Shown here: piece by piece, positions 1 to 64,000 of the stretch
Numbering within the stretch: position 1 is the stretch's first letter
Layout: each line of letters opens with the position of its first letter
NCBI GenBank assembly: GCA_027972325.1
Contig: JAPMOS010000061.1
Coordinates: forward strand, 31,001 to 95,000
Reading direction: 5' to 3'
Source: Paratrimastix pyriformis
Lineage: Eukaryota; Preaxostyla; Paratrimastigidae
DNA: 64,000 bases
The notes under the pieces: generated by a model
Told to the model about the DNA's origin: nothing
The model's database searches: none
What the model saw: only the letters and a program-made list of their open reading frames with translations
Program-made: the position numbers and the translations under genes

Positions 1-763
1 CACCAGCACGGCCTCATCGGGCCGGATGATGAGGCCATAAGGGGCCACATCCTCGGGGGACTCCAGAGACAGGTGGGGCAGGTGCGGGGCCGGGGCCGGG
101 GCCGGGGCCGGGGCCGGGGCCGGGGCCGGGGCCGGGGCCGGGGCCGGGGCCGGGGCCGGGGCCGGGGCCGGGGCCGGGGCCGGGGCCGGGGCCGGGGGCC
201 GGGGACGCCGCATGGGATGCAAAGTTCCGAATCTTCTGGCTGAGGATGTGCGGCTTGTCAATGTGCTCGATCAGGGCATGGCAAAGCTCCAAGCAGAGCC
301 CATCAAGATAGCACCAATCCGGGGCCGATTGCCCCAATCCGGGGCCGGAGAGGAGAACCGGAGGACCGGGAGGAGGGTGCATGTGAGAGCAGGAGATGGA
401 GCTCACAGCCTGGGCGTGGTGGTCCCAGTTGGGGAAGGAGAGTGGAGGTATGGGGCGGGGAAGGTCATGTTCCCAGGGTGCGGACTGAGCGCACTCGAGG
501 AGGAAGGCAGCCGTCTCGACAAGGCCATTGAACGCGGCGTAGTATCGCTTTGCTGCCGGGAAGGCGGGCGGATGCAGGGCCCCCGCGGTATACGCGCGAA
601 GCTGGGAACATTGAGCCTGGGTTACCGTGCAGGGGAGCGAGAGGTTCGCGGCGGCCAGCAGGTCGTCAGACAGAGGGCGTGGTCCCTTGGAGAGGGCGCG
701 CAGTTTCCCCGCAATCTCACTGATCTTCGTGTTGATGCCGTCGTCCCAGTGGGGGTGCTGCAT
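1..763 (-). CDS. hypothetical protein, 3' end not resolved
   Basis: I do not recognise this protein. The minus strand reads from an ATG at 763 (begins MQHPHWDDGINTKISEIAGK) through about 180 residues of ordinary mixed composition, then meets a (GGGGCC)n tract at 85-203. Just before the ATG, a stretch ending in a pyrimidine run and TAG at about 770 looks like an intron acceptor, so an exon probably lies further upstream and the true start may be elsewhere. Past the repeat, another frame (HLSLESPEDVAPYGLIIRPD) looks coding to the window edge. The repeat may therefore be intronic, with a donor of the form GTCCC near 212, although I could not make the phases match. If the repeat is translated in the frame of the upstream exon it encodes Gly-Pro dipeptides. 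Confidence 0.45.
85..203. repeat. (GGGGCC)n hexanucleotide tract, about 19-20 copies
   Basis: The plus strand runs almost perfectly as GGGGCC units. The reverse complement, which is the coding sense of the flanking gene, reads GGCCCC and would translate as Gly-Pro, Ala-Pro or Pro-Arg depending on frame. Whether it is exon or intron is unresolved. Confidence 0.9.
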
Positions 764-1066
764 GATGGGCTCTACAAGAGCGGAAGGGGAAAAAACAGAA
801 AAACAACAGCCCGTCAACAACAAGATCACCTGCCGTGAGCCGAACACCACTTTCCTCGAGTTCAGGTCGGCACGGAGGGATGCGTGCGTGTGTGTTTCGG
901 GGGTGATGGGTATTTTTCTTGATTTCGCGTTCGAGACTCCAGGGCCGTTTCTACTGGTCACGGGTATGTCGAAATGTGATCAGTCATCATCCGATCGCTT
1001 GTCAACAAAAGAAAATAAAATACGGGGGGGATGCAGGGGGAAGAAAACAGCATCATCACACGGACG

Positions 1067-2202
1067 TCACGGACCCAAATCCCGAATGATCTGCACCAGC
1101 TCCTCCGCCCAGAGCGTTGGGAAGGAGGCATGTAGGGCGAACGTGAGCGAGTGGAGCGCCACCCTCACGAGAGCCGGTGCTGGCAGGGTGGTCATGTGCC
1201 ACGCAAAGAAAGCCGCCGCTGTGCCTTCCTGCCTCCGAAGCAGGTCGAAGATCTCAGGAACTGAAGTCCCAGTGTGGAGAAGAAGCCCGATGAAGCGGCG
1301 TCCCTTCAAAAGCTGGGGAGGACAGACCCTTCGGGCCGGCGGCGGCGGCAGTGGGGAGTGCCGTCGAATCGGTGGTGGGGGATGCCGGAGGCGGTGCAAG
1401 TTCCAGAGGCAGGTCGGTGGAGGAGGCGGTGGGGGCTGCGGGGGGAGGCGATCTGGCGACTGCTGCAGGTGAAGTGACCGCTCCCAGGCCGGTCGACTGG
1501 GGCAACTGGAGTGCATTGACCTGGGATAGACTGACGATTTTTTTGGAGAGGCTCTTGAGAGAATGGCCAACCTCCGAAAGGGCAGCCTCGAACTCAATCA
1601 CAATCCCCCATTGCCCACCCCGCGAAGCCACAAGGAGGTCGGGCCGAAGAGTGTCGGGCCGAAGAGTGTCGTCGGGGGTTGGCGGCGGGGTGAAACGGCC
1701 CCGGCGACCGGGGCGATCCTTGGGGAGGCGCACATCACTATGTCCGGGGGAACACAGCGGTAGCAGTGAGAAAGGGGGGCTGAAGCAACATCAACAACAG
1801 ACGCGCGAAAATCTCCGTTCACTGCTTGGAAGAAGGACAGGGCAGCTCGAAGGGCTTGCTCGCCGGGGTTTCGCATCTTGCGCACATTCTGCACTTGACG
1901 GAACGCCAGGCTGATCAGCCGCACCGCGTCGCCTTGAAGGAAGCTCCTTTCGCTGAGGTCGCAGAGTGACCTTGGAAGGAACGGAACCTGGCAGAGGGCT
2001 CGACATCGAACCAAAAAAACGGCACAAACCGCAAAGCCATCGTAAGGGAGGAGGTTAGTTCCTTGAATCAAGGCCTCCCAGAGCTCGCATTGAAGAGGGC
2101 CGAGCGGCTGATGGGGGGGCACTAGCACGAATGTGATTGTGGATAGCAAATCCGAAAAAAGCAAACCTCGAGGGAGCCGATACAGCTCAGAGGAACCTTC
2201 AT
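1067..2202 (-). CDS. hypothetical protein, 5' end not resolved
   Basis: Unrecognised protein in several exons. A GTTTG intron ending CTAG joins an exon reading EGSSELYRLPR to VPPHQPLGPLQCELWEALIQ. A second GTTTG intron follows after PYDGFA. A GTCTG intron then joins a helical stretch (RLISLAFRQVQNVRKMRN) to DVRLPKDRPGRRGRF. A Pro/Ala/Ser linker comes next. The C-terminus is well-composed coding sequence (PEIFDLLRRQEGTAAAFF, then ELVQIIRDLGP and a stop at 1067). One intron near 1460-1540 is uncertain, because a 73-nt or a 16-nt option would each restore frame. Its predicted mixture of alpha-helices gives no functional clue. The first exon may lie upstream of 2202. Confidence 0.5.
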
Positions 2203-3368
2203 CTGTGACGAAGCGAAGTTGGATGAGAGGAAAAGAAAAAAAGAAAAATCATGAAGCAGAAATGCCAGAAGATGGGTGACACGAAAACAAACGACCCAAA
2301 AAAAGCAGAGGTAATAATTCATTTACGACAAAGGCTGGGCAGAATCGAACAGACGAGATAACCATCTTGAAATGGTGCGTTGCAACATGGGGCGTCGACA
2401 TGAAGTTCCCCAGGGTTAGTTATGTACGTTAGCACTCTTTTTCTCTCCTCTAACTTACTACAAAAAGACCAGAATCTACAGCAACCTCAATTCCGAGGTT
2501 CCCTCTCGGAATGTTGCATGGGTTTTCCTGCTCCCCAGGGATTGCGACACTGTAGTTTCACACTGGTTGATTCCATATGTTTTTATTCCAATCAGTTGCG
2601 TTCCTGGTCAAGTCTTTTCTCGTTTTTGGGCCTCATTGTATGGGCTTCAGCGCCGTCCGGCGAGGCGAACCACCTCGTTTCAGCATATTCGGACACGAAA
2701 CAGGATTTAGAAAAATCTGAACCTACGAAATTTTCCTTTTTATCTTTGTTCGCCCGCGGCACTGGGACTGGAACAAGGAGGCCCCGCGGCTGGAGCGCCC
2801 CGTGTGACAGCTGCAGCAAAAAAAAACGGGCGGACCAGCGAAGCAACCATTGAAGGTGCTCCCACGAGCGAAAGCGAGGGAAACCATGTGATATTTCGTC
2901 TGACCCTTGTTTATTGTTGCGGCCTGCGTTGTCCTGGTGGACGCTGCTCGACGATGGTACAGCCCTCGTGGCGTGGCGGTACATACCACACGTCAGGCCA
3001 AGTGGACCTCCACTCCGCAGAGCGACCACCCCGAACCGAAGTCCGCCCGCCTTCAGTGGAGAAAGAAAAAAGAAGAAGAAATTTAAAGCAGCTTTTTTCG
3101 TGCAACTCTAGCAGTCCGTCCTGGAGGACCTGAAGCCGTGGTTTCCCCGGATGGACGTTTGCACGAGAAGGTGGGAGCTCTCTCTTCGGAAACAACCCAG
3201 CACTTGGGGAGTGCGTGTCCGCCCTTCCCACCCAGCACGAGGGGGGACGGGATGGGAAAGAGAAACAGGGAGCCCAAAAAACCATGCTCCTGATCCGGTG
3301 AGAAGCAGTTGGCAGAAGCGAGCACCAAGACTCAGGCTGCGCATTGAAACGACAAATCCCCCACGCCT
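2203..3368. other. no gene called
   Basis: Sequence between the unrecognised gene and IPPK. Open frames exist on both strands (for example plus 2422-2853), but none has the codon character of the neighbouring exons, none can be linked by GTYYG introns, and none resembles a known family. A short hairpin with a tRNA-like T-loop at 2335-2400 does not fold as a tRNA. Some of this may be the 5' end of the gene at 1067-2202 or 3' untranslated sequence of IPPK. Confidence 0.5.
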
Positions 3369-5082
3369 TCAGGACGACGCAGTCAGTGAGCTCTCTTCCA
3401 GGGTGGTCACAGCCTCCAGCAACCGATCTTCAAGCCGTTTCCAGCGTGGGATTCGGCTGTGATGCTTGGCATCAAGGTCAATAACGCGAACACGGCCGGC
3501 TGCCGATCCTGCTGGAAGCCGTGCACCGATTGCAATCAGGAGGGAGCAGTCTACGGAAACAAAGTAATCAACCTGGGCTGAAACCGGATCAAACCTTTTG
3601 CGGTATCCGAACAAAGAAAACAACGCACCTCATTGACCGCAGTGCACCAGTCTTTCAGGGCCCCGTTGTCAAGGTTGTGATTGACTAAAACTTGTGGCTC
3701 ACCCGGGGCCTCGCCCCAAAAAAACCGGAACATGGGCGAAGGCGCCGATTTCGGTCGTTCGTCGACCAAGTTCGCCCCAAACCCCGAGAGTCCGTCAAGA
3801 CTCTTGGGAATTCGGCCGGATCGTGCAAGTTGTTCAAGGCAAATTTGGAGTTCCCCACAACAACAAGAAGTCTCACGCACATGCGCCTCGGCATGCTGAG
3901 CTGTGAGATAGGAGAGGGCCGTTCTGGCAGTGAGATCGGGCTCAAACAACTCGTCCAAAAGAAGAGCCAGTGAGGCTTTGGGAACCTCTCGGCAATTCAC
4001 AGCTCGAAGCAAAAGATTCAGCGTCTCCGGCGAGCCGCCAGGGCGCAAGAATTGATTTAACGTGAGGATGATGGATTCGTACAGGATGCTGATTCGATAA
4101 ATCCCCACCTGATCCAATTGCTGGATTGCCGCTAAATTCACGAGAACCCCGGAATCATGCAGCAAATCGCACGTGGCCACGAGAGCTTCTTCGACTGTCC
4201 TAGAAAAGGAGGGTAATGCCGTGATGAAGACCAGTCCAGACCAGCCAAGAGATCGCAAAGCAAGCTCGAATGAGTCCAATGCGCGAGCAGATCCATGGGA
4301 TGGGAGTGAATGCAAGCAACCATCAACGAAAAGCCGGAAATTGTTTTGTGGACACTCGAAAAGTGCGCGAAGTGAGCGCAAGCGCCTCGCACGATCGGCA
4401 GAGAAAAACGCAACAGGACAGTAAGAGCTGCGGACGTGAGCATCCGGAACACCAGCGCCGAGTTTCAGCGCCTGCATTAGACTGTAGCGACAAAGTGGTC
4501 CAGTGGGGCACCGAAACTCGGGAAAACCGATTTTAGGCTGCGAAAAGGTCAGGATCCAAAATGAATGCGGTGGCGACCTTTATCTCAATGCCTATTGTTC
4601 TGTGGATGGCAGGAATGTTTTCTGGACCAGGAAGAACTGTAGAGTCCTCGAGGAGGACGGCACAGGGATTATGCAGATCGATTGCAGCTGATTCCCGCCG
4701 ACATGCCGGTCGGACCGGCTCGATCGAACTCGCAATCCTTGCCAAAAAAGAAGGCGTGACGTTCACCAGAACCTCCACAGAAAATGAATCCGGTGGTTGA
4801 CAGGTGCGCAGACTGGAGCACTCCCGGAAGGAATAAGATGCTGGAAATGAGACGCAAAAAGTAAATCGTTTGTTGTGCGTTTAGCGATAGGATGTCCCAC
4901 TAATGAGCTTTTCGAAATCCGAAGAACCTTGCCTCTCTAAACCAGGAATATGCCGTCAGGCAAAAAGCTCTCCAGACCAAGTTCTCGGTTGTCCCTGCAT
5001 ATGATAAAACAATGCTACTTCCCCCTTCTGCCTTATAATGCCAAACTGAGGCGGTCATATCGACTTCGAGCAGCTCGAGCAT
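3369..5082 (-). CDS. IPPK: inositol-pentakisphosphate 2-kinase (IPK1)
   Basis: Makes IP6 (phytate) by phosphorylating the 2-position of IP5. Five exons join in frame: 5082-4978, 4936-4814, 4772-4578, 4537-3613 and 3577-3369, for 1557 nt or 518 residues, slightly longer than animal orthologues. The N-lobe begins with the nucleotide-binding strand pair WHYKAEGGSSIVLSY. The family signature EIKPK followed by GF falls across the exon 3/4 junction. The IPK1 motif PQNNFRLFVDG follows, and the C-terminal metal-binding region is VIDLD. Introns start GTCTG, GTCTG, GTCGC and GTTCG and are 35-41 nt long. The gene is head to head with GCP2, with 58 bp between the start codons. Family assignment rests on motif order and wording that match IPK1 throughout. 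Confidence 0.9.
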
Positions 5083-5140
5083 GTTCCCGGCGGATGCGAA
5101 GAAACCCCAGGGTCGTTGGGGTTAACGTCAAGCCGTTGCA
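5083..5140. promoter_or_regulatory. 58-bp divergent promoter, IPPK / GCP2
   Basis: The two start codons face away from each other across only 58 bp, so both promoters and both 5' leaders must overlap here or extend into the opposing coding sequence. No TATA box is visible. It contains TCCCGGC close to the IPPK start. Confidence 0.6.
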
Positions 5141-8100
5141 ATGCCGCCCCAGTCGTTACAGGAGTTCCCTCTCACTTATCAGGAGGTTGTTCTGATCGAA
5201 GACCTTCTGACATCATTGGCTGTATGTTTTTGGTTTGTGCCAAACAAACATCTTTCGTAGGGTCTCGAAGGAAAATACATTAAAATTGATGGTGAGAACG
5301 CTCGTTTTGTTCTGCAAGCTGCTGTTGGTTTGTGATTTGAATTGCTCGATTGCAGCTTATATTTCCATAGATATCTCTTTGGCCGAAATAACTCACAGGA
5401 TTCTCCCGCTCTGCTCGGCTTTTCTTTATCTTTCTCGGTTCAGCACCCTCCGACTCTCCCCTGAGCCTCCAACATCCCCCTCTGTAAAAGTTTCCCCCAC
5501 CAACTTCCGGACCTATGGGACCGTTTGTCACGCGTTGAGCGGGGCTCTGCGAACCACCTTGAAGGTGAGTGTATTGGCCTTGTTCCGCGGCACACTCTCC
5601 CTCTTTAGGACCATCTTGTCTTGGTCACCCAACTCGAGGAATCTTGGCGCCAAGGACAGCTGACCCTCCAGGTCTGCCCTCCTCTTGCCTGTCATGCCAT
5701 CGCCCGAACTCCGACCAGAAACTGCTCTGGTATGTCCAGCCGCACATCCAGCTCCTGGTCTCGCTCGAAAAATTGATGCGAACAGTCGGTGACGGAAACC
5801 TTCGAGGAGTCTGCCGTTGCTTTCAGGGCGGCTCTCATCGTTCCATCATGCAGGGCGAGTTGCTCTCTGTCCTGCACAGCCAGGCGACTTCGGCAGGCGG
5901 GTTTGTCCCTGGTGATGGTTTCGGCTGGCTGGTCTCATCACAGTCGATAGAAGCGCACTCTTTCAACAGGTTTATGGCCATCTCGTCGAATGTGCCTGTG
6001 AACCTTACCTGCGCATGCTTTCCGAATGGATTTACCGAGGTTTCTTCGTTTTGCCCGGGCCTCGGATTGACCTTCTTTCTGTAGGTGTCATTTGCGACCC
6101 TTACCAGGAGTTTATGGTCGAAGAAGTGCGTGCTTTCAGCAAGGACAAGCTGGGGACCGATTACAACGATGGGTTTGCCGAAATCAAATGGAAACTCCTT
6201 CACGCTTTTTCTCGGCAGATACTGGGAACAACGATACCGGGCTCAACGGGAGAGAGCCCCTTCCTTTTTGGTTCCCTTCCTTGAAAAGGTGCTCGTCACA
6301 GGCAAGTATCTGAATGTGATCCGCGAATGCGGCCGGGATATTACATGCACTGACCAGAGTCTGTCCCGTCTCATCGGGGTCTTCTGACATGCCTTCGCTG
6401 TGGAGTTCCGCTGAGGTACGTTTATCAGCAGGCCTCAGACCATAGCTTCGGAGGCCCAATCGAGTCGGCCTATCGCTTTGCCACCCGAAGCTTGTTGGAG
6501 ACCATTATGGAGCGCGACGGGTTGATCAGCCACCTCAAGTCTGGCATGCTTTTGTGGTGGCGCCCTTTCGATCTGTTCTTAGAACCATTCGGAGTTTCTT
6601 TTTTCTTGCTGAGGGTGACTTTTTCGTCCATTTCATGGATCTGGCAGAATGTCTGCTTGACTCACGTGTTTTCTTCACCCCACTGTTTTTCGTAGCCGAG
6701 CTCGCAAAGGAGGCTGGCTCTGTTGTTGTCTCGCGCCTGGCGTCCGTTTTGGAGCAGTCGCTTCGTTCTTGTGCTTCGATCGACAGCCACCGCGAGGATG
6801 TCGGGTTTGTTCTGCGCGGATGAAGTTTGATTGAATCTTTGTAGCGTCGAGATGCTCCCGGAGTCTCTTTTAGACCATCTCCGACGGGTGGAGGAGTTGT
6901 CGCAACGCTCTGCCTTGGGTGCTGGCCCTCTGCCGTCCTCAACTCGTTCTCCTGTCATACCGGCCACCGGCCTCCAGCCCAGAACCGGTTTGTGCGTTCT
7001 TCGCCCTTTCTCCCGATTTTTCCTCCAGGTTTGCACACAGTGGCTCTCACCTACTCGGTGCGCTTCCCCTTGTCTTTGGTGCTCAATCGCAAGTCTCTCG
7101 CCAAGTACCAGCTCATCAACCGCCTCCTGTTTATGGGCAAGGTTCGCGGATCGGCCCCTCGCGCCACTGAAATCTTTTTTAGATGGTTGAAAGGGCCCTG
7201 GGGAAGTCTTGGCGTTTGTTCGGCCGAAATTCTCTGTGGCCAACTGGTCATCCCTTCTTCAATCCCGAATCTTGACTAAAATTCGCTTAGATCCGAGTGA
7301 GCGTCGTGCGGCGATGTGTTATGTGGGGCTTCGCCATCGAATGCAACACTTGGTGCAGAATGTGCTCTACTTCCAGACCTGCGAGATCATCGATCCTCGG
7401 TGGCACGAGATGGAACAGTCTCTTCGCCAGGTCTGCCTCTCTCTGTTTTGGGGTGGTTTGATTGCCTTCTGTCCAGGCGACTACTTCTGACGAAGTCCTC
7501 AACCGTCATGCGGATTTTCTTGATACCTGTTTGGAGCAACTCCTGCTGACCGATATGATGATCATGCCTCTTTTGGTGCGCCTTTTCATGCACTGTTTGG
7601 CTCTGGCCGCTCTGTCCGACAAGATCATTCCACTTTCCGGCCCGGCCCTCACTCCCTCCGGTGAGCCTGGCCATTCGCGGCTGGGCCTTCAGAGGAGCTC
7701 AGGTTTGTTCGTGTTGTTTCTTCTCTTTCTCATTCTCTGGGTAGCCTTTGGTCCCCAGGAAGGCGCCATGTTTATCCGGTCGATTGCACAGTTGGACGAG
7801 GACTTTTCCAAGGGCATGAGCACTTTCATGCAGGCTCTGGCCGAGAGAGTCTGTCTCCCCGCGTGTGATTTCTCGAGTGATCTTGCTCTCAGGCCCAACA
7901 GGTTCGGGCGGGTCATGTGAGCAGTCTCCTGACCCGTTTGGCTTTCAACGGCTTCTATTCGACGCCCAACCCGTCAACCCCGCAAGGACCTTCGCGGCCA
8001 TCGGCCCCCGAGACGCTCTCTCGGCGGTTGGGTCTCGGACCCTCACCCGTCGCTGGTCCCACGGCCAGCTCTTCTCCCCTCCTCTCTCCGCACCCATCAT

Positions 8101-8267
8101 CCGATGTTCCGACCCCGAGCACGACAAGTTCCACCCGCCCCCCGTCGATGTCTCCGCCATTGTCTGCTCGGATGGTTTCTTCTTTGTCCCCGCGGAGTCC
8201 CTCGCTGGCCTCGCAGCTCGTTTCGGAGGATTCGGTCTCCATTACTGCGGAGGGTCGGAGAGAATAG
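5141..8267 (+). CDS. TUBGCP2: gamma-tubulin complex component 2 (Spc97 family)
   Basis: Part of the gamma-tubulin small complex that nucleates microtubules at centrosomes and basal bodies. About sixteen introns of roughly 45 nt, nearly all starting GTCTG or GTTTG, separate exons that follow GCP2 closely. They include LTYQEVVLIEDLLTSL, GLEGKYIKIDGENARFVLQ, HRILPLCS, KLLWYVQP, LRMLSEWIYRG with DPYQEFMVEE (GRIP1 hallmark), TGKYLNVIRECG, GDFFVHFMDLAE, LRHRMQHLVQNVLYFQ, and SSLLTRLAFNGFY in GRIP2. A Ser/Pro-rich tail of about 90 residues ends at TAG 8265-8267. The start at ATG 5141 puts the GRIP1 region almost at the N-terminus, so the long N-terminal extension of animal GCP2 is absent or lies in an unseen exon; IPPK begins only 58 bp upstream. 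I estimate about 800 residues. Confidence 0.93.
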
Positions 8268-8272
8268 AGGGC

Positions 8273-9127
8273 TCAGGACCAGTCCAAGTCGTCGTCGTTG
8301 ATCTCGGGGGCCGAGCCGCCGCCAGTCCCCACGTGAACGGAACGCTTTTCCTCGTAGTGTTCCCGAAGTTGATCGCGCAACTGTGCAGCATCCGGTTTGA
8401 CATCGTCGATCATACCTGCGCCGCCAGAAAAATGGGCACAACTTCTCTTGGGATCACAGACCGGCCCGCTCCAACTCTTCTTCGAGGGCGCTCGTCTGGA
8501 AGTTGTCCCCGCCCTCGAGACCATCAAAGCCAATGAGACTACCGAGAATAAGCGTGTTTCAAGCCGGAAGCAACAGACCGCCCAGTGTTGTTCCCTTTCT
8601 TGAAATAGCAGAGACAGGGGAGAACTTGAACGCGCAGTTTCGCCACGAAGAAGGGAGACTTTTCAACGTTCATTTTCAGTACCTTCAACTCAACATACTT
8701 TTTGGCAACTCTCTATTGGGGATAGCACCCGAAGTTCCCGTGAGATCTCAAAAAGACCTGGAGATGATCATCCAGTAATCGGCAGCGGGCAAAGTCGCTG
8801 TGGAAAAAGTGGACAATGCACTTTTCAGTATGTGTCACCTCATTTAAAAACTCTTGCTCTTGAATCTCTCGCAATTGGCCATGGCCTTCGGAGAGGAGAC
8901 GCTGCGCCATTGATTGCCTGGACAAACCGATCGATGGGAGGACAAAACAACGCAGACTTTTCTTTCATTTCTTGAAGACGCTTTTGTCTCAGCCGTTCCA
9001 GATCGCCATCCCGACCACCGTCTCCGCCCAGATCTGCCATCACAAAATTGAAATATGAGCGAGCCGACTTCGCCTGTTGAAAGCCGGCTAGCCCTTTTGC
9101 AGTTTTGAGGCCAACCGGGCGGCGCAT
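8273..9127 (-). CDS. TXNDC9: thioredoxin domain-containing protein 9 (phosducin-like, APACD family)
   Basis: Phosducin-like co-chaperone of the cytosolic chaperonin CCT, acting in actin and tubulin folding. A basic helix (DLERLRQKRLQEMKEK) leads to EGHGQLREIQEQEFLNEV, then the thioredoxin-like fold with IVHFFHSDFARCRLLDDHL, which has a single Cys where true thioredoxins have CxxC, as in the family. KYVELKVLKMNVE and a C-terminal DDDLDW tail follow. Introns include one of 40 nt starting GTCTG and one of 45 nt starting GTCTTT. The start is uncertain: ATG 9127 and ATG 9040 are in the same frame, and the usual N-terminal helix may lie in a further exon. Its stop is 5 bp from the stop of the convergent GCP2 gene. 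Confidence 0.85.
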
Positions 9128-9269
9128 CTAATGTTGTGATCCTTGGATACTGAGGAGACACCACTTTAAATTCTGACGATCAAATCTCATCCGTTGAGTA
9201 GATTTGAGTTTTGATTGAATTCCTTCCCCCGCAATTTCTCCCCTTCCAGTTGAATATCAGTGAGAGCTG

Positions 9270-12200
9270 TCAACATGGGACTTGTGTTTGCCGGCCGCTC
9301 TTTTGGGCGGTTCTGTGCGGGGAGCCCCCCCACTGGCGGCCCAGAGCAAGGCTCCTTCCGCACCGCCCTCTGGCGGGCCCAACCCCTGAGTGCCTCGTCG
9401 GCGGGAGTTCCTGGACCGTCAGCCTTGCATCAACCGAAGTCCCAGAGGTGCTGGTCAGGCCGTTTGGCCACGTCGAAGCTGATCTCGCGGCGACGAGCAT
9501 GACTCTTTCTCCGCCTTGCGACGGTGGGCCACGACTTCCTGCCGAACGCCCCCCCCCCCCCCCCCCCCCCCCCCCCGTGCCATCTTGGCTGCCTGGGAGA
9601 CACCAGATCTGGGAGCCCTGTGTGGCGCTCTCCAAGCCGACGGAGGCAGGACTATTTTCAATCATCGCAGGAAACAACAGGCAAGAATGGGGAGTCGGGT
9701 GGCGCTCACTCCAAGGTGAGATTTGCCGCCAAAAGACCCACGACGCACCAGGGCTTGGCCCGAATACTGCCTTGATGGCACTCCACCTGGAAGTGAATCG
9801 AAATCACCTCGTTCCAGGCAGGAGGGAGGGTGAGTCTCCATGTGCCATCGCGGGCCGTGAATGGCAGAATCCGGGCCCCTTGAGGGGGCTTGCTCGGGCC
9901 GCCATGCCACCGTTCCCCGTTCGGGAGGGTCACGAGCACATGGAGGCGCCGCGGCCCATCCTCGGAACCTGGAAGCTCGGAGGCGGTGGCCCAGTCATCA
10001 ACGGAGCGGTCTTCTGCCGGCCGGAAGGTGACAGGCTGCAGCCTCAGGATGGGCTGGCAAACGCCAGCGGGCGGAGGCGGCATTTGGAGGAGCGTCTCGA
10101 TGCCCGCTGCCGCTGACATCGGGTGGAAGGCGATCGCAATAAACAGAGGGCCTTCGTTGGGCAGCGGGACAGGTTCCGCCGGCGGAGGACGGCTGGACAC
10201 GGGAGTCGCACCACCGCGCCGCCGGCGACCGTCTTGCCCACGGGCATTTGGCCGCTTGGCGGAGAGCGCAGAAGGCTTCGGGAGCACCCGAAGGACGACG
10301 CCTTCCTCGGGCGTTTCATAACCGGCGTAGGACCCGGCGAACCCTTTGAGCGATTCAAGTGTGCCAACCCAGGCCCCGCACTGGTCCAGGAGGTTGTAGG
10401 GAGCATCGCCCAACCAGGTTTGGCAGCCCCTGGCAGCAACGACGGCCTCCGCTTCTGGCTCGGCGGATGCCGCTGCTTGACCCGGGTCCGGAATGGTCGG
10501 CAGAGCTCCGGTGGCCACCAACGCCCCGGCAAGGGAGGAGGCCGCTTGGAAGATATCCTCAAGGGGATGCGAAGCACCCAAGGAGGAACGCCACGTGGCC
10601 AGTGAGTTGACGAAAATGGGATCAAGGAGGGCGGGCGGGATCGCCTGCTCGAGATCGCTGGGGATGGGGTGATGAGGACTCGGAAAAAGCAGAGGAGGAG
10701 CCAGACAGGAGGGCACGAGAAAACTGCCGGGTGCTGGATGCGTGGGCCACGAACCGGCCCCATTGCCTTCGCCGCTCGGTAAAGGCGACCGAGAGCGAGT
10801 CCCGGGGAAGTCCCTCGACGAGGGCCGCCAGGAATCGGGCCAGGCGAGAGAGTGGGGCAGCGGCGCGACGAGCCCGAACGAGCCAGATGAAAAACATCCC
10901 AATCAGGCAAATGCAAAGGAGAGAGCCAAGGCCGGCAAGCTGACGGGCGAAACTGGATGAGCCGGGACAAGACAGGTTCAAGGGCGGGGCCAGACCACGA
11001 AAATCGTGTAAAGGGTGGCAGAGAACGGCACGGCCGAGCTGACCAGATCGGAGATGGATGCCCATGCGATTCCTTCAGGTGGTGGTTGAGAAGGGAGGGC
11101 GCGGGCAAGACAGACCCAGCCACAGGAGGCACCGGGCCCAGGTGAACTGGGGAGAGGCACAGATGCCGTGCGTCCGGCCGTGTGCGCATTGGTAGATCAG
11201 GGCATAGAGGAGCACCAGGGCCGAGATGACGAGCGTTGCAATGGGGACCAGAAGTCGAGACTATGATGAGAAAAACCGGTCGTGGCGATCACGATGACAT
11301 CCGGACAAACGGACCGTGTGCCCGTAAAACACGGCCAGCAAAGCGAGGACGGCTTTCAGGCAGAGCAAATACACCGAGAAGCCTGCGGTGAAGGCGACAT
11401 CCAGCCCTACGGTTTCGTGGTCTGGCCACTGCAAAACGCCGGAATGCCACTTCACCGGAAACGTCAAAGCACAAACCTGGAAGGTGGAGAGCACGGCCAA
11501 GCACAGGTAGAGCGCCAGGAGCCACGGAGCGAAGAAGGCGACGCTCCGGTGGAGCCCCGTAAAGCAAGTGACCTCAGGATTGATCAGGAGCGAGAACGGG
11601 GGCGACCGGGTGCCGTCCGTGACGCACACCAGTTGTTGTGCGAGCCCCGTGACGATGGGCACGAAAAAGACTCGGCCCAGGAGGAAGGTCAACGTGCGGA
11701 ACCAAGGAGTGGCCGAGTAGGTCCCCACGGGGCGGGCCTTGATAGCGTGATCGCTCTCGGGGGCTGGGAGCAGCAGCTCCATCACGCACGGGATGGTGAT
11801 CACCAGGTAGGTCAGGGCTGCCAACGAGGCGAAGACCGTAAACCCGGAACTGAACCCCAAGCTGCCACTCGCGGGCTGGAACTGCAGCAGCACGGCCCGG
11901 GCGAGCTGGCGCGGCCACTCGACGAGGAGCGCCTGGGAACTTGGGTGGATGCCGGGAAGGTGGTAGAGGAAGCACAGTTGCAGGAGCTCGTAACAGAGAT
12001 AGATGAGCATCAGCACATTGTGCCACGAGAGCTGGACGGCACGGGACGGGTTCGGGATGGCCCACTTGGCCGGCGAACAGAAGGACGACCAGAAGGGGAC
12101 GGTGGCCACGAGGACGGCAACCATCAGGAACGCAAAGACACTCGCCGTGTTGCCGGCCTCGGTCGAATTGGGCGTGATGGCGAAGATCCAGACGAAGGGG

Positions 12201-15200
12201 AACACGTAGAAGAGCAAGGTGCACAAGAAGGACAGCATTTGTCGGATGCACTTCGAGCGGACGAAGCCTTGGAACGCCTCGGCAAGCAATTCCAGCGGGG
12301 TAAAGAAGGAGCAGACGGCGGTGAGCATCATATAGCCGTATGTGCTGCAGAGCCCGAAGATGCTGAGGAAGGACTTGAGGTCGCGGCCCATTTTGGCATA
12401 GTACCGCCGCACAACGGCGCGCGACTCGGCGACCGAGCGTCGGATCAAGAGGGCATCCTGACGGAAAAATGAGGGTCGGAGGGCACCAGAGCAGCGCGGG
12501 CAGACCAGAACGTCCCCGAGGAACGCAGGGGTGTTGTACAGGGAGACCATGAAGAGCAGGGCGGCGATCAGGTAAAATAGGTCGCGAAAGACCTCGACAC
12601 ACTGCTCCTTGCAGACCGCAAGGCGCTCCTCGGGCCTCCGATGCAGGTTCAGGATGAGTGCGGGGATCCTGTAGATGGTCCCGACGAGGACGATGGCCGC
12701 TAGGATGGCGGGAAGAGCCCCGCCCGGCAGGGCTTCGAAGAAGTACCGTCGGGTCTGCGCCCACTCGCGCTCCTTGATGCCCGCGAGGCCGGAGCACTTG
12801 TGAACGAGCGCCTTTTGCTCCTTGGTGGCCTGCGGAAAGAACGGGTCAGGGCGTGGTGCGGGGTGTGTGAGTGGGAGAGCAACGAAGATCCTGCGCCCAT
12901 TCGCAACATTCGGGCGCCTCGCATATGAATGTCATGCCGGGAAGGAAAAGAAGAATTAGCACTTTGGTGCCTCTGAACGGTTTTTCTTCTTCGTGCGATC
13001 TCGGGTTGGACCTGTCGGCCATTTTTTCGTGCTTCCAGCTTCGGGTCCCTCGAGGCGCCAGTCGAGCCTTTTTCGCAGCGTTCGGCGAGAACGAACCGCA
13101 CGATGACGCAGGGGCGGCGGTGGATACCGGGGGAACCAGGAGTTCGGGCTGCACGGACCGCCCGGATGTGTTGGGCAAGCTCTGCCCTGCGCCGCGCCAT
13201 CCCATCGAGGAGGCCTTGGTAGAAGGCGTACCGGTCACGGGAGGCCTCGACGAACGGGGTGTGCGAGATGCTCCGCTCGAAGAGACCCGGGGGGAGGACC
13301 CCAGCCGGCCGATCCTCATTGGCCTCGCGCCGGAGGGGGCAGAGGAGCGCATTCGAGGCGGCAATCTGGTCCATGAAAACTACGAACGAGAAAGGGCGGA
13401 GAGGAGATTGAGGGCGAGCGGTGATGCGCCCCAGTGGGGAGGCGAAGAACGGCGCGGCGGCAGGGCTGGAGCGGGTCGAGAAGAGTGGGAGAGCGAGAAG
13501 GCATCCCGGAGGCGGAGGGCGAAAAACCGCCACAGCTGCGCACCTTGGTACCGCCGCTTGTCCAGGGCCCGAAGCTCCTCCCCAAAGTGGGCGACTTCCT
13601 CCATGTTCGTTGTGCGGAGGGTGCGCACGGCATCGTCGACGAGCCGCTCGCGCCGGCGGAACGTGTCCAGCAGCCGCGAGTTGGAGTAGGTCGCCGAGGG
13701 GTCCGTGGCGGCCCGGATGGCGGATGTGGGCTCGCCGGCCTTCAGCTGCCACGAGCAACGAGAAGGCGGGGAGGGCGGAGGCGTCGAATAAGGTGCGAAG
13801 AGACCGACTGACGTTCGCCGCACCCCCAACATGGTCGGAGGGTCGGTTGAAGATCCCCCACCGTGATGAGACCCAGACCCGGCCCGGGACATGAACAGCC
13901 AGCTGGGGGCGGGGCGTCATGGCCGCGAAAGCAGGCACAACAGCCCCGAGTCCACGGAAGGTGGGGGCCGACAGACCATCGACGCAGCCTGCTGCTGGGC
14001 GGCCAGGAAGACCTCCCCGGCCGTGTCCATGTACAGCTTGATGACCAGCAAATCCTTCAGATTCCGGCGGGCCTGCTGCTGCTCGGCCGTGCCCAGGACG
14101 ACCTGCCAGACGCTGATGGCCTTGGGGGGGACCAGGTGCACGAGGACGAAGGCCAGGATGGCGAAGAGGTCGATCCAGAACTGGCCGAAGTTGATCCACA
14201 CCTGGCCCGAGAAGACCGTCCAGAGGGTGTGGCGCGGCCGCTTGGCGGCGGTGATCAGGGACTTGTACAGGAGGAAGGCGCGGATCAGGGTCACGTTGAG
14301 GAAGACGAAGAGCGCCAGGGCGGGCAGATCAATCAGCGTCCAGACAAAGTGCCGGAGGACAGCGATGTAGCGAGGGCTGGGAAACAAAGAAGGGAAAAGG
14401 GAGCGAGAGAGAACTCGCGAATGAGATGTGGGGAGGGGGGGGGGGGAGGGGGGAGGGGGAGGGGAAGAAGGACGGAGGGGAGAGGAGTAGAGGACCCAGC
14501 GCCAGTGAGCTTGCACGTCTGGGAGTGGTCAGTATTCACGGTGCAGATCTCCACCCACATCGGGTAGGCGCGCCAGAGAGTCGCCGTGACGCAGGCGCCA
14601 ACGAGGACGAAGGGAAGGTCGACAAAGAGCAGGAAGAAGTGCTTGACCACGATGAGCCTGCCGAAGACGATGAGGATGCCAAAAAACCATGAGGATAGAA
14701 AAACCATGAGCAAGGGCGATGGCGGGGCGGCGGCGGGGGCGGAGGCGCGATGCGTGTGCGAATGGCGACCTTGGGCGCACCTCGGAGAACTCTTGGTGAG
14801 CATCGCGGCGGGCCTGGTTGTACGCGCGGAACTCCCGGACGGCGGCGTAACCGCGGTAGCCGGTCAGGGCGAGGACGAGAGCGAACGGGACGAAGACGAG
14901 GTCCAGCAGGAGCAAAGCCGTGTGCTTGAGCACGAGGAGTCGCCCGTGCAGGTTCCACGAGACGGATGCCGTATCTGGGGCCGCGACCGGGAGGGCCGGG
15001 GGTTGGTCGTCTCCGGGCGCAGGGGGCGCCGGCACGGGGGCCGCCCGGGCCTTCAAAAAGCGGCGGGCCTCGAGGATCAGAAGGACCAGCCGATACACGG
15101 TCGCCGTCAGGATGAGCAGCAGGACGATGATGGGCAGGTCCAGGAGGAAGTTGCCGAACTCCTGGAAGGGCAGAGCCAGGTAGCGCATCTTCCGGTACCT

Positions 15201-16948
15201 GCGGCCGCCCAGAAGTGCGCGTCAGAGAACGTTGGGTTTGGTGGTGTGGTGGCGAACGAGGGGGTGGGGGGGGGGGGGGGGGGGGGGATGACAGACCAAG
15301 GACCCGACTCTTCCCGCCAGGAGCGCCCGATGAGCCTGACGAGCCGGCAGGAGCGGACGAGGGTGCAGAGGACGAGGAGCGTGGCCAGGGCGAAGAAGAA
15401 GTCGAGGATGAGCAGCATGAACTGGAGTCCGATCTCCTCGCGATCGGCCCGGTTGTCGTGGGAGTGGTCTCCCCGGGCGCGGCGCGCCTGCACCACGGCG
15501 ACGACCCGGTAGGCTGTGGGCAGCATCAGGGCGAGCAGGACCAGGCACGGGATGTCGAGCAGCAGCTGGCCGGCGTTGTGGAAGATGGCGCCCCAGTAAG
15601 TGCCGTACTGCGACCGAGTGAACCTGACGTGGCTCTTCAGGTCCCGGATCAGGGCGGGCAGCCGCCAGATGGTCAACACGACGAAGGTGGCGCACAGGAA
15701 GGCGGCAATGTCAGCAAATATGCAGAAAAACTCGATCCAGAGAGCTAGGAGAATCGGGCGAGAAAGGCGTTTCGATGAAGAATGGGCTGTGGATTGTTTG
15801 CAACGGCAAGATTGGGGGGAACAAACGAAACATGTCTTACTTCCAACGCCCCGACCCGCGCATGATCCTCCACACCCACTGTCCGCCATCAGCCATGTCG
15901 GTGACCGCGGACCTCTGCGGTAGGAGTACGGATCGACACACAGGGCCAGGATGAGCGAGGGCACCCGCCAGATGGTGCAGAAGACGAGGGTGCCCGCGAA
16001 GAGGAAGGTGGGCACGTCCAGGCAGAGCGCCCCGAACTGCTCGAGGATGGGCTGATAGTAAGTGCCGTCGCTCGACCACTTGTAGGTCTCCTTGATGCGG
16101 ACAACGAGCCGGGGCTGACGGAGCGAAAGGGTCAAAGACGGGCAAGAACGTGCGGAAGAAGAGAGGGCGCCACAGACCAGACGCCAAACGGTCGCCACCA
16201 GACAGAGCAGAGCTGGGGTGATGCAGAAGATGTCGCCAAGCAGAATCCCAAACTGCCAATCGGGGTGGGTGGACGGCGGGTCGGATCGGGTGTCGGATCG
16301 GCGGCCAGACCTGCTTCCAGACTGGCCACCAGTAGCACCCAGTGTCGCTGCTCCAGTTCTTCTTGACGTGGCAGAAGAAAGGCACCACACGCCAGGGGCA
16401 CACGAGCACGAGAACCGCCGGCACCAAACTGAAGATGTCAACGATCAAAGCGCCGAGGTGTTTCCACACTGCGATCCGGATTTCTGGGCACCAGCTATTC
16501 GGAAAAGGCTCGACTCGGGCCAGTGAAAAACCCCCGCAGACATGCTATCAGAATCGCTGTCCCATGCCTCTTTCACCATCTCAACTGTACATGGGATGGT
16601 ACGCCACAGAGTGCCCATGACGATCCCTCCGGCGATGAAAGTGGGAATGTCAATTAAAATAATTCCGAGGTTTTGGACGCATGCCTTTCGAAAATTTGCT
16701 TGTGAACATTCGCGTGAAAGTTGACGGAAAAAAGGAAGCGCGCGATAGATGGAAGCGACATCAATCACGGCCAAAATAAAACAAATAAGGTCAACCGTCA
16801 CATCGAAGAGGAATTTCGCAACGGCGAAAGCGATTTCGCCGAAATCGGCCATTGTTCGGCGGCAACTGCGAGCCTGCGAGATTGGGTCAACCGCCCCCTT
16901 TGAGGTTGTCCTGCCGGAAGTGACGCCGGAAGTGACGGCGGAGGCCAT
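9270..16948 (-). CDS. giant multi-membrane-span protein with repeated LDIP...WRxP modules
   Basis: I do not recognise the family. The start at ATG 16948 is followed by roughly a dozen diverged copies of a 50-60 residue module: an aromatic/hydrophobic span with LLLDIP or LDVP, a second hydrophobic stretch, then WRxPxLI and a polar linker. Clear copies include QNLGIILIDIPTFIAGG, EQFGALCLDVPTFLF and FVVLTIWRLPALIRDLK. A soluble, charged, helical section follows at about 12.8-13.8 kb (RRRERLVDDAVRTLR). After that come another module-like pair (VLVGTIYRIPALILNL) and a large polytopic domain at 11.3-12.5 kb with about eight hydrophobic segments. The C-terminus is soluble and ends near 9270. Introns start mostly GTCTG, and two carry C runs. 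I infer one gene because the strand and frames continue, but two adjacent genes are possible. Location is presumably a membrane; substrate unknown. Confidence 0.6.
13917..16948 (-). repeat. coding tandem repeat: membrane module, about 12 copies
   Basis: Diverged repeats at the protein level. The recurring pattern is [hydrophobic]-LD-[ILV]-P-[about 16 hydrophobic]-[TL]-[WY]-R-x-[PV]-x-L, separated by polar linkers that often contain Tyr and Trp (YGTYWG, GTYYQP, GCYWWP). Exon boundaries do not coincide with single modules. Nucleotide identity between copies is low, so the expansion is old. Confidence 0.65.
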
Positions 16949-17031
16949 TTGAGCTCGGCCTGTTGTCCAGGAGGGGAGCCGCAAATCTGACACTTTTGTT
17001 TTTTCCTACGATTTATACGGAGTCGCTACAT

Positions 17032-18071
17032 TTACTTCTCCCAGCGGCGCGACTCCATGCCCTGAGGAGGCGATGGCTTCACCCGCTTCTTGCCGACCTC
17101 GGACCAATTGGTGGAGAGAACCGTCCCGCCAGATTCGGTCTACCGAAGCGGATGAGCCAACAAAAGGATGGAAAGAACCCAAACGGACGAAGGACTTGAT
17201 CATGGCGCGACGGGTATCTTCGTCGGCATCCTTGTAGATGGTCTGGGGCCGGGTCGAAGATCCATTGAGCAAAGAGTGAGGGGGGGAAGGCAGACCCTGA
17301 AAAGATTGTTGAGGGATTCGTCTCCAGACAAGTTCTTCTTGTCCTCCGCAATCTCGCTGTCCAGAGAACGAGCCAACTGGTCCCAGTCCTTGTTCCCCTT
17401 GGACGAGGGGTACAGATGTTTGGGGTCTGGGGAAAGTGTGGAAGATGATCAGGAGACGGAGAAGACCAGACCTGCAACAGGAGCGGGGGCGGGCACCGGT
17501 GCAGGAGCAGCCGGAGCAGGAGCAGGGGCAACAGCAGGGGCAGATTCGGAAGGAGTCGTGGCGGTGGCGGTGGCGGTGGCGGTGGCGGTGGCATCTGTGG
17601 TAGCGGTTGCGGTTGTAGTGGTAGTGGCGGTGGTGGCCGAAGTGGCCGCGGTCGAAGAAGGAGTCATCCCACCCATATAGGCATCTGCGCGTTCCAGACG
17701 AGCCCAGTGAATCTGAAGAAAAATTGGTACGCTTCATGAATAACAAACAGACTGGCTCGCGCTTCTTCAAAGAGAGCTCCACCTTTGTTGAGAATACTGT
17801 CAGTCTTGATTCTTCGGGGATAATTGGGTGGCAGAGGTCCAGATCAAGGGAGAAAGAGGAGCCACTTGGAAGAGGGAACTCCAAAAATGCCTATGCGAAG
17901 TCAATCACGGAGGAAACAGAAGAAAAAGACCGTTTCAGCGGTAAACCGATGCTCGACTCGGTCGCGGATGACATTCTTCGCAAAAACAGAAATTGTCACG
18001 TACTGGGGATTTTGGAAGTAATCATAGCGAATCTTCGCGGGGGGGGCTGGTTCGGTTTTTGCTTCGGACAT
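17032..18071 (-). CDS. SUGT1: SGT1 co-chaperone (CS + SGS domains)
   Basis: HSP90 co-chaperone needed for kinetochore assembly and SCF ubiquitin ligase function. Exon 1 (18071-17931, 47 residues) begins [20 protein letters not shown] and opens the CS domain. The domain continues after a 52-nt intron (17879-17930) as [20 protein letters not shown] and [11 protein letters not shown], a near-textbook CS domain. A Thr/Ala then Ala/Pro linker follows. The SGS domain reads [18 protein letters not shown], then [14 protein letters not shown], then [16 protein letters not shown] and MESRRWEK at the stop. Introns start GTCTTT, GTCTG and GTCCG. The TPR domain found at the N-terminus of animal, plant and yeast SGT1 is missing: the first ATG is only about a dozen residues before the CS domain. 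Confidence 0.93.
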
Positions 18072-18570
18072 ACCGGAAGAATAACCTCAGGACAGCCTCG
18101 CAAAGCTTTCTGTCATTTTTGTCCCTTTTTTCTCGACCAGCACAAGATGGAGAGCGACCCCAACGCCAAGATGGGCTAAAACGGTGAGTGGGGTAAACCT
18201 TTTCTTTTTGTCCCTTTTCTTGAAATGAATCCTCTTCTTTTCCTTTTGTATCGTTCTCCTCTTCCATCTCTTTCTTTCTTTCTTTCTTCCCTCACCCCTT
18301 TCATCGTTCTTCTCCGGCATTGCCCCATTGTCCCCGGGCCAACACGTTTTCCCCCTTTTTCTTGAAATGAATCCTCTTATTCTATCGTTCTCCTCTTCCC
18401 TTTCATCGTTCTTCTCCGGCAATTGCCCCATCGTCCCACCTAAAAGGAGGTTCTAATTTCAAGTAAGGGACAAGTGAAAGGTCTGCTCCCATATATACCA
18501 TTCTGGGCTGCGGGGATAACGGCGGTCGATGGCTGTGGCATTCGTTGTCAATCGGAACAGGTCAAGACTA
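18072..18570. other. intergenic spacer between EFL1 3' end and SGT1 5' end
   Basis: No coding sequence was seen. It is pyrimidine-rich on the plus strand and contains a short tandem duplication of a unit that recurs at 45.0 kb (see the repeat at 18185-18450). Both flanking genes are on the minus strand, so this holds the SGT1 promoter and the EFL1 3' end. Confidence 0.6.
18185..18450. repeat. dispersed intergenic repeat, two adjacent partial copies
   Basis: The block TTCATCGTTCTTCTCCGGCA followed by a TTGCCCCAT core occurs twice here (about 18300 and 18405). The first copy continues into GGGCCAACACGTTTTCCCCC. Each is preceded by CTTGAAATGAATCCTCTT and TATCGTTCTCCTCTTCC. A third copy, including the GGGCCAACACG end, lies at about 45000-45063. 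Confidence 0.75.
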
Positions 18571-25245
<6,675 letters not shown>

Positions 25246-25323
25246 GTCAGCACGGCATAAATTCTCTCACTCGGGCTCTCGATACAAATTCTAACTTTTC
25301 AAAAAAAGGGGACGGTTTGATCG
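25246..25323. promoter_or_regulatory. 78-bp divergent promoter, EFL1 / 244-residue gene
   Basis: The region between the two outward-facing start codons is AT-richer than the surroundings and has an A7 run. No recognised element. Confidence 0.55.
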
Positions 25324-26365
25324 ATGGACTCTGATTGGCAATCAAATGAGACTCCGACCAGCGGTCGCTGGATTCGCCCAAGTTTTTTCCCTTCGACTCC
25401 CCTTGCCAATGTCTGGCGATTTCGAAGATTCACCGGCTGACCTGCCTTTTAGCCTTCCCCAGCTCCTGCCTCTCACCCAGCCCCTGTAGCTCCTGCACCC
25501 GTACCCGCGCATGTCCCTGTCCAGACACAAGCGACGGCACCGAGCCCATCCGCCCCCCTTCCTGGCCTCTCTTCTCCTCAAAGGCCACGCACTGCACGCC
25601 ACGTTTCTTCGCGGAACCCGATCACAGATGGTCTGCTCTTTGGGAGGCTCACTAAATTTTTGGTTTATTTTTGCGCTTCGTTCGACCCTTCAGGCGAGGA
25701 GATTCACTGCATGAAGCGGCGGGGCAATTATCCGGCCCTTTCCTCCAGTTTTTCCGGGTCGCATATTTTTATGGCACCCGCGGCATCTCCGACGGAGCGT
25801 CCCGGGAAAACCTGTCTGTCCTCGTGATCCAGTTTTTCTGGGTTTTTTCACGCGGGCGGGACTGCATCTTTTTTTCCCCGCTCTGGGTTGCACAAACAGT
25901 CTCGCCACAACGTTCTCGGCAACGCACATCCCTCATCCCCACGGCAGAACCGGTTGCGTTCCGGTCTCCTGTCCGCGCATGCCCATCCCAGTACCGCGAT
26001 GTCCTGGAGTATGCCCATGCCGGACGGCTGACCCAACCCCTGTCGGAGGTGGTCTGTCGCACTGCCACACCACCCGTGTCGACCTACCCCCCCTGAACCC
26101 CTGCAGTACGCCGGAATGCGGAGCGCTCGAACGCAGCGCGAGGACAGCATCCGCCGGGCCACGCAGGAAGAGTTCGCCAAGAACCACCAGCTCTCCGCCC
26201 TCTACCGGTCTGTCGGGCCCACCTCCCGCCCCCGCCGTCCAACAACCCGCTTGCCTTTTCGCCTGCAGTGCCCGGGCCGAGACTTCCAGCGCCGCCCTCC
26301 GGGTCTTCCTGTACGATGCCAAGCCAGAGCCCGCGAGCACGTCGCCCCCTTCCGGAACGTCATAA
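25324..26365 (+). CDS. hypothetical 244-residue protein, six exons
   Basis: No single long ORF marks this gene. I built it from the donor rule. Exons 25324-25410, 25453-25630, 25694-25813, 25900-26051, 26107-26207 and 26269-26365 total 735 nt and stay open throughout. All five introns start GTCTG, end in AG and are 42-86 nt long. The product starts MDSDWQSNETPTSGRW, passes through a Pro/Ala-rich stretch, then EEIHCMKRRGNYPALSSSF, YRDVLEYAHAGRLTQPL and a charged helix with TQREDSIRRATQEEFAKNHQ, and ends DAKPEPASTSPPSGTS. No signal peptide, membrane span or known domain was seen. It could be a lineage-specific cytosolic or ciliary protein, but nothing here shows function. Confidence 0.75.
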
Positions 26366-26623
26366 CCCTCACATGGCACCAGTCCTCCCCCCCACCCCTC
26401 CCCACCCCTCCCCTCCCCTCTCCTCCCCCTCTCCTCCCTCCCTCCCCTCAGTATGTCTTATTATGCTTGTTTGGGCGGCGTGTGCTGACCGACATGTGAT
26501 CGGCCGCGCTCCGGATTCGAACGTCGGGGGAAGAGGGAGGAGAAGGGGAAAAAGAAGGGAAGAGGGGAGATAAGGACAAGGAGTGTATAGGAGGAGCAGG
26601 AGCAGGAGGGGGGTACTCGGCCG
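26366..26623. other. convergent intergenic spacer, C/T-rich then purine-rich
   Basis: Lies between the stop of the 244-residue gene and the stop of the IQ-motif gene. CTCCCC-rich sequence at 26385-26450 is followed by GGAGAA-rich sequence at 26525-26610. No gene seen. Confidence 0.6.
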
Positions 26624-29600
26624 TCACCCCGTCACGGCTGCCCCTGCTTGAGGATTTGGTGGGGGCGCCTCGAGGTCGGCGTCCGGTCTGTCCTCCGAGA
26701 CGGCATGGAGGCTGATCGTGGCGGGGGATCGGCCCGAGCGGACCGAACTGGGGCCTGAGGGCAGATGGGTGGCCTCCCCAAAGTAGGGTCCGGGGGTGCC
26801 CGTCACGCCCACAGACTCGGTGACTGCGGTTGGTTCAGCGAGAGACACAAAAACAGGATGAATGCACGGCGCCAGACCACATGAGGTCTGTATGGGAGGC
26901 TGGAAGAGGGAAGGGAGAATGCTGCGGACCGGCGCTGGTCACTGACTCGGCCGCGCTGAGCAGTGGCGCGTCGGTGACGAGGGGTTTGCCGGGCCGCACC
27001 AGCAGCGGCAGGATGTAGCGCGACCCGCCGCGACCGGGCTGCTGGGTCGGGGCGCCGCCAGGAAGCGCGGGGGGTCCCTCCAGCGGCAGCGAGGGTGGGT
27101 GGGGCAGGGCCGAGATCGAGCCCACAGAGGTCATCCCAACCGTGGTCATGCCCCAGGTGTGAGGCTGGTCGGGGGCCGAGACTGAGGTGAGGATGGACCG
27201 GTGGGTGCTGGGCTGCACGGTGGGGTTCGAGGGGAACTCGCTGGAGAAGAGGAAGGAGGAAACCGGGAAGGAGGTCTGCGAGGGCGAGGTGGCGGTCTCG
27301 GTGGTCGTGCGGGTCTGCTCGTCTTCACCCCGCCCGCCGTTGGTGGTCGACAGGGGCGAGGAGGAGATGGACGGGGACATTGTCGGTTGGGGGGGTGGTG
27401 ATAAAGGCCCGCGGGGAGCCGGGGGGACCTGGCCGAACGAGGAGGTGGTTCGCGAGGTTCGCCGGCCCTCGGTGGGGGCGCCCTCGCTGATCCGCAAGGG
27501 GAAGAGCACGTCTCCGCCACCGTCGTCTGACTCGACCCCCGACACCACCCGGCTGACGGCTGGGGGCGAATGACAGGACAGCGGGGTGGGCATCATCATC
27601 TCCTCCGAACCCCGGGGAACGGGTGGAGGCGGGCGCACCAAGTCCGGGCCGCCACCCGGGTAGGCATGCGAGGGGCTGGTGCGGCCCCAGATCTGTCGGA
27701 CGATTCGGGCGCGGCGCACGCGGGGCGAGCGGGCCGGCTTGCTGGACAGGTGCCCGGGCATGGAGAGGACGGCCAGGTCGTGGGGCGACGGGGGCCGCGG
27801 GACGACCCCGCGCTTCAAGGCGGCGCTGTCGGTCCACAGGAGCGAGGGCACCAGGGGCGGCGGGTCCGGCCTGGCGCACGGGTGAGCGGTGGGCACCAAG
27901 CCGGCGACGGGGGTGACAGGGTCCGAGGGCAGGCTTCCGAAGGGCCGCTGGCGGGTGTTCACCAGCAAGATGTCCAGCCCATCGTATGGCGACTCCTGGA
28001 GCGGCAGGCGAGGCGGGGAGCCGTAGAAGGCCGTGGCCGCGGGGGCGCTCCGGAGGCGGAGAGGCGCGGTGGAGGAGAGAATGGCACTCGGCAGGGAGGG
28101 AGCCACCACTGCGGCGGGGCCGCACAGATCGGGGTTGGGCGGCTTCAGCTGGCAGGCGACCGAGACAATGGTGCGGGCCTTCTCGGTGAAGGCCTGGGCG
28201 AGGGGCGGCAGGGTGAAGGTCGCCTGCCGTCACGACGCATCAGTAGGCGGGCGGGAGGAAAAAAGAATTGAGAGAGGAAGGGAAAGAGGCAGGAGGAGAG
28301 ATGAGGAGCACCCGCGAACCTTCGCCTGCGAGACTGGCCGGGGCGGGGATTTGCGCGTCTTCACTGCCCCGCTCCGAAGCCGCAAGGACTCGCCTGGGAT
28401 CTCTTCCGCCCGGCTGCGCCGGACCCCCGGAATTGGTGGGGAGTCTCCGTCGGCCCTGGGGCTCGTGGCGGCATCGGGTTTGGCTGCGGGCGGTTGGCCG
28501 GGTCCGCGTGACGAGAGCGGGCTCTCGGAGTGCGAATCTTCCGAGAGTTCCCGAGTTCGGGCCCTGTACTCGGTGTACCTCCGACTAGGGGTGTGTGCGG
28601 TGTTGCGCGTGCGTGTGTGTGTCGAGTTGGCGGCAGCGGTGGGGCAATGGCGAGGGCATGACATGGAGAGCCGAGTGGGAGGCCAGTGGGCGAACAGACG
28701 ATCTCCTCCAGGCCTTCTGGATGACGGTGGCCGCCTCGTTTTCGGCCGAGAGTTGGGCGGCCATCTTTCGGGCGGCCTTCCTGGCCACCGAGACTTGTTG
28801 CATGTGCTGCCGAAGAACAGGTCAGATCAAGTGGCCACGTCATAGAGCATCAGACAGACCACTTGGCGGCGGGCATTCAAGACGCGCTCCCGTTCTGCAC
28901 GGACCGCGTCCGCGGTCAGTCGTTCCTTCTCCTCTTCGTACATCGCCCGGAGCTGGCCGGGGGACCGAGGCAGAGACGCCAGTGGGCGGTGAGCGTGATG
29001 ACGCCTCGGCACAGCGCATGCAAACAGAACAACGCAGGACGAGGGACGCGAACCTTTCTTTTGGCCCTTGCACGCAATTCATCGGTGGTCAGGTCATCGG
29101 CATGCTCCAGGTCGTAGGCCCGGAAGTAGTCCTGACGGGTGTACAAGGGCACCCCAATCGAGCGAATGAGCAAAGCCAAGAATACTTGAGGAGCGAGCCG
29201 ACCTTGAGAACGACGTCGAGATGGGCCGCCTTCTCACGCTCGACGGCCAGGAAATAATCGTCGCTCTGGAGGACCAGCAGGTGTGGCGGAGTGACGGAAG
29301 AGCGCCAATTGGACAGACCTTCTCCTGGGATTGGCGCATTTCGTGCAAGAGGGCAACACCGCGGTGATAGCTGCTTCGTGGTGTGGCGAGGGTCTTACTT
29401 TGAGCCGAGGCAATCGTGGCCAGCAGCCGAATGGGGTCTGGGGTGAATTGGGGGTGAATTGGGGGTGGTGGGGGTGAATTGGGGGTGAATTGGGGTGGTG
29501 GGGGTTGGGGGTGGTGGGGGTGAATTGGGGGTGAATTGGGGGGTGAATTGGGGGGTGAATTGGGGGGTGAATTGGGGGTGAAATTGGGGGTTGGGGTGAA

Positions 29601-32401
29601 TTGGGGTGAATGGGGGTGAATGGGGGTGGTTGGGGTGAATTGGGGTGAATTGGGGTGAATGGGGGTGGTGGGGTGAATGGGGGTGGTGGGGGTGAATGGG
29701 GTGAATGGGGGAATGGGGGTGAATGGGGGTGAATGGGGGTGAATGGGGGTGAATGGGGGTGAAATGTGGGGGTGAATTGGGGTGAATGGGGTGGTGGGGT
29801 TGGGGGTGAATGGGGGTGAATTGGGGGTGGTGGGGGTGAATGGGGGTGAATGGGGTGAATTGGGGTGAATGGGGGTGAATGGGGGTGAATGGGGGTGGTG
29901 GGGGTGAATGGGGGTGGTGGGGGTGAATTGGGGTGGTGGGGGTGGTGGGGTGAATGGGGGTGAATTGGGGTGGTGGGGTGAATGGGGGTGAATTGGGGGT
30001 GAATTGGGGTGGTGGGGGTGAATTGGGGTGAATTGGGGTGGTGGGGTGAATTGGGGGTGAATTGGGGGTGGTGGGGTGGTGGGGGTGGGGGTGGTGGGGG
30101 TGAATTGGGGGGTGAATTGGGGGTGGGGTGAATTGGGGTGAATTGGGGTGGTGGGGTGAATTGGGGGTGATGGGGTGAATTGGGGTGAATTGGGGTGGTG
30201 GGGTGAATTGGGGTGAATTGGGGTGAATTGGGGTGGTGGGGTGAATTGGGGGTGGGGGGTGGTGGGGGTGGTGCGGGGTGATGTGGGGTGATGTTGGGTG
30301 AGGGTGATGTTAGGTGATGTTAGGTGATGTTAGGTGATGTGGGGTTGCTGTGGAGTGATGTGGAAGTGATGTGGAGTGATTTGGGGTGATTTGGGGTGAT
30401 TTGGGCGGAAGGGGGGGGGGGGGGGGGGGGGGGGGACAGGCGGGCAGAAAGGTGCAAAAAAAGGCGAGGTGCGCGATGAAAACTGTCATACGGAGGAGGT
30501 TCGGATCAACAGACTGTTCAGCATCTTGATGGAGGGCGGCCGTTTGAAGTGCTTCAGGTAGATGGAGTACGCGGAGAGAGGAAGCACGGGGCTGCGAGCG
30601 AGAAAACAAGGTGATGACGAGGGCGGTATGTGAGCACGTCGGAGAGCTGAGTCAGGCGAGGAGACACGCGGGCGCACAGGTTTTGAACAAAAAAAACGGA
30701 GAAGTCGTCGGCGACGGACAGGACTGCATCCTTGTGGGCGGCCGGGTTGCCCAGGTTGGGGTTGACCCAATAGGGCTTCTCCGGCTCGTCGCCAGCTTCT
30801 CCAGTTTGGGTGCCGGCAGTGCTCCCCGGGCCCGGGGCCGGGGCCGGGGTTGTCCGGGAAGCGCATGTGGCAGAGAGGCCATGAGGGTGGGACGGGGACG
30901 CGGATGGAGAATCGAAGCGCTTGGGGCTTCGCTCAGGCGAGTAGCCCCTGAGAAGGAAATGAAAGAGGAAGACGTCGAGAGTGATCGGCAAGGTGACTGT
31001 CTGTGCCTGTGTGCCTGTGTGTGTGGAGAAAAGGGACTGATTGTGCCTGTGTGCCTGTGTGCCTGTGTGCCTGTGTGCCTGTGTGCCTGTGTCTGTGGCT
31101 GTGCGTGTGTGTGTGTGTGTGTGTGTGGGGGCAGATGGGAATGGAGGCGGCGCCGTCACCGACCGGGCGAGGTAATAAGGTTCCGCGGAGACAGCTCGTC
31201 TGTGCGCAGGGGTCCTCGCAGGTGACTGGAGGAGATCGCGGCCATGCTGGGTGCAGGATTCCCTCAAGCCGGTCTCGCGGGAATTCGGGGCACTGGGCCG
31301 CCCGACCCGACGATCAGCGGTGCCATCTTTGGCCTCGTCCTCGCACTCTGCGAGCTCAGGGGGCCCCCCGAGCGGCGTCGGTGCATTGGAGTAACGTCTT
31401 CGATGCTGCTGTGGGATCTCGGCTCCGGTGCCGCCAAGGTCCGAGTCGATCGAGGGGGCAGAGGAAAGGGCAATCGAGGGTTGGCGCCGGTGGCGAAATT
31501 GGGGAAGGGGTATCTGTGAGTCCCCGGTATCGCTGCCTCCCTCGTCCCGGGGGGGTGGGCTGGTGAGCGATTGAGCGACGACGGATGTGATGGACATTTG
31601 GCGCCTGTGGCGCGGGATGGGCTCGGAAGGGTCGTGGCCGAACGAGTCATCAACTCGGGACGGACGGCGGCTCAGGTAGGGCGGTTGGTGGGGGTGGTGG
31701 GAGGGTTGAGTAGAGAGACTCCGCATAGACGGAAGTCCGCGAGTGATGTGTGGGGGTTTTGGTGCCACCGGAATACCGTGTCACAAAATGGACATGAGCA
31801 AAGGGGTCTTCGTCTGTTCGAGTGGGAGGGGGGGGGGGGGGTAGGAGGAATGGTGAATGGGAATGAGAGACGGCAGGCGGGCGGACCAGGGGAGTTGATG
31901 TGTGCAATGACAGATTCGGGTGTTCTTTCCGATTTAGGAGCAGCAATTTTTCTCCTAAAAAGAACTGCAGATCAAGGGGCGGAAGAGAATAAATCGGAAC
32001 TTGATGCGATGCATCGGACGCGGTGCCGGTTGATAGCACAAAGGTGCCGGAGGCGCAATCCTGGCCAATCATAGAATAAATATCAAATAACGGGAGGACA
32101 AACCCGAATCCTATTTGTGAAGAACTCGGGGTTTGAGATAGAACGCCGCCGGAAGTTGATGGGGGAGGGGGCGATTTGACGGGAGGGGCATCTAGAATCG
32201 GAGGCTAACCGACGAAATCAGACAAGAAAAATACAAACTCTGTTTCCCCTCGTCCGGGGAGGGGGATGCCTCGTTTATTGCGGGCTGGATTAATGTTGTG
32301 TCCATCTGATCGCGTGCGACTTGAATCAGATGTTTTCCTCCTTTAACGCGAAGTAGACGGGCAGCCGAAGTGCGGAGATAGGTATCCCACTCCTCTTTCA
32401 T
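26624..32401 (-). CDS. IQ-motif coiled-coil protein with Ser/Pro-rich arms
   Basis: Unrecognised protein. I start it at ATG 32401, which opens MKEEWDTYLRTSAARLLRVK and splices in phase through GTTTG and GTCCG introns to RKIAAPKSERTPESVIAH and DEDPFAHVHFVTRY; ATG 32014 is an alternative. The N-terminal arm has four RRxS sites (RHRRQMS, RHRRQPS, QHRRRYS, AHRRAVS). The core reads SIYLKHFKRPPSIKMLNS, then after a 1.1-kb repeat intron DPIRLLATIASAQSK, DDYFLAVEREKAAHLDVVLK, YEEEKERLTADAVRAERERV and the IQ motif AATVIQKAWRR, which should bind calmodulin or an EF-hand light chain. The C-terminal arm is about 400 residues, Pro/Ser/Thr-rich, ending at 26624. The coiled coil plus IQ layout is common in ciliary proteins, but I assign no role. 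Confidence 0.7.
29437..30400. repeat. about 1 kb (GGGGTGAATT)n-type minisatellite in an intron
   Basis: Irregular tandem array of GGGGTGAATTGGGGG, GGTGGTGGGG and GGGGTGAATGGGGG units, drifting into GTTAGGTGAT and TTGGGGTGAT at its far end. It fills the long intron of the minus-strand IQ gene between KMLNS and DPIRLL. The acceptor CCCCAG sits at its lower edge, and a G25 run (30411-30435) sits at its upper edge. Confidence 0.85.
31002..31125. repeat. (TGTGCC)n and (TG)n tracts in an intron
   Basis: Copies of CTGTGTGC followed by a TG dinucleotide run, within an intron of the IQ-motif gene between EPYYLAR and GYSPERSPK. This is the source of spurious His-Thr and Cys-Val ORFs. Confidence 0.8.
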
Positions 32402-32472
32402 CGTCAAAACATTTGAGAAAACGGTTCCGGCCGAGAGTTTAGTGGTCTCTGTTGGAAAGACTAAGACGCCGG
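32402..32472. promoter_or_regulatory. 71-bp divergent promoter, IQ gene / MPP alpha
   Basis: Spacer between outward-facing start codons, if ATG 32401 is correct. Contains GGTTCCGGCC. If the IQ gene instead starts at 32014, the spacer is 458 bp. Confidence 0.45.
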
Positions 32473-34631
32473 ATGCAGCCCACGATCTCCTGCCTCTCCA
32501 ACGGGATTCGGGTTGTTTCGCTCCACGACAAAAACTATGTGAACGACGTTCGTTCGATTGGCATCTATTTTGACGTACCCCAGAGCAACCCTGACTCTCT
32601 GGCCCCATGTCATGTTCTGAATCAAGCTCTCTCGCAGGTTCGCTGCCTGATGCTGGCCACACTCCCTGCTTCCTCTAGGGATCGTCTCATTTGGGAGCTT
32701 TCCCAGGGACACTTTCTGGTTTGTGGAAGGGGAACGATTCTTTCCCGATTCCTCCTCACTTCATTCCTAGTGCAATATTCGCGGGATTTGATCTCATATC
32801 GGGCCACCTTTCCCCGAGAGGAAAAGCCGGATCATGCCCTCCAATTGATGGCCAACCTTTGGCGTCGCGCGTCCTCCCTGACCAAGTCGGACACCGACGC
32901 GGCGGCCCCCTTTGTCTCCTCCCGCATTGAAGCTCTTCGTTCCGACCCGCAGGTCATTGTTGTGCTCTGACCCAATTTGAGACCCATTTCCACTCAGGAG
33001 GTGCTCAACGATCTGGTGCATATGCGCATGTTCGAGGGGACGGCCCTGGGCCTGCCACTGCTCCACACCCGGTTGGAGGCTGGCCGATGCGCCGAGTTGG
33101 TTCCCCGCGACCTCGATGCCCTCTTGGCAACCCCGCTGGCAGGCCAGGACCGAAAGTGGCACGCTCCGCCTCTCAAGCAGCTGTCCAATTTCGGTCTGAT
33201 CCTGGTCGCCCGTTCGTATCTCCGGACCATCGAATTCTGCAGTCTCGAGCACCCACTGTCCCACGCGCTGCGTTGTCGTCGCCAGCGGGATCCCGCACGA
33301 CTCCCTCCTGCAAGCGACGAAACGCCACCTCACCTTTGCGACCGAGCGGATCCCATCAGGCTCCTCCGGTGATCGACCATGTGAGAAGGTCGCCTCGGCC
33401 TCCGGTCCACTCCCTTCTCACATGGTTTCTTCCAGCCCGGCAAATTCGGGGCTATTCATGGTCATTATATCAGTATGCCTCCAGACTGTTTCCTTGACGT
33501 GGACATCTGCTACCCGACCAAAGGTCCGAGTTCCTCCGTCGTTCCTCCCGTCTGCGGGCACCGGGACAGCTCGCAAAACGGGAAGCAGGTCACGACGCAT
33601 TCACACGCGCCCATCTGCACGCACTTCTGCCACGCGCACACACCTCCCACGCACACTCTAGGCCTGGCCGACCCGCACCTGGTTCCGCTGCTCCTTGCCG
33701 AAGATGCCATCGGCAAGGCCTCCGCCTTTTCGGCCGGGGGGCCGGGGAAAGGGGTTCTCACCCGCGCCAACATGCGTTCGATGGGGATGCCCGGGGTGAT
33801 GCGGGTCTGTTCTCTGACCAGCTGGGCATGGGGGGGAGGGGGGGGGGGGGGGGGGGCATGTTCCCACAACTGTGACAGCAGCGTCGGCGGTCAGGGACAC
33901 ACTCGAAATTTTCTGTTCCCCTTGTCTCCTCCAAGGCTCGCGCCCACATGACGACCTATGGGAAGCAAGGGTTTTTCGGCATCCACGTTGGAGGTGACCC
34001 GGCGGCTGCGCGGGTGTTCGCCAGGTCAGTGTGCTCTTGTTCGTGACTCTGATGTCATTGGCGGGGCATTACGGGCAGTGTCTCGGCGGCCGAATTCATG
34101 TCAGGCGCCCTTGAGGGCTTCAGTGACATCGAAATCCGTCGGGCCAAGAGCCGCCTCAAGGCTTCCTTTTCCCTGTCTGTTCTCAAGGCGTGTCGGCCCC
34201 TGACGTTTTTGGCTTTTCGTGTCCCAAGGGCCCACGAGCAACAGCCCTACCGAATGGAAGATGCAGCACGGCAGGTGTTCGCTCGCAATCTTCGCGGATC
34301 TGGGATGGAGACACCAAAAGGCGCCTCAGGTTCTTCTGGCTTTCTGACCGTCCGAGGACTCGCGGATCTGATCGACCGCTGCCCCACGCAGAGCGTTGGT
34401 CAGGCCATGAAGGAGCTGACTTGCCGATGCCGGCCGATAGTCGCCTGGTCCCATCCAGAAAGTGCATTCCGCTTCCCCGAGAAAGGCACATCAACGCCTG
34501 CTCCTCAGTTCATCGTTCCAATTTCGGCGGATGGTCGGACTCTCACAAAGGCTCTCCCGACATTTGCGAGTATCGACCGAGCCCTCGGAATGATCGGTGC
34601 CATCTCGAAGGGCCAACCTCAATCTAAATGA
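32473..34631 (+). CDS. PMPCA: mitochondrial processing peptidase alpha subunit-like (M16B)
   Basis: Non-catalytic, substrate-recognition subunit of the peptidase that removes targeting presequences in mitochondria or related organelles. MQPTISCLSNGIRVVSL starts right at the family's mature N-terminus, with no presequence. The HxxEH zinc site of the beta subunit is absent, as expected for alpha. Supporting segments are YSRDLISYRATFPREE, EVLNDLVHMRMFEGTALG, VVVASGIPHDSLLQATKRHL, and the hallmark glycine-rich loop SAGGPGKGVLTR. YGKQGFFGIHVGGDP and LEGFSDIEIRRAKSRLKASF follow. Introns start GTTCG, GTTTG, GTCAT, GTCTG and others. One intron after the glycine-rich loop holds a G19 run, one of only two found on the coding strand. 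The last 60 residues are poorly conserved and the final intron is uncertain. Confidence 0.85.
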
Positions 34632-34902
34632 AATTACTTGTTGCCATTTTTTCGGCGCCTCTCTCCTCCTTCGAGCGCTCGTGTTTTCAAATCTTTAATG
34701 AGGTCGGCAGGCCCCTCGGTGGCTCCCCCTCTGGATGCCTGAAGTGGAAACTCGCCTAAACGCGAAACTTCGAACGAGAGCTGTGTTTCACAGCCTTGCA
34801 AAACGTCTATACAACTTGGGAATTCCCAGGAGGTCCCCTCCTTCCTCGCAGAAGTCCGGCCCCTCCTGTTGTTATTTTCCCTCAACTGTTTTGTGTAGTT
34901 GC
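34632..34902. other. intergenic spacer
   Basis: Between MPP alpha and the giant plus-strand gene. Short open frames on both strands have no family resemblance. No gene called. Confidence 0.5.
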
Positions 34903-37900
34903 ATGTTCAACAACAACCCATCACAATTGGGCAAGGTTTGGATACTATTTGTGTTTTTAGGTCCCCGAACTTTTTTTGGCGCAGCAACGATACCAGCTTA
35001 TTCGACGATCTCACCTGATCTCCGAAAGGTGAGTCCGACAAATGAGGCTGCGATGACAAACTTGTTTAGTAAATTTAAGGTCGTTTGTACATTCTTGCCT
35101 TATTTCTCACTCACAAATTGAATCAGCTTCACATTCTCCCGACGCTCCCGCTTGATTTAACGACTGGAACAGTCCGATTTTCTCCGCATCTTTGCTGACC
35201 GTCCTTCTTTTTATTCTCACAGGCGATTTTTTGTCTCGCACGTGACTTTCAGGTTCGTCTCATCATTTCACCCCGGCCGAATCATGTTCTTTTTGGCAGA
35301 TTTCTGAGGGCCATAGCACTTTGGGTGTTACAGTTGTGAGCCTTCCCCTCCACGACGAAACCTCACGTCCGCAGGAATTCATTTTGCCCCCTTTCTTTTG
35401 GCTCAGTTTCGCAACTCTTAGCCATCATGGCCAAGCAACTCGCCGCCTTGTATCATGTCTGTTCTCGAGCTCGTTGTTCCTTTATCGGTTGATTATTCCG
35501 TGGGGTTAGAATGACTTTTCTCAGAGCAAATTCGGGAAAGTCCTCACGGTCACGATCCACCCGGGGCCTGTGCACCCGCTGGTGTCGAGTCTGATTTCCC
35601 ACCGCGGCGAGATCGCCACCAATATGATCGGCACGGTTCCGAGAAGCCTTCGCCTGGAATCACCCGTGCAACCCACCACCGTCACCGTCGAACTGCCTGG
35701 TGGGCTGACTCCCCTCAGTCCTCCTGCTCTCGTGGCCCTGAACACCCATGACTCCATCGGCAGCCCCGCGACGGCCGAGATTGCCCAGGTGCCGACGCCA
35801 CAAGTGCGCTCCCCGGCCACCCCCAACGCCACCCTGGAGATGCCCGCAAACCCGGTCGCCCCCCAGCTCAAAGCGCTGCCCGACCCTGAGCTCATCCAGG
35901 CCCTGAGCGGCGAGACCCTGACCTCCGCCCAGCCCCTGCTCGCGGCCGATCCGCCCCCCATGCTGCACACCGAGCCACCCAAGGTCACCCAGGCCATGCT
36001 CGCCCGGATGCGGACCTCGGCGACGGGCAGTTTGCCCCTCCGGACCGCCGACGCCCTGGCCGCCATCCAGCAGACCTCCGTGGGTTCGTCCACCCTGCGT
36101 CGGCTTCAGGCGGCTGTTCCGCACCCCGATGTCACTCGCCCCGAGCCCGAATCCGAGCCCCCGGCCGAGGCGGAGGTCCCCGTCAGCGGCATCGCGGCCC
36201 AGACCTCGCAGACCATCACCCTGGCCGACACCCCGGCCGTGATCACCGGCGATGGCGACCCCGTTGCCGCGTGGGCTTCCAACCACCTGCTGCCCGCCAG
36301 CCTGCCCCCGTGGGCCTCGGACCAGCCACTCTCGGGCAAGCCCCAGGAGATCGCCATCCGGGATGAACTCAGCGGGATGGACAGCGAGTCCAAGGCGCCC
36401 CGCATCGGGGACTCCGACCCGGGCACCAGCACCTGTGCCGAGTTCTCCGAGGCCCCCAGCGAGGCCGACGACGATGCCGACCTGTCCTCGGGCGAGGAGG
36501 AGGAGCGCCAACGGAAGGCCATGGCCGACCTGGACGACTGCAGCCCCGGAACCAGCGGCTCGCTGGACGGGGTGCCTTCCCTGCCCCCCGTCGATGTGGA
36601 TGGCCGCGGCCCGGCTGCCGAGGAGCCCCACCGGCCGACTGCCGCCGCGAACAAGACCGCCCCCACCAAGCCCCTGCCGCCCCTGCCCCCCTGCAAGCGT
36701 GCCGAGGAGCCCAGCGGGAAGGACCGCCACGACCCGCACCGCTCGTCCGCCTTCGCGGGGGCCACCTCGGGCTGCAAGACCCCCGAGCCGTCCCCCGATG
36801 CCCCCGCGCAACCACATCCCGCTCTGGCGCCTCCCGCACAGCAACCAGCGCCATTGCCGCCGCCTGATCGTTCGGTCCCTGCGCAGCCCAGTGAACCGGC
36901 ACCAGCAGAACCTGCCCCAACACGGCCAAGTTCCGAGCCGACGCAGCAGCCACCCGCCGCCTCGTCGCTGCCCACCCCGGATCCGAAGCCGTCCACCCCG
37001 GATCCGAAGCCGTCCGAAGCTCTGGCTCCAGCAAGCCAGACGACCCCCGGGGACCCGGCCCCGCAGGCACATGCTCCCGAGGTGGCAACATCCCCGGTCT
37101 CACAGCAGGCACCCGCGCCCGGCACGGCGCAGCCCAACAGCGCCGCAGGACCCGCCGTGCTGGAGAGCGGAAAAGCGGCTCCCGAACCCGCTGCCCCAAT
37201 CGATGTCTGTATGGTCGCCCCGCCCTTTCGCCCCTCATCACTTTTTTTTTTTGGACGAGCAGAACCCCGCCCCACCAGCCCCCGCTGCGTCCCAGCGCCC
37301 TGCCTCGGGTGGCGTCGCTGCTGCTGCTGCTGCGCCGGCGCCGGCGCCGGCCGCGGCGGCGGACCGGCCCAAGTCCACCTTCGGCCGCGTGGTCGACCCT
37401 CCCCTGCGCCCAGCAACCACCGTGTGCGCCTCCGTTGCCGTTGCGATCGCCCTCAGCGGGGTGCCCGCGGGGGTCCAGAGCATCACCGTCAACACAGGCG
37501 GGCCCGCCGCCCCCCCAGCCGCGGCCTCCACGGCCCCCGGTGGTCCCGAGCCCAAGGCCCCTGCTCGGGGCGGGATCTCGCTGACGATTCCGAGCCGGCA
37601 CCATCCCAGCGCCTCGGCCGTGGCCTTTGCGGCCACCTCGTGCTTCCCGCCCCCGATTCCCGGGCCCCCGGAACTCAACCCGCCCCGGGCCCCGTCGGCC
37701 CCTGCGCTGGTGACCCATCTGCCCCTGCGCGCGCACAGCCCTCCCCCCAGCTCGGCCCGCCAGCCGCCTCCCAACCCGCTCCGCCAGTCGATGCCGGCCG
37801 ACGGGCGCAAGTTGTTGACCCGCTCGATGCTGCGCAGCCAATCCGTCCGCCAGAGCGGCTCCATCCCCGTCCAGCCGAAACCGGAGGACTTCCCCGAGCG

Positions 37901-40900
37901 GGTGCCCTCCCCAACGCTCGCCCCACTGGTGGCCAGCCCCGAGCTCTCCTCCCCCGACCGGCCCTCGTACGGGCCCACCCCCGAGCTCATCCATCTGCGC
38001 TGTCTGCACAACATGCAGCGGGACGCCCTGGTCACCCTCGAGGACCGCGTGGGCCGGGGCCCGGTTGCCGCCGCCGCCATCGCCAGTGCCCTGCGGCCCA
38101 CCCGGCCCTACGCGACGGACGCTGCCCCGTCGGCCCTGTTCCCCCGGCCGGCAGGCGAGGCTCCCACTGGGACGGCCACCGACAGCCCCCCAGCGAGCCC
38201 CAGCGAGCAGGCCCCCCGCCGGGTGCTGCGCGCGAACCACCTGGCGGAGGACGACGACGACACACTGACTCCGCTCCGGGCGCCCACGCAGCCCCTTCCC
38301 GCCCCCAGCGCCGTGCCCCGCCCGCTGGACGAGAAGGCCGCAGGCAACGCGCGCAACCAGAACTTGCTGCTGTGCCTGCCCATCTACAGCGAATTGCTCA
38401 CGGAGCCGCTCTACGAGGCCGTCTCGGAGCATCTCCGGCCCCAGCTGATCGGCCTGCTGGCCCCCGTCTGCCCGCCCGAGGTGGTGCCCATCGAACTTGC
38501 GGCCGTCTGGTCGGACCTGCTGGTGGTCCTCATCCGGCCGGCCGAGGCGCGCCTCACCGAGACCCGCCTGCGCCACTTCGCCCGCACGGCGGCCCGGCTG
38601 CTCGACCATCTGCTGACCGGGGTGGTGGCCCGGCCCCTGGCCCTGCTCGCCATGTGGACCATCGTCCAGATCGTCCGCACCATGCTGCGGCCCGACGCGG
38701 CCCCCGGCGTCGCCGCCTCGGGTTCGCTGTCGCCCAGTGCCCAGCTGGCCCGGGGCACGATCGCACTGGGCGGGCGCGGCCCCGCTGCCACCCCCAAGGG
38801 CGTGCCCCCGGCCCCGGTGATGATGACGCCCCCGCGGTCCCGCAGCCCCCTTCGCAAGGACACCGACACCCCCTTGGCCACGCCGCCCTGCAGCCCGGCC
38901 GTGAGCCACATCCCGGCCACCCCGTGCTCGCCCGAGAACCGGCCCTTGGTGCGGCTGGCCCCTGCCCCCCCGGCCAACGCCCTGAAGCAGAAGCAGCCAC
39001 AGGCCCCCGGCATGCCGCCCCGCCGGCCCGTCGCGGCCTGCACCCAGACCGCCACTGGGGCCGCAGCCCGGGGAGGCCTGGCGGGCGTGCCCTTCTCCCG
39101 CCGGGTGGAAATCTTGGCCGAGAGCATGACCGTGGTCTCCCTGGTGGACGTGTTGATCGCCCTCTACCGGGCCCTGTTCCTCGAGGGCCTCGAGGCGGGC
39201 ACCGCCGGGCCGACCCCGATGCCCATGCCCGTGCCTGACATGCCCCTGGTGCACAACCTGACCCTGCTCCGGCTCCTCAACGCCACCCGGGGCCCCGCGG
39301 GCGCCGGCCTGCCGAAGCTCTTCGGCCCGGTGGATCCGTTCACCATCACCGTCTTCGGCCCGCCGGCCCCGGCCCCGACTGCCGCCGCCCCCCCGTGCCG
39401 CGACGCCCCCAAGAGCGTCCCCGTGGCCACCAGCGGCCCATTTTTCGCGGCGCCCGGCCCCGTCCCTGGACCTGCCGCCGCCGCTCAGCCCGCCAACATG
39501 CCCCCCGCCAGCCAGCACCCCACGTTGGTCCAGCAGTTCACCCGGCTGGCCGGCGCCGCCCCGGCCGCCATCAGCACCCGCCATGCTGCCTCGGCGGCTG
39601 CCCACACCACCCCGGCGGCCGAGGCCGAGGAGACCTCCGCCGGCTGCTTCGGTTTCTTCGGCCCCTTCCGCCGCCGGCGCCCGTCCGTCCCCGCCACGCC
39701 CGCCTCCCCGGCCGCCGCCCCGCTGGTCGGATTGCGGCAGCTGCCGCCTGCCCCGACCACCGTCGAGCTGCTCTCGATGGCCGCCCCCCGGCCGCCCCCA
39801 TCCCCCAGCGAGCCGCTGTACTCGGTCCAGTCCCGGCCGCTGGTCCCCCTGGGCGCCGCCGCCCGGGAGATGCAGCCCATCCGGCAGCCGCCCCGCGGCC
39901 CGGCCGCTCCCCGGTTCATCTTCGCCAACCGGGCCTTCTCGGAGATGGTCCGTCGCCCAGCTCCCGTCCCTTTTTGGGGTGTGTGCGGGGGCATAGTGGC
40001 TCTTCCCCAGACCTCATCACACCATCCGCATTCCCATCCACCCCAACAGCTGATGGAGCTGGTCGCGGATACGCTGTCCCGCTTCGTGGCCCCGGTTTCC
40101 TCCTCCCTGACGGGCGACCACCCCTCACGGTCTGTCTGATGTTGATGACGATGATTGCGTTTGGCGTTGGGGCACACTGCCGACAGACCAGCCCGCTGAT
40201 CTGTGCTGCCCCTCCTGAGGCACCCTCTCATCACATTCTCCGCCACTCGCCCGCCCGCCCGCCCGCCCGCCCGCCCGCTCTAGGATCCACTTCGCCCGGC
40301 GCTGCCTGCTCTACCCCGTGTTGGCCATCTACGCCCACCTGCTCAGCGCCGCCCGGTACGGGACCTGCAGGCCGGCCCTCTTCCAGATCGCCCGCCGGCT
40401 GAGCCTCGTGGCCACCCGCTGCATGGCTAGGTCTGCCCCACTCACCCCCCTCCCGGACCCATCGTCACCATCACCCTCTGCGGCCTTCTCCCCGCAGCTC
40501 GCAAGTTCAGGCCCAGCTGTTCAGCGAGCTGACCGGCCCGCACGCCTCGGCCGCCCCGCCGGCCAGTCCGCTGCCCACCGGCCGCCCGGCCCCGATGCCG
40601 GACCCCTCCCGGCCCGCCTCGGCCGCCCAGCACTGGGCCCGGGCCACCGAGGCCACCCGGCAGGCCCTGCTGCAGCTGCTGGTGGACAGCTTCGAGTGTG
40701 AGAACGCCGAGACCAACCTGACGGGCCTCCGCCTCATGCGGGCCATGTCCCGGCCGCTCCACAGCCGGTACACGAGCTCGACCGTCCTGCAGGCCATGCT
40801 CCGGGTCTGCGGGTGGGGCGTGGGCGGGCGGCGCGGGGAACGGGAACCCATTACATCGTGCCTTGTGGCGTGGGTGTTGTGCGCGCGGCGTCACTGACTC

Positions 40901-42787
40901 CCCTCCTCCTTTTCGTCTCCTTCGGCACCTCACCCCCCCTGTGCAGCGGTGCCACACCCAGTGCACCGACCCCAACTTCCTCTTCGAGGCGGCTGGGGCC
41001 ATGACCGCCCTGGCCGAAATCAGCGGGTCGACCCTCCTCGACGACTGCTTCACGGTCCGCCGCCCCCCCCCCCCCCCCCAAAAAAAAAAAAAAGAGGGAA
41101 GGGAGGGTTTTTTCTGTGGTCTTCGGCTGGCTTTGGCCTTGACTCATTACGAAAAACCGCGATCTCCCCCTCCCCCCGCGGCAGCTCAACGGGCACCTGC
41201 TCTTCTTGCGCCACGCCCTCAACCCGGCCGACCCGGACCTGCGCAAGTCGGGCCTCCTCGTGCTGCTGCTCATGTGCTCCCCGGATTACTGCAAGCAGAC
41301 GTCTGCACACAGACACACCACCACCACCCACCACCACCACCACCACCACCACCACCACCACCACCACCACCACCACCACCATGCACGGATCCGACGCGCT
41401 GTTTCGGGTTCTCACCCCTGTTTTACCCTATGCCTCTCTGTCCCTGCAGGGCCAAGCGGCACCTGGACGTGATCATCTCGTGGCTGCACCGGATCAGCGG
41501 GGTGGCCTCCTCCCGGCTGGGCATCGAGAAGGTCTTCCACAAGTTCGTCCGCGACGCCCCGGCCCACTTCCGCGAGGCCCTCGAGACCTTCGAGGCCATG
41601 TCCCGCAACGAGGTCTGCCCAGCCCCCCCGACCCGCCTCTACACGGGCGCACCCCACCTGGCACCTCTCCTCCGGTCCCCCACGGTTGGTCCTCATATTC
41701 CCCGCTCCCCGCTCGTGCGCGTGGCCAATGGCAGATCGTGATCGGATACCTCCTCGAGAAGTCCCACGCCCCGCTGACCGAGTCGGGCCTGGAGCGGGAC
41801 GCGACGGTCCTCTCGGAGGACGAGGACGAGGAGGAGGACGAGGAGGAGTTGGTCACGCCGGCCTTTGACGCCCCCGCCCCCAACACCACCTCCTCCGCCC
41901 GGCCGCTGCTCCGCCGCACCAGCGCGCCCGACCTGTGCTCCCCCCAGACCGATGACCCGTGCGCCTCGCCCCGGCGGGACTCCTCGCCCAACTCCGAGCC
42001 GGCCCGGACGGCCCGGTCGGGGCCGCTGGATGCCGACGAGCAGGACGAGACCTGCGCCGGGATGGATGAGCTGCGCTCGGTGAGCCGCGTCAGCTGGGCA
42101 GACCCGGCCGAAGGCGAGGCTGAGGGCGAGGGCGAGGGCGAGGGCGAGGGCGAGGGCGAGGCCCAGCCCAACTCGCCGCCCCGGCTGCTCGAAGTCCCGG
42201 GCCGGCCCGCGCTGGCCGAACGGGGCGACACTTTGGCCCTCCCGGTGCCCGTGCTGCCCCCGCGCGACACGGCCGTGCTGCCTGACTCGCCCGCATCGGC
42301 GGCGGTTGAGGCCGCCTTGCTTCCCGCCTGCCAGCCGACACTTGCCGATCGGGGGGACACCCTCGACCTCCCGGCCCCGACCCTGCCTCCGCCCGACTCG
42401 GAGGTCCTTCCCGCCCAGCGGGAGGCCGCGCCTGTGACCCCTGCCGCCCCGGCGACCGTCCCCAAGACAGCCCCACGCCCCAACTCTGCCGCCCCCCCGC
42501 TTCCGGACCGGGGCGACACCCTGGACTTGCCCGTCCCGTCCTTGCCCCCGCGCGACTTGGATGTGCTCCCCGACCGGGGCGATACCCTCGACCTGCCCGT
42601 CCCGACCTTGCCCCCGCGTGACCTCGAGGTGCTTTCCTCGGGTGCCGACCGGGGTGACTGCCACACCCCCGATCCCACAGCGACCCCGCCCCCCGACAGC
42701 GACGACTCGACAGAGACAGAGGTGGGCGACGATGACACCCGATCGGAGGTGCACCACCGCCCCCAGAACGCGACCCACGACGGGTGA
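34903..42787 (+). CDS. giant Pro/Ala-rich protein with helical core and RGDT repeats
   Basis: Unrecognised, probably above 2000 residues. A start at ATG 34903 (MFNNNPSQLGK) joins small exons reading VPELFLAQQRYQLIRRSHL, RFFVSHVTFRFLRAIALWVL and SVSQLLAIMAKQLAALYH to FGKVLTVTIHPGPVHPLVSS. Two huge Pro/Ala/Ser-rich exons follow, split by a GTCTG intron (37206-37262) that shifts the reading frame. A helical core is spread over exons: LLLCLPIYSELLTEPLYEAV, ARTAARLLDHLLTGVVARPL, RCLLYPVLAIYAHLLSAARY, KRHLDVIISWLHRISGVASS. These amphipathic helices suggest an ARM/HEAT-like scaffold, which is inference only. The C-terminus is acidic, then carries tandem DRGDTLDLP repeats to the stop at 42787. Most later introns start GTCTG or GTCCG. 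Two genes remain possible. Confidence 0.6.
41313..41381. repeat. (CAC)n trinucleotide tract in an intron
   Basis: About twenty CAC triplets between a GTCTG donor (after DYCKQ) and the acceptor before the exon reading KRHLDVIISWLHR. Poly-His or poly-Thr readings are not translated. Confidence 0.85.
42217..42660 (+). repeat. coding tandem repeat, DRGDTLDLPxPxLPPRDxxVL
   Basis: Four full copies (starting ERGDTLALP, DRGDTLDLPAP, DRGDTLDLPVPS, DRGDTLDLPVPT) and a fifth, decayed copy (DRGDCHTPDP) near the C-terminus of the giant protein. The first two are separated by spacers. Copies three and four are adjacent, which suggests recent duplication. Confidence 0.85.
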
Positions 42788-43248
42788 TGCTGGTGACGTG
42801 GAGCGATCCACGGACCCGCGCTATGTTCTCCTCCTCTCTGTTGTAAATCTGCTTTCCCCCCTGGGCATGTCGGCCTTTTTTCTGTTGGTTTTCCTTTTTT
42901 TTTTGTTTTGTTTTTTTTTTTTTATTTTATTCTTCTTGGCCGGTATTTTGCTTGCTTGATTATCTTTGCCCCATTACCCCCGCCGGAAGTTTTTTCTTCT
43001 GCGCGAGCGCACATGAGCGTTTTCGTTGCTCGAATGGTGCTTCTTCATTCTCCTCGTCGACTTCTCATGTTTTGTTTAATGTTGCTGTTCTTTTCTGGAA
43101 CTGCTCCGCCCCTTTGGCCTTTTTTGAGCAACAACTGTGTTCGCCCACTTGTACACGAGACTTGTTCTTGTTTTCAAATGGACCCGAAGAGTGTCCTTTG
43201 ATTTCGCCTTCCCGATCCCCTTTGATACCGTGAATAGCGGAGAACAAG
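42788..43248. other. intergenic spacer, T-rich
   Basis: Contains T-rich runs at 42880-42935 shortly after the stop codon of the giant gene, likely 3' untranslated or termination sequence, then the upstream region of the next gene. No gene seen. Confidence 0.55.
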
Positions 43249-44121
43249 ATGCGTCTCAACCGTCCCCCTTTTCTTGTGCCCTCCCCGCGAACCGGGGGGA
43301 CCGTCCCCCTGGTTTGGACAGCATGGAACCTGAACCTCCGCCTGCCGCAGTTACCACGTCAATCTGTCGGTGGCTTTGTGTGTTCCCTTTATGTTCTCAT
43401 TGCCGTAGTGGAAGAATACCGGAACCTGGTGAGGGACTTTCTCGGACCCAAGAGTCTTTATCTCATGTACCGGGAAGTTGATTTGCAGCTTTTGTCCGAT
43501 ATCTCTCCTTCGTTGCCAATTCTTGTGAAAACGCTGACGAGAAATGGCTGCGGTCCCGGCAGCATCCCGCTCGCCCTTTTCATCAACGCGAACTTTCAGG
43601 CCCATCCGCAACACGCTTTCATTTTTCATTTGTTTTGTGGGGTGAGGTGAGACCTTGTTTGATCAAATACCCTCTTTGCCTTCTCTCCAATCACTATCCA
43701 CTCCGCATTTTTTGCTCGGACTTTCTTGGACCCAGCGACCGTTCCTGCTCCTGCGGCGGCCACCGTTCCTGCTCCTGCGGCGGCCACCGTTCCTGCTCCT
43801 GCGCTGGCCACTGCGTGTCTGGTTTTCCAGCATGGTTTGCGCTGATTTTCTGGTCTTTCCACTTGGCAGTCCTCCGGCGCGCGTTCGGGGGGCCCGCCTC
43901 CGTTGTCACGGCGGGGATGACGATCGGACAGCTGCGCGCCCAGCACGATGGCAATGTGATTTACTTCCAGGACACGGGTTCTTTTGATATTGTGATTCCT
44001 CGGGACACTGTCTGTCTTAGTTGGCGCCCCTTCTCTCCGTGTCCCTGACACCATTTCCAGGACCCGGTCGCACCCAACACGCGCTACACCGAGATTGGTC
44101 TTTGGCTTTTGCCCCCTCCCC

Positions 44122-44166
<45 letters not shown>

Positions 44167-44555
44167 GCCCCTGGCTGACTTTGTTTCTCTTCTTCTCAGA
44201 GCCGTACGACTTGTATACGTTCGAGGTGCGACCCAATGCCGTCACCAGCTATGTACAATCACATCCCGGCTTCTCGCTCCGGCGCGAGTTGGCCCAGATC
44301 GCGCAGAATGCCGGCTTCCGTGGCTCCGTCGCTCACCCCGAGTTTCCGGATGTTTACGTGATCGAGGTGGCTATCCCTGTGGGTTCCGATCGGCTGAAAG
44401 CTTTTCAGCTCGCCTTTCATCGCATGATTGGGTTTGACTTGCCTGCGCCCTCCTCGATCCTCCGTATCACCGCGACACCCCCGCCCCCCGAGTTCACCCA
44501 TGACCAGAGGCGGACCTTCTCACTTCTCCACTGCGTTGCCGATACAACTCCCTGA
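43249..44555 (+). CDS. hypothetical protein
   Basis: Unrecognised protein. The ATG at 43249 opens MRLNRPPFLVPSPR. A 39-nt GTTTG intron leads to a long exon with AVVEEYRNLVRDFLGPKSLY and LLSDISPSLPILVKTL. After a longer intron comes a threefold linker (TVPAPAAA, TVPAPAAA, TVPAPALA). A GTCTG intron then joins ASVVTAGMTIGQLRAQHDGN and VIYFQDTGSFDIVIPRDT. Another GTCTG intron joins DPVAPNTRYTEI, and a GTCTT intron with a C42 run precedes the last exon (YDLYTFEVRPNAVTSYV, then PEFPDVYVIEVAIPVGSD), stop at 44553-44555. Alternating beta-like strands in the second half suggest a globular domain. No signal peptide or catalytic motif was seen. Confidence 0.6.
44123..44164. repeat. C42 homopolymer in an intron
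   Basis: Longest single-base run in the window, on the coding strand just after a GTCTT donor of the unrecognised plus-strand gene. Confidence 0.9.
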
Positions 44556-45281
44556 GGGAGCATCCCTCCCAGTCCCGCCACCACTCACACCCCGCCACTG
44601 AGTGGTCGATCCCTTGGATCACCCGTTCGCCCGTTTGAATAGATTGTTGGGTAAGCCTTGTTGTGTCCCTGAGTGGCCCCGAGGAGGTGGCCGAGGGGGT
44701 GGGGATTGAGGGCACTGCGCCCTGACTCCGTGGGCCGGTCCATCCTCACCGTCACTCCGGCTCCCCATCCCCGACGACACCCCCGGTCTCAGGCAGCGCG
44801 TGAGCTTAGGCCCACAACACTCTGATCACGCATTCCCCCGCGGGGTCCCGGGGTTGTGGCTCAGGCACGTCCGAAGTTGTGCAAGGCCAATACCACCGCC
44901 ACCTGCCCTGACTGTTGCGCGTTTGTTTGCCATGCATGTGTTGATCTGTTGGTCATCGTGTCATTCTCCTCCTCCATCCTCGTCGTTCTTTCTTTCTCCC
45001 TTCATCGTTCTTCTCCGGCAATTGCCCCATCGTCCCCGGGCCAACACGTTTTTCCCCCTTTCCCCATGTTCATCGACCCCACTTTAAGACCGGTACTTTT
45101 TGTGATTTAGGGCAGGAGAATTGGGCAGTCGTTCTTTGTTGACAAGAATCCCCTGACCCAAGGGTCGGAACTGTCGCGACACCTGGCGGCGGTTGATTCG
45201 TGAGAAAAAGACAGCGTGTGTCCGGCGGGGTGCGAGCCGTCGCAGGAGTTTCATCAAGCTGCGAAAGCGATCCATTTTTGA
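44556..45281. other. intergenic spacer with dispersed repeat copy
   Basis: No gene seen across about 720 bp. It contains the third copy of the repeat described at 18185-18450 (about 45000-45063) and lies upstream of the DPP4-type gene. Confidence 0.6.
44999..45063. repeat. dispersed intergenic repeat, third copy
   Basis: Matches the 18.3-18.43 kb copies across CTTCATCGTTCTTCTCCGGC, the TTGCCCCATCGTCCC block and the GGGCCAACACG block with almost no differences, although it is 26 kb away and in another gene's upstream region. Confidence 0.75.
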
Positions 45282-48107
45282 ATGAGTGCTGCATCTCCTT
45301 TGCTCGACGACATGGAAGCGGGAGAGCTTCACCCGCCTCCGCCTCCGCCACGAGTTGAAGAGAAGATCAACTGGCGGTTTTGGGTTTGCGTCGCCATCGT
45401 TGTGCTGGTGACGGTGTTGTTTGCCGCTGCAGTCGTGGTCGTTCTCTCACTTAACCCTGGGACTCATACCCCCACCATGAGCATCGAGGATATCTTTGAC
45501 TTGGAGGAAGAGTCCCCTGACTATAAATTCGTTATGGGCTCCAACGAGCAATTCACTTATCTCAACGAGTCTGAAGACTCTTTTCGCTCCCTTTCATTCC
45601 CGTTCCTCGCAGCACATGCTTGATGATGCAAAACGCAGTGACCGGCGATCGAAGATGCTGGTTGAACGGGACGACTCTGGCCGACCAGTTCGGGTTGGGA
45701 TCCCCTGTGGAGTGGGTGAAATACAGTGTATCGCCTTTGGCCCGATATGTTCTTTTTGCCACCGAGGTCGAACAAAAGTGGCGGCACAGCTTCCAGGCCC
45801 GCTTCTTGGTCTACGACACCACGAAGGACATCCTGTTCAACCTCAGCGAGACCTCGTCCCAGACCAAGCCTTGTCTGCTCAACCTTTCCCCGGCACTCTT
45901 CTGGAGAGTTTGGGCTTTTTCCTTCTCGTAGACACAACCAAGCAGCAGTTCGCCATCTTCTCTCCCTCCACCTCCGAATCCAGCGTCGTATTCGCTCGTC
46001 ACAACGACCTCTATGTCGTCCGACTGACCGACGCAGCCACAGTCGAGACGCGGATCACATTTGACGGTGACAACGACAAAAATGGCGACTCGATCTTGGT
46101 CAGGAGCAACTCCTGGTTGTTCTTCTCTTTCATCGTGTTTCTAGGAGGGCGTGCCCGATTGGGTCAGCCAGGAGGAGATCCTCGAAAGCGACACGGCAGT
46201 CTGGTGGTCTCCCAACGGCAGGCAACTTTCGTTCGCCCGGTTCGACCAAGCTCTCGTCCCGACAACTACCCTCCCCAACTACGATTTTTCTGCCTCCACA
46301 ACCCCGCAACTGACATTCCGCTACCCCTGCCCTGGCGATGCACTCTCAACGACCTCGGTTGTCGTCTGGGATAGTCTTGACGCGGGGAACCTGAAGACGG
46401 TCTTCTCGAGTCCTCTCCCCGTCATAGTCTCACTCCCCGCCTTTCTCATGCGCAGATTCCTCTCTCGGATGGTTATGTTTATCTTTCCGGCCTTCTCTGG
46501 GTCAATGACACGAATTTCGTTTTTGTCGAGCTGACGAGGTCTGCCCCATTTCGTTCTGTTCCCCATCCCCACCCACCCCCCCACCCTTTGACACTCCTCA
46601 GAAACCAACAAAACGCACAGTACATGCTCGCAAATCAGGACGGGACCACAGCCCTGCTGACGACGATGCAAGTGGGGGACGGGTCCTGGATTGACCCTCC
46701 ATCTTCCCTGACCTATCTTCCTGCGCCTCACCACGCCATCGTGGATCTGTGGCCCGCGGGCGATTTTATGTCCTTCTTGTATCTGCCCCTCGACAACCCG
46801 ACGCCACGGCTCTTGGCCCAAAAGGCCGATGTGACGGCCATCGTCGGCTATCGTGCGAGCAGTGGACAACTGGTGTACCAATCAGCGTCCCCGCGCCCCA
46901 TGGACCGGGAAGTGTTTGTGGTGCCCTTCGGTGATGTTCCAGCCGGTGGCAATCTGGGGCAGCCCACGGCAATCTTGGGTGGCCAGCAGTGGGGCAGCGG
47001 GACCCTCTCCCCAGGCGGCGACTGGCTGATTACTCATTCTTCCACGATGCAAGTCCCCACAAATGTCTGTGAGGGGGCGGGGGGAGGGGTGTGTTGGAGC
47101 GAAATGACATCTTCTCACTGTCCTGCACCAATAGCACTCTGTTTTCGACATGAGCGCAATGTCCTCCAAATCCAACTTGGAAGACAACGCCTGGCTGAAG
47201 GGTCAACTGGCCGCTCGACTGATGCCCACGATGGAGTTTTTCAGCTTTACTCCATCGTACCCTGACGCTCCTGTCTTGAATGGCTGGGTGGCGTACCCAC
47301 CCGGAGTCAGCAAAGATTCGGCCCCGACTCACCCGGCTCTCATTTACGTTTATGGGTCCGTTGGCGAGCGCGCGGTGTCCGGGCATGTGGCGTTTGTTGC
47401 TGTTGCACTCATCCGACTCTCCTTTGCACGTGCAGCGGGCCTGGCTCGCAGACAGTTCAGAATATGTGGAGCATGGATTGGCCCTTCCTGCTCGCTTCGA
47501 CTTACGACTGCATCGCAGTCTCCATTGATGGCCGGGGCACTGGCGCACGGTCTGTCCTTGGCGGGTTCTGGCCGTTCTTCTGACTATGACCCTCCGATTG
47601 GCCATTCAGCGGCCAGGCCTTCAAGAACCAGGTCAAGGGTCGGCTGGGTGTTCTCGAGACCGAGGATTTGATGGAACTGGCCCGCGAGCTGACCACATGG
47701 CGCGCCGTGGACAAGTCTCGGATTTCCGTGTTTGGCTGGTTTGTCCGCAGTCGGCCCGCGTCATCATCACTGGCTTTTTTTAGGTCTTTTGGTGGGTTCA
47801 TGACGTTGCGAACAGTCTCTTCCGCCACCCGTGAGATTCTTCGGGCGGCCGTGGCTGTCGCCCCGGTTTCTGACTGGCATTACTACGATGCGTCATACAC
47901 GGAACGGTACATGGGTCTTCCATCCGACAATCCTGCCGGCTACGCGGCCAGCTCGATCGTGGAACCTCCCCGTGCCCTGAACCTGTCCACCGGCCCCAAT
48001 TTCCTTCTGGGCTTTGGCAGTGGAGACGATAACGTGCACCCGCAAAATAGCATGCTCGTTATCCGGCGGCAGATCGAGAACAGCGCCAGCAATATGGTGA
48101 CCCAAGT

Positions 48108-48141
<34 letters not shown>

Positions 48142-48342
48142 CGGCACGTCCACTCACTCTTCGTGTTTCCTCTGCGCCAGATTTTCCCGAACGATCAGCA
48201 CTCCATCAACCTGCCTCATTCCCGTATCTACGTCTGGAGGCTCTTGACTCGGTATCTGATCGACCAGCTCGAGCTTGCCCCACACAAAAACGCCCCCACC
48301 AGCGTCCCTCGGAGAGGCCTATCAGGTCACGAGCCACAATAA
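45282..48342 (+). CDS. DPP4: dipeptidyl peptidase IV family serine peptidase (S9B), type II membrane
   Basis: Removes N-terminal dipeptides from polypeptides; probably on the plasma membrane or a vacuole. The N-terminus is MSAASPLLDDMEAGELH, then one membrane span at about residues 31-56 (rich in V, A and L) and a lumenal body, a type II layout. The beta-propeller carries the Glu-Glu substrate motif in PDWVSQEEILESDTAVWWS. The catalytic serine lies in GWSFGGFMTL, whose Trp codon is split by a GTTTG intron; the Asp is in GSGDDNVHPQNS and the His in NDQHSINLPHS. So the full triad and aminopeptidase motif are present. Introns start GTCTG, GTTTG or GTCAG. One carries a C29 run (48111-48139). It converges on misato, with stops 145 bp apart. 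Confidence 0.92.
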
Positions 48343-48487
48343 CGACGTGCCACGTGCCTTCTTTTTTTGTAAGATTATGGGGTATCGTCCTCTCGAAAAA
48401 CGAGGACCCACGACAATCTTCGGATCCCTGTGGTGAAGGGGAAGGTGGAGGCAGTGCGTGCGGTCCGCCGGACGCCACGCCAAGACA

Positions 48488-51313
48488 CTACAACTCTGCT
48501 CCTTCGTCTGTAAACGCCTCGGCGCCTGCGCGAAGGTCTTCGATGAGGTCCGTCAACTCGCCGCCTCCGCTCGTAAACCCTTCGAGGAGCACGAAAACAA
48601 AGGGGTGTGGAAACGGCTTCTGCCACAGACAAACCTGCATAACGGCGCGCCTGGAGAGAGTCGGCAAGGAAAGCCAACGGGATGCCGCACGACGGGGACA
48701 TGTGGGCGCGGGTGAGGGTGGGGCAGGTGAGGATCTGGCCCGGGTTTCCTGCGAGGGCGAAAAAGATTGTGGCCCAGTCTCTCGATCCCCATCCTCAGAC
48801 CGGGTCGAGCGGGAAGCGGGTGGCGCAACATCCCGTCCGCGGTCAGGGTGGGCCGGAAAATGTGCGGGAAAGAGAGCGGGATGGAGAATGCCTGGGGGAT
48901 GATCGTCCTGTCGGGGTGCACGGTGGTGGTTTGGTCAGACAAGGAGAAAGTCGCACGCACGGACCGCGCACTTGCCCGGCAGGGGGAGAGCCTGAGGCAC
49001 TGATCGACGGCAGCAGCGACCTCCTCCTGGGTCCCAAGGGGAATGCTCCCATAGGGTGTGGAGACGCGGTCCTCGGGGGTCCTGGCCACCAGGCCCCGCA
49101 GGGTAACGGCCTCCGACCAGGCCGGCAGAGACCGACGAATCTGCGAAAATGGACGTGCTGGCGATGCGCTCGCGGGGCAGCAGACCTTTTCTTCGGCGGC
49201 TGTCATGGGCTGGTGCACGTGGACAAAGCTGGACATGCGCTCTGGGGGAGCGACCCACATGCTGCGCCCAGGGAAGGGCGGCCAGAGCGCGCCCACATGG
49301 GGACCCAAAATGTGTTTCGGGGTCTCGCCCCGGCCCGAGGCCACCGTTCGCTCCTCGATCTCGGCCTGCGAGTGGCCGAAGACGTACTGGGCGTAGTTGG
49401 CGGGCGTGGGGCGGGTCGGGTTGGCGGCGGGGGCCATGGGCATGGCCACCGACAGGGCGGGGAGCTTCATCGAGGGGACGCATTGGAGCGATGCCACGAA
49501 GGAGGCGCAGCTCGAATCGCGAATGCGGGCGAGATTCCTGTGATAACGAGATGGTGGCGGGAATGGGGAGGGGGGTGAACAGAAACGTCGTGCTTGTCGA
49601 GGTGGAGTGGCAGATCCAGGCCAAGTAACGTCCGACACCCCGACGAAGGGAGGGGGAAGAGGACCAACCGATACGAGGACGTCAGCGTGTCCACTGCGGC
49701 AGCCATGAGCGCCGTGGAGTGGTACTCGAGATGTGGCTACACCCAGAACGGCAGTCAGACTCTGCGAAAACAAAGGGCATGGTCAGACCTGGAACTGCAG
49801 GTGCGGCCAACGCAGGTTGATGTAGTCGTCGGTCCAGTGGGAGGCGGAAAGTGGGAAGACCAACGAACACAAATTGGACTCGCGGCTGCATGCCCCCATG
49901 AGGGTCTTGGCATAGTTGGTCTGCATGAGATAGCGAGATGCCTGCGCCAACGGAAAGGAGGGGGGTCACGAAAGACGTGGTGGGAGGCGACAGCAGACAA
50001 TTTCGTGCATCTCCTCGGCAGGCAGCGGCTCAATTTGGGCATCGTCCTCGGCTTTTCCGGCACCGGGCGCAGGGGGCTGCTGGCCAGTCAGGGGAGTCGC
50101 CTCGGCAGCCGCGGTGCTGGTCGGCGCGGCATCGGATGCCGGGCCGCTGTGCGTTTGGCTCTTTTTGTAGTTGCCGGTAAACGGGGCGAACATGACAACG
50201 GGCACCTTGGGTGCTTCCTCGTGGAGAGCGGCAAGGGCGTCGAGCGTAAACGCACCCCAAGCGGACTCGGCTGTGGTCATGCAGTGGAAGGCCTGTACAG
50301 TGTCGCACTCCTCGAGGAAGTAGTGCATACGCTCCTCGAACAGCGCTTGCTGAGTGCAGTGAACAGGAGATGAAAGACGCGATGTCGGGTTTCAGACCAT
50401 ATCCGGGGCGGCAAATGCCTCGGCGCCCTGCTCGAATTGGCGGAACGTCTCGTTGGTCTGCCGGTCCGGAAGCGCAATGAAAGAGTTCGGGTGGAATTCC
50501 TGTTTGAGGAAATCAGCCCAGGTCTCCACGATCTTTTCGATATTAGCAGTGGGATCGGGCTCGACGCGCCTAATATGGCAGGAGAGGAGTGATGGATGAC
50601 ATGGACGGAGAGGGGAACGGAGAGGTGGACGGAGAGGGGGACGGAGAGGGGGACGGAGAGGGGGACGGAGAGGGGGACGGAGAGGGGGACGGAGAGAAGG
50701 GGGAGGAGAGAGGGGGTAGGGGACAGACGGCTTCTTCTGAGGAGAGAAAGACAAAAAGGGGGGTGGGTGTGGGGGAGGGGAGGATGTGTCAGAAGAAGCT
50801 TGTTGGAAAACTACGCAAAGACCTCGGTGTGATCGAGACTTGCTGTAGCACTCGTTGTGGGCGTTTGAGGTGAGGGCGGTTGCGGGCGGACGGCAGCGAG
50901 AAATGGGTTGAAGTTTCTTTCAGGGCGGCGCTCTTGGATTGTATCCAGCTTCCCAAGCCAAGTTTGTTGGAGAATTTCTTCGCCGTCAGGGACAGGCTCG
51001 GCCATGAGGTCGCCGAATCCGGCTGAAACAACCCGCGCGAAATGATTTGGAAACGACGGTAAAAAAGCAGACCTTTCACATCGAAAATGAGGCACCTAGG
51101 ATAATAGGTAATACCCTAGCGTGTCTTTGGTCCAGATGTTACGGTGTGTGATTCACAGACGGAAGGCCCCTCTCCGACGCGATAGAGGCACTCGTCGGCG
51201 ACGGTTGCCGGAGGTCCGTCGCTCGAGGACGCCGCCTCATTTTGGGCGTTCCAAAAATGGGCCCCAACAAAATTAGCCAAGCTGCCAAACTGGAGGGTGA
51301 TGATCTCTTTCAT
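48488..51313 (-). CDS. MSTO1: misato/DML1 tubulin-like protein
   Basis: Tubulin/FtsZ-related protein required for mitochondrial distribution and fusion. The start at ATG 51313 opens MKEIITLQFGSLANFVGAHF with WNAQNE, the classic misato N-terminus. Later exons give WADFLKQEFHPNSFIALPD, then MHYFLEECDTVQAFHCMTT, a segment matching the misato-specific YVEECDYLQGF region. PTPANYAQYVFGHSQAEIEE and SIPLGTQEEVAAAVDQCL follow. The C-terminus reads LTDLIEDLRAGAEAFTDEGA before the stop at 48488. Introns mostly start GTCTG. An Ala/Pro-rich insert follows the CD region. Head to head with the GNL3-like gene. Confidence 0.88.
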
Positions 51314-51445
51314 CTTTTCACCGGCGCTTGGATTTTTGCTCCCAGGTTCTTTCGGCCTCAAGGGTCTGTTGTTGTTGGTTTTCTTTCCGATCCGATTTGT
51401 GCCTTTCAATCTTGGTGGGATGCTGTTTCTCGGCGTCGTATGTAG
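51314..51445. promoter_or_regulatory. 132-bp divergent promoter, misato / GNL3-like
   Basis: Region between outward-facing start codons. AT-richer and T-rich on the plus strand. No recognised element. Confidence 0.55.
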
Positions 51446-54400
51446 ATGAAGAAGAAGAGACAATCCAAGCGTCAGTCCCTCCACGATAAGTACAAGATCC
51501 GGAAGAAGGTCCATGAACACAACCGAAAGACGAAACGTTTGGAGCGTATCACTGGGACAACGCAACACGGTCTGTGATTTTTGGAGGGACACATTAGAAC
51601 GCACTTAATCAATTAATTTCGTGCTGCAGCCTCGCGCAAGGACCCTGGGATCCCAAATCTGTGCCCGTATAAGGCCCAACTTTTGGCTCAGATGGAAGAA
51701 CGGCAACAACGGCTGGACGACCAAAAGGAAGACCAAAAGAAAAAGCGGAAGGAGGCCCAGGCCAAGATGCGTGCTGAGGGTCAGAATGCCCTCAGTGAGA
51801 TGCGCACTCAGGCTGCTGCTCGTGGTGCGGAGTTCGAAAAGAAGGAGGAGGAAATGCAGAGTGAGGATGCCTCCTTCATCAAGGCTATGACCGGGAAGCA
51901 TTCCAAAGGTCTGCCTCCACCTCCGCCCCGAGGAATCACTCACGTTTCTGTTGCATGCTATCAGCGGTCAGCGCCAACAGGAAGCAGTTCTTCCAGGAAC
52001 TGCGAAAGGTGGTTGCCAACAGTGATATCATTCTCGAGGTTCTCGATGCGCGTGACCCTCTGGGGAGCCGCTCTCCTCAACTCGAAGAGTACGTGAACTC
52101 TCTGAACAAGAACAAGCGTATCGTCCTGATTCTCAACAAGATCGGTCCGCGGTGGGGATGTGTGGCTCCGACCCTTGGTTGCACTCATTCACACCTCATT
52201 CACAACAAACGAATGGTGTCGGCACACCGAGCACAGCCTCCCTTCCGTGGGTTCTCATCGCATTTTCTTGCCTGCAGATCTGGTTCCGCGCGAGGTTGTC
52301 CGTGGCTGGATCGCCTACCTCTCCCAGGAGTACCCCACGGTCGCCTTCAAGTCCGTCACCGCGGCCTCACGCGCTCGGGCCGCCGCCACAGCGACGGCCA
52401 CCACCCCGGCAGCCCCCGAGGCCTCCGAGGCACCCGCCGCAGCCTCCGTCACCCATTCCGGTCCGCTGCCCCTGCCTTCCTGCGCCTGCCTGCCTGCCTG
52501 GCTGGCTTCTTGCCCAACGCGCGGGGGGAATGGAGGTGGGCCAATGGTTTCGGGTGGGTGCGCCTGGCGCTCTGCATGCCTCCCATCTGATCCGCCCTTC
52601 CCTGCCCCCCCCCCCCCCCACCACCACCACCAGAGACCATGGGTGGTGACACGCTGATCCACCTGCTCAAGTCGTACGCCCGCAGCCACAACATCATGAC
52701 CCACGTGACGGTGGGTGTGGTCGGATACCCCAACGTGGGCAAGAGCTCCCTGATCAACTCGCTGAAACGCTCGAAGGCCGTCACCGTCAGTTCGGTGCCC
52801 GGGACCACCACCCACATGCAGTCGGTGCAGCTCGACCAGAAGGTGGCCCTGCTCGACTGCCCCGGTGTCATCTTCGGCTCGTCCAACATGGACAGCGACG
52901 TCCTGCGGAACGCCCTCCGGGTGGAGAAGATCGAAGACCCCATCAGCCCCGGTCCGCCCGCCCGCCCGCCCGCCCACCAGGCAAACTCGACAGACAGCTC
53001 ATTCGTTTCTGGCGCTCATCCCACTCATCAGCATCCCACTCATCATCATCCAGTCTTCATCATCATCCAGTCTTCATCATCATCCGTTCGTCGTCATCAT
53101 CCGTTCGTCGTCATCATCCGTTCGTCGTCATCATCTGCTCGTCATCATCTGCTCGTCATCATCTGCTCGTCATCATCTGCTCGTCATCATCTGCTCGTCA
53201 TCATCTGCGTCATCATCTGCTTCAGGCTTTCCACATCGTCCCATGTTTCAATCATCATCTGCTCGTCATCATCTGCTCGTCATCATCTGCTCGTCATCAT
53301 CTGCTCGTCATCATCTGCTCGTCATCATCTGCTTCAGGCTTTCCACATCGTCCCATGTTTCAATCATCATCTGCTCGTCATCATCTGCTCGTCATCATCT
53401 GCTCGTCATCATCTGCTCGTCATCATCTGCTCGTCATCATCTGCTCGTCATCATCTGCTCGTCATCATCTGCTCGTCATCATCTGCTTCAGGCTTTCCAC
53501 ATCGTCCCATGTTTCAATCATCATCTGCTCGTCATCATCTGCTCGTCATCATCTGCTCGTCATCATCATCCGCCACCCCCAGTCACGGTTCTGGCGAAGC
53601 GGGTCTCCCCGGCCACCCTGATGACCCTCTACAAGACGCCCCTCTTCGAGACGGCCGAGGAGCTCCTGGGGCACGTGGCGCGCCACCTGGGCAAGCTCAA
53701 GCGGGTCCGCCACCCTCCCCCCTTCCCATCCATACCCCCATCCGTGGACATCCCCCCGGTGTATGGTGCGCGGACATCCCCCCGGAGCATGGCGGATATC
53801 CCCCCCCCCCGGTGCATGGTGCGTGGACATCCCTGTTTGCATGGTGGATATCCCCCCGATCCGTGTGGACCTTCCCCCGGTGCGTGGTGGATATCCCCCC
53901 CCCCCATCTGCGGGTATTCCCAGTGCATGGTGGATATCCCCCCCGGTGTATCTGCTGCCCTCTCGTCGTTCACACGCACTCGCCACCCGCCACCCGCATG
54001 ATGACAACACAGGGCGGCCTGCCCGACTTGAACGCGGCGGCCCGGCAAGTGCTCCACGACTGGAACGACGGTCGCATCCCGTTCTTCACCCCCGCCCCCG
54101 CCATGCCGGCCGGCACCAAGCCCGGCGAAGCGACCCCAGTCTCGGTCCGCCTCCACCACCACCACCACCACCACCACCCCTGCCTCCACTCCCAGGGTGA
54201 TAATGCCAAAACAAGCAAAGCGTCGCGCTGTGTCCATGTCGCGCCCACCCCCCCACCCGCCACTCCGGCGGGGAAAAGAGAGTGATTTCATCACACACAC
54301 ACACAAAAAAAAAAAAAACTTCGGCGCACTCACCTGTTCCGTCTCCCATCCCACCCCCCCTCTGGACCGGGCAGGGCACGACCCTCGTGGCCGAGTTTGC

Positions 54401-55722
54401 CCCGGAGTTCGACCTGAACGGCCTGCAAGAGACCAACCTCGTGTGCCACCTGCCCGAGGCGGCCAATATGGGGCCCATGGTGGCTCTGCCCCCGGCCTCC
54501 GCCGCCGCCCCCATGGAGGAGGAGGAGGAGCAGGAGGAGGATGACGAGGAGGAGGAGGAGCATGCCAAGCTGCCCGCTGACCAGATGATTGATGTCTGTG
54601 CGCGTGCCGCCCCTTTCTTCGCGCGCTCCCGACATCTGGAATTGGATGGGATTGGTTGATGATGATGATTGGATTGGACGATGAAGATGACTTGCTGATG
54701 ATTGGATTGGATGGGATGATTGATGTCTGTGGCCGTGCCGCCCCTTTCGTTTCGTTGCCCACTCCGATATGATGAGGATGATGTTTGATGATTGGGTGGA
54801 GTGATAAGGTGCTGATGACTGGATGATGACTGGATGATGACTGGATTGTTGAAGTTGATGACGGTCTCGTCACACACACGCCGCCGCCACCACCCGGCGC
54901 TTCGCACGCCACGACACGACATACTGATGTTCCCCGGCCCTTCCCCTCGCAGGTGGAGGACGAGGACGAGGAGGAAGACGAAGACGAGGAGGAGGAGGAG
55001 GAAGACGAGGAGGGCTTCCGCTCGGCCGACCCGTTCGGGGCCAAGAAACAGCCCAAGAAGGTCAGGGTCGACCCGGCCATGCCCACCGTCCAGGTCCGTC
55101 TGCCCGTCCTGTGCCTGTCGTCGTGCCTGTGTCGTGTTTTTTTGGCCCGGGTGGGACCTCATGCTATAACCAAGCCCACTTGCAGTCTCGGCGGGTCCGG
55201 ACATGGTTGGTTCAAACGCACTTTCAAACAAAAATACAAATACAAAGGAGGATGAAATTGGATGTCGATTTTTGTTGTGATTGGTTGTTTTCGTCCATTC
55301 ATTCCCAGCCTTCATTCCCTGTTTGCTTTGCTTATTAGAAGCCCCAATCGGCCGCCCTGGCCTCCTTTGCCGACCCGGCCACGCCCAACCCCTTCAAGAG
55401 CGCCGCCGAGTTCGCGGCCGCCAACGCGGCCCACCTGGTCCCGTCCACGGCCACCGTCCCCCTGGGCGGCCACGGCCCGGCCCGGGCCAAGAAGGCCGCC
55501 AAGCGCATGGAGATGCCCGCCGCCGCCCCCAAGGCCGAGCAGCCCGCCGAGGAGGCCGCCCCCACCAAGTCGCTGAAGGTCAAGCGGCACGTGGCCAAGA
55601 GCTCCTTGCTGCCCAGCGCGGACTCGCTGAACCCCCACGTGGGCGCCCCCCGGAAGCGGGACCTCAAGCAGGCCAAGAAGAACCAGCGCCGCGCCGCCGC
55701 CAAGGCCGTCAAGACGGACTAA
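51446..55722 (+). CDS. GNL3L: nucleostemin/GNL3-like nucleolar GTPase
   Basis: Circularly permuted GTPase (YlqF/YawG family) of the nucleolus, needed for 60S subunit maturation. It opens with a basic nucleolar-targeting helix ([20 protein letters not shown]), then a charged coiled coil ([20 protein letters not shown]). The G motifs come in permuted order: [21 protein letters not shown]4 ILNKI/D across an intron, G1 [15 protein letters not shown]2 GTT, and G3 [25 protein letters not shown] and an acidic stretch of Glu/Asp follow. The tail is basic ([17 protein letters not shown]). Introns start GTCTG or GTCCG. Two are long and repeat-filled (53.0-53.6 kb and 53.7-54.0 kb). The stop is at 55720-55722. 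Confidence 0.93.
53030..53570. repeat. 14-bp minisatellite with higher-order repeats, in a GNL3-like intron
   Basis: Tandem CTCGTCATCATCTG units (about 30) are interrupted three times, at about 53222, 53332 and 53486, by the same insert reading TTCAGGCTTTCCACATCGTC plus CCATGTTTCAAT. This makes a higher-order array. The first units are a CGTTCGTCGTCATCAT variant. The array lies between the exon ending KIEDPISP and the exon reading [14 protein letters not shown]. Confidence 0.85.
53745..53950. repeat. degenerate 24-bp repeat (GGTGCATGGTGGATATCCCC)n
   Basis: About eight imperfect units with C-run interruptions, in the next GNL3-like intron, between LGKLKR and [11 protein letters not shown]. 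Confidence 0.75.
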
Positions 55723-55906
55723 GACGCCCACCCCGTGAGGAGGCGAACTGACCTTTCTTCTTCAGCCCTCGGACCGACGTGCCCCCCAAAGACCGAAAGA
55801 GAAAGATGGTCCCCCATGTGGCTGGCCGAGGAGGACATACATGAAAGAGAAAAAATCGTCCGCCCTTGGCGTCTGCCGGCGGTCCCGCCCATCGGGCGAC
55901 GGGCGG

Positions 55907-57043
55907 TCAGAAGGCCTGGTGGGACTCGTCGGCTTCGTCGTCGCTGATGACCGTCACGGACTGCACCACAAAAAAGACGAGCCGGCGAAAAGCGGATCAG
56001 AGCGGTTCGCGGGCCGTTGACGAGCGGCAACAAGCAAACCAACAGGACTGACCTTCGAAGCGGGGCGGCTCGGTGGCGATGGGGCCGCTGTTCTTCGCCT
56101 TGTGCGGGTTGCAGGAGCCGGCGGTGCCGCTGGCCTGCGCGAGAGGGCAGGAACGGTGAAGCGGATTTCGTCAGACGGACGGAACAGACTTGTGCTTCTT
56201 GCCTGCCGAGGCGGCGGCACGGCGGGTGGGCTTCGTGTCGGGGGCGGGGCGCTCGGTGTCCGAGTCGATGTCAAAACGCAGGGCTGCAGCATGTGAGAAG
56301 GATGTGAGTACGTGGCGGGAGGCGAGGGGAGGGGCGTAATGGTGGGTGGATGCGGACCTCGCGGTCGGGCTCTCGTGGCCTTGCCCCCCTCGTCGCTCTC
56401 TTCTTCGCCTGATGTGGAGGGGAGGGGAGAGGCTGGGTCAGAGAACCGCGCCGTCATCTCTCACCTCCTCTCCTTCCCCGTCTTCCCCCACTGTCCCTTT
56501 GGCCGTGGGGGGGAACAGACTCGGTTCGGGCGAGGAGGCCGCAACCGAAGATCCGTCGTCGTCGTCGTCGGCACCCTTCTCGATCTCCTCCTTATGCCCT
56601 TCGGCTTTCTTAATGCCGGCCATGGTGAAGTTGAGGAAGTCGTCTTCCACAGCCGCATCTTCATCGTCGTCGTCGTCGTCCAACACCCGCCTTGGTGGTG
56701 GCGGCTTGCCCCCCGCCGCAGCAGCTGGACCAGTGGCCGCGGCCGCGGCCGGACCCGGAGCGCCGGGGGCAGGGGCGCCCATGGGTGGTGTAGCGGCACC
56801 ACCTGGTTCGCGTTTGACTGTGGCCGTGACGGCCGTGGTGGCGGTAGCTTTCGGTTTGAGTTGAGCCCGCTTCTCGTGAACCATTGTCGAGAGCTACCAT
56901 TCAATGCAACATGGATCGCGGTTTGATCAGGGTCTTACATGATGATGATGATTGGATGATGATGATGATGATTGGATGATGATGATGATGATTGGATGAT
57001 GATGATGATTGGATGATGATGATGATTGGATGATGATGATGAT

Positions 57044-57133
<90 letters not shown>

Positions 57134-59936
57134 GGATGATGATTGGATGATGATTGGATGATGATTGGATGATGATTGGATGATGATTGGATGATGATTG
57201 GATGATGATTGGATGATGATGATGATTGGATGATGATGATGATGATGATGATTGGATGATTGGATGATTGGATGATGATGTTGGTGATGATGATGATGCC
57301 AAACAGTCCGGTCACTCGAGCTCAAGCCAGGAGGTGGCTCAGGCGGACATCCTTCTCTGCGCTCGCATCGGCATCCTGGATGAGCAGCCGCTGGACTGCC
57401 CCAAGCATCTTGGTGACGGTCTTGGCAATGGCGTCCTTCTCGTCCTTCTCGACGAAGCTCGTCACCGCATCGGAGAGTTCGCTCGGGAGGAGGAGCTCCA
57501 GATCGTCTTTCTGCAAAATCAAAAAAAAGGTGGTGAGAGGACGGGGGGGGGATGAGGATGCCATGCAGCCATAGGTTCAACATCGAGGGCGGGCTACGAA
57601 CCAAACAATCATCAATCAGTTCCTCCATTCGGATCGTGTCCCCTTCGCCGGTTGGAAGTTTGGGGGAGTCCATCTCAGACGCCCCCCCTCCGGGTTCTCG
57701 CTTTCGGGACCCTGACGCGCACGGATGGGAAAGGACGGGACGAGTGAGGTTTTTGGGTGGGACCGACTCCTGAGGAGGAGGGAGATGAGGGGGAGAAAGG
57801 AGAGGAGGCAAGTGAACGCTTCGCGACCTGCTCCTGGTGGTCGTTTTCGATTGAAGATGATCATCTCGCCTGGATTCGCGACCTTCGTCGCAAACATGCG
57901 CCCGATCATTTGTGGATTCACTGGCGTTTCACCCGAGTAGGTCACCTGCTCATGGGAAGAGTTGGCGGGGTTGGCACCCAGGGAGAACGACAATCGGCAG
58001 ACTCGAAGACGAACAAGCGGAAGCATCGGTGGGTTGGGGTCCCCGGGAGCGGGCGCAGGGATCATGCTGTTCACCTACAGGCGATGTTGTTGAGCAGGGG
58101 ACCTTGCTACCCCCGCGCGAAAGGGAAAGAGACCTTGGCCTCGATCTCGGATAACACTCGCTGCTGGGGCAGCCCATCGGGCAGAACGAGCTCGTCGATA
58201 AAAAAAGGGCGCTGCGACTTGAGCGGCATGATTTCGAATCTTCGTTCGACACCACAAACACTCAGAACGCCGATGTGCCTGGCGAAGCGTTCAAAGGGCA
58301 TGCGTGTGTATGGTAGGGGGTGGCAGATGATGTGGGTGAGGTGCGTGTGTACGTCCGTGCGTGGGTGTGGTGCGCGCGTGCGGTGGGTGCCGGGTGGTGT
58401 GGGTGTGTGTTGCCCATCCCTGCGTGTGCGCGCGTGGCGGAGCCTGTGCTTATGCCCTCCCCCTGCGTTGTAAATGGCTCGTTCCCCTTTCTGGGTCCAA
58501 AAAGAAAGCAAGGTCACGACGACAGACTTGGGTTTGGCCTCACCTTCGGTGAGTTGGGTGACGACGGACGAGCCTGAAACAAAAAAGATGAGCGCAAACG
58601 TGCTGGATTGCCGATGTGTCGTGCAGACCAGGCTGGATGATTTCAAATTTGTTGATGGATGTCACCGGATCGATTTTACATTCGTGCTCGTGGGCCCAGA
58701 TGACAATGTCCAGCCAATCAGGGAGCAACGTGTCTGGAATATGATTTGTTCTCCCTCCGTGTGGCTCTCTGGAATGAGGAAGAGGTGCGAGGGTGGGTGG
58801 GGGGGGGGGGGGGGGGGGGGGGGGATGGGCGGAACGAGTGGATCGAGAACCGTGAGGAGATGAGAACCCCGGGAAAGAGAAGGTGCCGACCTGTTTTGGT
58901 GGATGACGAAAATGTTGAACCAGCCCTCAGGATCCTGGACGGGTCTGATCCAGGTGACCTTTTGGTCGAGGAAGGCGTGGTGGAGTCGCTCGTCGTGGAC
59001 ATTTCCGAGCCCATAGAGAGCAATCTTGGTTCTCCCCTGAAGGACGTCACGCGGAGGAGAAGCAGTGGGCGGGGATGGATAAGAGGCGGCCCCGCCAGTG
59101 ATCAGACCTTTTCGATGAGAATCGGGTAGAGACGGATGTTGTCCAGGTTGTCCACCATCCCAAAATAGTTGACCAAATTGGAGGAGGCGAGAAGATCCAG
59201 AGCGCTGAGGGTGCCTTCCTACATATGGCATAGGGGTTGAATGGAGAGCGCGTAGAACGTCGCAGACTCCGGAGGGGTCATCGTGGTTGCCGTGGACAAT
59301 AAAGATTGGGAGAGAAATGTTGTAGTTCGGGTCTGCGTGGGGGGGGGGGGGGGGGGGGGGGGTCAGTCGGCAGGGGCCGTTGACAGGAGCAGGCCTTCGA
59401 AATTCACACTCGCAAAGCTATCGAATGGTGAGGAGAGGCTTAAGAGAGGAACGTCAAGACCTGTTCGGAAAATTTAGTGACTGGTCGCTGGTCACGCGGA
59501 AGTCTACAGGATCGCTCCCGAGGCAGAACGAACGGAGCATATCCATCGTTCGGTGCATCGTTTGCCGCGAGGGCTTATTGTCGTGGAAAAGATCGCCTCC
59601 CAGAAGGAGAAAATCGACTTTGGTATCTTTGGCTTGTTGCAGGATCTCGTGAAAAGCCTGAAAAGAGTCATTTGCACGAACGGGGTCGCGCTCCCAGGCT
59701 ACAAAATCATAAAAATACTGAGGCGGAAAGCGGACCACCAAGGTGGTTGTCACTGTGGTTTCCAGTCAAACATCAGCATTACAATGTGATTAATTAACAC
59801 TGAGAACAGACGTGGCGATCAAAATCCGAACGACATCTCGTTCTGAGTGTGGTAAACTATGTGGGGGATCAGGATATGCGCATGGGTGTGAGACAGGCTT
59901 TTCGGGCTGTGGCTGTGTGCCTGTTGTGTCAGCCAT
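55907..59936 (-). CDS. MRE11: MRE11 double-strand-break repair nuclease
   Basis: Mn-dependent nuclease of the MRE11-RAD50 complex, acting in double-strand-break repair and telomere maintenance. Phosphoesterase motifs in order: ATDNHLG (I), FLLLGGDLFHDNKPSR (II), FIVHGNHDDPSG (III), NIFVIHQNR (IV), VIWAHEHECKIDP (V). Further segments are KIALYGLGNVHDERLHHAFL, QPGSSVVTQLTEGEAKPKSV, RPFFIDELVLPDG, LPTGEGDTIRMEELIDD and VTSFVEKDEKDAI. After a trinucleotide-filled intron an acidic tail (VEDDFLNF) follows, ending VISDDEADESHQAF at 55907. I choose ATG 59936 (MADTTGTQ); the residues before VVRILIATD are not conserved, so the start is uncertain. Introns start GTCTG or GTCCG. Motif V has Ala where the family has Gly (WGHEHEC). 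Head to head with eIF2B beta. Confidence 0.94.
56938..57295. repeat. (GAT)n / GATGATTG microsatellite in an MRE11 intron
   Basis: About 360 bp of GATGATGATTG units with a pure (GAT)n core of some 30 triplets at 57042-57130. A GTCCG donor after DASAEKD and a TAG acceptor before LSTMVHEKRAQ remove it from the message, so the poly-Ile, poly-Ser and poly-His ORFs over it are not real. Confidence 0.88.
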
Positions 59937-59984
59937 CTGCCGGAATGGGGCATCGTCCGCTGGTGTGAACGGCTTTTCCGCACG
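59937..59984. promoter_or_regulatory. 48-bp divergent promoter, MRE11 / eIF2B beta
   Basis: Shortest divergent spacer in the window, if MRE11 starts at 59936. Contains TGCCGGAATGG. Leaders and promoter elements must overlap or reach into coding sequence. Confidence 0.5.
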
Positions 59985-62900
59985 ATGAGTGAGCTCACCC
60001 CTGCCCAGCAGCAACACGTGCTGGATTTTACAGCGCGCATCAAAAACAGAAAATTCACCGGGTCTCTCGAGGTGGCCGTCCAGACGGCCAAGCTGCTCAA
60101 ACGAGTGATCGAGGAACGCAAGTCCTGGCAGGACTCTGTCCGCCTCAAAGAAATCATCCGAAAGATTGGCAGCCAATTGGCCGGGTACCGCCCTGTTGGT
60201 CTGCGCGATATTTTCCTTGCGACGGTGCCCTTCTCACATCATCCATCCCTTTTCGCAACCCACACCTTCAGACCTTGTGATGGGCAACATTATTCGGCGT
60301 GTTCTCCACATCATTCGTGAGGAAGAGGCACAACATATCTTCCGGCCCTCCAGCCCAACAGATTCCTTCTCTCCCCCCGGGTTCATCACACCTCCGGCCA
60401 CCCCCCCGCCCCCACTCCCTGTCCCCTCGTCCCCGATTATGCCCGGTTCACCAGTTCTGGCAGTTTCCCTTGCGATCGAGCACTCACAGCCTTCTCCTCC
60501 CTTGGCACGACATCCTAATCTGCAGCCCCTGCTGGGTGCCATGTCAACCCCGGGGTCATCGAACCGCTCTCGGCCCGTGCGTCCGTCTGCCCGTTCCTGG
60601 ATTGTGTGCATGCGGGGAGAACCACTGATCAGAATCTGACGTGTGATCATCGTCGTCTGTGTTTGACCCGCGCTCTTCCTCCTCCTCCTCCCCCCCCCCC
60701 CCCCCCCCCCCGCCACCACCGCGTGGGGCGGCGCAGTGAAGACTACCTCGACGCTGATGGTGGAGCGGCACATGTCCCTGCGCAACCTCTTCGAGGCTCT
60801 CCCCGAGGCGGCCTCCGCACCGGCAGATGGTCAGTTTTATGGCGGCACCCTCACCCATAGTGCTCCCATCCCCATTTCTTTGCCCCGGGGGGGAGCCACA
60901 CACTCCAATCGCCCCCATTTCCATATCTGGATTGATCTCACCGCCCATCCACCCCCTCCCTGGCCCCCCGTGCCCGCAGTGTCGATCAAGGATCCCCTGG
61001 TGGAGCAGATTAACGAGCTCATCGGCGAGATCGAGACCCACTTCGACCCCATCTGCAAGCAGGCCCTCGAGCATATCTATCAGAGGTCCGCCGGCACCCC
61101 CTCTGGGTTCCCCATCCGGATGCCCACGTCATCCCCCATCCGGATCATCCGTATGCCAACACCACCCCATCTGGGTGCCCATATCCCCCCATCTGGGTGT
61201 CTACATCACCCTGGTGTGCACGCCGGTCGACGCAGTGATGCCGTGTATCACCCGATCGTGTGATCGTGGTCGTTGGTGTTAATGCGTGGTTGTCTGTCAG
61301 TTTTGCTCCTTGTGGTTGTGGTTGTGATGATGAGCAGCGGCCACCGCAATTGGTGTTTGGGCGGGACGACCGGCGGTGAGGGAGGAGGCTGCATGCACCC
61401 CGCATTGATCACCATCTCATGGGGGTTCTGCAGCGAGATTGGGCATGGACAGCGAGGTCATGTTTTCATGGGCGCATATGGGCATATGGGCATATGGGCA
61501 TGGACAGCACGTTTTCATGTGATCATCTCTGCATCTGGTTACTGGGCATGGACAGCGAGGTCATCCTGACCTACGGCTACTCGAAGACGGTCGAGCGGTT
61601 CTTCCTGCACGCCAAGGAGGCCGGTCGCCACTTCGAGGTGATCGTCGTCGAGGGCGCCCCCAAGTCTGTCACACCCACGCATCATCGTCCACGCATCACC
61701 TCCACGCCTGCGGTTCACTCGGGATCACCCGATGACTCCACGCGCGCACTCGCTCTCCCTTGATCCTGACTGGGCACGTTCACCCTCGGCTCCTTGATAC
61801 GACATCCTCCCTTGCCCGCCTCCCTGTGCCTGCCTGTGTTGGTTTTTTTGCTGTGTCATATGCTCCGATTGCCCCTTGTCTTGCCTGTGTCGGGGACCCC
61901 CTTTGGCGCGACACATGCTGCTGCTGTGCGATGTGGTGAGAGCGTGAGCTGTCCATCCACACCATGTGACGGATCCCTTGTGGGTCCTGATTTCCGGTCT
62001 CGGATGTTGACGTGCTCTTCCGCCTGAGCGCTTTGCCGTTGACTGACCCTTGTTCGCTGCTGCCTGCTTGCGTATGTTGGCCTGGTGAACACTGCTTGCC
62101 TATGGCGCTTCCCTCGTGGACTGTGCCTAAACTTCTTGCGGTGTCCTTCCTCCCTCTTTTAAATGGTTCTGGTTCACCCCCCCAAAGTTCTTTTTCGTTG
62201 TGCCTCATCTTTGAGAGACCTCCTTGTCCCTTCGCTCGGTCCCTTTGAGACACGACGACATCTTCTGCCAAATTCCTTGCCATGGGATTTGATGCGCTTT
62301 GAAGGGATGTCTGGTCTGGGCGTGTCGGTCAACGACACTTTGTGGGCCACCTCCACAGTGCACTGCCTGTGGTACTAGGATCCGCAAAGCCCTTGCCGTG
62401 GGATTTTGATGCGCTTTGAAGGGATGTCTGGTCTGGGCTGCCGGTCAACTGCACTTTGTGGACCACCTCCAAGGTGGGAGAAGCTTTTTGAAACGGAAAC
62501 CGGATGAGACACCCAGCCCCATGCGACCCACGAGCCCGAATTCGCGCTCAACGCACAGCAGAACCCGTGTCCCCCACACACACCCAACTCACTCTCGACA
62601 CACACACACACCACCCCGCATCCCTACGCGCCGGCCGGCCAGCTTCGAGGGCCGCCGGATGGCGAAGGCCCTGGTGCAGCAGGGCATCCCCACCCACCTG
62701 ATCACCGACGCGGCCTGCTTCCTGATGATGTCTCGCGTCAACAAAGTCGTCATCGGCACGTCGGCCGGTCCGTGGGGTGGGGCGGTCTCTCTCTGGGGTG
62801 CCTGCTTTTCCGCGCTGCCGTCTTGTGCGTCACCACTTTGGGGTTTCATCATCTCCCTGCCGTTGCTTCCCCCCCCCCCCCCCCCCCCCCCCCCCCCACC

Positions 62901-63819
62901 CCAGTGATGGCCAACGGGGTCTCATTGCCGATGCGGGTCTGCACCTGGTGGCCATGGCCGCCAAGCACCACTCCGTCCCGCTAGTCGTCCTGACGGGCCT
63001 CTACAAACTGTCCGTCCCCATGCCCCCCCCCCCCCCCCCCCCCCTTGTTTGCTGCCTCGTGGGAAACAGTGTCCTAACAATTTCTTTCTGTCCATCTCTG
63101 TCTGTGTTTGTCCTGTCTGCCCTGTCCTGTCTGTCCTGTCTGCCTCTGTCCGTCCATCTCTGTCTCTCCTGTTTCTCTGTTTCCCTTCGATGCCGTTGTT
63201 GTCCTGTCCGTCCGTCCGTCCGTTCGTGCCCCCCCCCCCCCCCCCGGCAGGTCGCCCCTGTTCCCCAACAACCAGGACAACTTCAACGAGCTCCTCAGCC
63301 CGGCCGACATCCTGCCGTACTCTTTCGCCGGTCCGACACCCGCCAAAATGCACCCCTGCACCTCCCAGTTGCCGGCTTGACCTGCCTGCGACCCTTTGAA
63401 GATGTGACGCTGTTCCCGTGCGCCAGTCGGCGCGGCCCGATTGCCGCCATCCTGGCCCCGCCATCCTGGCCCCGCCATCCTGGCCCCGCCATCCTGACCC
63501 CCTCACGTGATCACCCCACCGTGATACCACCTCACCTCATCATGACCCCATCACCTCATCATAACCCCATCCATCACCTCATCATAACCCATCACCTCAT
63601 CATGCCCCCATCCATCATCTCATCATCATAACCACCTCATCCATCACGACCCTCATCATGATCTCCCACTCTATTGTCCTCGTCGTCGTCATCATCATCC
63701 AATCATCTTTCCTCATCGTCCTCTCGGCGCCTGCAGCCGAACTGCCCAACCTGCACATCGTCAACCCGCGGTATGACTACATCCCCCCCGAATACGTCTC
63801 GCTCTTCATCACAAACAGG
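59985..63819 (+). CDS. EIF2B2: translation initiation factor eIF2B beta subunit, 3' partial
   Basis: Regulatory subunit of the eIF2B guanine-nucleotide exchange decamer. ATG 59985 opens MSELTPAQQQHVLDFTARIK. GNIIRRVLHIIREEEAQH follows, then a Pro/Ser-rich insert of about 90 residues absent from animal orthologues. After a C-run intron come ERHMSLRNLFEALPEAA, EQINELIGEIETHFDPIC, KQALEHIYQ, VILTYGYSKTVERFFLHAKE, FEVIVVEGAPK, GIPTHLITDAACFLMMSRVN, KVVIGTSA, a segment ending HLVAMAAKHHSVPLVVLTGL, and finally NPRYDYIPPEYVSLFITN. The last visible exon ends near 63819 at a GTCTG donor; only the final 20-30 residues lie beyond the window. Introns carry four C runs and several tandem repeats. Confidence 0.94.
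61095..61215. repeat. degenerate CCCCATCTGGGTGCCCA-type tandem repeat in an intron
   Basis: Imperfect units of CCCATCCGGATGCCCA and CCCCATCTGGGTGCCCATAT follow the exon ending ALEHIYQR of eIF2B beta. Confidence 0.65.
62275..62480. repeat. about 110-bp direct duplication in an eIF2B beta intron
   Basis: The block starting GCGCTTTGAAGGGATGTCTG and continuing GTCTGGGC...CACTTTGTGG.CCACCTCCA occurs at about 62290-62360 and again at 62410-62475 with a few differences. Confidence 0.8.
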
Positions 63820-64000
63820 TCTGCCGCCTTCCCCCTTCCCCCTCACCACGCAATCCATCCGTCACCGCCCACGAATACAGGCAAACCGTGCCTCCATCAT
63901 CATCATCCACCCATCATCCACCCATCATCATCCAATCATTATTTTATTCTAATCATCCACCATTATTATTCTTATCATCATCATCATCATCATCATCATC
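63480..64000. repeat. ATC/CATCACCTCATCATAACC repeats
   Basis: CCCGCCATCCTGGC units (63455-63500), then CACCTCATCATAACCCCAT units (63535-63620), form the intron before the exon ELPNLHIVNPRYDY. After that exon, ATCATC-rich sequence runs to the window edge in the next intron. Confidence 0.8.

Follow-up and report, generated by a model that had tools for sequence, protein, structure and literature searches.

The window analysed here, a 64,000-nucleotide stretch of Paratrimastix pyriformis contig JAPMOS010000061.1 (positions 31,001 to 95,000, forward strand), contains genes for gamma-tubulin complex component 2 (GCP2; coding span 5141..8264, + strand), EFL1 (18574..25239, - strand, a span set by homologue alignments and not an exact gene end) and MRE11 (55910..59936, - strand). 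Scans of the window with Rfam and for tRNAs found nothing. The initial annotation had proposed that introns in this region share a non-canonical 5' splice site, GTYYG. We placed two P. pyriformis database proteins, P0001 (GCP2) and P0158 (MRE11), on the window by spliced alignment, first with no splice-site preference and then with GT-AG used only to break ties, leaving the proposed rule unused. With the tie-break, the spliced translations are identical to the database proteins over 777/777 and 687/687 residues, and the intron counts, 18 in GCP2 and 19 in MRE11, are unchanged between the two modes.

All GCP2 introns lie on the + strand; donors are written with the preceding exon bases in lower case. 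GTTTG, frequent in this lower-GC gene (6/18), opens introns 2 (5328..5370, ttg/GTTTGT), 6 (5901..5950, cgg/GTTTGT), 8 (6173..6218, tgg/GTTTGC), 12 (6805..6844, cgg/GTTTGT), 13 (6988..7028, ccg/GTTTGT) and 17 (7703..7744, cag/GTTTGT). GTCTG opens introns 4 (5672..5718, cag/GTCTGC), 5 (5809..5853, gga/GTCTGC), 9 (6359..6405, aga/GTCTGT), 10 (6539..6582, caa/GTCTGG), 11 (6651..6695, aat/GTCTGC), 16 (7431..7476, cag/GTCTGC) and 18 (7849..7892, aga/GTCTGT), and GTTCG opens intron 14 (7142..7182, aag/GTTCGC). The exceptions are intron 1 (5222..5260, gct/GTATGT), which has A at +3; intron 3 (5565..5608, aag/GTGAGT), the sole GTRAG among the 36 GT donors of both genes; intron 7 (6040..6084, gag/GTTTCT), which deviates at +5; and intron 15 (7247..7290, ctg/GTCATC), which deviates at +4 and +5.

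MRE11 is read from the - strand. Its introns 1 (59753..59811, cac/GTCTGT), 5 (59219..59267, gga/GTCTGC), 6 (59037..59107, aag/GTCTGA), 8 (58574..58628, ctg/GTCTGC), 9 (58279..58527, caa/GTCTGT), 11 (57949..58002, cga/GTCTGC), 16 (56409..56520, cga/GTCTGT) and 18 (56135..56189, caa/GTCTGT) begin with GTCTG. GTCCG is found at introns 2 (59699..59735, gtg/GTCCGC), 14 (56894..57348, gat/GTCCGC), 15 (56644..56754, cgg/GTCCGG) and 17 (56284..56357, gag/GTCCGC), and GTTCG at intron 13 (57511..57601, ttg/GTTCGT). Deviations occur at +5 in introns 3 (59418..59460, cag/GTCTTG) and 10 (58075..58133, aag/GTCTCT), at +4 in introns 7 (58769..58890, cag/GTCGGC) and 19 (55961..56052, aag/GTCAGT), and at both positions in intron 12 (57712..57827, cag/GTCGCG). 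Intron 4 (59333..59394, aag/GCCTGC) is a GC-AG intron.

Together the two genes contain 36 GT-AG introns and this single GC-AG intron, so that all 37 have the ends of major (U2-type) introns. GTYYG accounts for 27 of the 36 GT donors (GTCTG 15, GTTTG 6, GTCCG 4, GTTCG 2), and the nine deviants each occur once (GTATG, GTGAG, GTTTC, GTCAT, GTCTT, GTCGG, GTCTC, GTCGC and GTCAG). Only 31 of the 304 other GT sites on the coding strand of these genes fit the same pattern (Fisher p = 1.4e-16). Unlike the canonical GURAGU donor, positions +3 and +4 are mostly pyrimidines: a pyrimidine stands at +3 in 34/36 donors and U at +4 in 25/36, while GTRAG, the core of the GTRAGT consensus of major introns, is seen in 1/36. 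On the exon side, bases that match U1 are retained (-1G in 23/36, -2A in 19/36). A simple branch-point motif lies within the final 50 bases of 14/37 introns, and is often too far upstream.

Two further tests used no P. pyriformis gene model. Since the organism's own EFL1 was absent from the 37 homologue matches found, the EFL1 introns rest on homologues from other species, ten of which we aligned with GT-AG required and no other preference. At least eight of the ten agree on 17 introns, with GTYYG in 12 (donors at 25120, 24884, 24656, 24535, 23031, 22539, 20991, 20643, 19203, 19093, 18850 and 18677, - strand), GTRAG in none, and other donors in five (GTCTC at 24773, GTATG at 23910, GTTGC at 23565, GTCGG at 22693 and GTGTG at 21215, - strand). 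Additionally, we trained a de novo gene finder on 264 kb, comprising the window and a further 200 kb. Its intron sets, which include false introns, numbered 263 from a flat start (143 GTYYG, 3 GTRAG), 260 from a canonical start (138 and 3) and 272 from a GTYYG start (158 and 4), compared with 8.7% GTYYG and 2.4% GTRAG at all 25,514 GT sites on both strands of these data. From each start the gene finder converged on GTCYG. Two-class gene finders returned a second class of about 30 introns with mixed donors and no clear donor signal. The proposed GTYYG donor is thus confirmed by database models, homologues and de novo prediction alike. The further statement that GTCTG and GTTTG predominate does not extend to the wider sample: among the 182 introns common to all three starts, GTCCG is commonest (68/182), with GTCTG at 37/182, and A at +3 makes up 1%.

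The initial annotation had also predicted either altered pairing with U1 or U6, to be sought opposite donor positions +3 to +5, or donor recognition by protein. Searching the genome with RF00003 identified at least eight full U1 loci, each matching model positions 1-166 and spread over eight contigs of up to 1.1 Mb. They score 50.8-60.2 bits (best E 3.7e-13), short of the 69.5 bits that Rfam sets for gathering; at E <= 1 sub-cut-off matches also occurred in 3/14 prokaryote control genomes. All eight loci begin with AUACAGACCU and not AUACUUACCU, with the 5' start AUACAGACCUU in every one, so that ACAGACC stands where ACUUACC would be expected. Nucleotides 5 and 6, which face donor positions +4 and +3, are AG in place of UU in 8/8 loci; nucleotides 3-4, including the C at 4 that faces +5G, and 7-9 are unchanged. 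When only the U1 body served as the DNA query, the same eight loci came back, together with a 32-base 3' fragment adjoining a run of N. Neither search, whose counts are lower bounds, returned a U1 copy with an ordinary 5' end, and we reject a second, ordinary U1 set.

These RNAs share with canonical U1 (RF00003) the four-helix architecture, AUAC..ACC reader frame, Sm-like site and multicopy genes. They also diverge from it outside nucleotides 5-6, with U for G at nucleotide 11 and with altered loops. Model alignments of loci L005 and L012 include stems I-III, the Sm site and stem-loop IV. The Sm position reads AUAAUGUUUGG in 7/8 loci and AGAAUGUUUGG in L012, and GCGUUCGCGC is present in 8/8. 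The loop of stem-loop I, GAUCACACAGG, only partly resembles the U1-70K site, and that of stem-loop II, CGAAAG, seems unlike a U1A site. We did not find U1-70K (PF12220) in a search run without a positive control, and the only zf-U1 match resembles WBP4 rather than U1C. The U1 (8), U6 (4) and U5 (7) loci share a CCCATAA motif that precedes the start of the RNA by about 55-66 bases. Positions 5 and 6 of U1 are pseudouridines in human and yeast, and P. pyriformis U1 has no uridines there to pseudouridylate.

The altered U1 5' arm is complementary to the donors of its own genome. Over eight positions, the 36 donors form a mean of 6.42 pairs with this U1, compared with 4.97 if nucleotides 5-6 were UU; 30 donors gain from AG, five are equal and one loses. 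When the 16 possible variants of nucleotides 5-6 are ranked by energy, AG comes first for the 18 GCP2 donors and second, after GG, for the 36 combined donors, the 182 agreed de novo introns and the 260 canonical-start donors. UU ranks 11th, 12th, 12th and 13th in these four sets. Overall, GG would give better pairing than AG, and in GTCCG, common in GC-rich genes, the +4C faces A5. At 1260 random GT sites, however, GG also leads and AG ranks sixth, so part of the GG advantage is base composition. The near absence of +3A is expected from a G at nucleotide 6.

Of the other snRNAs, U6, U5 and U2 are ordinary in the copies examined. U6 keeps the canonical ACAGAG in 4/4 loci, U5 loop 1 reads CGCCTTTTACT in 7/7, and the branch-site region of U2 is GTAGTA in the three copies read, of nine full-length. 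The prediction of an altered RNA is therefore borne out for U1, changed in 8/8 loci, and not for U6, and we reject an altered U6. Additionally, U1 nucleotides 1-7 are identical to AUACAGA of U6, and a single donor can thus suit the two RNAs: U6 ACAGA is complementary to +6U, +5G, +4U, +3Y and +2U. A METTL16-like gene with CNPPF is present; because the METTL16 Pfam family also matches in 5/14 prokaryote controls, this assignment rests on residues read by eye. SNRNP27K is present with QYMNRKG, a motif that presumably contains Met141.

From these sequences, we conclude that the 5'-splice-site reader of the P. pyriformis major-spliceosome U1 has very probably changed from AUACUUACC to AUACAGACC, with the genome's donor consensus moving along to (A)G followed by GU-Y-U/C-G-Y. 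In this proposal A5 could form a base pair with +4U, and G6 with either pyrimidine at +3 (C or U); C4 would still face +5G, and C8 and C9 would face +1G and -1G. That the pairing is used in the cell is what we infer. U1 and then U6 would read identical donor nucleotides through one heptamer, AUACAGA. The change may have arisen by coevolution, possibly from a GUAUGU ancestor of the kind that the related oxymonad Streblomastix points to; in that case the donors would first have drifted towards complementarity with U6, and U1 would have caught up later. A protein may contribute to donor recognition besides the altered U1. More tentatively, the U1 5' arm could serve as a second ACAGA box. With nucleotides 1-7 of the two RNAs identical, a donor would no longer have to strike the usual compromise between two different RNAs, and the passage from U1 to U6 would become a like-for-like strand exchange. 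As A5 sits in the context of U6 A43 (UACAGA), METTL16 might also methylate U1, m6A replacing the lost pseudouridines.

A possible, though distinctly less probable, explanation is that U6 is the main reader, the donors having evolved to the complement of its unchanged ACAGA while U1 changed passively or secondarily. GUYUGU indeed complements canonical U6 from +2 to +6, and because the donors fit U6 and U1 equally, the match does not tell which of the two selects more strongly. On this view Entamoeba would stand at the far end: its donors are GTTTGT and also complement U6 ACAGA (available text of PMC4053983), and its U1 is reported absent (excerpts of PMC13292270); in P. pyriformis, by contrast, U1 is present and rewritten. 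The related oxymonad Streblomastix has A, U and G at +3 to +5 in the accessible part of PMC1501061, that is, +4U without a +3 pyrimidine. What argues against U6 leading is the pattern in U1 itself: exactly two matching changes occur in 8/8 full loci with nucleotides 3-4 and 7-9 kept, and idle drift is not expected to strike nucleotides 5 and 6 alone. The exon-side U1 matches persist as well, although the exon is read by loop 1 of U5 too.

The +4U preference alone could recall the Saccharomycotina, where, in the portions of Parker et al. 2023 (PMC10581693) available to us, switches from +4A to +4U go with loss of METTL16 or SNRNP27K; such a loss would have ended a +4A preference dependent on U6 m6A. 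As in those yeasts, P. pyriformis donors prefer +4U, which makes a Watson-Crick pair with the central A of U6 ACAGA. In the yeasts surveyed, however, U1 ACUUACC is invariant, whereas here U1 is changed and both proteins are kept, and a loss would leave both the +3 pyrimidine and the U1 change unexplained. We reject this explanation as very improbable. Recognition by U1C, SR or other proteins, with the RNA changes incidental, is slightly less probable still. Protein recognition, the alternative named in the initial annotation, has been proposed for U1-less Entamoeba (excerpts of PMC13292270). Against it in P. pyriformis, the changed U1 bases sit precisely opposite both changed donor positions, and our analysis, which hardly probed proteins, gave no pointer to one. 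Finally, we dismiss minor-spliceosome introns or misplaced junctions as barely credible. The genome does carry a U12-like snRNA gene, at 44.9 bits where gathering requires 53, but GTYYG is unlike the U12 donor RTATCCTT, and none of the 37 GCP2 and MRE11 donors takes that U12 form. The database models with these junctions yield identical proteins, and a gene finder begun at GTRAGT moves off it. A search for U11, lacking a positive control, found none.

To our knowledge, the donor-reading sequence of U1 is commonly treated as fixed, and its 5' end hardly varies elsewhere. When Parker et al. 2023 looked for a compensating change among the U1 candidates of 227 yeasts and 9 outgroups, ACUUACC proved invariant, as far as the available text of PMC10581693 goes. 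Engineered suppressor U1 (Zhuang and Weiner 1986, as cited in the part of PMC11732430 available) likewise restores pairing through a compensatory 5'-end change; the P. pyriformis change arose naturally, extends across the genome and is carried by all the full U1 loci identified. Cyanidioschyzon merolae also has an snRNA change opposite +4, yet there, by the citing passages in PMC10581693 and PMC11732430, the altered RNA is U6, whose central A has become U, and no U1 remains. Our literature search, which covered few subscription papers, found no published account of the P. pyriformis U1 change; the genome paper contains "splicing" nowhere and "splice" once, in its reference list.

With two base changes in U1 that match the changed donors, splicing's lock and its key seem to have been altered jointly in one genome. 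P. pyriformis offers a natural case, involving every full U1 locus found and apparently the genome's donors, in which to test which of U1 and U6 takes the lead as donors evolve, and by what route an RNA with several gene copies can switch along with its numerous targets. On this organism, gene finders and splice predictors built around GTRAGT will fail.

The initial annotation traced about sixty introns in this part of the Paratrimastix pyriformis genome, held that they begin with GTYYG rather than GTRAG, and proposed either altered U1/U6 pairing or recognition of the donor by protein. We checked the donors without using that rule. Protein database searches with a crude GCP2 query and an MRE11 query returned P. 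pyriformis GCP2 (P0001) and MRE11 (P0158) as their top matches, and both proteins, spliced onto the window, were identical throughout (777/777 and 687/687). Whether the alignment was run with no splice-site preference or with a GT-AG tie-break, GCP2 (5141..8264, forward strand) had 18 introns and MRE11 (55910..59936, reverse strand) had 19. One of the 37 is a GC-AG intron whose donor, aag/GCCTGC, fits the same rule. Among the remaining 36, 27 donors are GTYYG and one is GTRAG, compared to 31/304 GTYYG at the non-donor GT sites of the same genes (Fisher p = 1.4e-16). Position +3 is C in 25, T in 9, A in 1 and G in 1; +4 is T in 25, C in 6, A in 3 and G in 2; G occupies +5 in 31, and +6 is T in 17 and C in 14. 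On the exon side, 23 donors have G at -1 and 19 have A at -2. All 18 GCP2 introns (window 5222-7892) are 39-50 bases long, and those of MRE11 span 37-455 bases.

Judging by organism and name, we infer that P0001 and P0158 belong to the published annotation (assembly of 56.63 Mb, 633 scaffolds, 60.94% GC) of this metamonad, a member of the Preaxostyla. The genome paper describes gene finding based on training models that were curated and transcript-aware, on intron hints from RNA-seq and on PASA/EVM (PMC10703272). If so, the two proteins are evidence independent of the initial annotation. For EFL1 (18574..25239, reverse strand), we aligned 10 of 37 homologues, demanding GT-AG with no further preference. 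Leaving out the many junctions supported by fewer homologues, 17 introns had a placement agreed by at least 8 of the 10; 12 are GTYYG and none is GTRAG. At least one of the rest, a GTTGC intron of 385 bases at 23565, looks like an alignment artefact. Though the gene lies in the window, P. pyriformis EFL1 was absent among the EFL1 database matches, so the database may lack a model for it or have one that is split or wrong.

A de novo gene finder, trained on the window plus 20 segments (10 kb each) of other contigs, with splice sites uninformative at the outset, converged on GTCYG from every start. A flat start gave 263 introns (143 GTYYG, 3 GTRAG), a canonical GTRAGT start 260 (138 and 3) and a GTYYG start 272 (158 and 4), against a background of 8.7% GTYYG and 2.4% GTRAG at the 25,514 GT sites of the training data; these sets include false introns, and the trained model missed GCP2 wholly. 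The three starts share 182 introns, 112 of them GTYYG and 2 GTRAG, with GTCCG (68) and GTCTG (37) the commonest donors and A at +3 in 1%. With two-class gene finders, GC-rich genes gave the same donor again, and a second class of about 30 introns gave a mixed picture. Some predicted introns have poly-C runs at their 3' ends; the window also carries a tandem array of the GGGGCC type, along with a poly-C run (about 88-205 and 9549-9576). The GTYYG donor is confirmed.

We searched the organism's own genome (56.06 Mb, 495 contigs) for spliceosomal RNAs. The Rfam U1 model found at least eight loci, scoring between 60.2 and 50.8 bits (E 3.7e-13 to 2e-10). None reaches the gathering score, 69.5, and when run at E <= 1 the search also gave sub-cut-off matches in 3/14 prokaryote controls. 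A DNA search with the U1 body minus its first 11 bases recovered the identical eight loci plus one 32-base 3' fragment, both counts being lower bounds. This fragment, within L052:1-400, runs into an N stretch and may belong to a ninth copy whose 5' end is unread. All eight loci begin with AUACAGACCUUG, where the Rfam model has AUACUUACCUGG. In 8/8 U1, 4/4 U6 and 7/7 U5 loci the RNA start is preceded by CCCATAA at a distance of about 55-66 bases, and the U6 genes have an additional TATA-like stretch near -30. Contigs C441 and C24 carry U1 genes and also supplied intron-training stretches, which speaks against contamination. U1C was not recognised in the genome: the only zf-U1 match (L042:1501-1608) looks like WBP4 and is followed downstream by a WW-like stretch that lies in a different frame.

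The initial annotation had suggested looking for compensatory changes in U1 and U6, and U1 has A5 opposite donor +4 and G6 opposite +3. Over -2 to +6, the 36 donors form 6.42 pairs on average with this U1, and a U1 with UU at nucleotides 5-6 would bring the mean to 4.97; 30 donors gain, 5 are equal and 1 loses. Of the 16 two-base variants ranked by energy, AG came first for the 18 GCP2 donors (UU 11th). GG led and AG was second for the 36 GCP2 and MRE11 donors (UU 12th), the 182 agreed donors (UU 12th) and the 260 canonical-start donors (UU 13th). At 1260 random GT sites GG again led, with AG 6th; base composition therefore accounts for part of GG's advantage. The +4U of 25/36 database-model donors matches the A5 prediction; the +4C of GC-rich genes does not.

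Of the readings proposed by the initial annotation, these sequences support altered pairing in its U1 form (8/8 loci); U6 is ordinary in 4/4 loci. U5 loop 1 is ordinary in 7/7, and U2 has GTAGTA in the three copies inspected of nine full-length. Among the RNA regions read (U1, U6, U5 loop 1 and U2), the change is specific to U1. A U12-like gene (L051:1501-1675, reverse strand; 44.9 bits, gathering 53) contains the AUGAGUAAGGAA stretch, and a minor spliceosome may be retained; a search run with no positive control did not find U11. We found no earlier report of such a U1 change in the literature searched.

Parker et al. (2023) connected +4U in yeasts with METTL16 and SNRNP27K and suggested that a change of U1 pseudouridine 5 to A could compensate; in U1 candidates from 227/230 yeasts and 9/10 outgroups they saw no variation in ACUUACC (PMC10581693). 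In contrast to that route, P. pyriformis keeps a METTL16-like gene with CNPPF and SNRNP27K with QYMNRKG; what it has instead is the U1 change they sought, together with a second one at position 6. Read by eye, the SNRNP27K gene itself has an intron with donor aag/GTCTGC, between MGFPGSFGTTK and GKNVEG.

As a by-product of the U1 change, U1 nucleotides 1-7, AUACAGA, are identical to the U6 box, and U1 and U6 are predicted to fit the same donor. The history might have started from a GUAUGU donor, whose +4U would already pair with the box's central A. A change of U1 nucleotide 5 from U to A would then have gained one U1 pair, and nucleotide 6 from U to G would have favoured +3Y, which could also pair with the G in that box. 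The related oxymonad Streblomastix is described as having A, U and G at +3 to +5 (PMC1501061). Entamoeba, in which U1 is reported as not found (PMC13292270), has GTTTGT donors (PMC4053983). This comparison suggests that donors drift to the U6 complement once U1 stops demanding +3R and +4A.
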